A stretch of DNA of 64,000 nt from Umbilicaria muhlenbergii (Eukaryota; Ascomycota; Lecanoromycetes; Umbilicariales; Umbilicariaceae), in contig KK106982.1 of assembly GCA_000611775.1 (NCBI GenBank), positions 992,001 to 1,056,000 on the forward strand, read 5' to 3'. This document shows, piece by piece, positions 1 through 64,000 of this stretch; position 1 is the first letter of the stretch; every line of letters begins with the position of its first letter. Below the pieces are notes generated by a model, which saw only the letters and a program-made list of their open reading frames with translations, was not told where the DNA came from and did no database searches. The translations under genes and the position numbers were made by a program.

Positions 1-95
1 CCTTGCCACGCTATGGTAGTGTGCACAAACACCACGATACCTGTTACATAGTCTCCACCTCGGACAGCAGACCAGAAAGTCCTTGCTTAAAATAT

Positions 96-912
96 CTATT
101 TAAAGTCTAGTGCTTTACTAGATATGAGTAGACCGATGATGAGTCCAAAGAGCCCTAGAACGGAACTGAAGATCTCAATGACCAGAACTTTGACGAATCT
201 GGAAGGCTAGATCAGTATTCCTCGAAGCATGCTATTGCGGCAGCTACCAAAACACTTACAAAGACGGGTCTGCAGCATCAGCCAGGGCTGCACTACTTCC
301 GTTAATTCCCACGGAAACACCACAGATCATGTTGCAGGCTCCAACAGTCAAACCTGCCCAGAACAGGGCATAGCCAGTGTAGTAGTTGCTTGCCGAATAC
401 AAAGCGTCCCCCTCAACATGGACGAGTTTCGCCGAGAATACAATAGCCATAATGACGCCGTAGATTGCCACAACTTCGCAGAAGATGATCGAGATTAGGT
501 TCTTCGTCCGTATGCGAGGTGCTTTGACACCACCGCCTAGAATCGAGGAGCCGGTAATGAATATGCCCCTATACACACATCAGCGCTGCTGACCTCGAAC
601 GAGTCCCTTGGCCGCGGTGTACCATGCCGCTCCAACCACCGATAGTCCTATGCAAAGACCTATGCCGAGATCTGCCCAAGCGTACGGCGATACGCCTTCG
701 AGGAACTGTCCAACCTGCTCCAACTTTAAATGATGACGCCTTTATGTTGAGGACGTAAACAACTAACATTGAAGGCTTCCCCATCACCAGTGAATAGCAG
801 ATCTGGAGCTCCATCAGCTTCGCCTTCCATATTTGCTTTTGGGACTGAGCTCACAAAGTCCCACCACAGTGAGCGCAGTGGTGGCACTGCCAGCGCCATA
901 TACGAGACTCAT
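96..912 (-). CDS. VMA16: V-type H+-ATPase 21-kDa proteolipid subunit c''
   Basis: This is a proteolipid of the V0 membrane ring of the vacuolar ATPase, which carries protons into vacuoles and endosomes. The exons are 912-855, 802-768, 714-623, 568-260 and 198-96, separated by four GT-AG introns of 52-61 nt, and give 198 aa. The protein begins [18 protein letters not shown] (first hydrophobic segment), then [17 protein letters not shown], the glycine-rich helix [17 protein letters not shown], and the conserved segment [13 protein letters not shown] with the proton-carrying Glu. It ends in a last hydrophobic helix and LDFK. The length is close to the yeast family (about 213 aa), with a shorter N-terminus. 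The start is the only ATG that opens the first hydrophobic segment in frame. It is divergent from TOA2. Family assignment is near certain; the first exon is the least certain part. Confidence 0.93.
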
Positions 913-1120
913 ACTTGCCACCTGTCACGTATTTATGGCCTGCCAGATAAGTCAAAGGCGAGTGGTGAAAGATAGTTGTCGAGTGGATGAAGTCGAGTTT
1001 ATCCTGCTCGCACGTACTTGACGCCGCTTTACTCTAGCTTAGTCATGCATTAGGCTCCACTCTTGCATGCTCCCACGACGACTCACTCATCGTCCATCAC
1101 ACCTTCACCGCCCCGCGAAG
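913..1120. promoter_or_regulatory. Divergent promoter between VMA16 and TOA2
   Basis: These 208 bp separate the two start codons and must carry both promoters and both 5' leaders. I see no clear TATA box or repeated operator. The shared region is inferred from gene orientation alone. Confidence 0.5.
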
Positions 1121-1580
1121 ATGGCAACCCAAGCCTACTACGAGCTCTACCGTCGTAGCAGGTACTACGCTAATACCGTATAATGAGCTCCCCAAGCAGG
1201 TACTGACTCGGTACGTCTCTGTAGCATCGGCCTCGCCCTCATCGATACTCTCGATGACCTTGTCCACGATGGCCGCATCGAGCCTCAACTGGCCATGAAG
1301 GTCATTGCTACGTTCGATAGAGCTATCACTGAGGTATTGGCCGATAAGGTCAAGGCTCGACTGAGCTTCAAAGTAATGCCAGCTCAAGGTCCTGTGGAGA
1401 AGGGCACATGGCTAACCAGGGTTGCATTTCAAGGGTCATCTCGATACCTATCGCTTCTGCGACGAGGTCTGGACGTTTCTGATCAAAGACGTCAACTTCA
1501 AGCTCGATAATCAAACCACAATCCAGGCAGAGAAAGTGAAGATAGTAAGCTGCAATGCGAAACGGCCGGGAGAGCAGTAG
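1121..1580 (+). CDS. TOA2: Transcription initiation factor IIA gamma (small) subunit
   Basis: This is the small subunit of TFIIA, which stabilises TBP on promoters for RNA polymerase II. The exons are 1121-1161, 1225-1372 and 1434-1580, giving 111 aa, the usual family length. The N-terminus [14 protein letters not shown] and the helical part ending in KVKARLSFK are highly conserved. Exon 3 ([20 protein letters not shown]) carries the C-terminal beta-barrel strands, ending [13 protein letters not shown]. Intron 1 has a GTACTA donor; intron 2 has a GCTAACC branch site. Both introns contain in-frame stops or break the frame, so splicing is required. Confidence 0.96.
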
Positions 1581-2866
1581 TCTTATCGGATTTGAACTTG
1601 TGTCGGGAAGATAGGGAGGCACCATCTGATGATCACTATTCACATGCGGTCTGAAGGGCGCGTGGATAGTAGCTGCACATCGATCCGGTCTTAAGGGAGC
1701 GCACTTAGATGTCATATCTAATACTCAGTGATACCCAGGGAGGCGAATAGGCGTATTAGGTACAAGCGTTCGGGGCAGTCTACTGAGATATTTCCGAACA
1801 AGTGAAATTGACTTCATTGCATTGCTCTCGCTCGTTTCTTAGTGGTGTCATTGCAAAGCCAAGGATCTCAAACGGGTTTGACTGCGGACGGCTCGCAATG
1901 GCAGCAATTGTGACGGGAAATGTATACTGGAGTTATCTTCAGCGCATACACTCTCGCAGGCCTAATGGCACAGTATCAGATATTCTCTATGGCGGATATT
2001 TCATTGCAAACCCCAAAGATAGAGCATCGATACATGGATGTGCTCGCCGGGAAGATGATCCAAGCTGAAAGGTGTCAATACCATATACTGCATATCAGGG
2101 GAGCCCGGGCTCAGGCGCCGCTCGATCCCTAACATATCATAGCCTGCCTATAAAGTTACTCGCCTGCTCACGGCTGAGTACAGAGGTTTTTCATAAGGGT
2201 ACAACATTGTATTAGCCCTACATTGGACTGTTTTGGTATCTTGTAAATGAGTCGACTCCAGTCCAAGGGGTCTTATAATATAACACACCTTCAACCCTAA
2301 TTTATTTCAGAGACACCCCTACCTCCTGACAGCTATATACGTGAACTTCTGACTTTGACTGTTTACTGCCGGTTGCAGTGAGCGTACGTTAGTTTGTAAA
2401 GGTTTCGTTAAGTGTAAGTTACCAGTTCCGGTTAGTGCTCGCCCGAAGGGGCAACGCGCGTCATGGGACCCTGCCGCCGCTTGAGAAGGCGGCTGGCCGC
2501 CCTTGTACCCTCCAACCTTCCAACACCAACACAATCCCTCCCGACGCCCGAGAAAGAACAGAACCACCATAGAGCAAGTGTACTCAGCCTTCACAAGGAG
2601 ACCTATGGCTTCATGACCCATGCTTCTGTCAGTACAGGAAAAGCTGACAGAACGCATATAACACATAAATGGCAAGCTATCAAATTGAGGTTGAGAATGG
2701 CTGTATGAATATATCATGTTTTTTGGCATGGTAGTTTCAAAGACTAAGAATTCATGTATCTATGGGTGAGCACTGAGTCTACAACTATTGATGCTCCCAT
2801 TTGACCTGCCTGCAGGTCTGACGAACCGCCCCATAACCATCCTTCTCTCCCAACCCTCGTCCATCA
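1581..2866. other. Intergenic region with no supported gene
   Basis: About 1.3 kb downstream of TOA2. Only short overlapping open frames without family features occur here. A small GC-rich hairpin-like stretch lies near 2471-2500, and an AT-rich patch near 2271-2290. I see no tRNA or element ends. Confidence 0.6.
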
Positions 2867-3277
2867 TCACGCAGCCTTGTCGAACCCTTCCGCCACATCG
2901 AATATTCGAAAGGACTGGACTTCCCTCAACGCCAATCGCGCCCAAGAGGGCGAGCGCTGTAACGTCGACGCTGTCCTGCACACTGCGTCCAGAGACGACA
3001 AGCTTTCTAGCTCAACATACCCGATCAACTGCTTCCTCAAGAATGTGGGCATTTTCTCCAGGACCGTGGCAGATGGCAAGTCGTATTTCGTACCGACGAG
3101 TGGATCGTTCGGAAAGTTAAGGGAACTCATGAGGCGCCCTAACCTTTCGACGGGATCCTTCTCAACGAAAATGGCCTCGGGTGCCTCGCCGGTGAACCAA
3201 GCAAAGTATACGCGCAAGAGAGAATCTTGTTCATGCACCCTCGAAGCGTTGGGGTCAGGAGATTAAAACTTGCTCAT
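2867..3277 (-). CDS. Doubtful small hypothetical protein
   Basis: A 124-codon stop-free stretch (3238-2867) reads like protein, for example LLRVYFAWFTGEAPEAIF and KMPTFLRKQLIGYVELES, and ends GFDKAA before the stop. It has no ATG of its own. The nearest ATG (3277) would join it only through a 30-nt GT-AG intron (3239-3268), which fits in phase but is shorter than any other intron here and has a poor donor. A TATA-like CTTTATAA lies about 150 nt upstream on this strand. I recognise no family. It may be a real gene with an unseen first exon, a remnant of one, or chance. Confidence 0.28.
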
Positions 3278-3742
3278 GATAACAACTTGTTGTGTGCGGA
3301 GAAAAGCGCCGACAGAGTCTGAGATGGTAGGATGATGTGCCGATGATTCGAATGAGGGGGATTGGGCTCGCCTTTAGCTTCTCTGAGTTTGCTGGTCGAT
3401 GGTAGAATATCCGGCCACGGGAAGTTATAAAGGTATCTTCATCGCACCATCCATTATGTCTGAGCCTGACGACTCAAGGTCTCATACCGAAAAACGAACT
3501 TGTGTCACGATTTAAAGTACCATGACATGTCTTGGTTCGGAGAACAACAAGTACGTTCTAGTTACATTTTCAAGCCCAATAGTTGACGAAAGTTGGTTTG
3601 GCAGGACACAGTGACCTCGCTTGACATGGTTCTTGTGTCGAAACCATTCAACAAAGCCTTTAAACAAGACAAAGAAACTGAGGCGCGATAATGAATCAGT
3701 TGTATACTAACATTGATGCAATTTCCCGTCGCTACACCGACC
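3278..3742. other. Intergenic region
   Basis: Between the doubtful small gene and the 3' end of the kinase gene. No repeat, RNA gene or convincing open frame was seen. Confidence 0.5.
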
Positions 3743-4900
3743 CTAACCCAAAACTCTTCTCGAAAGAGTACCTTTTCTCATCTTCATCTCTGCCACTTCT
3801 GCCCTTCTTTTGTCGGCTTTCATGCGGTTGAGCTGACGCTTCGCCTCGATGTCTTCGCGGTCCTCAACCCACCTGCGCGATTTCATTCTGCGTATATTTT
3901 AGCCACCATACCTTGCATTTTGTCCAAGCATTGCATACGCAGTCTTAAAGAGTGGGTATTCTTTCCAGTACGGCTTCATGGCTCGATCGACATAATCAAC
4001 CCAATCAGAATCCCAACTGCAGAGGGCAGAGATGCAAAAGTCCCAGAATTCCGGATAGAATCCTGCCGCCTCCCAGTCAATCAGGGTGAGCCTGAATTGG
4101 CTAGCAAACTCGTCTTCCCGATCCTCAACCGGTATCCTCTCAAGGATCATATTCTTCAACTGCAAGTCTCCATGGCAAAATTGCGCCGTATGATCACGAA
4201 AGGTGAGTTCAGTCATCTTTTTGAATGCGCGGTGATCCCTTGGGTTCCATTCGAAACAACGCGCCCATAAGGTCGCGACCCATTCCGCTTCGCTGTACCA
4301 AGGACCCATGAACGCGTGGTGGAGGACGCGCTTACCGTGTTGCGAGTACTGGAGGCTCGACTCCATCTTCTCAAGATCATAACCCCGTGTTTGCCCAGAC
4401 TTGCCATAAATTGGAAGGCAATAGAGGTCCAAGGGGAGAGGACCTCCATGGCATCCGCTGAACATGGCTGGTGACGCCGGTCGTAAGCTGTGTAGTTGCC
4501 TAAGGTGCTTTGCTAACTGGAGTGTGACTTCTTCCTTTTCAGCGTGATCAAGTGTTGGCCAAGCCTCCAGGGCCGTGGGGGCGGGGATGTAGTTCATCAC
4601 GAGATAAGTCGTTATGCCGTCGTCAGCTTTGAGCACTGCGAGCACTTTCGGCACAGGTATGGTGGTGTGTTTTGCCACGAACTTCATATTTTCAATCTCC
4701 TTCAGTAAACGACCATCGTCGCCGCCATGCGATTTCTTAACGAGGTATGTAAGTTTATAAATCGTAATGTTGGGCGTCCCGCTTGGGTGCTGATGGCGAT
4801 GACCTTTCCTCTCAATCTCCTCTATGGTAGGGATCGGCACTCCATTTATAGTAAGATCGTCAACATTAGGAAGGCTTTCTGAAGACATCGTGGTGGGCAA
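3743..4900 (-). CDS. Aminoglycoside phosphotransferase (APH)-family kinase-like protein
   Basis: This belongs to the APH/choline-kinase superfamily, which is greatly expanded in filamentous fungi; the substrate cannot be told. Features in order: an N-terminal kinase lobe (FVAKHTTIPVPKVLAV, residues about 70-95), a hinge with TYLVMNYIPAPT, the Brenner-type catalytic motif HGDLQLKN (about residue 241), and the metal-binding segment LIDWEAAGFYPEFWDF (about 272-287). The first exon is 4900-3912. Unspliced, the frame stops at 3899, giving 333 aa. I prefer a 39-nt GT-AG intron (3911-3873) leading to exon 3872-3743, because it continues in phase into a charged helical tail and gives 372 aa. The N-terminal part is secure; the tail is less so. 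Confidence 0.8.
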
Positions 4901-6850
4901 GTTAGATGGACTGCTGACCGAGAAGAACTGATGTTCCTATAAAATAGGCTGCCATTGATATCGAGAGTCAAACAAAGAAAGACATCAGTCTCGTCAACGC
5001 TGCAAATGGTCATGCAATCACGCCATTTATTACCATCACAAGGAATTCCGGAAACGGTAAGTAGACAGAAGTCCGTCGTCTTCCGAAGGCGTGCATCGGA
5101 GTAACGATAGACGCTCTCGGTCGATTTTTCACTAGAATGACGGAAATCCTCCTGAATGCGTCTGAAGACGACGTTGTGACTGGGATTCTGTTCTATCCAT
5201 TTGTGATGACTCAGTGATTGTTGTTATGGAGAGCTTCCGCTTCTTTGACACGTGTTGTTAGGCTCAGAGACACAGGTCGCAAGTGCCGAAGACGCCGCCA
5301 AAGGGGAGCCGATCGTCATTCAACACCCGAATTCGTCCCTGCTCTAGTGCTGGTCATTCTACAGACATGTTTCCTTATTCCTTCACCTCAAACCCAGATA
5401 CGTCAGGCAGCCAAAGAGCCGCACGGACTTCTCCTCAAAGCTCCACCATCCACGTACGCGACTAAGGTAGCCACTCCTCGCTATGACGGCATCATGGAGG
5501 CGGTAGTGAGGCAGGCGTGCCTTCAAAGACGAACCAGACACCCATCGCTTCACCCATCGTTCCCCACCTCGAAGCCCTAACAGTGCCTATTGAAGCGAAT
5601 TAATGATGCCTTCCCTCCCCTCGGCCCCGTCCGCTTGTGTGTTGCGGCTTCATCAAGTCAGGTTGGCAGAAACTTCGTGACGGTCCTGCTGCACACCACC
5701 CAATGATGCCCTTCCGCCGTCCTGTCAACCTCTTAAATCACTTCGTTCCTTCACTTTGTCGACAATCACCCAAGATCAGTAACCGGCAATCGTCATGGAA
5801 GCCTTAGGACCGCGTATGCCACAGAGACGGATTGTATAGGCGAATGAAGTAAGGTCACATTGCGGTACAATTTAAGCTGTCTGTCTGCGGAATCGTCCTT
5901 AGTGGAGCGGTGAACAAAGCCTCACAGATCTCTGAAAACAACTTGCTTTCAGTTCCCGTACTCCGTAGTCGTTTCTGGTGTGGCGCCCCGGCGACAGATC
6001 AAACAGGAAGTAGCGCTCTTGCGGATTTGATCTTCATCATTAAGGAAAGAAGACTTGTTAGCCAGGGCAGCAGTCCGGGCTTAGTGGGAAATTTCATAAT
6101 TGCCAATTTCGTTCGGACAAGCTCTATCTGGGTTCGATCTTTGGAGATATGCATTTAGTCTTCAATAGTTTGGGAAATCAGAATGTGAACGACAGAAATT
6201 TGAAGCTATGAGATTAGACACTGGGGGATTCAAGCTATGAGCTTACAAACTGAGGGATCTGCACTTGAGTGCTTCACAATGTGATTATTCAATGGCGTCA
6301 GATAGGCTCCATGCCATGAAGTCCTAACCGACGGCGCCGAGTATGAGCTAGATTGGGGGGGGGGGAGTCTATCTAACCAGGCTGAGGAGGCTTACTCCTC
6401 ACGTAACAAGGGAGGCTCAAAGAAACGACACTCCCTTCCCACTATGGGCCCCCAAATCCGTGACCCTCACCAAGGATCAAGAAAGCCGACCGGTACCTGC
6501 GCGACTCGCCACGATGACACCATCCCGTGCACGTGGGACCATCATGCCGCGTTCTAGGGTGTTCAGGGTCCAACCCATCTCAGGGTCCAACCCATCTCAG
6601 GGTCCAACCTATGTCAGGGTCCACGCAGGGTCCACGCGATCGCCGCCAGATCCACCGCCAACGCTCGCACCACAGCTCCCTTTCCTCCCCGCCAAGGCGC
6701 CCAGGCGCGAAGATGCGAACAGCACATCCAATCTGCACCGCGCCTCCTTCCCCATCCATCTTTCCACATTCTTGGCCCGCTCGACTCTCCTCGATGCTCC
6801 GCCGACGGACCGCCGCCGTATCGCGAAGACCCGACCCTAAACCGCCCCCC
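4901..6850. other. Long intergenic region
   Basis: Nearly 2 kb between the divergent kinase and DMT genes. The open frames near 5218-5580 and 5910-6158 show no family features. An 11-G run lies at 6355-6365, and a 17-bp tandem repeat lies just upstream of the DMT gene. Confidence 0.55.
6564..6636. repeat. Short tandem repeat (17-bp unit, then 11-bp unit)
   Basis: Three copies of CAGGGTCCAACCCATCT occupy 6564-6614; the first two are identical and the third has two changes. Two copies of CAGGGTCCACG follow at 6615-6636. The shared CAGGGTCCA core suggests slippage. The repeat lies about 215 bp upstream of the DMT start, so it may be in the promoter or 5' leader. Confidence 0.85.
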
Positions 6851-7685
6851 ATGGACGCTGCCGCCCAACCTCTGCTTCCCGCCGCTCTACCCCGTTCTCC
6901 TCCCTCTTATACAGACCCCGTGACCCACACGCCAGAACCAGAGTCGACAATGGGCGGTAAGACGCCATGGCTCGCGTATGCCGTCGCGAGCGGAGCGTGC
7001 GCCGCCTTCAACGGCGTGTTTGCGAAGCTGTGAGACCACGCTCCCTCCCCAGCCAGCCGCAACCGGGCGATACTAACGCCCAATCCGCCACCCAGGACAA
7101 CGACCGAGCTGACCGCCACATGGGCGAGCACCATCTCCACCGCCCTCGGTCTCTCCCGCACAAACAAAGCGGTCGAGTTCGCCATCCGCGCCGTCCGTTC
7201 TCCCTTGATTCCCCTCCTCCACCACCACCGATCCCTTCTTTTTGCCCAACCCAAAAACCCGCATCGGCTAACCCCCCGCCTCCGCCCGGGTATGACAGAT
7301 CTTCTTCTCCCTCAACCTCGCGTTCAACGCCATCATGTGGACGCTGTTCACCAAAGCCCTCACGCGCGCCACGTCCACGACGCGCGTCGCCATCATCAAT
7401 ACGTCGTCGAATTTCATGCTGACGGCGCTGCTCGGGTTGCTGATTTTCCGCGAGTCGCTGCCGCCGTTGTGGTGGGCGGGGGCGGCGTTGCTGGTGGTGG
7501 GAAATGTGGTGATTGGGCGGAGAGAGGAGGAGGAGGGTGGGAAGGGGGCGGCCGAGGAGGCCTTGTTGGTGGTGGAGGGGGAGGAGTTTAGGGATATGGA
7601 TGGGGATTTGGGGAGGGAGGAGGTGGTGCTGAAGTTGGGGGATGATGAGGGGCTGAAGTTGGGAGAGGACGAGGGGGTCAAGTAG
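6851..7685 (+). CDS. EamA/DMT-superfamily (TMEM42-like) membrane transporter
   Basis: A small integral membrane protein of the drug/metabolite transporter superfamily; the substrate is unknown. The exons are 6851-7029, 7096-7192 and 7299-7685, giving 220 aa. Both introns are GT-AG with clear branch sites (ACTAACG, GGCTAACC). The first helix is WLAYAVASGACAAFNGVFAK. The next conserved part is TWASTISTALGLSR, followed by FFSLNLAFNAIMWTLFTKAL, the DMT-type stretch TTRVAIINTSSNFMLTAL, and a last helix WWAGAALLVVGNVVIG. After that comes a soluble tail rich in Glu, Gly and Asp. An internal ATG at 6950 (MGGKTPWL) is an alternative start. The coding strand is C-rich up to about 7400 and strongly G-rich after that. 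Confidence 0.88.
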
Positions 7686-7980
7686 GGGTGAGGTCTTGTT
7701 CTATGACAGGACACATAATACCGGGGTCACGGCGTCTATGGGTCGGTTCACGTGTTCTCGAGCAGTAGATCTTGGTCGAGCAATAGATTTTGATGGATCA
7801 GGAAACGCTATGCTGATGCTATGCTTTCGTCATAAATGTCGTAGAACGTTGCTCTATGCTCGAGCCACATGTAGGCCAGCCCTCTCTCTATCCTCCGAGT
7901 ATCGAGAATTCCCACACTATGCTATCTACCGAGTACACATACAATGCCGAACGACCACACCACGGTCTGCTCATCTACAC

Positions 7981-10900
7981 TTACATCTGCCCCAAGGCCT
8001 GAAGCTTGGCCTTTTCCGAGTCGTCCAGAGATTGGTACTGGAGCTGGAAGTCCGGCTCGTTTGCTACATGGCGGAAGAAGTCGCTGAGATAGGCTTGGGT
8101 TTGATCATCGGTGCCCCGGGCACTCCACTTGGACTCGTCCATCCAGCTCATGAGTTCTGCGACTGGAATTAGTATTGACGAATAAGAAGAGGTAGAGGAG
8201 GCAGACGTACGCGCTCTTGTGCTTGGAGCGTTTAGGTCCAAGGTCTCGGGCTCATCTTCCCACTCATCGTCGTCGCTGCCTTCCTCCACTTTGCCGGTGC
8301 CATTGCTCATGGTCGGACGTACGGGCGAGGAAGCATTGGCAAGTTCTGCGACAAGCACCTTTATAAGCTTCAGGGAGGCGGGGATGATAGTATATTGATC
8401 CGGCACCGCCTTCGCGCGAGATCTGGTCCTGATCCGATCGTCCTTCGGCATGATCAGATCGCCTTGCACTTGGATTCTTGAAAGCCGCTCGTCGTGGAGG
8501 TTGTAGATGTTAGCCAAAGCTATTATGTTCTGCCGAATCTCGTCGTAGCCCGAGAAATTGATGGAGTTCTCAAGCCACTTCCGCAAAACAACATCGAGAC
8601 CTGTTTGGGTACCGATCTGAACCTGCTCAAGGAAGTCCAGCACTTCTTTGGCATTGCCAAGTGATAACCGCGCGAAGACGAGTATTAGACTTTGAATAAA
8701 CGGAGCATGTTCAGCGGTACTAAGACGCACTGCGACCACGCGAAGAAGCTGCAGCAGATAAGGTCCCAGTCTCTCGGACCCAGCCTTCTCCACCAACTCA
8801 GCTGCTAAGCCTCCCACTTCCGCCGCCGAAGTGTCGTCCACCGTGGGTCCCAGCAGGCGGTCAACGATAACCAGGATCACCTCGAGGCCTTCTTTTCCAT
8901 CGTGTAGATCACGCCATGACAACATCTGGACGGGATCGTGAGCTAGAATATGCTTGATGGTTGCCGTAGCCATCTGGTGAAGGCTGAATTCGGCATCAGA
9001 GAACAAAATCCGGCGTAACTTCGGCATTACAGCTGCCACGAATCCCTGAGGTAGGGGTTCCGTTCCGTGCTCGGCCAGGACGCTAAGGAGCGTTGCAGCC
9101 ATATCCACCAGAGCGTTCTCAGATGTCATGTCTCCAACGTCAAAAGCTCCAGTGAGTGTGGGCAAAACTTTTGCACACAGCTGGGAGTAAGCGTCCATGC
9201 CTTGCGCAGCTATTGACTCTGTGATGCCCATAAAGGCCTCTTCGACAATGTCAACGGTTTGCATGTTCTTAGCTCCTTGGGAAGCCATCGTGAACAGTAC
9301 ATCCAGCGCTGCAGATGTTAGGCATAGAGTCGGGTCAACCTGGATAGCATCACGAAGAGTTTCTACCATAGTGTTCAGCAGGTCCTCGTTGTCGGCTAGC
9401 TCATCCAAATCTTGGGATGATAGGAACTCAGAGATGACCGTGACGATTGGTATCTGGAAGTTCTTTGCCTGAGTTAGGGACATGGCACTTATACAATCTC
9501 GGAGAACTCGGATACAGGAAACTTTGAAAATGTCCGAGGAGTCATCTCTGATGGCGTCCAAGGACTTTTGCGTGAGGTCCTCGACGACCTGATTGAACTG
9601 GCCCGTAGACGCCTTAACGATCGTGCCGGCCACAGTAAAGCCCCGAGAGCGAAGAAATTGATCCTCTGAAAGCATAGCAGGTTGGACATGGTCGCTATAA
9701 GCGCTAGCCATTATGGCCTGCACGTCGTTCCCTTGCTCTTGTAACTCCCCCAGCATTCGATTGAGTATGAAAAGCGCGGCTTCTCTGTTTCTCCAGCTTG
9801 AGTCTGCGTCCTGGGACACCGTTCGAGCATAGGCTAGCAGGGTTTCCAATGCCTGACTAGGAAGCCAGCTCGTTATCAAGTCCACGAGGTCGGAACAGGC
9901 ATTTCGAGGCGTGTAGTTGGCAGTCTCGGAGCTCTCTTCAGACAAAAACACGTTTACATCGATTTCCCATAGTCCTTCCTCTTCAGTGGTAATCTGAGAA
10001 TAGCCAACTAGAAGCCTCAAGACATCGGCAACCCATTCCTTCTCTGGCGAAGCGGGAGCAGCCTGCTCCAGATAGTTCATGAGCTCTTTCTTTACTGGCC
10101 GTACACCAAGCAGACTACGCAATAAATCAAGCTCTTCTAGTATTAAAAAGTCAAGCGTATATGGTAGTCTGTCCGCGTCTTCTAACCGGCCTTGTCTGTC
10201 TTCGTGGATATAGAAGGTATGGTAAGGGGCTAAGTGCGCAGCAAGCGCGGCCCAGGTCGCCGAGAATACTTGTAAGCTTTGAGAGATCAAGAGCGTTGGG
10301 AAAACGGCCATTGTCTTCTCGAGAGCCTAAGATAGGTTAGCATAAATTACCTCACGTGGCAAATGACCGGGACTTACTCTGACGACTTGGATCTTTAGCG
10401 CAATGAAGCCTCGCCATGTCTCAAACACCTCCCCAGCGCTTTCCTCGTCATCCTGACTGGGTGTTGGGGGCAGAGGTAATCTGAGGACTTCGATGAATAT
10501 TGGCGACCACGCCGTCAAGGCTTCCGACATGAACTCCTTCACATCGGCTTGGTGGACTTCGGCGACCATCTCGAGCGTGTCGTAGCATCCTCGGAATACA
10601 GACACAGCAAGCGCTCTCAGCGTCAGTTTTCTTCCACCATCTACAGCAACATCGTAGAGGCACTTCACGAGACTCCTTGCGCTTTGGAAGAACTGGTCCT
10701 CATTGAAGCCGTCGTCGACCAAGTCGCCAAGTACAGTGAGCACACCATGTAGCCTGTCATTCTCAACCCTGGGTACAAGGTCCACCAAGGTCGGAAGAAG
10801 GTCTGGCCACGCGTCTGGGAAGTCCGCACTCGCGATTTTACTGATCACGAAGCTGGCAGCACCCTTGACCTTCCTGTCATTCAGGCCACTCGTTGCGATC

Positions 10901-11247
10901 TCCAGCAGCTGCTTCCGCAAGTGCACCTTGTCCGCGTCGTTGATCAACACCTGCCCACCGAATTCGTCCAGAGTGGGCGACCATCCTTTCAAGACGAAGG
11001 TCTTGAGAACCAGAAGCGCGGACTGGCGAAGGTTGAGTGGGACCGAGTTCTCGGACGCTATGGAGGCTAGGGATATAGGGAATGCTTCGTTAGTGTAAAG
11101 CTGCTCCAGTTGGCGTTCTGCATGCTGCCGTGGGCCTTCAGCAGGCAATTGAGTTTCGCCCAGCAGAGTGAGGATCTGTTGCTCCATCTCGACGGTTGAT
11201 AGGGGCTGGCTGGGAGGCGGCACTGCAACGAGTGGGTTGATAGGCAT
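7981..11247 (-). CDS. KAP114: Importin-9 type karyopherin (Kap114)
   Basis: A nuclear import receptor of the importin-beta family; yeast Kap114 and importin-9 carry histones H2A-H2B and TBP. The exons are 11247-10378, 10326-8211 and 8162-7981, giving 1055 aa, close to importin-9. The introns (51 and 48 nt) have GTAAGT and GTACGT donors. The N-terminus carries the importin-beta N-terminal domain (AERQLEQLYTNEAFPISLAS, then LRQSALLVLKTFVLKGW). HEAT-repeat helices follow throughout. Near the C-terminus is the acidic loop SDDDEWEDEPETLDLN, a hallmark of this subfamily that contacts histone cargo. It is tail to tail with the DMT gene, 295 bp apart. The start is the first ATG, before a Pro-rich leader. 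Confidence 0.95.
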
Positions 11248-11907
11248 TCAATCGATCGGACGTCCTTCACACTGCCGACGCGTGAATCTCGACCGCGGTC
11301 CATCACAGACCCCACCAAAAGTTCGCGACAGACTAAGGGTGGCGTGAACGGCTACATCCATTCTCCGCCGCTTTACGAGGGGACTGAGGGGACTGCTTCG
11401 AGAGGGTGTGAACTGGACAGCGGCATCACATCACAATATGGGCATCTATAGAAAGACTTTCGAGCTGTACGTTGTATGGTTGTAAGCCCTCCTAGCTCGA
11501 TACCTACGTAGCTGATGATCTCTTTCGATCTGTTCGTGTTGGAAAGGGATCCTGGAAGAACTGCTAGTGTGCTTGCTTGCTCGAGCACTCCGGTGAAGCC
11601 CGCCTGGGTATACGCACAACGCTGCTCTGAGCTATTCCTTCCCTTCATACAGAAGAAAGGCGCCTCCTGCACAAGAAAAGCTAAGGTAGCCATCCGCTGC
11701 GCGGCCACATTAGAGGCATATTCGGCATATTCGGCATATTCGGCATTAGGTATCCAGTTGTGCCAGTCAAGACCCAGGGTTTGAAAGCGGCGAATCAATA
11801 GCCGCTATCATGCCCATTATGACTTAGTCTAGCGGTAGAATAACAGCGCGGACAGCCATAGCGCTCCTGCACAAGCATCAAAAAATGACAAGGTCCACAT
11901 CCCTACC
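11248..11907. promoter_or_regulatory. Divergent intergenic region KAP114 / REV7
   Basis: 660 bp hold the promoters of both genes. A 9-bp tandem repeat lies at 11715-11747. A D-arm-like sequence near 11822-11850 was examined as a tRNA and rejected. No TATA box was identified. Confidence 0.45.
11715..11747. repeat. 9-bp tandem repeat, 3.7 copies
   Basis: Perfect copies of GGCATATTC lie at 11715-11723, 11724-11732 and 11733-11741, followed by GGCATT. It lies about 160 bp upstream of the REV7 start. Confidence 0.85.
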
Positions 11908-12826
11908 ATGGCCACCTATCCCACCGGCAAACCCTTCCTCGACAACTACGCCGCCGTAGTCTCCACATTCGGCGACTTTCTCACCGTTGCCATCCACACC
12001 ATCCTCTACGAGCGCAACATCTATCCGCAAACGTCCTTCCTCAGCGCCCGCAAATACAATTACCCCGTACGGCAGAACCGACATCCCAAGGTCTGCAAAT
12101 GGATCCAAGATGCTGTCTCCGCCGTCGAGGTTGAAATGTTAAAGGTATCCATTCCCTACCTCTATCCCTTCCTAACAAACACCTCACCTCCCAACCAACC
12201 CCACCTCCAGCCCCCACCCACTAACAAAACCCAAGGGCACTGTCGCCCGCACCTCCCTAATAATCTACTCCCCCGCCCTCATCCCCCTCGAGCGCTTCAT
12301 CTTCTCCACCACCGCCTTCCCCCTCATCCCCCCCTCCGAAGCCCTCACCCCCTTCGACACGCCCCCTCCACCACAACCACCATCTCAACACCCACCACCC
12401 CCCGAGCCAACATCCCAGCCCCCACCCGCAACCGTCCCCCTCATCGACCTCGAAGAACAATTCCGCGCCACCTTCTCCCGCCTCTCCACCCTCTCCACCA
12501 CCCTCTCCCCCCTCCCCCCGGACTGCTCCTTCACGCTCGCCGTCGAGTTGCGCGAGCAGGCACTACCGCCCATCGGGCATCCGCAGCCGTGGATACCCGC
12601 TCAGCCGAGTTTGCAGGCAGGGACGGGCGACATGGGCGATCGAGTGGCGCGGATGGAGAATGAGCGGGGGAGGTTGGGGAGAGGGAGTGATCTAGGCGGG
12701 GTGAGAACGACGCCGGTGCGGACGGTGGAGGCGGGGGAGTTTGTGCTGGAGATGTGGATCGAGGAGGGGAAGGGGAAGGAAGAGTTGAGGGGGGCGGGGA
12801 GTCAGAGCACGGAGGATCCGCCGTAG
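11908..12826 (+). CDS. REV7: HORMA-domain protein Rev7/MAD2L2 (Pol zeta accessory subunit)
   Basis: The structural subunit of translesion DNA polymerase zeta, bridging Rev1 and Rev3. The exons are 11908-12144 and 12236-12826, giving 275 aa against about 211 in human MAD2L2. The HORMA core is clear: FLDNYAAVVSTFGDFLTVAI, HTILYERNIYPQTSFLSARK, HPKVCKWIQDAVSAVEVEML, then after the intron GTVARTSLIIYSPALIPLER with FIFSTTAFP. A proline-rich loop of roughly 25 residues is inserted before DLEEQFRATFSRLS. The seatbelt-like C-terminal strand is EAGEFVLEMWIEEG. The 91-nt intron has a CTAAC branch site. The coding strand turns from extremely C-rich (12240-12540) to G-rich (12590-12830), which accounts for the proline-rich loop and the Gly/Arg/Glu-rich part. 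Confidence 0.93.
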
Positions 12827-13430
12827 TTGGTTTTTGGAGGGGGAAAGGGCGGGCCTGTGGATGGGCCAGAAGTCGGCAGTGTACATACGATCGGCACTTT
12901 TACATAGTAATAACTCGTCGACATAAATATCCTACAGAATGAACTTGACGAGTTGAACTTCGGGAAGCAGTATGAATAACGCTTTCTTCTAAAATTAGCG
13001 ACCGAGTGTAGAGAAGATGCCCGAAGGTCAAGAGGCACCACATGTTTTAACGACCCGTGACAAACTGTACTCCGGGAGTCCCCATTCCTACCCCTCGTAT
13101 GCCCAAAACTCCAAACCCTCCAGTAATGGGGTATCAAAAGCCGAATTTTATGAATGCTGGTGTTGGCTCGCTAGCAATGCACAACCACAAAAGGAAGGCG
13201 TGAGAGAACAACAGTAGATGTGGAGACACACGCGATATTAAGAGTACTGTTACCGAAGTATCTTACGAGTCGTTTTCGTTCGTACGATAGCGAGCTTCGA
13301 TTCCTTGGAATACCGTGTTGACAACGGCGTTACCGTATCCAGAGCGCCTCCGTCTCTTCTCAGCTCACTTAGAGCTCCGCATCAAAAGCGTGTAGGTACG
13401 TTTAAAAAAGCCGCGGTACACTTCTCACTC
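12827..13430. other. Convergent 3' intergenic region REV7 / RBR ligase
   Basis: About 600 bp between two converging genes. It is AT-richer than its flanks, with no supported open frame, repeat or RNA gene. It probably holds both 3' untranslated regions. Confidence 0.5.
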
Positions 13431-15898
13431 TTAAGCTGCACGGTCCCGATCACGACGACGTGGCTCAACTCCAAACCGACCCCTCTCATTCTCCCGATTC
13501 TGCTGCGGTTGGTCGCCAAAAGCAGGAAAGGGTACAGCGGCCCTAGCGATCGGAGCCGGAAAATTCAACGGAGGACGCCGAATCGCTGCGTCGACGAGTC
13601 CATGGTGAGGTTGCGGAAAGAGGCCGGCGGCGAAAGGGCCTGGTTGTTGGAAGTTGAGATACTGGTTCACATCAAGAGCTGGAGGAGGTGCGATTCCGTG
13701 ACGGGGCCAATCCGCCGCTGCTGCTGCACGTTGGAGGTTCCGCATTTGCTGCCTTTGTTGCATGGCCATATTGTTGTTCATCATTGCCGCGTGCATTTGT
13801 TGAGCGTCTACTTGAGCTTGGGGAAGGCCATAAGCCAAAGGAGGCCGGTCCGGCATGCCGAGTTGCTGGGCATATAGATCCACGCCATGCATTCGATTAC
13901 CAGTCGATGGAGATTTTGCCGCGTCGGACATCTTGATTTCCAGATCGGCGTCGGTGAGGTGTGGGTTCTCTGCGCGGACTTTCTCTCGAGCTTTCTTTTC
14001 TGCTTTTTCCACGTCCTCCTTGTGACGCTTATCAGTGTCGTCATGGAGTAGACACTTTCCCCAGCTGAAAGCACTGGGTTCGCTGAAGTGCTTGTAGCCT
14101 ACTCCTGTAACATCCTTGCCTAAAGTATGTCAACATTCGCAGACCCCGGGACGTATGATATAACTTACCACACGCATAGCACATCAACGTCCTACATCCG
14201 GGAGTGTCGCAGGACATCTTGTTACAACCGTAGTCTTTTACAAACTTCTTCTTGCACTTAGGACATTCCCTGATCAAGGCAGCTGTCATAGCTTCCTCCA
14301 CAGCATGACGCTCGCTAATCCCATTCTCTTTCTTAAACTCTTCACATGTAAGTGGTATGTGGGATTCTGCCTCGCATAGCCGGCAGCTCACTTTCTCACA
14401 TTCAGGGTTGCGGCATCGAAACTCCCGGTCGACTTTGACAGGGGGACAAATTGCAGCAAAATCGCAGAATGGGCAGCTCGCCAAGCCCTCCATTCCAGCC
14501 TGTTTGATCGCAGCTTGCTGTTCTAGCCGTTCGAACGTTTGGAAGACCTTCTCATCCAGGAAGCGTAGCTTTTGGGCCCTGTCGAATTCTGCCTCGCAGC
14601 CACTGCCGTCCATGCAGCTAAGTTTCCATTTCTGTTTGCCCAGCTCGCTCGCTGCATAGTTCTTCGCGCATTCCAAGCAGAAGAAGTGAGGTTCATCCCC
14701 GCTACAGTGGGTTGCTTTATGAAGCGGAGTTGATGAAAAGCAACATTGGCACTCCATGACGTCTCCGCAACGCTCGTACTCCGCATCTTTGGCAGCCTCC
14801 GCATCTTCCTTAGCTTTCTGTAACTGCCGCTTATCTGTATCTCGTCAATATAATACTTCAGCTAGAGTCATGTTCGAATGCCATTTACCGTCATCCTTTC
14901 TCCGCTTTTTCCGCGCAGCATGGATCTCTCGTCTTAGCTCCTCGACACCATATCCACGAGCATCGGCATCATAAGTGGGCTGAGTCAAACGTGTGACGGG
15001 TCCTAGCATGCCTATTCTCTTGGTTTTCAGCCGTTGATAAGGGGGATTCTTGGCTTGATCGTATGTGCGCTCTGCTTGCTCAAGCGCTAGGTAGGTCGTG
15101 TATAAGCGTCTAGACTCTCTAAATTTGGAGTCGATATATGTCCTGGGAATGCGGGAGAACTCTTCTGATAATGCTTTGCACCTGAAAAGCCCTGTCAGCT
15201 GCGTTTGCTCCAGAGAAGAGAACAAGAGATATTTTGGATGCTACAAGCCGACTTGAAGTCATGAATAGAGCCTTGACGCATTGAAGTATCGATTACTCAG
15301 ACGCCAACAATGCAAATTGAATAAACCGTGTGAATGCTATCACGACAACTCTGTAACTAAACCGAAGGCTTGGAAAGACTAACGCTTGCTTTGAATACTC
15401 GTCTGGGTACGCCCCACGTTCTACGGCCGTCCAGGTTGCAGCGTCTTCCTCATCGCTATCCAAAGCTATGGATCGTTTGCGTTTCAGCTCCTTTCTACGG
15501 TCTCTCTCCTTTGGATATTTGTCGGCTTCCAGTATCTGCACGATCAGCAGTTGAGAAATCTGATCTTGTGGAGATACACCAGCTTGCGGAACAAATGCCA
15601 GGACTTGAGTATCGTAAAGCCGCCGAACGTAGTCGTGACATATATCAGGGTAGACCTCGACGACTCTACCTAAACAGTCCTCAAAAGAGAGCGGTTGCTG
15701 GGCTGATAGATCAGGAATTGAGTTCTGCCGGATTGGAGCATCTCTGTTGTCGCCAAAGCGATAATAAGCAGGGTCCACTGCGTAACCAAACCCATCGTTG
15801 TCAAAGTTGTCCAAGTTCAGAAGCTCGGGAGGAAAGGCGTCTTCATCTTCATACTCGCTGCTATCCTCGATTTCGATGACCTCTCTCGGAGGCGCCAT
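13431..15898 (-). CDS. RING-between-RING (RBR) E3 ubiquitin ligase, RNF216/TRIAD3-like
   Basis: RBR ligases pass ubiquitin through a RING2 cysteine. The exons are 15898-15384, 15181-14889, 14840-14169 and 14119-13431, giving 722 aa with matching phases. The N-terminal third is acidic and begins MAPPREVIEIEDSSEYEDED. A basic helical linker follows, then RING1 (MECQCCFSSTPLHKATHC, FFCLECAKNYA, CMDGSGCEAEF), IBR (CPFCDFAAICPP, FRCRNPECEKVSCRLCEAE) and RING2 (ECPKCKKKFVKDYGCNKMSC), where the Cys of GCNKM fits the catalytic position. The C-terminal 200 residues are Gln/Ala/Pro-rich with a helical segment. Intron 1 is 202 nt, the longest in the window. Substrates are unknown. The start is the first ATG after an upstream stop-free leader and fits the acidic N-terminus. 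Confidence 0.92.
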
Positions 15899-17058
15899 TG
15901 TTCGAGAGTCCACATGCGCTGCAGTTGACGGGGGAAATGAAATGTGCGGACGGTGTCTATTTCGAAGTGTCGATCGGACACGGAATGCAAGGCTCAGGAG
16001 CATAGAAAGATCCAGCTATTTCGAAAACTGAAGGGTGGCGGCGATTACTTTTTGTCGACGGGTTGGAAGGTGAGGATAGAAGGAACTATGGAATGGATGA
16101 TGAATTGCAGATTCGCACGGATATTCCTTGACAGAGTTCTGGGACAAAGTTGCAAGAGGAGCGCACGGGGCCTTCAAATGGATGAGACAATCTGAAGCTG
16201 AAGCCTTGAGAGTCGCCGTACGACTCATTAGCCTTCGAAGGAGTTCGGCCGACAGAGGCTCAAGATCGCAAGTGCCATTTCTCCCGTGTCATGATCCTGA
16301 GGAGCCTTGTCGTTGAGGAGCATAGCGATTCTCAGGGTGTGCCCAAATCAGGCGAGAGTAAGATCCAAAGCATAAGGTAAGGTCCCTTAGGCACCTTATG
16401 AGCCGCTGCGGGGATTGGCGCAGCTGAGGTGAGGGCTCAACTTACAGCCTGCTCGCGAACAGTCGAAGGAAGGGCAAGTGCAAGTCCAAGGACAAAGGAT
16501 CGAGCTGAGGTTGTCTTTCTGGTTCGCCAACGGCAGAGAGGCCAACCCAGGCCCGCCCCAAGCGCGCTACTCGCAACAGAAGCACTTGCAGGGGTCCTGT
16601 TCGCCTTCTCCAGTACCTTATCCATGGATCTCAAGCATCTCCATCTCCGTCCGACAGCGTTCAGTGGTCGTGGCCGTCGGTCTACCTTACCATAAAACTC
16701 ATCGTCTTCTTCCTTCGCCCCCACCCCCTCCCATGCATACTTGCATAATTGCATAATTGCACCATTGCATAATTGCACCATTGCATCGGAGGCGCTTACA
16801 TTATTCCGCACTTCATTCCCCACGCGACGATGCACTGACACAAGAATCGTGTTGTTTCTCATTTCTCGGTTCTCTGCGCTTGCCATCGGCCTCACCATGA
16901 AACTTGAGTGGAACGTTCCTGCCTGATCCACTTCACTTCACGTTCTCTTTGTTCTTCCACGGCATTTGCGTATGTTCATAAGACCTGTCTTTCTTTCTTC
17001 GCTGCATTCGCTGCATTGAGAACAGTATTGTTTCACCAGAACGTCTCACTCTATAGAT
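15899..17058. promoter_or_regulatory. Divergent intergenic region RBR ligase / LYC1-like gene
   Basis: 1160 bp. The open frames at 16429-16931 overlap on both strands without family features and are taken as non-coding. A clean 8-bp tandem repeat lies at 16741-16786. The last 120 bp before LYC1 are pyrimidine-rich, as is common in fungal 5' leaders. Confidence 0.45.
16741..16786. repeat. 8-bp tandem repeat with two alternating variants
   Basis: Five full units plus six bases: TTGCATAA, TTGCATAA, TTGCACCA, TTGCATAA, TTGCACCA, TTGCAT. The alternation A-A-B-A-B suggests that the last duplication involved a 16-bp unit. It lies 270 bp upstream of the LYC1-like start. Confidence 0.9.
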
Positions 17059-18258
17059 ATGGCTAGCCCCAATGTTGATCTTCCTTCCCACACCTCCCCC
17101 ACCCTTGACCTTGTCAATCCGACCGAAGAAGAGAAGCTTCTGTGCTGGAAGCTCAATGGGGCAGCCTGGCGTGGCGCCCTATCTCTACCTAAATATCTTC
17201 GCCGCGAAGAGTATTTAGCAGACCAAGCCTTTACCCGCGACGGGGGCATTACATACTGGATCCTAGTAGATACCGCCGCATCGACCCCCGCCTCTTCACC
17301 GCGCACCATTCTAGCCAGCTGTGAATCATTGAGGAAGAAAGCACTGCTTGCTACCAGGAACGGCAGCGTTGAGGAGGTCGTAAGCCACGGTATCGGCAGC
17401 GTCTTTTGCAGGCCTGAATTCAGGGGACGAGGGTATGCGGGGAGGATGATGAAGGAGCTCGGGGAGAAATTGGAGCGTTGGCAACAGAAAGAGGGCAGTC
17501 GGGTCAGTTTCACAGTATTGTACTCAGACATAGGGAAGAAGTTCTACGCAAGAAACGGGTGGAAGCCATTTCCATCAAGTCATATCGCACTCTCGCCTCT
17601 CAAACCGCCGAAGGACACCCCTTCGACCGAGACCACACCATCATCCTCACCCCTTCACGCCGAGGACCTCCCCGCCCTCTGCTCCCTCGACCAGACCCTC
17701 CTACGCCAAAAGATAGCGCTGCACAACCCCTCAACCCGAGTAGCGCTCATCCCCGACGTCGAAACCGTGCAATGGCACCACGCGCGTGAAGAGTTCGCCG
17801 CAAAAGAACTCTTCAACCGCTTCCCCGAGGTCAAAGGGGCCATCTCCGACGGGCCCGAGGGCGAACGTGCCTGGTGCATTTGGACACGCACCTTTGGAAG
17901 TAGGCCCGAAAGCACTAAACTGCATATTCTTCGTCTGGTGATCGAGGCCGAGCAGGACATCGGTCGGCAGATGCTCAATGGGGCCAGGATCAATGGGACG
18001 GATGCAAAGAGTACAGGGGCTGTGAGAGCCGTTGCGGCGGTGCTGCTGGCAGCGCAACGTGAAGCCGACACGTGGGGTATGGACCATGTGGAGTTGTGGA
18101 ATCCGAGTCCGGTGACTGTGTTGGCGGCTAGAGATGTTTTACCGGGGGCGGAGATTGTAGACAGGGATGAGGAGAGTATTGCTTGTTTGCGGTGGTCAGG
18201 AGAAGGCAACGCGGAGGAGGTGGATTGGGTTGGTAATGAGAAGTATGGTTGGTGCTAG
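17059..18258 (+). CDS. LYC1: GNAT acetyltransferase, LYC1-like
   Basis: An intronless 399-aa GNAT-fold protein resembling the fungal lysine N6-acetyltransferase Lyc1, which acetylates free lysine in its catabolism. That activity is inferred from family resemblance. The N-terminal GNAT core spans about residues 15-175: CWKLNGAAWRGALSLPKYL, a long insertion, then the acetyl-CoA motif VFCRPEFRGRGYAGRMMKEL (about residues 118-137; the RGRGYAG loop binds the pyrophosphate) and FTVLYSDIGKKFYARNGWKP, typical of beta5-alpha4. The C-terminal half is a second GNAT-like fold characteristic of Lyc1 homologues. The ATG is preceded by a pyrimidine-rich leader and an upstream stop. The coding strand shifts from C-rich to G-rich in its 3' third. 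Confidence 0.85.
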   Translation: MASPNVDLPSHTSPTLDLVNPTEEEKLLCWKLNGAAWRGALSLPKYLRREEYLADQAFTRDGGITYWILVDTAASTPASSPRTILASCESLRKKALLATRNGSVEEVVSHGIGSVFCRPEFRGRGYAGRMMKELGEKLERWQQKEGSRVSFTVLYSDIGKKFYARNGWKPFPSSHIALSPLKPPKDTPSTETTPSSSPLHAEDLPALCSLDQTLLRQKIALHNPSTRVALIPDVETVQWHHAREEFAAKELFNRFPEVKGAISDGPEGERAWCIWTRTFGSRPESTKLHILRLVIEAEQDIGRQMLNGARINGTDAKSTGAVRAVAAVLLAAQREADTWGMDHVELWNPSPVTVLAARDVLPGAEIVDRDEESIACLRWSGEGNAEEVDWVGNEKYGWC

Positions 18259-18737
18259 GGTAGCGGGCGATGCATATGTTTGAGACACGGCCGAGTGTAA
18301 ATTATACGGCTTTATTAGTTTCAATCAGCCGGTTGCCTCGAACTTCATGTCAAACAAGCAAGGACTTGGTCTAAGAGCTCTTTAGACATTTAGAATTACA
18401 GGAAAGCGCTTCGGTCTGTAACATTGGGGTCTAGGAGCTCTAAGAGCTTTAATAGCTTCTTTCTGAACACAGTCGCGCTTAAGTATTAGAGCATCTACAA
18501 TCCGTCCGGGAATAGCACAGGGTCTGCCATCCCTTAGGGCTTCGAATGCTGCTGCATAAGCAAATAGGTCGTCTGGCATGTTTCTTTCAGTTTTCTACAG
18601 CGGCATAGGTCCTTGAGATGACTGCCCGAGAATCTAAGACGCCTGAAAGGGTGACGCAGCGCTCGGTGTTGCGAACCTTGTTCCTCTTATGTGTAAAACT
18701 GTTAAATTAATAGAGCATAGGTTCTGGGAACCGCTAG
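18259..18737. other. Convergent 3' intergenic region LYC1 / DCC1
   Basis: 479 bp between converging genes. A 65-codon frame on the minus strand (18382-18579) has no recognised family and probably arises by chance in the untranslated region. I see no repeat or RNA gene. Confidence 0.45.
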
Positions 18738-19977
18738 CTACCGCCTTGCATTCTTGAACTTTTCGTGCCATTTTCTCGCACCTTTACTAGAGGCATCAGC
18801 GGCTGTCGTTGTCGCTGGCTTGGCATCCGATGTAGCATTCACGCCGTTGTTGAACGTTATTGCGCCACTTGAGAGCTGCAAATACTTGCCCTGGGTTGTG
18901 GTATTTAGTGCTTTGCAGCGTAATCTCTTATGGAAACAACATACCTCGAGTAGTCCTAAATGGGTGTGGTCTCTCCATACTTCTGGTAACTGGTCTTTCC
19001 AGGTCTGTACAAAGGCCGACTTAGGTGTGCCCTCGGTCATCTGCGTTTCAGATTCGAGAAGAATAGCTCCAACCCAGCGGACGCATTCTTCCCTGTCGAT
19101 GTTCGCCCCTGCGCAAAAGATACTCAGACCTTTTCCCTAAATGCATAATACAATTGCCAGCTTACAGTCATCCCTTGGAATGTCTCCAGCCGGAGAAAGT
19201 CTCATCAAGACCGCCATAAGGAGGGATTTTGGATAGCCATCTTCTTCCACCAGCGAAACTATTGAGGATGTGGGGAAGCCGTTGTCAAATTTCAGTGCAT
19301 TCACTGCGGCGGCAGATAGAACCGATTTCCAGACGCCGTTAAGTGTGGAAGCCCCAGGCCGCCACGCTTGCCCTCCACTTTCGAACGCACACATTTCGAT
19401 CCATCCACTCTCGAATTCCCCCGTAGACATTGGTGCGTCATCTAACACTACGAGCTTGTTCTTCGCTGCCGCTACTTCCGAGGTGGACGCAGATCCAATC
19501 TTACTACTACCGTCACCCAGCGGATCTCGGTAGACGGGTAAGCTTTCCTTCAGGTACTGAATCGCGGATGTGGCAACCGGTATGAGCTCAAGTGTAGCCT
19601 TGCATTGCGCTACGACAGTTACACCTGATATCGGAATGCTCTTATCTTCAGACAAGGTTGTTGCTTCGGAAGGCTTTAGCAGGAAGACAGAATTTGAGGA
19701 GTGAACCTGACGGAGCTGAAACGTGCGGTCATCCGTACAGAGAACTGCATTTGAAGTAGCCGTAGAAGAAGCATTAAGAGCAGTCACGGAGGTGGACTTT
19801 AGTGAAAGACTCTCCTATATGTTAGTGAATATGTACAATGGTATAAAGAAGGTCATACATTGGAGGGTTAGGAGATATGATTAGCTCAAGAAGGGCGGAT
19901 GGTAGTTCGAGCAGCCGGTAGTTTTGCTGTTCATGGTTGTAGCTGAAGGCAATACCAGCATCATCTTGAGAGGCCAT
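18738..19977 (-). CDS. DCC1: Sister chromatid cohesion protein Dcc1 (Ctf18-RFC subunit)
   Basis: Dcc1 works with Ctf8 in the alternative clamp loader Ctf18-RFC, which loads PCNA and supports cohesion and the replication checkpoint. The exons are 19977-19859, 19809-19166, 19108-18945 and 18890-18738, giving 359 aa. The N-terminus reads FSYNHEQQNYRLLELPSALL, then PPILSLKSTSVTAL and a strand FQLRQVHSSNSVFLL, as in other Dcc1 proteins. The C-terminal winged-helix part contains ECVRWVGAILLESE, VWRDHTHLGLLEGKYLQLSS and ends ARKWHEKFKNARR. Intron 3 (18944-18891, 54 nt) has no stop and is a multiple of three; splicing it out restores the conserved junction. It is divergent from the sphingoid phosphatase gene with 294 bp between starts. 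Confidence 0.9.
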
Positions 19978-20271
19978 GAGGCTGGGCTCGCCGGGGGTAT
20001 TGCGGTAGTGAGTGATTCCTAGAACTCAGCAGGAGCAACACCCTAATCCAATTATGAGGCTCCTCAGCCCTGCCACCCTCGGATCGGCGATGTCTTTTGC
20101 CGACGTACCGATCACGGCTCACAGGGCTGAGAAGACCCCTGAAGGGCCCCGACATTGAAGCTGCCGGCACTCGAACTTCGCGAAGAGAGTCAGATGGCGC
20201 CAGCGGCGTATCGTGAGCACTCAATTCGCCTTCCTACCCAATGACGCTGATATACCAATGTGAATCTACAA
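19978..20271. promoter_or_regulatory. Divergent promoter DCC1 / sphingoid phosphatase
   Basis: 294 bp between two start codons on opposite strands. I see no TATA box; the region is GC-rich around 20080-20210. Its regulatory role is inferred from orientation. Confidence 0.45.
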
Positions 20272-22202
20272 ATGGCGTCAAGAACTCCCGCGTCACCGCT
20301 TACGAATCCCGCTGAGAGACAGAACGGCTCGATCTCGGCTCAGGCTACAAAGGTTCTCGAGAAGCCTGATGCTGGTCTCAGAAGTCTAGACCACTGCAAG
20401 TGCCCATCTGAATACCAACTTGTCACCACTCTGACTGGAAGACAGACAAGAACAAGTTACCACGATGGCGATACATCCCCCGACAGAAACTCATTCGCTT
20501 GGTGCGCTGGGAGACGCCATACCTTGCGTATTTGCAAGACAAGACACGCTCTCCTGCACTCGACTCATACTTCGCTATTACCGCTAATCTTGGCACGCAT
20601 ACCTTCTTCATGGTGGTTTTACCTATACTGTTCTGGTGTGGATATACAAGCTTGGGCCGGGGGTATGCTTACCCAGGCATTCTCTCGGGCTGGCTCTGAT
20701 ATTGCTACAGACTGGTGCATATCTTAGCCTCCGGTGTTTTCTTCAGTGGCTTCGTCAAGGATTTATTATGCCTTCCTCGCCCGCTGTCACCTCCGCTTCA
20801 ACGAATTACCATGTCTGGTTCTGCAGCTCTCGAGTATGGTTTTCCATCGACACACTCGACAAACGCGGTGTCCGTGGCTGTGTATGCGCTTTTTACATTA
20901 CATGACCCCGACACGAGCGCAAATCAGCATTTAAGCCTAATCCTGAAGACCCTCTCTTACTGCTATGCCGCTTCGATTGTTCTTGGGAGGCTATATTGTG
21001 GCATGCATGGCTTTCTAGACGTGATCATTGGCAGCGCCCTTGGTGCCTTGCTCTCTGTGGTTCAATGCCTTTACGGAGATATTTTTGATGATTACATCTA
21101 TTCAGGTTCTTTCAAGGCCCCCTTCATCGTTGTCTTGATTATACTCGTTCTTGTACGAATACATCCTGAGCCAGCGGACGATTGCCCCTGCTTTGATGAT
21201 AGCCTTGCATTCGCTGGAGTGATGATCGGAGTTGAACTTGGCAGTGTGCATTACGCTCAGAGTGGACTTGCGTGGGATTACCCCGTACCTTCGACAGCTC
21301 CCTTCGAACTTGAAAGTTTAGGATGGCCGAAGACTATTGCTCGAATCATGCTTGGAGTATTGGTCATCTTTGCGTGGAGAGGAATCATGAAACCTACTTT
21401 ACTCAAATTTCTCCCGCCTATTTTCCGCATCATCGAGAGGCTTGGCTTGAGTCTGCCTCGGAAATTCTTCAAACAAGCTTCGTGAGTATACCGTCATATC
21501 GAACATACTTGGATCGCTAAGTTTCCTTGTAGCGAGTACAAAAAGGTTCCAAAACACCTTAAGGATGATAACATCATCCCCTCTGTCTCCGAGATTCCAT
21601 CATTCCTGACGTCAATGCGCCATCCTCGAAGAAACCGTGCAGTATCGATAGGCCCTCAATCAGAAGCCGATGCTTACGAGGCTTTGGCCTATCGGGAAAA
21701 GCGGCGAAGAGAGAGTATCACATCTCTAGGTGCGACAAGCCCTTCCATCAAGGAGAGCAATGGTTCAGCAGGCTATTTCGATTATGCGAAGCCAAATAAC
21801 CAAACCATCAAAATGCCAACATCTCGACTACTGCCAACCCCAGCTTCATCAAACCTTGCTTTCTATGAGCAGATGATGGGCTCAGGCACCGCTGTCTACA
21901 CACCGCCCACGCCGATTTCAGACGCAGCATATCCCCCCAATGGCATCAGCCGTAGCGCTAGTGAGGACCGGAGACAGAACGAGGAAGAAGAAAGGCAGAT
22001 ATTCTCAAAACTTGAAAAGCCCAGAGTTCGTTACGATGTAGAAGTAATCACCAAACTAATTGTGTATACTGGTAGGTGATGGTATGAATCGATTTAGTGA
22101 GGTCCGCTGACTATCCTAACAGGCATTGCCTGGTGGGCAGTCGAGGGTAATCCGATACTGTTCGAACTGATCGGGCTCGGGTTCGGCAGGCGAACTGGCT
22201 GA
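20272..22202 (+). CDS. LCB3: Long-chain-base (sphingosine) 1-phosphate phosphatase, PAP2 family
   Basis: An ER-membrane phosphatase that removes the phosphate from dihydrosphingosine-1-phosphate. The exons are 20272-20395, 20446-20662, 20711-21481, 21533-22071 and 22123-22202, giving 576 aa. All three PAP2 signature parts are present: KDLLCLPRP, GFPSTHSTN and GRLYCGMHGFLD, with the expected Arg, His, His and Asp. Many hydrophobic helices follow, including VVLIILVLVRIHP. A hydrophilic segment of about 170 residues (Ser, Arg and Glu rich) comes before a final hydrophobic stretch GIAWWAVEGNPILFELIG. Intron 1 uses a GC donor (GCAAGT); this is the only choice that keeps the frame and the conserved LDHYKNKLPRWRY. 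The other introns are GT-AG, 48-51 nt. Confidence 0.92.
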
Positions 22203-23756
22203 GACGAATAATTAATGAAACTATAGAAGAAGCATAAGTATGGGAGCAGACTAATCTCAGTGAAGCCGAACTCTCAGTGGAATTTGTGGTTCTTACACTC
22301 GTTAGACCAAGGTCGCCTGCCGCGAGGTCTCGCATTCTGTAGATGAGCGGCGCAACAGGCCACGATAGACACACCTGCGAGGAGTTCTACGAGTCTTACC
22401 GAATCTCTGTGTAGGACATCACATTAAGGACCAACAACTAATGTCGACCTAAAGTGTCATCTTACAGCCTTAAGTGGGACCTTCTACCGCTGCCCAGGGT
22501 AGCCTGTGGACGGTCTAGCGCATAGAGGCAACGTTACCTGGGCCTATACAATATAAGGAACATGTCCAGTTCATCTGGGGTCCGCAGCCATTGAGTTCGA
22601 AGCCCGACGACATGTCGTGTCGCAGACTTGGACTTCTTAAAACATTATAGTATTACAATAAGAGTGAAAAGGGTCCAGAGAAAGTACGGAACTGATTGGC
22701 TGAGAATGGGGCTTGGCGAAGTACGGAACCAATTGGCTGAGAATGAGCCTTGACCGTGTCTGAATGATCTCAGCCTTCATAGCTTAACATGTCCCTGCAC
22801 ATCACTGTTATGCTACTGAATATCACTGAACAGGCCTGAACATAGCCTCGTCTATATAGTACTACAAAAAGAGAAAAAAGGGTTAAGGCTTGACGTTGTT
22901 GCACGGTTTTCATTGGCTGCGCAGGGCTGCATGATTCTGATTGACTACACGTGAGGGCTTCAAAATCTGATCTCTTCACAAAGAAACACTCAAATTGCGT
23001 CTGCAGAGTTTCAAATCAAGCCAGAGGCTGAAGTTCATAGGCCTTGAGGAACTCTCAGTACTCAGGTTGACATGATGTTTTCACTGAGAGGGGGGTTCCA
23101 GGGGTCTCCCCCGGATATCATGAAATTTGATTGTAATTGCAGGTGTACCAATAAATATGCCTACAGAGGCTGATATGTGTGCATTATCTAGAATGACTTG
23201 CCCACCGCTCAGGCGCCTCGCTGTCGAGGTAGCAGTACTACTAATATTTGATGTGCAAATAGAAAAAGTATTAGAGCACAATTGTCCGTTTTACTCTTGT
23301 GCCTCAGGTGTAAATCTAGCAGTCATTATGATCACAAAACGTAGAAGCTATTCGCCGGACCTGTATTTCGCTCAACGTAGCCAGCACCCTTGTGCCTCTG
23401 GTTTTGTAGTGTCCTTGGTTCTAGCATCTACACGTGAGTAACTTTGAACAATCCGCTGTAAGCAGCTGCCGTCCTCAAGATATTACGGTGCAGCTCAACC
23501 ACTTGTCGAGGTGATACTGCTTTCTTTGCAAATGTCGTTCCCAAGCTCATGAAACTTTCCTGTGTCACATAGTCTTGCCTTCCTGCTTCGCCTGAGACTT
23601 GGAATTTCAAGTCATTATTTATTTATACCAGGCGTGAAAGTATTTCTCATTACTGTTCATGCTTAATTATGTCTGCCATATCGTCATTTCCTGAATCTTG
23701 TCAAACCTCTTCTAGCTAATTATCTAGCGATATAACCCACGGGGGGTACCTAAGCC
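22203..23756. other. Long intergenic region, AT-richer
   Basis: 1.55 kb between two plus-strand genes. No open frame here shows family features. It holds a near-perfect direct repeat (22683-22711 and 22720-22748). The base composition is lower in GC than the flanking genes, and it may contain worn-out sequence, but no element ends or coding remnants were recognised. Confidence 0.5.
22683..22748. repeat. Pair of near-identical 29-bp direct repeats
   Basis: Both copies share AGTACGGAAC, then ATTGGCTGAGAATG, with four differences over 29 bases, and start 37 bp apart (22683 and 22720). Confidence 0.8.
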
Positions 23757-25469
23757 ATGGCAGACTTTGACATTTCGCTGGTCGTGCCTACATTATTGGC
23801 CAAGTCTCTCAAGAATCACCTCGAGAAGCATGGGAAATTGGACAAGTCGACGAAGATCAGACCTGTCAATACTGAGGAGGATCTACAAGGCATTGAATTA
23901 GGTCATGAAGACGATAGAGGGAACTGTATCGGCAAGGTCATCATCCCTACGACTATAAGATGGGCTCCGGACGACAGCGACACCCTCTTCAAGTCCGCCA
24001 AAAAGTCCGCCCTGATGCAAATAGACCTTTTGCATGCTTCAGAAGCAGCCAGTATCACTCTCGCACTCCGCCCAGCATCTCCCGCAACCGCAACCTCCGC
24101 CGCCGAGTCCAAAAGCCCCCTAGCTCAGGTTACTATGGATTGGCTCTCTGTCCTGTCCGTGTCCACCAGCCTCGACTCTCCAGCCCAGCTCTCTTCCCTT
24201 CTCTCAGCCTCAAGTTGGGGCTATACAACCTATCCACCAATGCTGCTCCTCCCCAACTCGCAACCATGGCCGACCCTCCTCGCCATCGCGCAACCCGCAC
24301 AACTGGAAACCCTCTACGCACAGCTCTGCTCAACCTTCAAAGTCACGCATATTGCTCTCAATGGCCCGATACCACTCCACTCTCCGTCGAAGCCGATGGA
24401 AATGCTACCACTTTCTTCAACCACCCTGCCTTCCCCGTCTCAAGACCGCTCTAAAGCAGACCCCAAAAACCCCAACCCGTCCGAGGAAAGTACCAGCACC
24501 ACCTCAGCCCCCGTTAACGACACACCCCAAGAACCATCAATCCCCCACCCGCACCCCCAATCCGCCCCCCGCACCCCCACGACAACGAACATCGTCCGCT
24601 CCCCCACCCTCCTAACCCCCATCCACGGTTCCTTCGGCCCCCTGCTCCCCCCAACCCACGCCCCCACCCGCCTCGACCTAGCCTCGGCCTTCTGGTGCAG
24701 CGCGCAACAAAACAACATCCACCAAATCTGGGCGCCGCGATACACGATGTTTTCCCGCGGGAACATCACAGAGAAAGCGCGGATATTAAAAATGCCCGTC
24801 GTGCCCAAGACGGCTGCTGTAACAAGGGACGATCGGAGGACTGCCCACGCAGACGCAGAAGCAGAACCGGAATGGAGTGCAGTGGATCTGTATGCGGGGA
24901 TCGGGTATTTTGCATTCAGCTACGTGCAGCGGGGTGCGGCGGTCGTGTTGTGTTGGGAGATCAATCCGTGGAGCGTGGAGGGGTTGAGGAGGGGGGTTAG
25001 GGCGAATGGGTGGGGGGATGCTACGGTTGTTGAGAGTGGTGCGGACGACGGAGCTGGGATGAGGAAACTGGTAGTCTACGCCGAGGACAACCGATTCGCA
25101 GCGGAGAGGATAGAGAAACTGCGACACCTGATACCGCTGGTCCGGCACGTGAACTGCGGATTCCTCCCCACTTCTTACCCGAGCTGGCCGACTGCGGTCA
25201 GAGTGCTCGACCCTGTCGACGGCGGATGGATTCATGTGCACGAGAACATTGCCGTCACGGATATTGCGAAACGAGCACAAGAGGTTGTGGCTTTGATCGA
25301 ATCCTATGTGGCGACCACGCCACGACCTACGCCCGAGCAATGGACGGTCGAGTGCCCGCACATCGAACGTGTCAAATCATACGCTCCTGGCATCATGCAC
25401 TGTGTCCTGGACATCTCTATCGCGCCTCCCTGTTCGCCTCCATCTATGCCGCCAGTATTCGCGTCATGA
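23757..25469 (+). CDS. TRM12: tRNA wybutosine-synthesizing protein 2 (TYW2/Trm12)
   Basis: Trm12 transfers the aminocarboxypropyl group of S-adenosylmethionine to the yW precursor at position 37 of tRNA-Phe. This is an intronless 570-aa gene. The N-terminal part (VVPTLLAKSLKNHLEKHGKL, then KVIIPTTIRW) is typical of the fungal family. The C-terminal SAM-binding domain shows ARYTMFSRGN-like WAPRYTMFSRGNITEK, motif I DLYAGIGYFAFSY (about residue 376), the acidic CWEINPWSVEGLR, and HVHENIAV (about residue 493). The middle (residues about 200-300) is a Pro/Ser/Thr-rich linker unlike the rest. The coding strand is C-rich at 24050-24720 and turns G-rich at about 24880. The ATG lies in a good context right after a GC-rich leader. 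Confidence 0.94.
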   Translation: MADFDISLVVPTLLAKSLKNHLEKHGKLDKSTKIRPVNTEEDLQGIELGHEDDRGNCIGKVIIPTTIRWAPDDSDTLFKSAKKSALMQIDLLHASEAASITLALRPASPATATSAAESKSPLAQVTMDWLSVLSVSTSLDSPAQLSSLLSASSWGYTTYPPMLLLPNSQPWPTLLAIAQPAQLETLYAQLCSTFKVTHIALNGPIPLHSPSKPMEMLPLSSTTLPSPSQDRSKADPKNPNPSEESTSTTSAPVNDTPQEPSIPHPHPQSAPRTPTTTNIVRSPTLLTPIHGSFGPLLPPTHAPTRLDLASAFWCSAQQNNIHQIWAPRYTMFSRGNITEKARILKMPVVPKTAAVTRDDRRTAHADAEAEPEWSAVDLYAGIGYFAFSYVQRGAAVVLCWEINPWSVEGLRRGVRANGWGDATVVESGADDGAGMRKLVVYAEDNRFAAERIEKLRHLIPLVRHVNCGFLPTSYPSWPTAVRVLDPVDGGWIHVHENIAVTDIAKRAQEVVALIESYVATTPRPTPEQWTVECPHIERVKSYAPGIMHCVLDISIAPPCSPPSMPPVFAS

Positions 25470-25609
25470 CCACGACGCTGACGTACAGCACGAAATATGT
25501 AAGGGGGTAGTAGACCTCGAAGTTCTGGCCGGCGAGATCCCAGAAGCGGAACCAGCAGAGGACGCTGAGGACGAAGAAGAAGGTGCGTGAGTGGCTGGGA
25601 AATGGGGGG

Positions 25610-26375
25610 TTAGGGGTTCCGGCGAAACTTCTGGGGGATGTTTTGCTCGACGATGGGCATGCGGTCGAGTTGTTCTTGCCGCTCTTCGGCGTCGGCTTCG
25701 AGGTCGTGTTTGCGGAAGTGCGCGATGTCTTCCGGGTGGGTGAGGTCTTCTTCGCGGGTATCTGGAGAGATGTGGCGATCAGCAATGCGGTCTTTTGCAG
25801 ATGAAAACGGGAATAGATCTAATCCTTACTCTCGTCGTGATACTTTTCGAAATGATGGATCTCGTACTCGTACTCGTCGTCCCCGTGATGGCCCGGCCCC
25901 AGCTATCCAATCACCTTATTAGCACTCTCTCCGCACCCGTGTATTCCCCTTCCCGTTCCCTGGATGTAGCAGCACATACCCCAAAATCCGGCAGCACCTC
26001 CGTACTCCGCACAAACTCCTCCCTCTCAATCAACCCATTGTGATCCGCATCAAACAACCTATACACCTCCCTCGTCACCTCCTCCCTCTTCTCATCACTC
26101 ACATCCTTGGTCGATTCGTCATCAAGCCCGTACATGCGGCGTACTTCGTCAGGCGTCCATGCACCGCTGGAATCGAAGTCGTGGAGACTGAAGAAGGCGC
26201 CGGGGTCGAAGGACGCGATGTGGTGCTCCTCGATCATATGCCGGGTTGCCCAGTCGACATCGTCGCCGAGCGGTTGTTGTTGTTCGTCGGAGTGGGAGCC
26301 GTGTGCGGAGATGGGGTGGACGAGGGCGAGGAGGGCGAGGAAGAAGGTACAGGTGAGGTGGGAAAGAGTCGGCAT
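25610..26375 (-). CDS. SSP120: Secretory-pathway EF-hand protein, Ssp120/nucleobindin-like
   Basis: A calcium-binding protein of the secretory pathway similar to yeast Ssp120, which associates with the cargo receptor Emp47. The exons are 26375-25980, 25902-25830 and 25761-25610, giving 206 aa. It opens with a signal peptide (FFLALLALVHPISAHGSHSD), then WATRHMIEEHHIASFDPGAF, EF-hand loop DFDSSGAWTPDE, and EF-hand loop DADHNGLIEREE. Exon 2 adds LGPGHHGDDEYEYEIHHFEK. The tail is HPEDIAHFRKHDLEADAEER and ends IPQKFRRNP. The introns are 77 and 68 nt, GT-AG. It converges on TRM12 with only 140 bp between stop codons. Confidence 0.9.
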
Positions 26376-27094
26376 TGTTGTTCGGCTACTTGATTATTGG
26401 TAGTGGGACGTTCTTGCACTAAGAAAGAAGTGCTTGGGTGTGAGAAAGTATTAGATAAATTAGCTATGTAAGTTTTTGCTGGCGTTTACGCTTTGGAGCT
26501 CTTTTCGAGGTTGTCGGCGATTGCGGTTGCGGCTGCCGACCGGCAGGGCCGGTTAGGGGGTGTTTCAGGGGCAAAGTCACGTGTTCCGCACTATTATTTC
26601 CTACCTCCATAGATGATAGCTGCTGACAGTCGTTGACAGCAGTTAGAGTTCTTACTGAACGAGTGTTCAATAGAGACGCGGCCCTGTCCCACCATTGCTC
26701 GAGAATCTTGCAAGCATCGCCGGCGCTTAGGGATGGGCATATTACGTGGGGATGAAGAAATGCTATGCGTATTACTTAGATAGGATTTCTAGGGATCCTA
26801 TAGAGTTTTACGATAAGGGACAGAAGGACAGGGAAGGGACAGCAGAGTCGAATAAATGAGTTTCGTTTCGTGGTTCGTATTTATACCTATGATGAGAGTG
26901 TGTGAAAGGCGGCCGGCGTAGTGATGGCTCTCTGCATACTTTGATACGGGGCAAGGCGGGTGTGCTTGGTAGTCGATGGCTTCGCATTAGAATGTAATCC
27001 TGGAGTTATATACCGAATAGGCCTCAGAAAGCAAACAACAGCCCAGCAAGCCAAAAACCGTCCAGCTCGCTCAGCAAACCAATGCCCACAAAAA
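26376..27094. other. Intergenic region SSP120 / EME1
   Basis: About 720 bp upstream of SSP120 and downstream of EME1, both on the minus strand. A short minus-strand frame at 26464-26670 has no family features. I see no repeat or RNA gene. Confidence 0.5.
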
Positions 27095-29141
27095 TCAAAT
27101 ATCCGTCGAAGCAGGATCCGTATCCATAAACACCTTATACAACCTCTTACTCAACGCCGGCCCAATCCTTGACTCCGTAAAGGCCCCATTCTTGTTCGCG
27201 GATTTCTGCACAGTTCCAAAGGAATCAGTCACCACTCTGCCTCAATCCGATCAAAGTCACAAGTGATTAAACATAACATGCACAACTCACCTTCAAGTCC
27301 TCCAAAGCACTCGGCCCCTCCTGCCTGAACCCCTTGACCAAAGCCACTACATTCGGATACTTGGCCGCAATACCATACGCCACTGGCGCCGTGACGCGGA
27401 CGACCTCCTGTAGCATCTTCACAAAAGTGTCGTCCTTGTCTTCACCGGTCTTCACTTGACCGACGTCCATACAGAAGGAGGTGGAAAGATTCATGCGTTG
27501 ATTTCTAGAAGTAGTATTCATGGGTTAGTTTTGCCATATGTTTGTCGGTATGTAAGGGGAACGAGCGAGGGAATGGGACGGGACAAAGAGGAGAGGAAAG
27601 AAATACCGGTACGGTATCGTGGAGATATGCTGCGTGAAATTAGCCACCCATTCTGCTGTCTCCACAGTGGCGGCCGTGTGGTGGATCAGGCAGCCGTGCA
27701 TGACTTGTAATCGCAGCAAGGCATCTTCGATCATATCCTCATCAATATATTCCGCGCCGGGCCTCCTACGTTTCGAGGTCATCTGCGAGGTGTCTGTGGC
27801 CCCATCCATTTGGCTCAGAACTGCAGCTTGGTACGCTCTATTCCGTGTGTTCTTGTTCTTGCGCATCCAGGCGGTCAGACCCTCAATGAGGTAGATGGGG
27901 GTACAGTCTTCAAAGTTGCTCTTTACTTTCAAGACGTGCGTTTCGAGGTCTAGGCCGTCTGCTTCGGTAGGATCGGCGGAGGTTAGATCCACGAATTCTT
28001 TTGCAGAAAGAAGACACATCACGTGCTTCTCCTTCTGGATGGTCTCTGGAGTGGGCTCCCAGTGGCCGAGCTCGTCGTTGAAGATGGCGGCGACTTTGCG
28101 GCGCCATTTGATGATGTTAGGTAAAGGACTGTAGTAGGAAGATGCTCGGACTTGAAGGTTCTTTAAAAATTCTCGACTTTGGGTATCGACACTCTTGCCC
28201 TCAATGGAGAATGGTAAATCGACGATCATCTCAGGGGTAGAAATCTTCTTGTCGGTCTTTGCCTTGTTAACTTCAGCGAGGTCTGCTGCCAGTTGCTTTT
28301 CCCGGGCCTTTTCTTCCTTCAATAGGCGCTTCCTTTCTTGTTCCTCCTCCCTCTCTTTCAGCTTCTGCACCTTTCCAGCCTCTTTAATTAGCTCCTTTTC
28401 TTGTGCTCGGGCCTCCTTCTCTGCTTCGGTAAGTCGTACCTTTTTAGAGGGTTTATCAGGATCGCAAAGGTCGATATGAGCAGGAAATGGCCCTGGTCTG
28501 CTGGGTTGAGACTTCCCATTAGGCGATACGCTGGTGGTATCTCTGGGACCTAGCTTGTCGCTCGACTTTTTGCGACCGCCGGGAGAGCCCAGTTTGCGCG
28601 CGCGAGGTCGTGCGTTCCCCGAGAGAGTCGCAAGCAAAGCTGTTGTACGTTCTGAAAGCTGGGAAGTCGATTTAGGCGGCTGAGATATTGCAGTTGGGTT
28701 GTCTGGCAGGAGTATGTCTTCGTCAGATCCATCGTAAATAGACGATAGGGATTTGAATGTATCCTTTGTAGTCCGAGAGACGACAGCAACGTCGTTTGCT
28801 GATGACGTAAAGACGATGGGATCGGAGTCATCATATCTCCTCCTATGTCTCTTTGTGGCCGCGGATGGCTTCGACGATCCACCATGCCCAGCAGTATGAA
28901 TCACTCTTGAGGCTATTGGGAGGACGTCGCTGACAGGACTTGGACTAAGCTTTCGCCGCTTGTATGGTTTGTCCGCCCAAATATCGTCGACATGGATGCC
29001 ACTATCGATATCATCGGACAAGACCGCAAACCCCTGGTCCAACCGTGCATCTACATTTCCAAGGCTCTTGTTGTGATGTGGCTTTGGCAGCGCTTCGTCA
29101 TCCGTACTGAGGCTTAGATCGATTACTTCGTGTGGAGGCAT
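27095..29141 (-). CDS. EME1: Crossover junction endonuclease subunit Eme1/Mms4
   Basis: Eme1 is the non-catalytic partner of Mus81, which cleaves branched DNA at stalled forks and in recombination. The exons are 29141-27607, 27504-27291 and 27205-27095, giving 619 aa. The N-terminus MPPHEVIDLSLSTDDEALP is typical of fungal Eme1 and resembles a SUMO-interacting motif (VIDLS). A long disordered, Lys/Glu-rich region follows, with a coiled stretch about residues 255-320. The ERCC4-like fold begins near STPEMIVDLPFSIEG and includes TPIYLIEGLTAWMRKNKN and ALLRLQVMHGCLIHHTAATV. The C-terminal helix-hairpin-helix part includes NVVALVKGFRQEGPSALEDL and SRIGPALSKRLYKVF. The upstream codons to 29204 look like leader sequence. 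Confidence 0.93.
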
Positions 29142-29573
29142 ATTAGGGAAACACTTCCCACACCGAGTCAGCCATACGAATACTAGGATTGAAAGAACAC
29201 ACATACTCAGTGTTCCACGTCGATCAATGACTGCCTCTCACCAAATAATGAGAGCCCAGATATGTAAACGAAGTGTAGTGGCCTGGTTCGAGACGAGAAA
29301 AGGCTTAGATAGCGATCATTCACGTTTCCCTTCTTTCGGAACCAGATATTCCCTGTTGCTGAAGCAACTGCGAGTCGCAGACGTCGTTGTCGTCGAAGTA
29401 CACCTCGGAACCACGCGTTTAGTGCAATCGCGCTATCACGAGACCGGCTATTCCTATTTAGCCATCGATGCCGTTAAATGCGATTCTCTCCCATGCCCTC
29501 AAAATAGTCGTCAACGGCATTCATAGTCGTGAAATGACAGAGACTGTATAGTAGATCCAATCATACGTGAGTG
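29142..29573. other. Intergenic region EME1 / ALG2
   Basis: 432 bp: the promoter of EME1 and the 3' end of ALG2, both on the minus strand. The plus-strand frame at 29227-29526 has no family features. Nothing else was seen. Confidence 0.45.
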
Positions 29574-31098
29574 TCATTGTATAAGTCTTTTGTACAAAAT
29601 CCCAATAATAGCTATAGCCACCACTCCCAAAACTCCCAATCCCAGCAAAACATCCGGAACCTCCGTAACTTCCACCCTAGGCGCCCTGACCACCGCCTCA
29701 ATCTCCTCATCCAGCCTGTTCGCCATCTTAGTCTCCGAGAACTCCTCCTTGACTCTCCTCCGTCCAACCTCTCCCATATGCCTCAGATGTTCCTCCGTAA
29801 AGTGGAACAGAACCCTCCGCATTAGTTCCGTCCACTGCTCCACGTCGTCAACTGGTCGAAGCCAGCCGGTCTCGCCATCCACGATGGTCTCCAGAGGACC
29901 GCCGCTGTTCGCCGCCAATACCGGCACGCCCGCTAACATAGCTTCGAGAGGCACGATGCCGAAATGCTCGTTTGAAGGCGTGTACACCAGGAGCCTCGCG
30001 GCGTTCAGGAGCATTGACTTTAGTTGCGCGGGAATCGAGAGTAGGAAGAGCACCTCGATGTCGTTTGGGATGTTTAGGGCGGTGACGATATTCTTTGCTG
30101 TAGCTGTTTTCAAGCTTAAAGATTCCGCCAGGGACACCAGCTCGTTGTGGTACGAGACATTTTCTTGTACCCGATTGTCGTAACCACCTGCCCAAGGATC
30201 AGTAAAAAGCCTAAAGACCGCTTCCTTACCGGGAATGACAGACCTGCAATGACCAGCCTCACGCCCTCCCTGCCTCTTTCTCCCAAGCCCGCGTATGCTT
30301 TAATCGCCAACCCCACATCCTTCTTCCTCTCGAACCGATTAATACTCAAAACGACCTTCTTCCCCCTCCACAACTCCTTACCCTTCTCCTCCGCCCCACT
30401 GCCCTCAATCCCTCCACCTCCTTTATCCCCAACCCCAGTATCGACACAAGGATAAACAACCCTTACCCCCCTCCCCCCCCNNNNNNNNNNNNNNNNNNNN
30501 NNNNNNNNNNNNNNNNNNNNNNNNNNNNNNNNNNNNNNNNNNNNNNNNNNNNNNNNNNNNNNNNNNNNNNNNNNNNNNNNNNNCCTCCCCCCCGCGAGCA
30601 AAAAATCCGGATAATGGCAATAAAACAGCACCCTTGTCCGCGGCCACCTCCACCTCAAAACGGGCACCCCGGCGACCAACTGATCCACGAAGAAAACCCC
30701 CGGTCGCAGCCGCGCCAGCTCCCCCGTCAGCGACACGGAAAGCAGGAGGTGGTAATGCCGCAGTATCGCCATGAGGATGTGAAAGCGGGAGAAGAGCGAG
30801 GGCGGGAAGAGCCAGTTGCCGCGCACGCGGACGTCGAGGGTGCCTGTGTGCGGTTTCATGCGCGGTCAGCGCATTAGGTCAAATAGGTAGGGGGTCTTCA
30901 AGCAGAAAGGAAAGCGGAACAGATAAACGCACCATCTCTCGCCTCGTCGAAGCAGTGACTCGGGTCGCAATGGGAGGTGAAGATCGTGACTTTATGCCCC
31001 AGATTCTGCAAGCCCACGGCGGCGTCGATGACGAGACGTTCGGCGCCGCCGATGCCGAGGTCGGGGTGGAAGAAGACGATGTTTTTGCGGGTGGGCAT
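29574..31098 (-). CDS. ALG2: Alpha-1,3/1,6-mannosyltransferase Alg2 (interrupted by an assembly gap)
   Basis: Alg2 adds the second and third mannoses to the dolichol-linked N-glycan precursor on the cytosolic face of the ER. The exons are 31098-30933, 30843-30244 and 30187-29574. It opens with the GT4 motif [20 protein letters not shown]. Exon 2 has [16 protein letters not shown] and [12 protein letters not shown], then the 103-N gap, then [10 protein letters not shown] and [17 protein letters not shown]. Exon 3 has the donor-sugar motif [20 protein letters not shown] and ends in a hydrophobic anchor [15 protein letters not shown]. Across the gap both sides stay in the same frame with about 35 unknown residues, which fits the family spacing. 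An upstream in-frame ATG is possible; [10 protein letters not shown] matches family starts. Confidence 0.92.
30481..30583. other. Assembly gap of 103 N inside ALG2 exon 2
   Basis: 103 undetermined bases, flanked on the plus strand by long C-runs (G-runs on the coding strand) on both sides. Confidence 0.99.
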
Positions 31099-31480
31099 AT
31101 CTGGGGAGGGATGGGGGGTGGTGCTGGGTGGACTAGGATGGGAGATGGACGGCGCGCCGTGGTAGGGCTGAGAAGATTTGAAGAAGGGGGGGGAGTCAGG
31201 GGGCAATATTTCACTTTCCTGGATCCCTATTAATGTTTCATATGTGCAGTCATAATCAGTGACAGAAAGCTATGGGCAGGTCTATGTCAACCTCGAGACC
31301 CCCTGGAGGACAAGAGAAGATCTCGAAATTTTCGATGTTTTCAGTTATCTCTGATAGACTACCACAGTATCCCGCCAGAAACAAACGGTCGCGCATACTT
31401 TCCCCCAAAACTATCAAAGTAACATGTAGGGGTATCATCGCAGGTCATCCACCAAACACCTGTCTCACGCCCAGCCCGTC
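31099..31480. other. Intergenic region ALG2 / TBC gene
   Basis: 382 bp holding the ALG2 promoter and 5' leader and the 3' end of the TBC gene. The part next to ALG2 (31080-31200) is C-rich on the minus strand. No other feature was seen. Confidence 0.45.
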
Positions 31481-34400
31481 TTACCAGAAATGATCCTCAT
31501 CGATAGGCCTGGGCGTTTGCACTTTTAGATCTCCATCCCCCTCATCCCCATCCCCATCCTCGAGCACGACTTCCCCTTTCCTTTCCCCAAGTTCACCATC
31601 ACCCCTCACAGCGCCACCATTCCTTTTCTCTCCCCTTCCAGCCTCTCTCATCCTGGTAGTCTCCTTTTCCGCCTCAATAGCTAGTTCCCTTCTCTCCTCC
31701 ACTTCCAGTCTGGTAACCACTTTCTTAAGCCCATCGCTCGCCTGGATCAGCCCGTCAATACTGATAGCATGATTGGTCATCTCATGATTGATGTACGCAT
31801 AGACCTCGGCAGGGGTATCACATTCCATCAAGCTCCCCTCGTTCAACTTCAGCAGCGCCAGAGCGACCTGGAAGAGAAACGTACTGCCGTCGTTGAAACA
31901 CAGCACGACGTCCCAGACACGGAATAATGCTTCGGCGGACAGACAATCGGTGAACAGAGAAAGGAACCATTGGAAAGTAAGAGCTTCGAGCTCGATGCCC
32001 AAGTCATCCAGATGTGCAGAGAGGCGCGGGAGAATCTCAGCGACGTACTGGCGGAGGACCTGCTGATCGGCGCGCGAGGCGATGAGAGATTGATCGTAGT
32101 AATGCCGTGGGAGAGTATTTTCGATCATACTAGCCAGGATCCAGAACGCATCTTCGGTAGTAGGCATGATGAGCAGCAGAGAAGCGGTAATAAGATTCAT
32201 GCCTTGACAATATCCGACCTCAGGGTTGCGACGGGAGTAGGCCAGCAGGACTTCATTCAATTTAGCCACACCAGGACCCTTGCGGAAAAAGACATTGTCT
32301 GTGAGAGTCCGATTGATATCCATTTGGATCTGAGCCAGGATCTCCGGATCATCAACACCGTTGGTCACAAGGTCATCATAATAGCCTGGCACTCGCATGG
32401 CAGACGCACCGCTGCATTCGGCCCAAACCTTTGCGCGGTAGGCCACGGGAATACCAGCGAGGACGAGCTGTTTAAACTCCTTCCATTTAGCACGTCCGAC
32501 CTTTCCCTTGTTGCCCAAGCCGGCCACACCAATCAATTCCCCATCTGCAATAGTCGCTTCGGGCATGAAAGCCTGCTTTGAGCGGTTATCATTCCCGACG
32601 ATAGCATCTCCTTCCTTTTTGCGTTCAGCGCGGACTTTCCGCAAGAATTCATTCCATTTGACTGTCTTCTCACGCTGCAAAGAGTCATGGACCTCGGTGA
32701 GTTTCGCTAGAAGCATCTGCACTGGCTCTGCCTCCGCATTAACTGTGGTCTGTGGGCTAGTCGTCACGGCAAGAGAAGGTTTCGCGATTTCAGCATTCTC
32801 TGCAGTGACGGTTGAAGCTAACGGCTGGGGGTTAACACTGGTCGATGGGTGCGATGCTCCGTTATCTCCAAAAGTAGGTGCTCTCCTCAGCGGGCTTTTC
32901 ACGTCTGTAGAACCTAGAGTAATGATGGCTCCTGACGATGGGGTATGCGACAACAGCTCCGTTGGGAATGTTGCGGCTTTGAGGTAATCCTGCCATCTCT
33001 TGGTGGGCTTCCCATTGGCTTTGTCTTCTGTCGATGCTGCGGTGTCTGGCCTTGCATCTGTGTCTGCTGAAGTAACAGCCTGCCCGCCGGTTTCCCTACC
33101 GCTTTCGACCACGTCTACGGGATCTCGAGCACTGCTGAGCATCTCCATGCCACTATGATGCTTTTTGGCATTGCCATTGCTAAGCGCATCTACCTCTTTC
33201 TTTTTCCGGCGTTGGTCATAGATAAAACCAAACCGATCGGTGAGAAATTCGGCAGGCCGATTGTTATTATCGGATTGCGTTAACGTCGGAGGTCTTGAGT
33301 CAGGAGGGAGAATGGTGTCCATCTCTACCGGGCCCAGATTGCTGGCTGTATCTGTAGACAGCGGGCTTCCAGGAACTAGGCCGCCTGATTGATGAGTAGA
33401 TCCCTTGAGTGTGCCGGACGGGCCAAGAGCCAAAGGCTGTGCAGACTTTCTTGTCGGCTGGATGTTCGAAGACCTGCTATTCACCTTCATTAACGCTGCG
33501 GTCGCAGAGCTTGTTGTCGCCGTTGATGCAATTGAAGGATTCCGTGAGCTTTGAAACGCCCCGTGACCTGTTGTCGCAGATCTTCCTCTAACCGTTTGCT
33601 GGGTCTCAGATTCTCGTCCTGCCTGGGGGTTACCCGCAAAAAGCTTCAATGTCCAGGAGGCGATAGAAACGGACGATTTCCTTGAATGGCCATCAGTATC
33701 ACTACCACTCTTGATGTTGATGCTGGAATCCGGAGTTCGTTGCAGGGCCGAGTCGTGTGGTGGCGGCTGGAAAAGATCCTCATTGAGTGTCTTTCGTCCA
33801 GTTGACACTCCACTTGGAGCTCGTGCTCTCGTAGCCATACTTCTGTCATGGTGATAGTCGCTTGCTGCGCTGCTCGCTCGACTACCATTGCGGCTTTTGA
33901 CAGTACCATTCCATAAGTAGTCCTTCCAGCCTTTTACGATGTCCTTAGCCCGGCCTTGTGAATCTAGGCTTGAGCTTATCGATCTTCGATCGACAGCTTT
34001 TGCGGGGACAGCAGTAGCTCTGATCGTAGCCTGCCAGTTTTGCTCTTCGACCGTGTCCAAATAGCCTTCATCAAGTTCATCAATAACCCCAACATCCTCC
34101 CTCATGGCATCTCCCATCATCGCATCAATCCCATTCGTAGCGCCTACAAATTTACTCCCACTTTCACTCCGGCCCTGCTCCGTAACCATGGCTCGCTGAC
34201 CGGCAGCAGTCACACTATCCTTGAGCGGATTGTCGATATGGTGCAGCCGTTTCTCGATGTCTAGATTCGACACCTCAACCTCACGAAGCATCTTCTTCAG
34301 CTCCCTTTCCCTCTCCTCGGCCCGCCTCCTAAAACCGGTAATCTCCGCATCGCGTAGCGCTAGGTCCTCTGCGAGCTGTCTGACGAGAGCGATGGCACCG

Positions 34401-34825
34401 GTCTTTGCCACCAAGCGTTTGATGAGCTCATCGCTCGCAAGATGCAGTGCACCAGGCACGTCCTGCTTGTTTCTGGGCGAGTCTTCGAAGAGTGCTGAGC
34501 GACCACGGAAGGATGTGGTCCTGGTGATCAGATCCTCTACGATGGAGGATTTGCGAGGCGCTGGAGGTTGCTTTTGGGACTCGTGGCTTGCGAGGATTGT
34601 GCGATCACGAGTAGCCTCGGGCGAATTGTCGGGCGAAAGAGAGGGAAAAGAAGTAAGGGATTTCGTTGAATCTCCGGCAGTAGGCGTTGGCACCGGTGTG
34701 ACAGAAGCGCTGGAGAGATGCTTTCGTGGCTTCATGCGAACAGTACCCGACTTTCGACTTCGATTTGACGTGGTTGATGCCTGGGATGATGTCCGCTGCA
34801 AACTCTCGCCACCGTTGCCCTCCAT
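31481..34825 (-). CDS. TBC-domain Rab GTPase-activating protein
   Basis: An intronless 1114-aa protein. TBC proteins switch off Rab GTPases in membrane traffic. The first about 700 residues are disordered and Ser/Thr-rich, with one short coiled segment (RRRAEERERELKKMLREVEV, about residue 165). The TBC domain covers about residues 760-1030. It has the arginine-finger segment QMDINRTLTDN, the glutamine-finger segment EVGYCQGMNLITASLLLIMP, and family hallmarks such as FQWFLSLFTDCLSAEALFRVWDVVL. A charged C-terminal tail follows. Both catalytic fingers are present, so it should be active. The domain order resembles yeast Gyp2 and its fungal relatives; the target Rab cannot be told. The start is the first ATG (MEGNGGESLQ). 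Confidence 0.9.
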   Translation of the reverse strand: MEGNGGESLQRTSSQASTTSNRSRKSGTVRMKPRKHLSSASVTPVPTPTAGDSTKSLTSFPSLSPDNSPEATRDRTILASHESQKQPPAPRKSSIVEDLITRTTSFRGRSALFEDSPRNKQDVPGALHLASDELIKRLVAKTGAIALVRQLAEDLALRDAEITGFRRRAEERERELKKMLREVEVSNLDIEKRLHHIDNPLKDSVTAAGQRAMVTEQGRSESGSKFVGATNGIDAMMGDAMREDVGVIDELDEGYLDTVEEQNWQATIRATAVPAKAVDRRSISSSLDSQGRAKDIVKGWKDYLWNGTVKSRNGSRASSAASDYHHDRSMATRARAPSGVSTGRKTLNEDLFQPPPHDSALQRTPDSSINIKSGSDTDGHSRKSSVSIASWTLKLFAGNPQAGRESETQQTVRGRSATTGHGAFQSSRNPSIASTATTSSATAALMKVNSRSSNIQPTRKSAQPLALGPSGTLKGSTHQSGGLVPGSPLSTDTASNLGPVEMDTILPPDSRPPTLTQSDNNNRPAEFLTDRFGFIYDQRRKKKEVDALSNGNAKKHHSGMEMLSSARDPVDVVESGRETGGQAVTSADTDARPDTAASTEDKANGKPTKRWQDYLKAATFPTELLSHTPSSGAIITLGSTDVKSPLRRAPTFGDNGASHPSTSVNPQPLASTVTAENAEIAKPSLAVTTSPQTTVNAEAEPVQMLLAKLTEVHDSLQREKTVKWNEFLRKVRAERKKEGDAIVGNDNRSKQAFMPEATIADGELIGVAGLGNKGKVGRAKWKEFKQLVLAGIPVAYRAKVWAECSGASAMRVPGYYDDLVTNGVDDPEILAQIQMDINRTLTDNVFFRKGPGVAKLNEVLLAYSRRNPEVGYCQGMNLITASLLLIMPTTEDAFWILASMIENTLPRHYYDQSLIASRADQQVLRQYVAEILPRLSAHLDDLGIELEALTFQWFLSLFTDCLSAEALFRVWDVVLCFNDGSTFLFQVALALLKLNEGSLMECDTPAEVYAYINHEMTNHAISIDGLIQASDGLKKVVTRLEVEERRELAIEAEKETTRMREAGRGEKRNGGAVRGDGELGERKGEVVLEDGDGDEGDGDLKVQTPRPIDEDHFW

Positions 34826-35875
34826 CACGGGCCTCTTTTGCCCTCTTTCTGATCGAACGTTGCACCTTTAAACACCCAACTCTATAACATCTTCTCTCCT
34901 TTGCCCTAGAAACCATGAGAGTTCAACTGGCGAAAATACGGTCTGCGTCGTGGTGTTGCAAGTAGTTTCGGTAGCCAAAATGGCCAAAACAAGAGATGAA
35001 GGAAGCTTCACCACTTCGTCATGGGTGCATCAGACAGGGATCATCTGTAAGCATGCCTCTCAAATCACTGGGCAAGTTTAACGCAATGTTTACCACCACA
35101 TCAAGATGCCACCATCAGATGATCTGGTGCATCGCGACATATGCACGGAGTTTCTTGTGATGTCACATGGAACGCGTGCCTGAAGCGAAGCCGATATTTC
35201 AAGCTGCATCTGTTTTGCTTTTGTTGCTATTTTCTTCCATTTGGAGTCTAGTATCATTCAGGCCGGCAGTGTTGACTCCGCTTTCGAAGGTGCAGGGAAG
35301 GAACACCAGCACCAGTATTGTTCGACAAAGTAAAGCAACTGGATCGAGAGTCATTTCCATTACAATTGAGGGCATATGGAAGTCCAAAACGTCCCGACAA
35401 GCAGTAGCACATATGTGTTAGTTTGCCTGAGGACCTATGTCATCTCTCAACGGCCTTTTGTATTGTTGTTCTCCTGTCATAGAATACATATTCGAGTCTT
35501 CCATTGTGGAGTGCACACTTGCGCATAAGATGATGTTCTACAGGCAGCGTTGCGTTTCCGCGTTTCAAGTAGTAGATGAAGTTGCATGCAAGGCTCCACG
35601 TGAATTGCTACCTAGTATGGGTACATATTTTGCTAATAGCGAATAGAATAAGCCACACACGTGGTTCTTTATCTCCGGGCTCCCTTGAATCTATCAAAGC
35701 CCGAAGAAGATCCCTTCAAGTAAGAAAATATTGGCAAGGTGGCCAGAAATATCGACAAGAATAGAAAGCCAACGAGGGAAATCGAACTGCAACGCCCACA
35801 AACCGAACCAGCGGGCTGTACTGCACATCTTGGTGTAACTCCGTGCTCCTCATGTTGTCGCCATTTTACACTACC
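34826..35875. other. Intergenic region upstream of the TBC gene
   Basis: 1.05 kb between two minus-strand genes. There are only short frames (35167-35421, 35437-35646) without family features. I see no repeats or RNA genes. Confidence 0.5.
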
Positions 35876-38800
35876 TTAGGCCATAGCTCGCGACCTCTTG
35901 GGATTTCTCGGAGGAAGCGATTTCAATATCATCTCTCCGACTGTCTGCTTCGTCACGGGGCTGTTGTCACTCTGACTAGCCTCCGACGATCGCTCATGCT
36001 CTTCGTCAGCGTCCACAATCTTGGTCCTAACGGTTTCTGATTGGAAATATTGCTGGCTGCTCCTTTCTCCAGTGGTGCTCGAACTGACCATGCTCATTGA
36101 TGTGCTCGACCGATGCTCCAGATCCGGTGTGGGGGGAATGCTAGAGTCTCTTCCAAGCGGACTCAAGTAGCCCGAGTGACCCATCTCGGATGTGCCGTCA
36201 CCTGTCTCGCTGGTATCGGTGTGGACGGATTGCTCATGTCCATCCTCGGAATGGGTGCTTGGGCTACCGCGTTGTTTCGCACCAATCTCCTCTTGCTCAG
36301 CATCCTGGGCGAGTTGAAGACCTTCAACGGCGGCAGCGCACTGCTCGGAAATGTTTCGAATGATGCCCGCAATTGCATCTGTCTTGTCGCGAAGCTGCCT
36401 ATCTGCCACATCCGACAGACTGATCTGACTCAAGCGCTTACTCTGGCGAGGAGGGTTGAAGAACCGACTCTCCATTTCTGGATTCATGTATTCGCCTTCG
36501 ATAGGCTTGCCATTGCCATCCAGTGTGCTGGCACGGCTGTATGGTCGTTGTGACTCGTTCTTCAGGCTGGTAGTACCACTCGGTGAGTGAAGGCTTGAAC
36601 TGTCCCTGCGGTTCTCGCTGCTTGTAATCGAGTTCTCATCCTCTGCATCTTCCAATACGTCTTCATAACCCTCTTCAATGTAGCCTGCAAGTTCGTTCTT
36701 GTTCAACGAGCGAACAATGTGCTCCATGTGATGGGTCTGGCCACAGATAAGACTTCTAAGATGCAAAACCACTCTTTGCGCCTCGTCTCTTTGGCGCAAG
36801 ATAGTGACATTTGTGTGCTGCATCGCAGAGAGTTCTTTGATATTACGCTTTCTCTCACGCTCAAGTTCCTCGGCGATCTCCTGTTGTAGGACAAGAGCCT
36901 CGAGTGCGTCGTCGCGTTGCTTTTCGGTGCCGGATAAGCGGACGGTGAGACGGGCGGCATCGTCTTTTTGCTGGTCGATAAGGCTAGTAAGACGACGATT
37001 TTCGCGCTTGTGCCCCTCGATCTTGACCTTGAGATCCTGAGTCTCCTTGGTGAGCTGCTCAGCGAATGCTTGGAATTTGAGAAACTGGATAAACTGTAAG
37101 CGTCTCGCCATACTCGCAAATGGGGATCGTGTTACCTGTTGCTTCCAACTTTCAAGCTCTTCGGTGAGAAAGTTGTTTCTCTTGGAGACTTTTGTGAGTT
37201 CGGTGTCCATTCTACCTTTGAGGTTGATGAAATCCTGCCAAGCTTCTAAAGCATCTCTCGAATACTGGTTACGCTCGCGGACGATCTCGTTAAGATGCCT
37301 CATGGAGACCTTGGTCATGAGTGGTTTCTTGATGACGCCGCCGAAGATGGCTTTCATTCCTGTATTGCGACCCTGTACAAGTGGTTAGGTCAGATGGCCG
37401 ATCCGAGTACAATGGTACTTACAAGCTTTTCGCAGACATGGTCCATGACCCTCATCACGCTATCCTGATTCCACCAGTCCGGATCATGGATACTCTCCAC
37501 TTCACCTTTCATGACAATGATCTGACCAGCTGGAATTAGCTTCCCGCCACCATACGCTGTCCGCAAGTGCGAAGGGACGCCGGTTGGCACCACGTCTCCG
37601 TTGAGAGCCTGCGTCAGGCGGTCGACCATCTTGTTCCTTTGGCCAGCCGACAAAGCCGTGGGCGGGCTCGAGGTCAGGACGAAGTTTCGATCGAGGTCTA
37701 CGACGAGCGCGTCTGTTGGTGCACTGAAAAGTGTGCGGCACTCTGCCGTAACACCCAAAATGTATGGTCCAGGTTCTTGAGCGAGCTCCTTGGCATGGCG
37801 TGCGTGCACGACTGGTACGTAGAGGCCACTCCATTCATAGACACGGACACAATACCGAATGGTCTCGGCAGCGACGGTAAGCATGGCCGGGTAATGACTG
37901 ATGAAGACAATGCGCCGAGTTGGTGAGACGGCGGCTTCGATCACTCCAACGATATTCGGGATCGACAAGCAAGTAAATAGTGGCCACATAGCAAAATTTT
38001 GGAAGCCCGTGGGTGATGAAGGGAATTGATAGCAGAGAGCGTAGTCTTTCATATCGATCCGGACGAGGTCGTTCAGCCTTGGCGCTGGGAAACTGAGTAT
38101 GCGAGACACCTCCTCAGCGTGGAAAAGGTTGGTGGCTTTGTTCCAGTGGATCCACATTCCCCTCAAATAGTCTCCCAGCAAATTATACAACGGGTATCTA
38201 GACAGGAAACTCAGACAGTAAGGAATCCAGTAAGTCTCATCGGCCGAGTCGTAGAAGTCAGCCTCAGTCCGTCGTCTCAAGTCACGAATCGTCTCCGCTC
38301 GCTTGCCGTCGGCCTTGGACCAGACTCGGAGAGCAATACCATAAAGCGTTTGCGTCGAATCTTGCTGGAGGACGAAAGAGTGGTGGATACAGTGCGGTTG
38401 GCTCCTGCCTGTGCAGATTTCAACGTCATGAGGGAAACACGCCTATGCATCTGTGTTAGGATCATGCAACATGGGTATTCCATTGTGTGGGTACAGGAGA
38501 TTCTCACCCTCATGGCAGCATGTAATGCTCGCGCGATCTCATTGTCCTGCTCCAACCTGGGGCTGCTTCCCAGTATCTCGGGGAGCCAAAACTGGCTTAC
38601 TGCGCCTTTCATGTGGGCAATCTTGCCTTGCGCCGGCGCCGGTGCTTTTACCCATTGTGAAGGCTCCCGTCCGACACCGCATACCATGTACGCATGGGTC
38701 AGTGTCTTTGGTGTTCGCGAGGCGGGTTTGATATTGAGTGTTGCTGGTATCGGCTGGGTGATGCGAGAGTGTAAGGAGGATGTTCGGCTGGGGACAACGA

Positions 38801-38900
38801 AAGTGGTGTCGGGTTGATCACGAGTTGAGGGACGGTCACGGGTTGGAGGTCGAACGAAGCTCGAGTGGTCTCGAAGCGATCCCCGCAATGATGGACCCAT
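35876..38900 (-). CDS. DENN-domain protein with C-terminal coiled coil
   Basis: DENN proteins are guanine-nucleotide exchange factors for Rab GTPases. The exons are 38900-38508, 38442-37423, 37372-37136 and 37093-35876, giving 955 aa. The uDENN part is in exons 1-2 (AVSQFWLPEILGSS, then CFPHDVEICTGRSQPHCIHH and YGIALRVWSKADGKRAETI). The cDENN core includes YWIPYCLSFLSRYPLYNLLG and VFISHYPAMLTVAAETIRYC. The dDENN part ends near WWNQDSVMRVMDHVCEKL. Exons 3-4 form a long coiled coil (about residues 500-680), then a Ser-rich acidic tail. Intron 3 (37135-37094, 42 nt) has no stop and is 3n long; removing it gives a continuous coiled coil. The start ATG is the first in frame in exon 1. Confidence 0.87.
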
Positions 38901-39052
38901 GATGGTCTCGCCTGCTACCTTGAAACAATCGAGGTCGCTCTGCGCTTTGCCAGTGCTATCTCTTTTGCACCCAGAACCTGTGGACTTAGGCCGTAGACAT
39001 ATACCACCGCCCGAATGGCGAGCGCAAGCGACGTGATTGGGAAGAATCACGA

Positions 39053-39313
39053 ATGCCGATTAGCCAGAGATCGAGTAATCAGAAGGGTGCAGGTACGGCG
39101 CAGCAGCCTTTACGCGCTCACGGTGTCGAGTATGCAGCTAACACACCGACGATATCCGAGGGTGGTGCTTTTGTCTTCAATGCACAGGAGATGAGCAACG
39201 TCACGTTTCAGGATGGAGATGAAGAACAATTGGCGGAAAGCAAACAATCGATAGGTTTAGATCTGATGAAGAAGAAAGGCCGAACGGGGACGAATGCGCG
39301 GTACAAGAGCTGA
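39053..39313 (+). CDS. Possible small hypothetical protein
   Basis: An 86-codon frame starting with ATG 153 bp from the DENN start, on the opposite strand. It is hydrophilic and acidic in the middle (MSNVTFQDGDEEQLAESKQS) and basic at the end (LMKKKGRTGTNARYKS). I recognise no family. Its composition is protein-like, but the length is short enough to occur by chance. Confidence 0.3.
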   Translation: MPISQRSSNQKGAGTAQQPLRAHGVEYAANTPTISEGGAFVFNAQEMSNVTFQDGDEEQLAESKQSIGLDLMKKKGRTGTNARYKS

Positions 39314-39800
39314 ACCGTGAACAATGGCGCCGGCCCAAGCTTTGGCTTTAAAGAGTGGCCTGGCTCGCCTGGGACGGACTCGTCCTCTACACGGGACCAG
39401 GGTGAGCCCGTGAGGGGAGATTGATGTTGTCGGGGGAGGTCAGCTAGGCTCAGGGAGTCATCCGTGGTGCGGACAGGGGTGTCGCACTTTTCCAGTTGGA
39501 GTTCCGAGTCACTGGTGGCTGGCAGCAGCATTGGCAAATAATCATGGCCCATCAGGGCGACAAACGAGCAGCCGACGAGAGGGCCATCGAATCCTGTCGA
39601 GGCCCAGCTCGTGTCGGCGACGTCTCATTTGTGGGTATAACGAGACAGTGCCTCCCAGGTGCATTAGTGCAGGCGGCGAGGTCGATGGCTTCATTGGAAA
39701 GGACTCGCCCCCTGCTAGGCTGCATCGGGGAGGTGGCAGACCGGGGTACCTGGTTTCGGGAGTGGAGGGATCATCGAAACATCAAGGCTGGAGGCTGGAA

Positions 39801-39830
39801 GGCTGCCCCTGCTGGCTGCCCCTGCTGGCT
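39801..39830. repeat. 13-bp tandem repeat, 2.3 copies
   Basis: Two perfect copies of GGCTGCCCCTGCT at 39801-39813 and 39814-39826, followed by GGCT. Confidence 0.75.
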
Positions 39831-40891
39831 GGCGGGCCCCAAACATCCATGACCCGCTCATCGCTGCTCATCGTTCTCCGTCCTGCGCGACATTCCTTCG
39901 GCGAGCGAAAACGGGCATCCACCCACAAGATACGGAGGGCGAGGAAGCATAGAGGTGTAGACTCGACATCTATCATCAAGTGACGCGGCTCTTGCGCACC
40001 AGGTCTTTCTCCTGGTCACCATCCAGTCTTGAAGGTACATGTACGGTAATGCTTCCTCGGTCGCGTGGACGGAAGCACAATCTGCGCTGCATGCCTGCAG
40101 GATTGCATGTGTTTGCTACCTTAAGCTACCTTATCGGGTCGGGGCAGGGAAGCGCACTCCGGATCCACAAGGCTACAGCCTACCTTACAGAGGTTGATCT
40201 TAGGCTAGGCATGCCATGTCCTAAACGAAACGAAAAGAAAAGAAAAGGAAAGAAATTGGATAGGGGTCCTCGCCTGAATGCTGATCTTTGTTGGCGAGCA
40301 TGTACTTCTACGAGTAAATATCTGGACTCTGCCCAGAAGCCCCAGACTGGGCACAGAATCCCACGTTCCCAACAATAGAAGCCAATCTCACGGTCCAGCC
40401 AACTCAATCTCCCACTAGGATCAGTACGTCCGGCGGACTGGGCCGAGGAGCTGAATGTGTATTCAGCAGTGGTAAGGTACATTTATTGGCTTGAGGCATG
40501 TTCCTGTGTTGTTGCACAGCAGTAAACTCGGACTCGGAGTTTCCCCAAAGTAAGCAGACTGGCCACGCTTCCCACGTGTTGCTGCAAGCGACCGTGCGCT
40601 CGGCGATGATAGGCGAGAAGTCTTTCGAGATGTAGACGAAAGAGGTGAGAGAAGCAAGGTGAGAGGCGAGATGGAAGCCGCGGCTGCTACTCCGGTCGAG
40701 AGCACGGAGCAGAGACCCAATCGCCACTCAACCCCGCAGGGAGGAGTGACTCGGAAATTGTCATACTCTCGTCTACGATTTCCCCTGCCCTCAACCACTC
40801 CATCAGCTTTCATCATTCAGAATTTCCGGCAAGTCGGGTGCAAAGAACTCCAGGGGGGGAGGAGGGACCAGAGGTGATTCTTTCGACTGTG

Positions 40892-40918
40892 GTCAGTGGA
40901 GTCAGTGGAGTCAGTGGA
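40892..40918. repeat. 9-bp tandem repeat, 3 perfect copies
   Basis: Three copies of GTCAGTGGA, about 290 bp upstream of the BCD1 start. Confidence 0.85.
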
Positions 40919-41205
40919 GTGCATGCTGGGTGGAGCAGTGGGCTTGCAGGACGCGCAGTGCTTCGGGCCATCGGCTTACTCCGGAGAGGCTTCCCCCTGA
41001 AAACCTTACTGGGACCTAGTCACGTGCGAGTACATTTCGACCTCCCTTCGCTTATCGATAAGCGGTTTCAGAAAAAGCGAAATCGAAATCGAATCCGACC
41101 CTTTCGAGGCATCACGCGTGTGCACCCCGCCACGGGCGCATACTCCACACTCCCCCCGCGACAACCATCACAACGGTCAAGTGACAGCAGTCTGCTGCTG
41201 CCACA

Positions 41206-42483
41206 ATGCAAGAACCTCTTCTGAGCGACTTGTGCAAGATCTGGTGTGTGCTCCACAAGGGCTTCACTCTCGTCATAGCTGACCATGCATCCATCCAAGC
41301 CATGTCAATCCGCCAAAGTACCGCTGCCCTCGCTGCTCGACCCAGACCTGTTCGCTCCCCTGCACCAAACGACATAAGCTCTGGGCCCAATGCAGTGGCA
41401 TCCGGGATCCGGCAGCATACAAGAAAAAGGGCGAATTGACCACGCCGAGCGGGATCGATCAAGACTACAATTTCCTTACTGGCCTAGAGAGAAAACTCGA
41501 CAAGGCGGACAGAGAGGCTGAAGGGAGGGGAATTGTACTCCGGCCCGAGCCCAAGGGCGGATATAAGACCCAGAAATCTGAGCCAGCGAAAGGGGAGATC
41601 AACCTGCAGAAAGCACTTGAGAGAGTGGGTGTCATCATTGACCGAGCTCCGCGGGGTATGACTAGAAGCAAAGAGAATTCAACCAATTGGCACAAAAAGT
41701 CCTGCCACCGATTGGGTCGCTACTCACCATTTGCTGACTTTACCTAGACACAGATGTATTTTATGGACGGTCGAGTGGGTACATGACGATGGCCGTAAAG
41801 AATTGGATACCTGTTTGGAAACGCTTCCAATATCGGAAGTATATGCCAAATATCTCCAAGAGAAGCAGCCGAAGTCGAAGAAAAGGAAGCATGGCTCAAA
41901 ATCTCACCCAGATGCAAAACTCAAAATGGCGGCTACAACAACTGAACGCGTAGGGACTATGACGAAAGATTCGACAGAACAAGCCACTTCATCACACCCC
42001 TCTCAGGTGGTCTCTAAACAGTCACCACCAGCAAAAGAAACGACAGAAGCACCTCTCCCACCATACCCAACCCCTCTAGCTACCCCAAGCCAGACCCCCT
42101 TCCCTACAGCCAATCACTTCTACCTCCTACGTCCGCACACGCCTACAGCGTCTCGTGTCCTAACCCCTCTTCTTCCAGCCTCGACTCTTTCCACCTCTCT
42201 CAACCACCGCGTTGTCCTCGAATTTCCGACAATATATGTTCTGCCTTATCCCCCAGAGTCGCTTCCTGAACAATACATGCTTGAGGAGCGATTCCTCGGT
42301 TATAGCGAACAAGAAAACAAAGAGCTTGAGGCATTACTCAAAGAAGTCGGAATGCAGGGAGAATTCCCTTCAGATGATGGTTCCCTCAAAGGTTACGGGA
42401 TGCAAGAACAAGATAAGCTGGACGACAGGAAGATAATGGACGTGCTACGTCGGGACCTGAATGGTCTGCGAGAACAAGATTGA
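41206..42483 (+). CDS. BCD1: Box C/D snoRNA protein Bcd1 (zf-HIT)
   Basis: Bcd1 is an assembly factor needed for stable box C/D snoRNPs in the nucleus. The exons are 41206-41243, 41300-41698 and 41748-42483, giving 390 aa. Exons 1 and 2 together make the zf-HIT finger: LCKICHVNPPKYRCPRCS then TCSLPCTKRHKLWAQC, with ligands C10, C13, C22, C25, C30, C34, H38 and C44. Intron 1 splits the C13 codon. The conserved region after the finger reads DYNFLTGLERKLDKADREAE, and exon 3 starts HRCILWTVEWVHDDG. The C-terminal half is Lys- then Pro/Thr-rich, ending in a conserved-looking segment FLGYSEQENKELEALL. The ATG at 41206 gives the family start a few residues before the first Cys. Confidence 0.93.
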
Positions 42484-43100
42484 GTACTATGGGAAAACCA
42501 TGAGTTGAGTGCGCCATCTGTGGATCTGCGCTTGCTATAGGTTGTTTCCGAAACTCCCACAATAGAGTGAGGCAGAGTTGATCACCAATGTGCCGGATTT
42601 TTTACGTGGCCTTCCGTTGCATAGATACCAGATGATTCTCAAAGAAACTGTCGTCGCAACTGTATGCGCGAGAACCTTGCAACGAGGAGGCGAAATTCGC
42701 TTTGGGCAGGAATATTATCAAACTTCACGACTGCGCTTGGACCGGTCAAAACCTCCTAGGCTTTGACGTTGAAACGGTCATCCCAGGATGTTTTCCTTTG
42801 CATCGGCAGTGTTGAAACGATTGAAACACTTTGCAGATGGATGAATCAATGACCTACATCCACGTTATCTGGGTGGTGGCTCTGATTGGCGCTTATACTT
42901 GCGATTCTTGCGATGCACCGTGGCGGTGCGGAGAATTGTCTCCTCCATTTCAACGGATGATCGGCTGTTATCAACGAATGAAAAAAAGATCGAACCAGTC
43001 GAATAGCGTGCTCGTTAATCCTTCTATCTACAAAGGAAAATAGCTTTTCTCAATACACTATCCGGATTCTCCGTACTCGAACAAAAGCTCTATCCTCACC
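42484..43100. other. Intergenic region BCD1 / secreted protein
   Basis: 617 bp between two plus-strand genes; it should carry the promoter of the secreted-protein gene. The short frames here have no family features. Confidence 0.45.
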
Positions 43101-43725
43101 ATGCGAGCCTCACCTTTATCCATCATTCTGGTCCTGACTGAAATCGCGCTTTTCACCTTAGCCATCCCCATCAACCCCATCACCACTCTTGCCTTGGCTC
43201 CCCGCAGCCAGTCCTGCGCCAACGCGCCCTCGACTATCGCCGGCACGTAAGTTGCAAGACCCCCCATCTTCACCTGCCCCATCCCGCTCCACCCAGTCCT
43301 GACATCCTCCTCCCCCCTCTCCCTCCAGCCCACTCCACCCCCGCCACGGCACCGATACCATCCTCTGGTGCGCGCCCAACTCCCGCACCTACGTAATCAT
43401 CACCATGATCCGCGCCGTCGCCGACCCAGCCATCACCAGCCTCCTCAGCGACGCGCAGCGCCACGCGCGCGTGCGGATCGTCGCCTACGGCGACAACGCC
43501 CTCAATGGCGGGCGGTTCAGCTGGATGGGCGACGGGTTGAATGAGATCAAGGTGTGGAATTCGAATAATCATCAGATTACTTATGGGGTTTTGGGGGCGG
43601 CGTTGGGGGCGCTCAGGGATTATATGGTGAGTGAGGGCGGGGTGGTGGGCGAGGCGGGGTTTGTGATTGTGGATGGGGCGAATGAGGTGGGGAGGGGGAC
43701 GGTGGGGGTGGGGTTGGTGGGGTAG
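43101..43725 (+). CDS. Small secreted protein of unknown function
   Basis: The exons are 43101-43246 and 43329-43725, joined through an 82-nt GT-AG intron (GTAAGT donor), giving 180 aa. It starts with a signal peptide (SIILVLTEIALFTLAIPI, cleavage probably within the next 15 residues). The mature part has only two cysteines (SQSCANAPS and LWCAPNSRTY), which could form one disulfide. It continues VIITMIRAVADPAITSLLSD and RVRIVAYGDNALNGGRFSW, then IKVWNSNNHQITYGVLGAAL, and ends Gly/Val-rich. I do not recognise the family. A secreted enzyme fragment, a surface protein or an effector are all open. The coding strand flips from C-rich to strongly G-rich near 43500. Confidence 0.78.
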
Positions 43726-44293
43726 GAAGGGGGAGGGAGGAATGGACGGCAGGGGAGAAGGGGGAGGGGGGATGGGATACATATATGGCGGTGGGTGGGG
43801 TCTGCCACGGATGATAATCAGCGGGGTCTGGAAGTGGATTGGGGGAGTTCGTCAAGCGTTAGGTCTGGAATAGATGTCGTATACGGAATAGAAAGGTATA
43901 GAGATCCTGCACTCTGGATAGCAGAATTCGTTTTGGTATAGAGCCGATTCGAGTGTCAAATGTTGATCGATACTATTGATCAGTTCCACAGTGCAAGAAT
44001 TTGAATGGGAATTCAATTCAATTTCACACGGATTGATCGTTGACTTTCACATCAGTGCATCCAATGACGATTCTCACCCGAAACGAATTGGCGCACTTGG
44101 TGATAACAATCCGTCTTGATGAACGAACGGTCCGAAAATCCCCTAGCGACCTCTATTCCCGATTCTGCCCCGAGACCAAAAAGGTGGAAGATGTCACACA
44201 CTTTTGGGAAGCGCCTCTCCGCCATCCAAACGCTCACGCACACCGACACCTCAGCAAGTCCCCATCCACCCATCTATCCTGCCCCCTTCACAA
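43726..44293. other. Convergent 3' intergenic region
   Basis: 568 bp between the secreted-protein gene and the SDR gene. A G-rich tract at 43726-43800 continues the G-rich 3' end of the secreted gene. No other feature was seen. Confidence 0.45.
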
Positions 44294-45433
44294 TCAAGCC
44301 ATCTTCCCCGGCACCATCGGATGTCCCGCACTCAACCCGCCATCCACCGCCCACGCCTGCCCATTAACATAACTGGCGTCCTCACTCCCCAAAAACAGCG
44401 CCACCCTCGCAATCTCATCCGCCAACCCCCCGCGCCTCAGCGGATTCAGCTGCCCGATCCGGCCCTCGGTGCCTCGCTTCCGCGCCGCTTCGTACGTGGA
44501 CTGCGTCATGCCGGTTTCGGTCAGGCCGGGGCAGATGGCGTTGCAGCGGATCGAGGTGCCCGAGAGCTGGTAGCAGGTTGTCTGCATGAGGGAGATGACG
44601 GCCGCTTTTGAGGCGGAGTAGTCGGTGCCGCCCGCGTTGGAGCGCAGGCCGGCGACGGAGGCGGTCGCGATGATGGAGCCCCCCGGGGAGGGTTTGAGGG
44701 GGGAGGTGAGGAGCATAGCGCGGGCGGCGTGTTTGGTCGCGAGGAAGACGCTGGATGAGTGGAGGTGGGGTTAGTTGGGTTGTTGGAGGGAGGGGAGAGG
44801 GAAGGAAGGAAGGAAAGGGGAAGCACCTCAAGACGTTTGTCCGCATGACTTTCATGAACTCGTCGACTTCTATCTCCGTGAAGACTTTGTGGGCGCCTAC
44901 GATCCCCGCGTTGGCGAACATGATGTCTAGGCGGCCGTATTTGGCGATCGCTTCGTCGACGACGGCTTTGACGGCGGGTTCGTCGGCGGCGTCGAATTGG
45001 CGCGGGTGGACGTCGACGGAAGGGTAGAGGGAGGAGAGTTCGGCTTGGTAGGTGGATAGGTGCGTGGATGTGAAGTCGCACAGGTAGATTGCGCGGGCCC
45101 CGTTGTGGGCATATTGGTAGGCGGTGGCGCGGCCGATACCGATGGGAGAGTTGGCGCCTGAGTGGGGGGTGGGTTGTTAGAGGTGGTGGGTGGGGAGGAG
45201 GTGTGGATGGGTGATTTACCGGTGATGATGATGACCTTGTCTTTGACTCGTCTGGACTACCGGTCAGCGCTTTGTAGGTGCAAGAAGAGTGGAGTGGGAT
45301 ACGGAGCTTACTGCCCGGTCGAGTCTCCTGCCACTTGGCGGATTTTGGGGATCCTGTCGGAGCTACTGGAGCCTGTCTGGCCTACCAGATGGCTCGTGAC
45401 TTGCTGCAGCCGATTCTTTGCATTTGATGCCAT
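44294..45433 (-). CDS. Short-chain dehydrogenase/reductase (SDR)
   Basis: A classical SDR, an NAD(P)-dependent oxidoreductase; the substrate is unknown. The exons are 45433-45312, 45251-45220, 45157-44827 and 44750-44294, giving 313 aa. The Rossmann fold opens with [20 protein letters not shown] (nucleotide-binding TGxxxxxG), then [13 protein letters not shown] (NAG), the catalytic serine in ATASVAGL and the catalytic pair in YSASKAA. The proline-glycine turn [10 protein letters not shown] follows, and the C-terminus reads [16 protein letters not shown]. Exon 1 gives a 40-residue leader ahead of the fold, longer than in most SDRs of this kind; part of it (residues about 17-36) is Ser-rich. 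The 5' half of the coding strand is C-rich and the 3' end G-rich. Confidence 0.9.
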
Positions 45434-48319
45434 GTTGATCAGACAAGGAGGGGTTATGCTACGATGGTTGGCTTCTTCAATGCTGTTTATAAGTTACGAG
45501 CTGCATTGCGGGGATTAAATTCTGGGGAGCCGAGGCACACTAAAAGTCAAGTCGAAGAATCTATGTATTGGATAGTGGCTCGGGTGATAGAGACCGATCG
45601 GTGTCAAGCGATTGCCCTCGTCCTTGTGATAGGAGCTTTCAATCGTTACAGCATTGCTAAGGCAGGTATGTGAGCCACCAGGCTTTCACGAGTTGCAAGA
45701 GACCCTTAACTTGGGAGATGATAAAAGGAGTATCACAACATCAACAGGCAGGAAGATGCTTCGTTATTAAACCTAAGTGGATAGAAGTGTTTCAGGGATG
45801 ATAAAGTACCTTCGGGCCATGTCTTGCGTTATTATGGAATCGGTCTTGATCAGCGGTGTCGACTGTGAAGGGTTGTAGTTCGGAGCCCTCAACAAGAAAG
45901 TACAATCTGTAGAGGAATCAACAATACATTTGAAGAAGTTTGAACGTGATGCTTACGAGTACGCTTGCCATTATTGCCAAAGGTAGCTAGCCCATCAGGC
46001 CAGTCCCGTTTACTGGTACGAGTATAAGACAGCCAGCGGCGTATAAGCTAACTACTAGTCAAGCTCAGGTTATGAGTGTTGCAGCTGTAAGAAACACAGC
46101 TGAGGGTCACCTCCACTACTCAAAGAATCAAGACAAGGTTTGAAGAACTTCTACTATAGAGATGGCACAGGGCCCTCAAATAGGTATTTGTGGCTTCCCA
46201 GTAAATGAATGAGCTTACGGAAGGAGTGGATGAAATACTATGGAAAAGTGCACATTGAGTTGAACAAGAGGCCCTCCTGCAGCTTATGGTAAATTGCTGC
46301 GTACACTAACTGTCAAGAAGATGGTTGTAAGTGTTGGGAACTAGCTGTTAATTTGTGCTTAGGGTACACGGCGTTGGCCGTCTTATAGACGGGATCCTGA
46401 GGCCGACTATTGACCCTACAGGATCTGTTCAGTATGGATTAACTGTAGATGCTAAAAACGACGGAGGGAAAAGAATGGAAAGGTAGCAACGACAGCCCGA
46501 AATTACTGTAAGAACTGCGGTAGAACGAGTTTCAATGAGGATAAGAAAGTCGAATAGAACCAAGAGAGGAGGAAAGCGATTGGCTGTTCAAGTAAGTCCT
46601 CCATGATCCTCCAATAATGGAGCGCATCAAGCCTGGCGTAAGTACGCCTATCCAGCCAGCGAGCACTTGAGATCTCCAGTCGATTCTCCCAATACGAGTC
46701 GAGTCCCCAAAGCTTCCCCGTTGACTTTGTTTGTAAGAAGTTTGACTTGTGCGGATATCAATACTCCCAGATGAGCGACGAAGCGGGCGGGGCGGGGGAT
46801 TTACCGCGTGTCTCGCTACCCACAACTTCAAATAAGATTCAGATCTCTTTCCTATCTCCGACACAATCGCGCATCAAAAACAACCACGAATCGTCCTCCA
46901 GATCTTTACGCGTAAGCTGGAGATGCGCGAATGCCGAAATTGAAAGTGGGCCAATCATGCTGCCTTCCAACACGTGCTGATCTGGCTGATCCACAGGAGC
47001 ACATGGTGCAGGGATGACGAAGCTTTGCGACTTATGCGCCGACCATTCTACTGGGTCAAGAGTGCCACGGCCCCGTCTCTGGAATCCTGGCTCAGTTGTA
47101 GAAACCAACTCTAGAGGTAGTAGCGGTCTTGGCCCCCTTTCCACCTTGGGACTCGAGGTTCGAAAGGCGTCATGTTTGCTGAGTGGCTGTTTGTCGGGAG
47201 TACCTGATCGGCACTGCCCCGATCTTTGGAGTCACACCAATCTCCCACCCGTACTCGTTCCCGAACTCGATCTGCAAAGCTGGGGTTTTGCTTGATAACC
47301 ACGGCTGGAAACCGGCACCTGGATTCTGAGCGTGACGACGGTTCTGCTCTGATCAGTAACCGCTGTGCCTGAGCAAACCACATTTTAGATGGCCTCGAGT
47401 ATCATAGCTGCGTAAGTGACGGTTTGTGTTGGAGAGTAGCAATTACCGTCCGGCCTCGCGAGAACCCATTGCGCACGCTCTCAGTACGGATAGCGGAGTT
47501 TGATAACCGTCGAAGGAGGACTGCTCAGACTCGAGAGCGTCTGTAACGCTTGGTGACTCGGCTCATGTTTGAAGAACCCGCGGCGCTGTGCCCGTTCGCA
47601 TACTACGTAGAAGCCGAAGCTGCGAGTTTTCAGGGCGGCGTGCCTGGATGGCGTGGAAGTGGCTCCGCGACTTTCCTCGGCCATGACGGAGTTGGTAGTC
47701 ATTCAGCTCGCGCCGGTGAACAATGCCCTTCCCCCACCCAGCCTGCATTTCGGGCGCATATTGGAAGCCATATCTGTTATCAATTGGCAGTGCTCTGCTC
47801 CGTACTCGTCCAAGAGAGTCGACGGTGCAGAAGTCACGGACCGCCTGCGCCCTTGACTACCTTAGTGGCCACGGCGTCCTCGCTTCGAGAGGCGGCCTAC
47901 GGTGGACGGCAGACGCTCCGCCCGCGTTCCTAAACCAGCCACTTCGAGAATTGATTGCTGGCAACGCACTCGAGCTTGCACGTCCCAGATCCACAGACAC
48001 GCGGGCACTTCAACGACCTCCGTGCAACAGCGGGCGAGGTAGCGCTTCGTGTGGTTGACAGAGGAGCTTTTCATACCACACACGCCTCAGAGCACGTGCG
48101 ACTGGCTGACTCCGCCTTGCTGGGGTAAAGCCGACCACATCATCTTGCCTTCGCTTTCAACACGTCGCATGGTCCGCCTCACTTCAAATCGCCCATACAC
48201 TGGACACCAACCCACCAGCGTACGGCGCTCACGTTACCGAGTCCCAAACCGATGAATCCAATTATTTACCAGCGTTGAGTACTCATCACATTTTGTTGTC
48301 CGGAGGGCATGTGAGAGAC
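45434..48319. other. Longest intergenic region (2.9 kb), open-frame-poor
   Basis: Between the divergent SDR and kinesin genes. From about 45674 to 46531 there is no frame of 60 codons on either strand, and the sequence is AT-richer. Frames at 46532-47144 (-) and 47400-48255 (both strands) show no family features. It may be decayed sequence plus the kinesin promoter. I found no terminal repeats. Confidence 0.5.
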
Positions 48320-51300
48320 ATGGCCCACTCTCCACCGATTTCGCCGTCGGCCCTACCGCAACGGCCGGTGAGCGCATTGTTGCGAGCGCCACAGAGCTCG
48401 AGTCGCATGAGCGTGTCCTGTAAACAAGGAGGGGGAAGCAGAGCGTCTGATGACGATGGCAAAACTTCAGTCAAAGTTGGTATGTGGATTACTCTTTATC
48501 GATAAACATATGTAAGGAGACGCCTGACGATCATGTCTTCTTCCAACAGCGATTCGTGTGCGACCGCCTCTGAGGTCGACGGATCCAGGCTTTGAGTTGA
48601 TCCCACAACGCTTCCAACGGTCTATGGCTCATGTGACATCTCCGACAAGTCTGGCGATAGATTCCAAGGAAGGTCGGAAGCTCTTCATATTCGACCGGGT
48701 GTTTGGCGAAGATGTGCAACAAGAGGGTATCTGGGAGTACTTAGAGGAGAGCGTTGCTGCATTCATGCAGGGCTACAATGTTTCTGTGCTAGCTTATGGT
48801 CAATCTGGTTCCGGAAAGTCGTACACCATGGGTACCTTAGGGCCAACGGAGCAGAGTGATTCAAGACTCATGGGTAAGTGGTTTTCAGAACGATCTACAA
48901 TCACGGGGTTGCTCTGAGTCTTTGGTGTTCATATTCGGCTGATACGAGACTATGTTAGGGGTCATTCCTCGTGCGGCCGCGATGCTGTTCAAAGACCTTG
49001 CAGGGCCTCCACCGTTGAATCGTAATGGGTCTTCTGGCCTGAGAACACCTACCCGATACTCTACAAACGCGGTTCAGACACTTCAAAGCTTGTCAAAGAA
49101 TGGGGGAGATAAGAGTTGGCATATGAAAGCCACCTATGTTGAAGTAAGGATTCCAATCTGTGTTGGCCAACGGGAAGCTGACGTGCTATGAAGATATACA
49201 ACGAGCAGCTGCGTGATCTGCTCGTGCCAGAAAACGTGCCGCAAGGAGAGAGAAGCACCGTGACCATCCGGGAGGATCCTCAAGGACGCATTCTCTTGAC
49301 AGGGTTACATCAGGTGGAAATCCACTCTGTCGAAGACCTTCTGAATGCCTTGAATTTCGGTTCTTCCATTCGCCAGACGGATGCCACCGCTATGAACGCG
49401 AAATCGTCTCGTTCGCACGCAGTGTTCAGTATCAATTTGGTTCAGCGTAAGCTGAAGGATCCACAGACGCCGATCCAGGACAAGCGTCATTCTGTACCAC
49501 TCGAGGCTATGACAGGTCACGATAGTTGGATCACACTGGACAGCAAGCTTCATTTTGTTGATTTGGCTGGTAGCGAGAGGCTTAAGAACACCCAGGCATC
49601 AGGAGAGCGTGCTAAAGAAGGCATCTCCATCAATGGCGGGCTGGCTAGCTTAGGCAAAGTGATCCAACAGCTTTCTTCACGCCAGGCTAGCTCGCATATC
49701 TCATATCGAGATTCCAAGCTTACCCGCCTCCTCCAAGACTCTTTGGGTGGAAATGCTTGGACATATCTCATTGCATGTGTTAGCCCTGCGGAATTCCATC
49801 TCAGCGAGACCCTTAACACGGTGCATTATGCTCGACGTGCTCGAGCAATACAAAGCAAGCCACAAATCCAACAAATCTCTGATGAGAGCGACAAACAAGC
49901 TATGATCGACCGCCTGCGCGCCGAGGTCTCTTTTCTGCGAGAGCAAATTCGGAATCCTGCACGCGGAGACCGCTCAAGCATGGGACCGCAAGAGAGGGCA
50001 GATCGGCAGAACGAGCGCGAGGTTGAGCTACAAAATCATCTTCTTGATCTGCAGGAGAACTACGGTGCCCTGAGTCAGCGGCATTCTAAACTTATCACGG
50101 AAATCACTAAAGCTAGAGATAACGAGTCCAGTGATACGCCGACTCTCAACGATGCTATTGGTAACAGTGCTGTCGAGAGACTCAAACGCTCAAATTCCTT
50201 CGCTGAAGCTGTCGAACAGGTGGTGCTTGAGTATGAGAAAACGATCCAAAGTCTTGAAACATCACTTTCAAACACCCGGTCTTCGCTTGCCACCACGGAG
50301 AGCAGTCTCCTTGAGAGGGAGACAAAATGCGCTTATGTCGAGACTGTCAACCAACAGCTTCAAGCTCGGCTTCAGAAGATGATGGATCATGAGACCAGTA
50401 CAGAGCACTACCTTCATGATCTAGAGGCCAAACTAGATGGTCATACTTCGGGCGAGGAGAGGACCTCGGCCGTTGTGGTTGAGCTTCGGAAAGAAATCGC
50501 TAGAGTTCGTGAAAATGAGGCTAGTTGCGAAGACTACATTTCAACCCTTGAAGAAAGGCTTGCTGAGGCGGACCAAGACATGGAGCTAATGCAGCGCGAA
50601 GTTGATCGCCTAGAACACGTTGTCGAACGCCAGCGTAGCCTCGGCAAGCTTGACAACCTCCTACATGAGCTCGATCACGTCCAACAGAACGGTAAACCCC
50701 GTGAGGAGGAGCACTTAACTAATGGAATCTCTGGTGCGGCCCGTACTGTCGGCCTAAGGAAAGTCTCAAACGGATCGCTCTTGAAGCAAGCTGCAGAGAC
50801 TGCCATCCCTGAGTCCGACGATGAAGATGGGGAGCACCCACCGTCGTACAGTCCCGAGCCTGGGCTGGCCGGTCAGGTCGGTGGTGTCGAAGAGAGCATG
50901 CCAACCACATATTCGAGAGCCTCGACTGTCCGAACTGCTACGTCCGAGTATCCTTCTGACAGTCCTGCACAATCAAAATTTGTGGCTGACAAATTCGAGA
51001 ATATTCCTCAGGAACTTTTCGATTTACGAGTGGAGCATGAATCAACTCTGAACGAATATGGTTTGATGTCAGCTAAATACGAAGAGGCCATCCGGACACT
51101 TGCAGAGTTTCAAGACGCAATCGATGAAGCCCGGCGTCCCACCGCAACGCGAAATCTTGCCTCGCCAGTTCCCAGCCGGCCTATTTCTTTTTTAGGAGAC
51201 GCGAGGGTGAACGAGCTCAAAAATGGAGGACACTTGTCATCCTCGCGATCTCTATCATCGGAATTGTTCTCAGCTGGGGATTCACCCAATACCTATGAAT

Positions 51301-53709
51301 CATCTGATACCGAGCCTACTCCCAGAACTCCCGAATCCAAAGGTCTGGCGCCAGGTTTCCGCAGGGAAGAGGTCTTGGCTCAGGAAATTGAGCAGTTGAA
51401 GAAATTAACGACAGAGAAGGACGAGGATCTGCATGCATTATCTAGTACATACACCGAATTGCAAGAAATACATTTAGAGACGCTGGATGTTGTTGAAGAA
51501 CTCAAGGCCGAGGTTTATAAGGCCAAAATGAGCGGCCAAACGTCGCCAACTTCGCCGGTCATCAGGAGGAAGTCCAGCCAGAACGTGATGACGATAGACC
51601 GTGCTCATCGCTCGTTCGCTTCTCTTCGCAACATCGCTGCAGAGAATTTTGAGAAGGACCCGGACACCATGCAGAACTTCGAACTTAACCTGAACGCTGC
51701 TATGCACGAGCTGCACCAAAGATCGGAGCGTGTGCAGGTTCTCGAGGCTGATCTTGCTAGTGTAAGGAAAGAAATGGAATCAAAGATGGCGATCATTTCT
51801 GGTCTGACTCGGGAGAGGTCGAGCCTTTCTGGATCTTCGCTATTGCAGAGCGAGAATCAAATGAGACTGCTGCATGAGGACTATACTGCTCGAGAGCGAG
51901 AGCTCTTGGACGAAATAACCGTTCTGAAGACATCCCTTAGCGCCCCTGCTAATCGTCAACCCGAAGTTCAAACTGGATCTACCGACTCAGCGATGCCGGG
52001 CGTTTTCCCAGAGACACCAGCTCTAGATACCTCTGGCTCAAAGGAGTTGGGTGCAGCAGACCAACCCGGACATCAACCGCAGCAGCAGAAGGTCTCGGAG
52101 CTGCAAGAAGAATTGTCGCAATGGCAGAATCGCCACAATTCAGCGGTAGAATCGTTGCAAGCATCCGAGAAGAAGCTACTAGCTACAATGGCTGAATTGG
52201 AAGCATCAATGGAAAACTTAGAGAATATGCGGCGCGAGACTTCTCTGCACGCCGAAGCTGTGGATTCGTTGCAAAAAGAAATCGACAACCATAAAAGCAC
52301 GATTGGTTCGCACGTGGATACAATTGCCGGGTTTGAACGATCTCTAGCAGCGGCTCACGAACAGATCGCGGAGAACACGCGCTTCAGGGAGGCCACCCAA
52401 AGTCAGCTTGACATGCATCGTGACCAGATCTCGCTTCTAGAGAAGAGTGTCGAGGAGCACCAATCGGCGGTAGAGTTCCATAAACATGGTCTTAAGTCTT
52501 TGCACGATTCACACGCTCAAGAACTCGACAACGTTCGTACTTCCACCCTTGCACAGGCGGAAGAGCAATCATCGCAGCAGGTTCAACGCATCCAAGCCAT
52601 GGAATCCGAAATAAATGAGAACAAGGCCAAGATTGACGAGCTGAATAATGCCCTCGTTTTACGAGATAGGGAGCTGCAAGAATTGAACAAATCTAAAGAG
52701 GTTCTCGTAAGGGAGAGGGAGCTTCAAGCCGCGCAGATAGACAAGGCAGCACAGGATTTGGCTTCTGCGGAAAAGGCCAAGGAGGCCGCTGTTGTCGAGA
52801 AAACGAAGCTGCAGACTGCCTTCCAGGAGCTCACTGAGATCAATCGAGATACGGTTACTGAACTCGAAAAAGTCAATGCGAAGGAGAGGAAGGCCGCACG
52901 CCTCGTTGACGAGCTTGAAGAGCAGATCGCTACTACGTATGAACAGCACAAAGCTACATCTAGTAGACTTTCCATTATTCACACCGAGCGGAACCATGCT
53001 CTTGAGGAGGCGAACGCAGCTAAGGTCAAGTTGGAGGAAGAGTTGGAGACCTATCGCCTGCGCCTAGAGCAAGCTGAGGTAAGGCTGACTCAAACATTAC
53101 AGGTTCCTTGCTTACGTTCGGCAGGCTCAATTCCCTGGCGCCTCTGCTAACACCGATGGCCAGTATGGCCGTGAACGCTCTGCTACCCTGTCAACCAACC
53201 TCCGCAAAAGTTCTTCTGTCATCTCTCTTCCGTCTTCTCCTCCTCCTGCAATACCTCTTCCTCCACTTCCCAGCCACGCAAACGGAGTCATGAATTCTCA
53301 CTCTGGTCCTGCCAACAACGGACCTTATGATGCTGGATCCCGTCATGCCAGCAAGGAGCTTGTCGGTGCTCAGCTGGCTGAGGAACAAGAAGCGCGAATC
53401 AGAACCATTGAAAAGCACCTCTTCGCAGAAAAGCAGCTTACAGCTACTCTCGAAGAAGCTCTTGTCGACCTTGAAACCCAAGGTAACAAAATCAAGATCG
53501 ATATGGAAGGATGGAAAAAGAAGGCCTGGGCTTATGAGGATGAGCTCAATGAGCTAAGGAAGGAAAGGAACTCAACGCGTTACTCTGTCCAGGCAGTCGA
53601 GGAGGAACGACATGCTAGAAAGGAGGCTGAAGCTGCTCGGGCACATCTGGAGGAGAGGATGAACGCTTTAAATAAGAAAAAGAAGAAGTCCGGCTTCAAT
53701 TGTTTTTAG
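48320..53709 (+). CDS. N-terminal-motor kinesin with long coiled coil
   Basis: A plus-end type kinesin by layout. The exons are 48320-48479, 48550-48873, 48959-49143, 49194-53078 and 53125-53709, giving 1712 aa. The motor covers about residues 60-410: KVAIRVRPPLRST, P-loop YGQSGSGKSYTMG (about residue 137), switch I NAKSSRSHAVFSI (about 288), switch II DLAGSERL (about 346), and HISYRDSKLTRLLQDSLGGN. Coiled coil runs from about 425 to the end, broken by Ser/Pro-rich parts near 700-870. The tail ends KKKKKSGFNCF, a basic run with a Cys-Phe end. The motor is closest by eye to kinesin-4/KIF4-like proteins, but that subfamily call is uncertain. Intron 4 (46 nt) was placed by reading phase. Exon 1 starts at the first in-frame ATG. 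Confidence 0.92.
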
Positions 53710-54971
53710 GCGAGCATGTCTTGCCTTGGCCAGAGCAGGACTCCTTTCCGCACGTCTCAACGACACTCACTTCCCTTACGCATTTTATGATTCTTTGTTC
53801 ATTGTTTTGCATTTTATGGTACGGGACTATGTGACATTGTAGGCGGACCGATTCGCCATTTCCCGAGTTTCTTTCTCCTGCATATGGTCCGCCGATATTT
53901 TGTTTTCTGCATTGCACTCTGGACGGAAGATACTACCGGCGCACTTCTGGGCATTCTGGCTGGGGGTGGATCACTGTGCTGGAGGATTGCAATCCGATTT
54001 TTTCCCATCTGCGGGCATTCACCTTTACCTTGTACATGATTCACGCCATTTTTGGAGTTTTGCTTTGCGCTGCTCTCTTTATCGAAGATACCACCGCCGC
54101 GTTGCTAATGGCTTTGCCTTTCTTACGTATACATGGGTTCGGCGGACATGGCTGGTGTTTGGCGCTCTTACGACGGCTGGCGAGCTTTCGCGGGCGAAGG
54201 TAGCTAGGCTTCGGGATGGGTTGCAGTGACAGGAATAAGAGCTACTCGAAAGATTGGCTTAAGGTGCTTTGATGCCGTAATTCAAGGTTGAGGATCGTGT
54301 TGATGAGGCGCGTGATATTGCCTTGTAGAGCCCCGAACCCTAGAGCCTGAAACAGCAATCCTTCGAGAGAAAAAACCCTAAAGCCGTAGATCCTCTACAA
54401 ACTGCACAGCGAAAGCTGTGTCCCGGAATCGTCAGAATGCAAAACGTGACCTTGAATGAATCATCGTAATACTTACACTCGAGGGGCTTTCCCAAAGGTC
54501 TTTTATGTGTGGAGTAATGAGAGCGGCCACTGGATTTAGCCCCAAACCTGACAAGACACACGGTGTCGGGGTTTCTTAGAATTCTTAGAACTCTTAGAAC
54601 GCTACCAGCCTCTAGCACCTCTGTAACTCTTAGAACTCTTAGACTTCTTAGAACCCTTAGAACCCTTAGAATTCACGGAGTTCTTTGAATTCATCGAACA
54701 GTTCCTCCTCTAGCAGCCCCTGGTATTTCCCAAAACGCATAAGCCGAGAAGCATTTACCCACCTCATCCGCGTTACTGAACCGTACGCATCACAGCAAAA
54801 CGTACGAAGCACTAGCGCCACTGATTCGTACGGTCATAGACTTCATTTCTCTAGCCGGAGAGCGCCCTTCACATCATCTCGTCCAAAGCCATCTACCTTA
54901 TACACAACCCAACGCCACCAACCCCAACGACTTTTCACACGCCTCCCCCCCGTGCGCCATCACCAAAACAC
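53710..54971. other. Convergent 3' intergenic region kinesin / Nud1-like gene
   Basis: 1.26 kb. A hydrophobic short frame at 53976-54203 is probably untranslated sequence. Two blocks of a 9-bp tandem repeat lie at 54573-54671. No RNA gene was seen. Confidence 0.5.
54573..54671. repeat. Two blocks of a 9-bp tandem repeat (NNCTTAGAA family)
   Basis: Block one (54573-54599) has TTCTTAGAA twice and CTCTTAGAA once. Block two (54627-54671) has CTCTTAGAA, CTCTTAGAC, TTCTTAGAA and CCCTTAGAA twice. The copies differ mainly in the first two bases. A 27-bp spacer separates the blocks. Confidence 0.88.
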
Positions 54972-57900
54972 CTATGTATCCGACCCCGCATCTCCACCAT
55001 CTCCACCATCTCCACCATCCATCCCCCTCTGCCTCAAAACCCCCAGCTCAACCAACCGCTCCCACACCCCATCCCTCCTCCCCACCCTCCCCCTCTCCAC
55101 CGCCATCCCATCCAGCACCTCCAACCCCGCACATCCACTAAGAATCAACATTTCGTAAACCCTCCTCCTCAACTTCGTGGCGTCGTCCAAGCGCGCCACG
55201 TACTGCTCATCGGCGTCCCTGTCCGCGGGCGGTAAGACGTATTTCGCCGCCACGTCCGCGCCGTCATTGTCGTTATCGTTGTCCTCATCCGCATACCCGC
55301 GATTCCGATCTTTAACCACCACCTGCGTCCCCACCTCGCCCTTCCCCGTCTGCGCAGAGGAAGAAGCCGGGGCATGGAACCCAACCGTCAGCGGATTGGC
55401 TCTCAGATCCAGCACCTCTAAACCAGGAAACGCCTTGGCCAGCACAGTAGTCGTGCGTCGGAGCCTCGAGATGCGGTTTCCGGCGAGGGACAAGGTTTGC
55501 AGCCGTACAATACCCATCAAGGGACGGATGTCCTTGATGGCGTTGAAGTTTAGGTTCAGGACGCGCAGGTTGGAGAGCTTGGTTCCGAAGTTGGGGGGAA
55601 GGTCATGCAGGCCCGAGGAGGCGAGTTCGAGGTGCTGGAGATTGAGGAATGAGGGGGTGGGGATGAAGCTGGGGAGGAGGTTGCCGGAGAGGTGGAGGTT
55701 GCGGGTCTCGTAGCTGTCGTTGTAGTGGAGTGAGGAGACGGCTTCAGTGTCGATCGGGCTTTGTTCACGCCAAGAGAGGGTTTCGAGATGTTTTAGAGTC
55801 CTGAGGCCGTGGATCTGGGAGAGCTGGTTCCCGTCGAGATCAATGGATGTTAGATTGGGGAAGGTCGAAACATCGATTGATGTAAGGGAGTTGTTGGATA
55901 GGTTGAGCGACTGGAGACTAAGCAGCTGGTTGGGATGGTCTCCGCCGAAAGTCCCAAGTGCATTCGAACCTGCAGAGTTAGCACTACCTTTCGTAATAGA
56001 GAGTAGCGACTTACTCAGATCCAAATACTTCAGGGCGCAAAGATAGTGTAAATTGGATACGCTTTGTAATTTGTTTCCTCGCAAATCAAGCTCGGTGAGA
56101 CGCCTCCTGAGCTAGAATTAGCATACCCATAGCGATAAGGTTGAATACTCACACTTACAGCTCAGTACCCTCAAGATCCACGGTTGTCACCGAATTCCTT
56201 CTTAAGCGCAGAGCAATGAGCCCATCAAGGCCGAGAATACCATCAAGACTCTCGATGTGATTGTCGTCTGCTATTAGCTCCCTCAAGTGCACAAGACTGC
56301 TGAATCCCTTTAGGCTTTGTATTTGATTATCGGATACATTGAGATATTGGAGGTTGTGTAAATGACCCCAAGCGGTCATGCTAGATAGACAATTACGTCG
56401 TATGTCCAGATGGCGGATGCTGGACGGGGCACCGTTAAGTTGTCCCAGCTCGTTGTTGGACACATCAAGCTCCTCGATTCGGCCACAGAACTCTTCTAGC
56501 ATGTGCAACGTGAGGAGATTTCTGTTCTTGAGGTCGAGCTTGCGGATGTAGTCCCAATAGGGTTCGTAAGGCTCGACGTCGGTGATCTTCTTCACCAAGT
56601 CTTGGATAGCCAGGGAAAACTTGCTTTCGACATCTGTCAACGACAGCAGTCCACGATGTTTGACAATGTAGCTAACGTCGCGATTAAAAGACTCGTCAGT
56701 CTGATGAACAGTGAATTCAGGCAAGGGACTAAGATGAAAGCTGACATTCGAGTGTCTGGTTGTGGAGGGAGGGGGCATTGACAGACTCCCAGGCTGGTCA
56801 CCGAGCGGCATTGGCGTAGATATTGCAACATCAAGACTCGTACCTCGGATGTTGCTCTGGGGCTGAAGGAAAGATAGCTCATCTTGCTCGTCGATGCGAG
56901 TTATCGGACGAGCGATGTACGATCGGTGACCTATTGAAATTCGGCGTGCAGCCCCTCGGTATCTAGTTGCACTTTCTTGTGAGGTTCGCCGCGTAGCGCT
57001 CTGCAAGTTTCCCTGCTCGACCTCTAAAGTACAATCGGGTAGGTCTGTCAAATTAAACTCGCTGTCGTCTTCCCAGATCTGCGGTTCTCCAGGAGTGGCC
57101 GGTTCTCGATTGTGGCTTACCAGTGGAGAAGAGAATGCTACAGTGATCACCCGAGCTTGGCGTTGGCCTTGACCATTTCGAATAGGCGTTGTAGAAACGC
57201 GACCCTCAAGAATGCTAATCTCATGCTCCACCTCCTCAGCGTGCATGTTTTCCTCCGCAAGGGGAGCTTCCCGTCGCTCTGCATGTAATGTATCCTTCGG
57301 CTTTAACGCTAGCACCTCATCGCCCCAAGAAGTCGCTCGGGTCTCAGTTTTGGGACCGCTAGATGTCAACCGGGAGTACTTGGAAGGCGCAGAGCTTGTC
57401 TGAGCGGCGTCAAAGTTCACCGTATCTCTTGGTTCTCGTTGAATACTATGATCCGCTGAGGTGTCTGTTTGCTGTCGAGGTTCGTTAAGTTTGTCGCTTG
57501 TGGCTATGCCGTTCGATATGGATCCGATGAGCTTGACCGAAGACATAGCAGTTTGGATTCGCCTCAGCTCTTCAAGCTCATCAACACTCAAGTCAGGGAT
57601 CTCGCCAAGAGGGTCTTCTTCTGTCTCTTCGCTGGCAGTATTGCTCGGGCTATTTGAGTTTGGCTTATTGGATGACTTTCGTTTAACCCACACCTGCCTG
57701 CTGCGATCGAAAGTCATTCCTGCAATTTGACCGGATATCAGGTGAGATACTTTGTCGGGCGCAATAACCGCCCTGTTGCCAGAACCGTTGGAGGAACCGG
57801 TAGGGATTGACCGTCCCGTCGAAGCACCGGAAGAAGGTTGTGAGTTGTGAGAGTAGCTCTTCGGGTCCGTCCCAAAAGCCGATGGCTCTGGCACGGAGGA

Positions 57901-60741
57901 CGTGGAATGCTTGCGTTTGTGCGTCTGGTCGACGTCGCCTATAATACGAATATTTGGCGGGTCGCTTTCAATTTCGGAATGCGTATCCTCATCTTTTTCT
58001 GCACGCCGATCTATCTGTAAAGACCTGAGCGAAGACGAAAGTGTCAGACCCAGATCATCCTTTTCTTTAAACTTCCGCAAATGACTCAGTACTCTAGGAT
58101 CAAGCTCTTTTGCGGCCTTAGCCATACGCAAACTACCGCCCTCTCGACTTGGAGGTCTAGAGAATTCCTCTTTGGTGGAGTCTTCAATGCTTGACTCCTC
58201 GATACTGCCAAGGATTTCAGCTTCGGAATCGTCTGCACTTGTACGGCCACTTTGCGGACGACCTTGAGAGCGGATGTGCTGCATGATTTGCTGTGCCTCG
58301 TTGAAAAAGTCTTGTGTGGTCACAGAAGTCTTCCTGTTGCCATATGTCATCCCACTAGCAATATCCAACGCGAATGTGGCCAGTTGCTCTGCAAGGACTT
58401 CCGTACGCGCATCTTTTGGTAGTGGCGGTACATCAGCTCGTTTGCGGTTCCCAACAGGCTCACCAACTTCCACCGATGTGTCATTCGACCGCACTGCTTT
58501 TCCTCCGATGGCCTTCCGGGCTCGAGAGCGTACCTGGCTCGGGGTCGGGGTTCTTGGGCGCAGAATCTGGCGCATTGCAATTAGCTTAGGGTCCATGGCC
58601 TGATCATCGTCATCATAGCGAGCATCCTTCCGCTTCCGCCCCGCTATAGACTGCTTAGATTGCGCTCCGCCCTCAACACGATGTTTGAGAAGATCTGATA
58701 CGTCAGGATCCCGTTCAGACCTTTGGAGAGTTCGTCTTCGTTTCGGTTTGGGATCTTTAGCAGGAGAATTAGGTAGGCGCTTGCCTTCGGAGTTCCTTAT
58801 GGCTTCGCGTTCATATGTGAACTTGAAGTGTGCGTGGCTTCCTCGCTGGAGTTCTGGAAGCGGGGGTCGATTTTCATCCCCTTCGTCATCCAGATGGTGT
58901 ACCAGTGATCGGGACGGGACCGTCTGTTGGAACTGATATTGATCCAGATGCCCCTCTCCAAAACTACTTGGCCTTCTCGATTCTTGTGTTACAGGTCCGG
59001 ACGGACCTCTAGCTTTGATGTCTTGACACCCATTGGGGCTGTCGTCCCCGTTTGCAGTACGGTCGTCCCGAACCTTGACGCCTTCACTGTCGTCTGTCTG
59101 GTCACTATAATTGAAACTAGACTCGAATTGACTCATTCGCCGTGCGAGCCGATCGTTAGTGAACGTATCGTACTGGCCAAATAGTTTAAGAGGGCTTCCC
59201 GATGACCTTGGTCGTTGCGGACTGGCTGGATTATTCACGGAGCTGTTGCTAGGAGTTATTGGTGGTGTTGTAAGTAAGTTTACTGCGCTACGTTCGACGT
59301 GACCGTGGCGCTCCAGAGCACCAAGACTTGAACCAGGGAGGGATGATGGGCTCAGCTTTCGTCGCCGAAACGATCCGTCGTTCGAGTAACCTCCTCGGCG
59401 AAGGTTTACAAAACCGCCTTTGGATGCGAATAGTTCTGTTCCCATGGATAGATCATCTGGCAATGACTGGCTAGTCAAATCATCGACCGCAATCTCCTCG
59501 AAGCGATAGTCGTCCTGAGGTCTACTCGGTTGGTATTGAACCCCATCATCACTCAAGGGTGATGAGGGGCGATCCTGTCGCAGAACACTCACACTCATTG
59601 AACTCATACGCAGCGGTTGCGCCGAACGATCTGGTACTGCGTACTGAAGTCGTCCATCGGCGGTGCTCTGTCTCGAGAGAGTAACTGGACTAATCTTTTC
59701 ATTGCGCAGCTCCTCTAGGCCACTGAAAGTTCTCTTATTTGAATTTGTCGCAGACGGAGTACGCCTGGGAGACTCGTCCAACCCAAAGTCCACCCTATAA
59801 GCCGTGAGCGGTGGTCTTTCCTCTGCATCTTCATCTCCCTTGTGTACCGTGTACTGTGTTGACGGTTGTTGTCGCTTAACTGCGGTCTTACTTGATGACG
59901 CCAGAGAGCTCGTATTGCCGTTTCCATGATTAGATATTTCGTCCTCCTCCTGGATGTAGCCCGCTGGTCTAATAGGCACTTGTATTAGAGATTGGTGTTG
60001 TAACGTACGCTTCCTTTCGTCCTCAGGCACAAATTCCCTTGGTGTATCGGTCTGATGCGTTCTTGCGTGATTTGTAGCTCTTGCTAAACCATCCGAATTA
60101 ACTAACGGATACGGAGGTGGACTAGAAGGAAAGTAGTCGGTATTCGAGGCCTGATATCTCTTCCCCCTCTTTTGTTCTGGTTTTGCCCGGACCGTGGGTG
60201 GTCTGAATATACCTTGTAGGCCTATAGGACTGAAGAGGTCGCGTTGATCTCCATTCGCAACGTCCCCATTCAGCACCCTCCTCCTCCATTCGGGCGTGGC
60301 GTGAGGACTGTCCTTGTTTGGCGACGCCCGCGGCGACCTGTACTGCACCGTACCTTGTTGCTGGGAAGGTAATGAGCCCGTAGAGATATGACGCTTGGAG
60401 CCCGGCACATGTCTTGATCCCGGAGTTTGTTGCTTGAAATTTGCAGAGTCGCTGTACAACCGCTTCTGTTGCGCATTGATATTCGAAGACGTTCTTTCAC
60501 CCAAAACCTTGTTGTCCTTTCCGTCCCTTGGTGCAGAGCCTTTCGCCCTCGATATGCTTGAGCTCTGGGCAGCTGGATAAGAGCTTGATCGAGATTGGTA
60601 GCGTGGTATACGGCTTTGCGAGCCTTTGCTTGCTGCACTCGAACCCCCTTCAACGATAAAAGTTCGCCGGACGGAAGCTGGGCTTGACGAGCGAGGCTGA
60701 GAGACCCACTCCTCCGACAAGCTGTCCAGCCATTGCTCCAT
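54972..60741 (-). CDS. cdc11: Septation-network scaffold Nud1/Cdc11 (leucine-rich repeat, centriolin-like)
   Basis: Nud1/Cdc11 anchors the mitotic exit or septation initiation kinases to the spindle pole body. The exons are 60741-56159, 56106-56015 and 55969-54972, giving 1890 aa. It begins MEQWLDSLSEEWVSQPRSSS. The first about 1400 residues are disordered and rich in Ser, Pro and Arg, with many SP/TP sites suited to cyclin-dependent kinase. The C-terminal leucine-rich repeats start near ILKRNLLTLHMLEEF-like KNRNLLTLHMLEEFCGRIEE and go on through LQYLNVSDNQIQSLKGFSSL, LQSLNLSNNSLTSIDVSTF and LRVLNLNFNAIKDIRPLMGI. A charged cap and a Gly/Asp-rich end follow. Intron 2 (45 nt) is stop-free and 3n; splicing restores LKYLDLSSNALG, a regular repeat. 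Confidence 0.92.
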
Positions 60742-61893
60742 TTTCCACCTCTTCTGTAGCTGCTCGTCTGAACGATTGAGTCGCTGTTATCGCATTTCCC
60801 ATCTGGTAATGAGACCTCTAACTGCTACTCCCCAAAAGATACAAGATGAGCATTAATCCATAAGACATAAGGCGCTAATGAGTGGTGCAGCCGAAGACAT
60901 AATAGAACGGGTCCTGGAGTCCTACGCGTAGATGTACGATTCGCGCCAAAGGTGACTGGTTGAAGTTGTGAAAGTCTTAATCAGGCTTAGCGTCTTCGGT
61001 TAACTGGGCAACGGCCAGCTCAGGAATCAAATGGGCTTGTATCTCAGAGGAGAGCTCTATGGATGTCTTGATGCGCAGCAGTGAGTTTCTACAAAAACGC
61101 GGTGGGGTCTGAAGATGGTTTGACTCAGTGTGCCGGATACACAAGACAACCCAGGCGGAGGGCTGCAGGTATCAATCACTGTACAATTTGGGAAAGTACA
61201 GTGCAACGCTCGCCATTTTCATCTCCACACAGTTATTAGTTTACTGGCCTTGAGAGGGTTCCCCGGCCTCAGCCAGCTTCCTGAGCAGCGGATCGGTTTT
61301 CTGGATTCTTAGAGAAACGGGGGTATCGCTGGCTGGCGTGGTCTACTCACAACAAAGTTTGTTTGCTTACTGTGATCTTCCTGCAATATGCGACAATGGA
61401 TCTCTGTTCGTGTTTAGATGGATTGTATCCTGTAGGAGAAAGGAGACCGAGCTTTCAATAGTGACATAGAAGCTGTTTAATGGCAAACTTCATCATAGAC
61501 ATCATCGTCGACTCGAGTATCCTCTGCTAAGCAGGCATCCACTTCCCCATGGATGATAGTGACTGAGGATGCAGAGGACCGATACCTTACCAGTTTACGT
61601 CAGACAGATCCCTGTCTTTCCGCAAGTCCACGTCCGCAGCGTGTAAAGTGGCACACGAAAAGAGCGTCACGCCAGCAACGCGACAGCCAGCCCTCCCTTC
61701 ACGGCTTGGCTCCAGGCATGAGCTGCGAAGGATGTGGGCCAAGGAGGTGAATGTAAAGCTTCAACCATAGTCGCCATACCATGCTTCAGCATCTGTACCC
61801 GTCTCATGTTTGGCGGTGCTAGGACTGACTGGAACATCGGCCTCATCGCCATCCCGGCCCCAACCTTAATCACACTGTGAACTCTTCGCCGCA
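60742..61893. promoter_or_regulatory. Divergent intergenic region
   Basis: 1.15 kb between the starts of the Nud1-like gene and the right-edge gene. The short frames (61130-61312, 61553-61750) have no family features. No repeats were noted. Confidence 0.45.
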
Positions 61894-64000
61894 ATGGTCA
61901 TAACCTATACCAGACCCAGTCTACCACCCTTGCGATTTGAGTCACTCTCTCCTCCGCCCGCAGAAGCTCTCTGGCCGGACTCCGACGAAGATGCAGGTGC
62001 CGATGTACATATAACCAAGAAGCGGCGGATAGAAAGTCTCGGTCAACAATACCTCCAGGGTCGCCCGCTCTTCATCCTTTCAGCTGGCCTACGGGGTCCC
62101 TTGCATGACGGATGGATAAACCCATGGGCGAAGCAGAAAAAGACTGGTCGGGTGGGGGGCAGAGGAGAAAGTGTGGAGCCGGTGACAGCGAGGAAGGTCA
62201 CTGCAGCGCTGAGCAAAAGTGCACCTAATGCGTTACCACATAAGGAAGTTCTAGCTACGGCTAGTACGCATACCTTGGTAAGAGATCAGGAGAAGGACCA
62301 TGTAGCTGCTACGGATCACGGTACGCTGGCACATAAGGATCAGGATGTGGCAAAGGAAACAGTGCATGTAGTGCAAGCGGACAAGCATGCGAGCTGCACA
62401 GGGTTCAGAGAGGACGAGATGTTGAAAACTTTACCACGAGGGGCTGATTTAGCTGAGGCTCTGGCAAAGCATCCAGGAGATTACCCGCGTCCCAAAGAGA
62501 CTACTTGGTTGAAGTCGAACACCACGATCCTGCGAGGCGGCAGCCGTGTGAACTCCAAATCCCCAACTCCTACTCCAATATCTCGTCCTTCCAATGACAG
62601 CTGCCTTGAGCGCCGAGGGCCGTCCCGACGTAGCATCGACACTTCACCTGCAGAGAGCAAGACGAAGGCCAGACAGCCAGCGCCGCCGGCTTCCCCGTCT
62701 TTTTCGGGATTTACGCCCATAAATGTACGCAGGCCAATAGGAAATGACAAGGAGTCTGCGCTAAACACTACGCCTGAGACGTCAACTCGGCTTGTTAAAG
62801 GTGGCCAACGCAAGAAGGAGGCATCGATTGATCAACCGCCAGCCGTCACCGAGAAGACCCTGCTCCAGGCAGACATGGAGACCCGAGAAGGGTTCCTCAG
62901 CGCCAAACGACTGTCGCAGGAGGCTATCAGACACGCAGAAATTCAAGACGGTTACCTTGCTGTCAAGAAACTGTCCCAGGAGGCAGCGAGACGGGCGCTC
63001 GACGCTTCTCCAACGCCGGATACCGGACTTTCTGCAGAAAGGAGGAAACTCCCCGGCGACCCCCCCGGCGCGGAGATTCCACATGCAGGCACACCAGCGA
63101 ACAGCGAAAGGGAGGATATCAAGCATTCCGGTCACCAAACACCTTCAGCGGACAGTCGAACACGTTCCAACATATTAACCAATGTTCAGCAACAAACAAG
63201 TCCCAAATTGGTTCAAGGTCTGCCGCATGCTCTATCAGCCTCGATGAGCCCAGCCGGTTTCTTATATCGCCGGACTACCGGTGGCTCAAGCTCGTCATCA
63301 CTAGACGCTTCCCCATACCCCCAAGCGCTTGAGGCCGCAAAAGCCCAAGCTGTCAAAAGATTAAGCTTCACAGCTTCAGGAAATGTCAAATTCGGATCTC
63401 CGTCGCCGCCAAACGCTCAAAGATCACCTGCAAAGCCTACAGAACATGCGTCTCCACTCAGGCAAAACGCCCGAGAGCAGCTCTCTCCTGGAAAGAAAAA
63501 GACTACACGGAAAAGTTCCAGTTCTTCGGCTACCGACATGCTACCACCAAAAGATATTTCCAACACATCGAGTGTCCTGGCGGATGGCCAAGGTCTTTCA
63601 CGCCAGGCTGGCATCATTGAACCTGTTCAATCAGCACCTTCAACAAACTTGTTGGAAACAGACATACAGTCTGTGAAGTTTACAAGCACCGAGGAAGGTG
63701 ACTCTGACACACATTTCTCAACACAGGCCGCGGTGATCAAAGCGCAGCGTTCTTTCCAAACAGAGCTAGTGTCGCCACTCAAAGAACCTTCTATGCGTTC
63801 TGCAACCGTGCAACAGATGCAGGTTCACGGGCCTATCGGCCCGGGCTCAAATGCTGACAATAACAACGCAGCTATCACTCCATTCCGTACCTTTCACGAA
63901 GTTCATGCGGAAGCCCCTGAAAGACTGTGCCCCCCTGCTCTGGATGAAGTGCCCTTGAGCACCCAAGCCATGATTGATGCTGCAACGCCGTTTACACGAA
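61894..64000 (+). CDS. Large disordered protein of unknown function (partial, runs off the window)
   Basis: An open frame of 702 codons starts at ATG 61894 and has no stop before the window ends, so the gene is 3'-partial. The N-terminus is ordered-looking: VITYTRPSLPPLRFESLSPP, then HITKKRRIESLGQQYLQGRP (with a basic KKRRIE suited to a nuclear signal) and LFILSAGLRGPLHDGWINPW. The rest is Ser/Pro/Thr/Lys-rich with many SP and TP sites. Two copies of a helical motif lie close together (GFLSAKRLSQEAIRHAE, then GYLAVKKLSQEAARRAL, about residues 335-369). Near the edge come AAITPFRTFHEVHAEAPERL and PLSTQAMIDAATPF. I do not recognise the family; a nuclear phosphoprotein is an inference. Confidence 0.82.
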   Translation, partial: MVITYTRPSLPPLRFESLSPPPAEALWPDSDEDAGADVHITKKRRIESLGQQYLQGRPLFILSAGLRGPLHDGWINPWAKQKKTGRVGGRGESVEPVTARKVTAALSKSAPNALPHKEVLATASTHTLVRDQEKDHVAATDHGTLAHKDQDVAKETVHVVQADKHASCTGFREDEMLKTLPRGADLAEALAKHPGDYPRPKETTWLKSNTTILRGGSRVNSKSPTPTPISRPSNDSCLERRGPSRRSIDTSPAESKTKARQPAPPASPSFSGFTPINVRRPIGNDKESALNTTPETSTRLVKGGQRKKEASIDQPPAVTEKTLLQADMETREGFLSAKRLSQEAIRHAEIQDGYLAVKKLSQEAARRALDASPTPDTGLSAERRKLPGDPPGAEIPHAGTPANSEREDIKHSGHQTPSADSRTRSNILTNVQQQTSPKLVQGLPHALSASMSPAGFLYRRTTGGSSSSSLDASPYPQALEAAKAQAVKRLSFTASGNVKFGSPSPPNAQRSPAKPTEHASPLRQNAREQLSPGKKKTTRKSSSSSATDMLPPKDISNTSSVLADGQGLSRQAGIIEPVQSAPSTNLLETDIQSVKFTSTEEGDSDTHFSTQAAVIKAQRSFQTELVSPLKEPSMRSATVQQMQVHGPIGPGSNADNNNAAITPFRTFHEVHAEAPERLCPPALDEVPLSTQAMIDAATPFTR

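Follow-up and report, generated by a model that had tools for sequence, protein, structure and literature searches.

A sharp C-to-G skew switch near the stop codons of many Umbilicaria muhlenbergii genes

Results

The stretch of DNA analyzed here (the window) comprises 64,000 nucleotides of Umbilicaria muhlenbergii contig KK106982.1 (assembly GCA_000611775.1, positions 992,001 to 1,056,000 of the forward strand), from a genome of 34.8 Mb in 7 contigs with short introns (median 62 bases); KAP114-like and LYC1-like proteins are among those encoded. Pfam searches gave strong matches for the LYC1-like gene (GNAT_LYC1-like, E 8.3e-69) and the short-chain dehydrogenase (SDR; adh_short_C2, E 2.5e-51), and a HORMA match of 32.2 bits for the REV7-like gene. 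Matches also cover the first 141 amino acids of the ALG2-like protein (Glyco_transf_4), the TBC gene (RabGAP-TBC) and the stretch close to the end of ORF 56155-60741 in the long leucine-rich repeat gene (LRR_4/LRR_8). Scores lie under the cut-off for the DMT/EamA-like gene (EamA, 25.2 bits against 28.2) and the TRM12/TYW2-like gene (TRM5-TYW2, 24.6 bits against 28), and the Pfam search with the putative secreted protein returned no match.

Table 1. Genes of the window that carry a C-to-G skew switch, with the strength of the step (J)
Gene	Positions	Strand	Switch	J
DMT/EamA-like, 3 exons (model)	6851..7685	+	~7429, 257 bp before stop	0.83
REV7-like HORMA gene, 2 exons	11908..12826	+	~12545, 282 bp before stop	1.06
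LYC1-like acetyltransferase	17059..18258	+	~17933, 326 bp before stop	0.74
TRM12/TYW2-like	23757..25922	+	~24759, far from stop; spliced end uncertain	
Further gene with switch	27095..29141	-	~27385, 290 bp before stop	0.52
ALG2-like	29574..31098	-	main ~30594, 1020 bp from stop; weaker ~29883, 309 bp from stop	
TBC gene	31481..34825	-	~31841, 360 bp before stop	0.64 (z 6.2)
Putative secreted-protein gene, 2 exons	43101..43725	+	~43505, 221 bp before stop	1.00
Short-chain dehydrogenase (SDR), 4 exons	44294..45433	-	~44513, 219 bp before stop	
Long LRR gene (Nud1-like in the preliminary description), 3 exons (model)	54972..60741	-	~55357, 385 bp before stop	

A preliminary description of this DNA had reported, by eye, that the coding strand turns from C-rich to G-rich within at least eight genes, naming eight of those in Table 1. 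Measured over 400 bp to each side, GC skew indeed jumps by 0.60 to 1.11 at all eight sites: skew of the + strand left and right of the switch is -0.37/+0.53 in the DMT gene, -0.68/+0.39 in REV7, -0.21/+0.39 in the LYC1-like gene, -0.41/+0.30 in TRM12, -0.45/+0.33 in ALG2, -0.45/+0.66 in the secreted-protein gene, -0.41/+0.38 in the SDR and -0.41/+0.41 in the Nud1-like gene. At 986 background positions of the window, each more than 900 bp from the eight sites, the mean jump is -0.006 (sd 0.186, 95% range -0.36 to 0.40), with extremes of -0.60 and 0.70. Among the genes described as lacking the switch, KAP114 does lack it (J 0.01), the TBC gene carries one, with a second near 34370 in its 5' part, and the gene called a kinesin (48407-53709) is doubtful (J 0.33, z 3.4).

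Similar switches recur beyond the window. Twenty-five other 10-kb stretches hold jumps of at least 0.7 in both directions (15 C-to-G and 13 G-to-C, three of each touching N gaps), and three shuffles of these stretches in 50-bp blocks produced none. Genome-wide, a C-tract followed at 400-430 bp spacing by a G-tract was matched 1805 times, against 428 in the opposite order; because these counts include overlapping matches (26 of them fall at 7 places in the sequence examined), a binomial p value would be too small, and we rely on ratios instead. For gene-level counts we kept 60 predicted genes, whose models were computed from the sequence, those of KAP114 and the DMT gene being set by hand; genes scoring below 20, locus L008 (which overlaps L014), L003:42-776 (a model spanning an N run) and L033:571-1425 (a tandem repeat) were left out beforehand. 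The C-to-G step at the 3' end stands above codon shuffling at z>3 in 24 of the 60 genes and reaches z<-3 in one, and in genes from the random stretches alone the skew step is positive in 23 of 32 (Wilcoxon p 5e-4). The C-to-G switch is thus real, unusually strong, and recurrent both outside the window and genome-wide.

The switch is also tied to predicted genes. Gene models cover 53% of the sequence; 36 of 46 C-to-G switches fall within them and 10 outside, whereas G-to-C switches show the reverse distribution (9 of 37 within, 28 outside; Fisher p 1e-6). Three C-to-G and two G-to-C switches that coincide with N runs or with the tandem repeat are omitted from these counts. With such places kept, C-to-G switches number 49 in about 239 kb, roughly one every 5 kb. 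Within genes, the stop codon sets the position: for 30 switches in kept genes the distance to the stop has a median of 338 bp and an interquartile range of 284-447 bp, against 452-1728 bp when measured from the ATG. In genes of at least 2.2 kb the switch lies within 450 bp of the stop in seven of eight cases, and a J of 0.5 or more occurs at 22 of the 60 gene ends, compared with none of 54 interior windows. The earlier wording, which set a C-rich 5' half against a G-rich 3' half, therefore misplaces a feature that is anchored near the stop and looks central only in short genes. A comparison of gene halves finds no rise in 20 of 60 genes; gene 70360-72250, whose jump of 1.31 is among the strongest, has a skew that nonetheless drops by 0.27 from first to second half, and the halves of the Nud1-like gene differ by just -0.02 over its whole length. 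ALG2 and TRM12 are exceptions to 3' anchoring. In TRM12 the switch precedes the stop by about 710 bp (single-exon ORF, stop 25469) or 1164 bp (spliced model), and the G-rich coding stretch in the middle of ALG2 contains a 103-base N gap (30481-30583).

In strong genes the switch lies at the center of a mirror-image unit of about 1 kb, in which a C-rich arm of about 450 bp is followed by a G-rich arm of about 450-500 bp that extends into the 3' flank, as in the secreted-protein gene, where it continues beyond the stop. Skew vanishes within about 500 bp on either side of the switch, and G+C content is raised on both sides within about 300 bp. The strengths of the two arms covary (rho -0.48, compared with -0.06 in interior windows), and AT skew is roughly flat (-0.11 to +0.10) and near zero around the switches of 24 strong genes. 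The stretch from -800 to -400 is more C-biased than the gene body in 23 of 30 genes of at least 1.5 kb (p 0.003) and in 14 of 19 of at least 2.2 kb (p 0.02). A sequence palindrome or inverted duplication was ruled out, the arms not being reverse-complement copies: alignment of one arm to the reverse complement of the other gives a mean z of 0.9, with scores of 8-22.5 over 300 bp. Dinucleotide shuffles within arms leave folding energy nearly equal (mean z -0.5, 24 units), so that arm composition accounts for nearly all RNA folding.

The change in skew reaches several classes of site. Averaged over the 60 genes, GC skew is -0.114 in the 300 bp upstream, -0.119 in the first decile and +0.328 in the last; pooled fourfold sites move from -0.167 to +0.223 between first and last deciles, and those of the 22 strong genes rise from -0.56 to +0.79. 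Across three length classes, flanking skew is -0.06 to -0.24 over the 100 bp before the ATG and +0.10 to +0.20 over the first 100 bp past the stop. The shift also involves codon positions 1 and 2, and amino-acid composition changes along genes, as the preliminary description had held; some protein tails are of low complexity. At twofold sites of 24 strong genes, where the baseline is 0.53 for both ratios, C/(C+T) and G/(A+G) are 0.83 and 0.36 in the C-arm (-250 to -50), and 0.32 and 0.80 in the G-arm (50 to 250). Introns at -700 to -400 in strong genes have skews of -0.74 and -0.76, the REV7 intron and one SDR intron are likewise C-rich on the coding strand, and the few introns of the G-arm fill one bin of 83 bases, at +0.46. 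Pooled introns of all 60 genes are C-biased in nearly all deciles, approaching zero only in the last, and exhibit no clear switch. The largest shifts occur at the least constrained sites, namely fourfold positions and C-arm introns. The lack of an average sign change, or its restriction to protein-constrained codon positions, had been named in advance as counter-evidence; checks on the 60 genes, fourfold sites and introns leave the observation standing.

Not all genes take part: in 29 of 60, J is below 0.25 and skew is flat even at fourfold sites. A two-component mixture describes the 60 values better (BIC 65.8) than one component (72.5) or three (70.5), and the switch class may accordingly be discrete; because strong and weak classes were chosen on skew, profiles within them are partly selected. 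The classes were not separated by any feature of their introns (number, p 0.16; density, p 0.60; presence near the end, p 0.12) or neighbors (orientation, p 0.68, with 14 tandem, 28 convergent and 18 edge genes; distance to the adjacent gene, p 0.07), nor by gene length (p 0.09) or, in 28 genes, codon bias (p 0.11).

Discussion

We regard the switch as a strong instance of the opposite GC skews known from fungal gene ends, and infer that a transcription-linked, strand-asymmetric substitution pressure is its probable cause. Twofold sites of the G-arm favor G relative to A and T relative to C, with extra G besides, which suggests that the coding strand is the more exposed one there, as it would be if polymerase were slow or R-looped in a zone at the 3' end. 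The C-arm would carry this bias on the opposite strand, possibly by way of antisense transcription or strand-specific repair. Since G+C is higher on both sides of the switch, an additional GC-raising force, either mutation or gene conversion, is required. More tentatively, each strong gene might carry a single discrete unit, mirror-symmetric and about 1 kb long, centered some 340 bp before the stop. It would arise from one local process that leaves the antisense strand exposed on the upstream side of a fixed point and the sense strand on its downstream side; one example would be a unit of antisense transcription, either on or off, located at the 3' end of the gene and obeying the same C-first, G-last rule as the gene itself. 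Such coupling would recast the G-bias of 3' ends as half of a pair rather than a ramp at the gene end.

Several observations fit the transcription-linked account poorly. Transversions to G exceed what deamination alone would give, and a simple ramp from 5' C to 3' G does not predict a C-rich arm just before the 3' end. The near-absence of the switch from 29 of 60 genes, with no tested factor separating the classes, also counts against it, as do the 20 of 60 genes whose skew does not rise between halves, the ALG2 and TRM12 switches far from the stop, the 10 of 46 C-to-G switches outside gene models, and the intron data, sparse in the G-arm and showing no clear switch when pooled.

An adaptive origin, in which selection on DNA or RNA rather than protein favors avoidance of C or G-rich 3' transcript ends (through polymerase flow, termination or RNA stability), is a weaker candidate that we consider unlikely. 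This hypothesis, also put forward by McLean and Tirosh (2011; PMC3315797), accords with the involvement of all codon positions, the reach into the 3' flank and a possibly discrete switch class. Avoidance of C, however, predicts the G-arm and not the covarying C-arm that precedes it, and the concentration of the biggest shifts at the least constrained sites speaks against selection.

A symmetric process acting at the switch point independently of transcription, such as the start of replication or the repair of meiotic breaks, either of which would expose opposite strands on its two sides, is improbable. The mirror symmetry of the unit and its bilateral rise in G+C would suit it, and with the leading strand biased toward G (PMC3315797), bidirectional origins should turn skew from C to G. 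The preliminary description had dismissed replication since the polarity occurs on both strands, but that argument contains a logical slip: C-then-G is its own reverse complement and reads alike from either strand (shown for four switches), so occurrence on both strands cannot exclude replication. What argues against it is instead the confinement to genes, the anchoring to stop codons, the loss of skew within about 500 bp on each side and the spacing; one switch per ~5 kb is too dense for replication origins. The long-range trend is also weak, with cumulative skew (500-bp bins) reaching -2.62 at 43.5 kb and -1.61 at the window end. We therefore rejected replication origins and recombination hotspots as principal causes, and a literature search for skew polarity at recombination hotspots found nothing relevant.

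Selection on the mRNA to pair its two halves, among the causes suggested at the outset, is very improbable: the two arms do have complementary compositions, folding in three of the most skewed units is better than in their within-arm shuffles (z -2.7 to -3.3) and 5 of 24 units have arm alignments above shuffles (z >2.4), yet the means over the 24 units show how little pairing adds beyond composition. We give hardly any credence to selection on the proteins, whose Pro/Ser/Thr-rich first parts and Gly/Glu/Val-rich or low-complexity tails agree with shifts at codon positions 1 and 2, because fourfold and twofold sites, C-arm introns and the 3' flanks of strong genes shift likewise and the switches of the LYC1-like gene and the SDR lie within conserved domains (in the LYC1-like protein, amino acids 184-399). 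A sequencing or assembly artefact in the form of palindromic chimeras is just as implausible, for although two of the four N runs in the examined sequence sit in strongly skewed tracts, one adjoining a Tn5-adapter-like remnant, the arms are not copies of one another, open frames with conserved domains cross the switches, and tract pairs in C-then-G order are in four-fold excess genome-wide.

A feature so strong and sharply placed, and near-absent from about half of the genes (29/60), offers a within-genome contrast between mutation and selection, and the same contrast is suited to seeking a cause in antisense activity or in R-loops at the 3' end. It also carries a warning for gene prediction, for the interpretation of protein ends from composition and perhaps for sequencing, all of which may go wrong at switches.

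Among known systems, replication origins and meiotic hotspots share a mirror-symmetric change of skew sign. Here, unlike at such sites, the switch is bound to genes and stop codons and spans about 1 kb, rather than lying independently of genes with skew running over a replicon. Human genes have GC skew with R-loops at their 3' ends, and a G-rich coding strand near the gene 3' end is common to both; no C-arm is known to accompany the human skew. At the other end of the gene, Fujimori et al. (2005; PMC555766) treat C-bias around plant and fungal transcription start sites, matched here by a coding strand that is C-biased upstream of and just past the ATG; that work concerns the 5' end. The compartmentalized genome of Leptosphaeria maculans likewise has a C-rich CG skew peaking near the start codon (PMC3411245); the passages concerned treat promoters and T-DNA sites and report no 3' switch.

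The closest precedent contradicts the earlier view that no standard account of such a polar switch exists. McLean and Tirosh (2011; PMC3315797) describe C-biased 5' and G-biased 3' ends in almost all fungi tested, in many but not all genes, with the opposite skews affecting fourfold sites, flanking DNA and the choice of amino acids, all of which recur here. Their AT skew is flat and mostly positive, the pattern extends into promoter and 3' UTR, and the cause was left open between mutational and adaptive hypotheses. The share of genes passing their test was 33% for C. albicans, 14% for S. cerevisiae and 7.5% for S. pombe, whereas 39 of 60 pass our re-implementation of it. Their fit for C. albicans, in which simple ramps flank a flat gene body, also differs from what we find, namely a sharp sign change about 340 bp before the stop and, in long genes, a 3'-anchored C-arm ahead of it that is more C-biased than the body. 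The 3'-anchored C-to-G switch thus belongs to a pattern that earlier work on fungi has described, of which the strength and shape seen here may be new.

Sampling and gene models

The Umbilicaria muhlenbergii genome comprises 34,788,950 bases in 7 contigs, from which we sampled the 64-kb window (contig KK106982.1, 992001-1056000), its two 10-kb flanks and 25 other 10-kb stretches at set places, together with eight loci of ~3.6 kb each reached through SDR matches. G+C content fell below 40% (28-39%) in 12 of the 25 stretches (for example, L028 and L030) and was 45-55% in the others; the genome may thus have two compartments, much like those of fungi with repeat-induced mutation. Gene analysis was restricted to the 22 records above 45% G+C (242,554 bases), and its results therefore concern genes outside the AT-rich part. 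Genes were modeled with a simple spliced gene finder written for this analysis, and 60 were kept; a wrong strand call leaves the C-to-G direction of a switch unaffected but would spoil its distance to the stop codon. Among nine window proteins compared with Pfam, eight gave a match, although two of these matches did not reach the curated cut-off; the 'secreted' protein gave none.

C-to-G jumps and the order of C- and G-tracts

Jumps from C-rich to G-rich skew were present at all eight genes named in the preliminary description, each lying beyond the 95% range of the remaining window. Counting jumps of 0.7 or more at a width of 400 gives 8 C-to-G against 2 G-to-C in the window and 15 against 13 in the 25 stretches (3 of each touching N runs); block shuffling of these stretches left no jumps of 0.7. 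The imbalance in raw jumps outside the window is small, and emerges only when jumps are placed with respect to genes. One strong C-to-G switch (jump 0.91, window 26166) lies ~240 bp past the TRM12 model stop and outside all gene models, and may mark an unmodeled gene.

Tract order was counted genome-wide by pairing CCNCCCC with GGGGNGG at set gaps. The C-tract preceded the G-tract in 103 matches with a gap of 20-50 bases, 541 with 150-180 and 1805 with 400-430, as compared to 50, 174 and 428 for the opposite order (178 for a sister form of the latter), giving ratios of 2.1, 3.1 and 4.2; because matches overlap, these ratios, rather than p values, constitute the result.

Of four N runs in the sampled sequence, two fall within strongly skewed tracts, as if such tracts resist sequencing. 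The sequence adjoining the run in L003, a record outside the window, resembles a Tn5 adapter end.

N runs and repeats in the sampled sequence
Feature	Position	Description
N run	window 30481-30583	in ALG2
N run	L003:400-724	in unmodeled C-rich/G-rich pair
Tandem repeat	L033:571-1425	unit ~54 bp; mimics long open frame; contains N run
Short tandem repeats	window ~6570-6640	'cagggtccaacccatct' type; directly upstream of DMT gene

The switch is anchored near the stop codon

The pattern had been described as a C-rich 5' half followed by a G-rich 3' half. Skew rises from first to second half in 40 of the 60 genes (mean +0.18; Wilcoxon p 2e-4), less so in longer genes (rho -0.50). With switches called at a width of 300 and a jump of at least 0.55, 30 of 49 fell within the 60 genes, at a median of 338 bp from the stop (IQR 284-447), while distances to the ATG were widely scattered (IQR 452-1728). 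Stop-aligned profiles of all three length classes are C-biased from about -700 to -500, approach zero near -400, turn G-biased from -300 to about +100 (farther in long genes), and are C-biased beyond. Among the 30 genes of at least 1.5 kb, the C-arm (before the switch) lay below the gene's own body in 23 (p 0.003), and the G-arm (after it) above the body in 20 (p 0.002). The switch is thus a 3'-end feature, and looks central mainly because short genes are ~1 kb long.

Alignment on the switch itself in the 24 genes whose 3' C-to-G step, J, is at least 0.4 revealed a mirror image, with skew of -0.46 at -200 to -100 and +0.52 at 200 to 300; G+C was 0.58-0.61 within 300 bp on either side and 0.48-0.56 farther away. 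The strengths of the two arms covary, both over the full set of 60 genes (rho -0.48, p 9e-5) and within the 30 longer ones (rho -0.40, p 0.03), but not in 54 interior windows (rho -0.06). The distribution of J (n=60) favors two components, with means of 0.09 and 0.77 (BIC 65.8; a single component gives 72.5 and three give 70.5).

Both silent and constrained sites change

In the 22 genes with J of at least 0.5, skew moved from -0.56 to +0.79 at fourfold sites and from -0.27 to +0.60 at codon positions 1 and 2; it was about -0.75 in introns at -700 to -400 and +0.39 in the first 100 bp past the stop. Even fourfold sites are flat in the 29 genes whose J is below 0.25, and constraint is therefore not hiding the effect there. 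When the introns of all genes are pooled, the skew is towards C in every decile but the last, where it is +0.01; this is weaker support than that from the strong class taken alone. Among the 24 strong genes, C/(C+T) and G/(A+G) at twofold sites were 0.83 and 0.36 in the C-arm (-250 to -50), and 0.32 and 0.80 in the G-arm (50 to 250), against a baseline of 0.53 for both.

The gene at L021:146-1734, presumably actin-like from its first residues and 375-aa length, lacks a switch: its fourfold sites are C-rich in the first half (-0.42) and the second (-0.43) alike, as if the switch were overridden by strong codon selection. Within -800 to +200 of the 60 genes, 18 of 25 sense G-quadruplex-type motifs (four GGG runs, coding strand) lie in the last 200 bp before the stop; the 10 antisense motifs lie mainly farther upstream.

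Possible origins of the switch

Replication had been excluded on the grounds that genes on both strands show the switch. This argument fails, since the reverse complement of a C-rich-then-G-rich stretch is again C-rich-then-G-rich (as the sequences of four switches show), and genes on both strands hence cannot tell whether a switch is linked to transcription or to replication. Where switches lie with respect to genes is informative: across all models scoring at least 6, 36 of 46 C-to-G switches lie within gene models, and 28 of 37 G-to-C switches lie outside.

Read as transitions, the twofold shifts would mean that A>G and C>T changes accumulate on the coding strand in the G-arm and on the other strand in the C-arm. 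This pair is classically tied to single-stranded DNA, as in mitochondrial genomes. Transversions to G or C are seen at fourfold sites as well, and G+C is raised, so more than the A>G/C>T pair is needed. A mutational cause for the switch is an inference, as is any part played by R-loops or antisense units.

Comparison with other fungi

The observation is real and strong, its earlier explanation is partly wrong, and in this sample both the pattern and its anchor are demonstrated. Nor does the phenomenon lack a standard account, as had been supposed: McLean & Tirosh 2011 (PMC3315797) report that genes of nearly every fungus they studied have C bias at the 5' end and G bias at the 3' end, with fourfold sites, flanks and amino acids affected, and offer both mutational and adaptive explanations. 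No other fungal account appeared among the matches listed in full-text searches, most subscription literature lying outside their scope. Our re-implementation of the shuffle test of McLean & Tirosh was passed by 39 of the 60 genes, with 17 passing among the 22 from the window and its flanks. The corresponding shares in that paper are 33% for C. albicans, 14% for S. cerevisiae and 7.5% for S. pombe, a rough comparison given that the genes here are few and picked by coding score. What distinguishes the present sample from the parts of their text consulted is a C-arm anchored at the 3' end.
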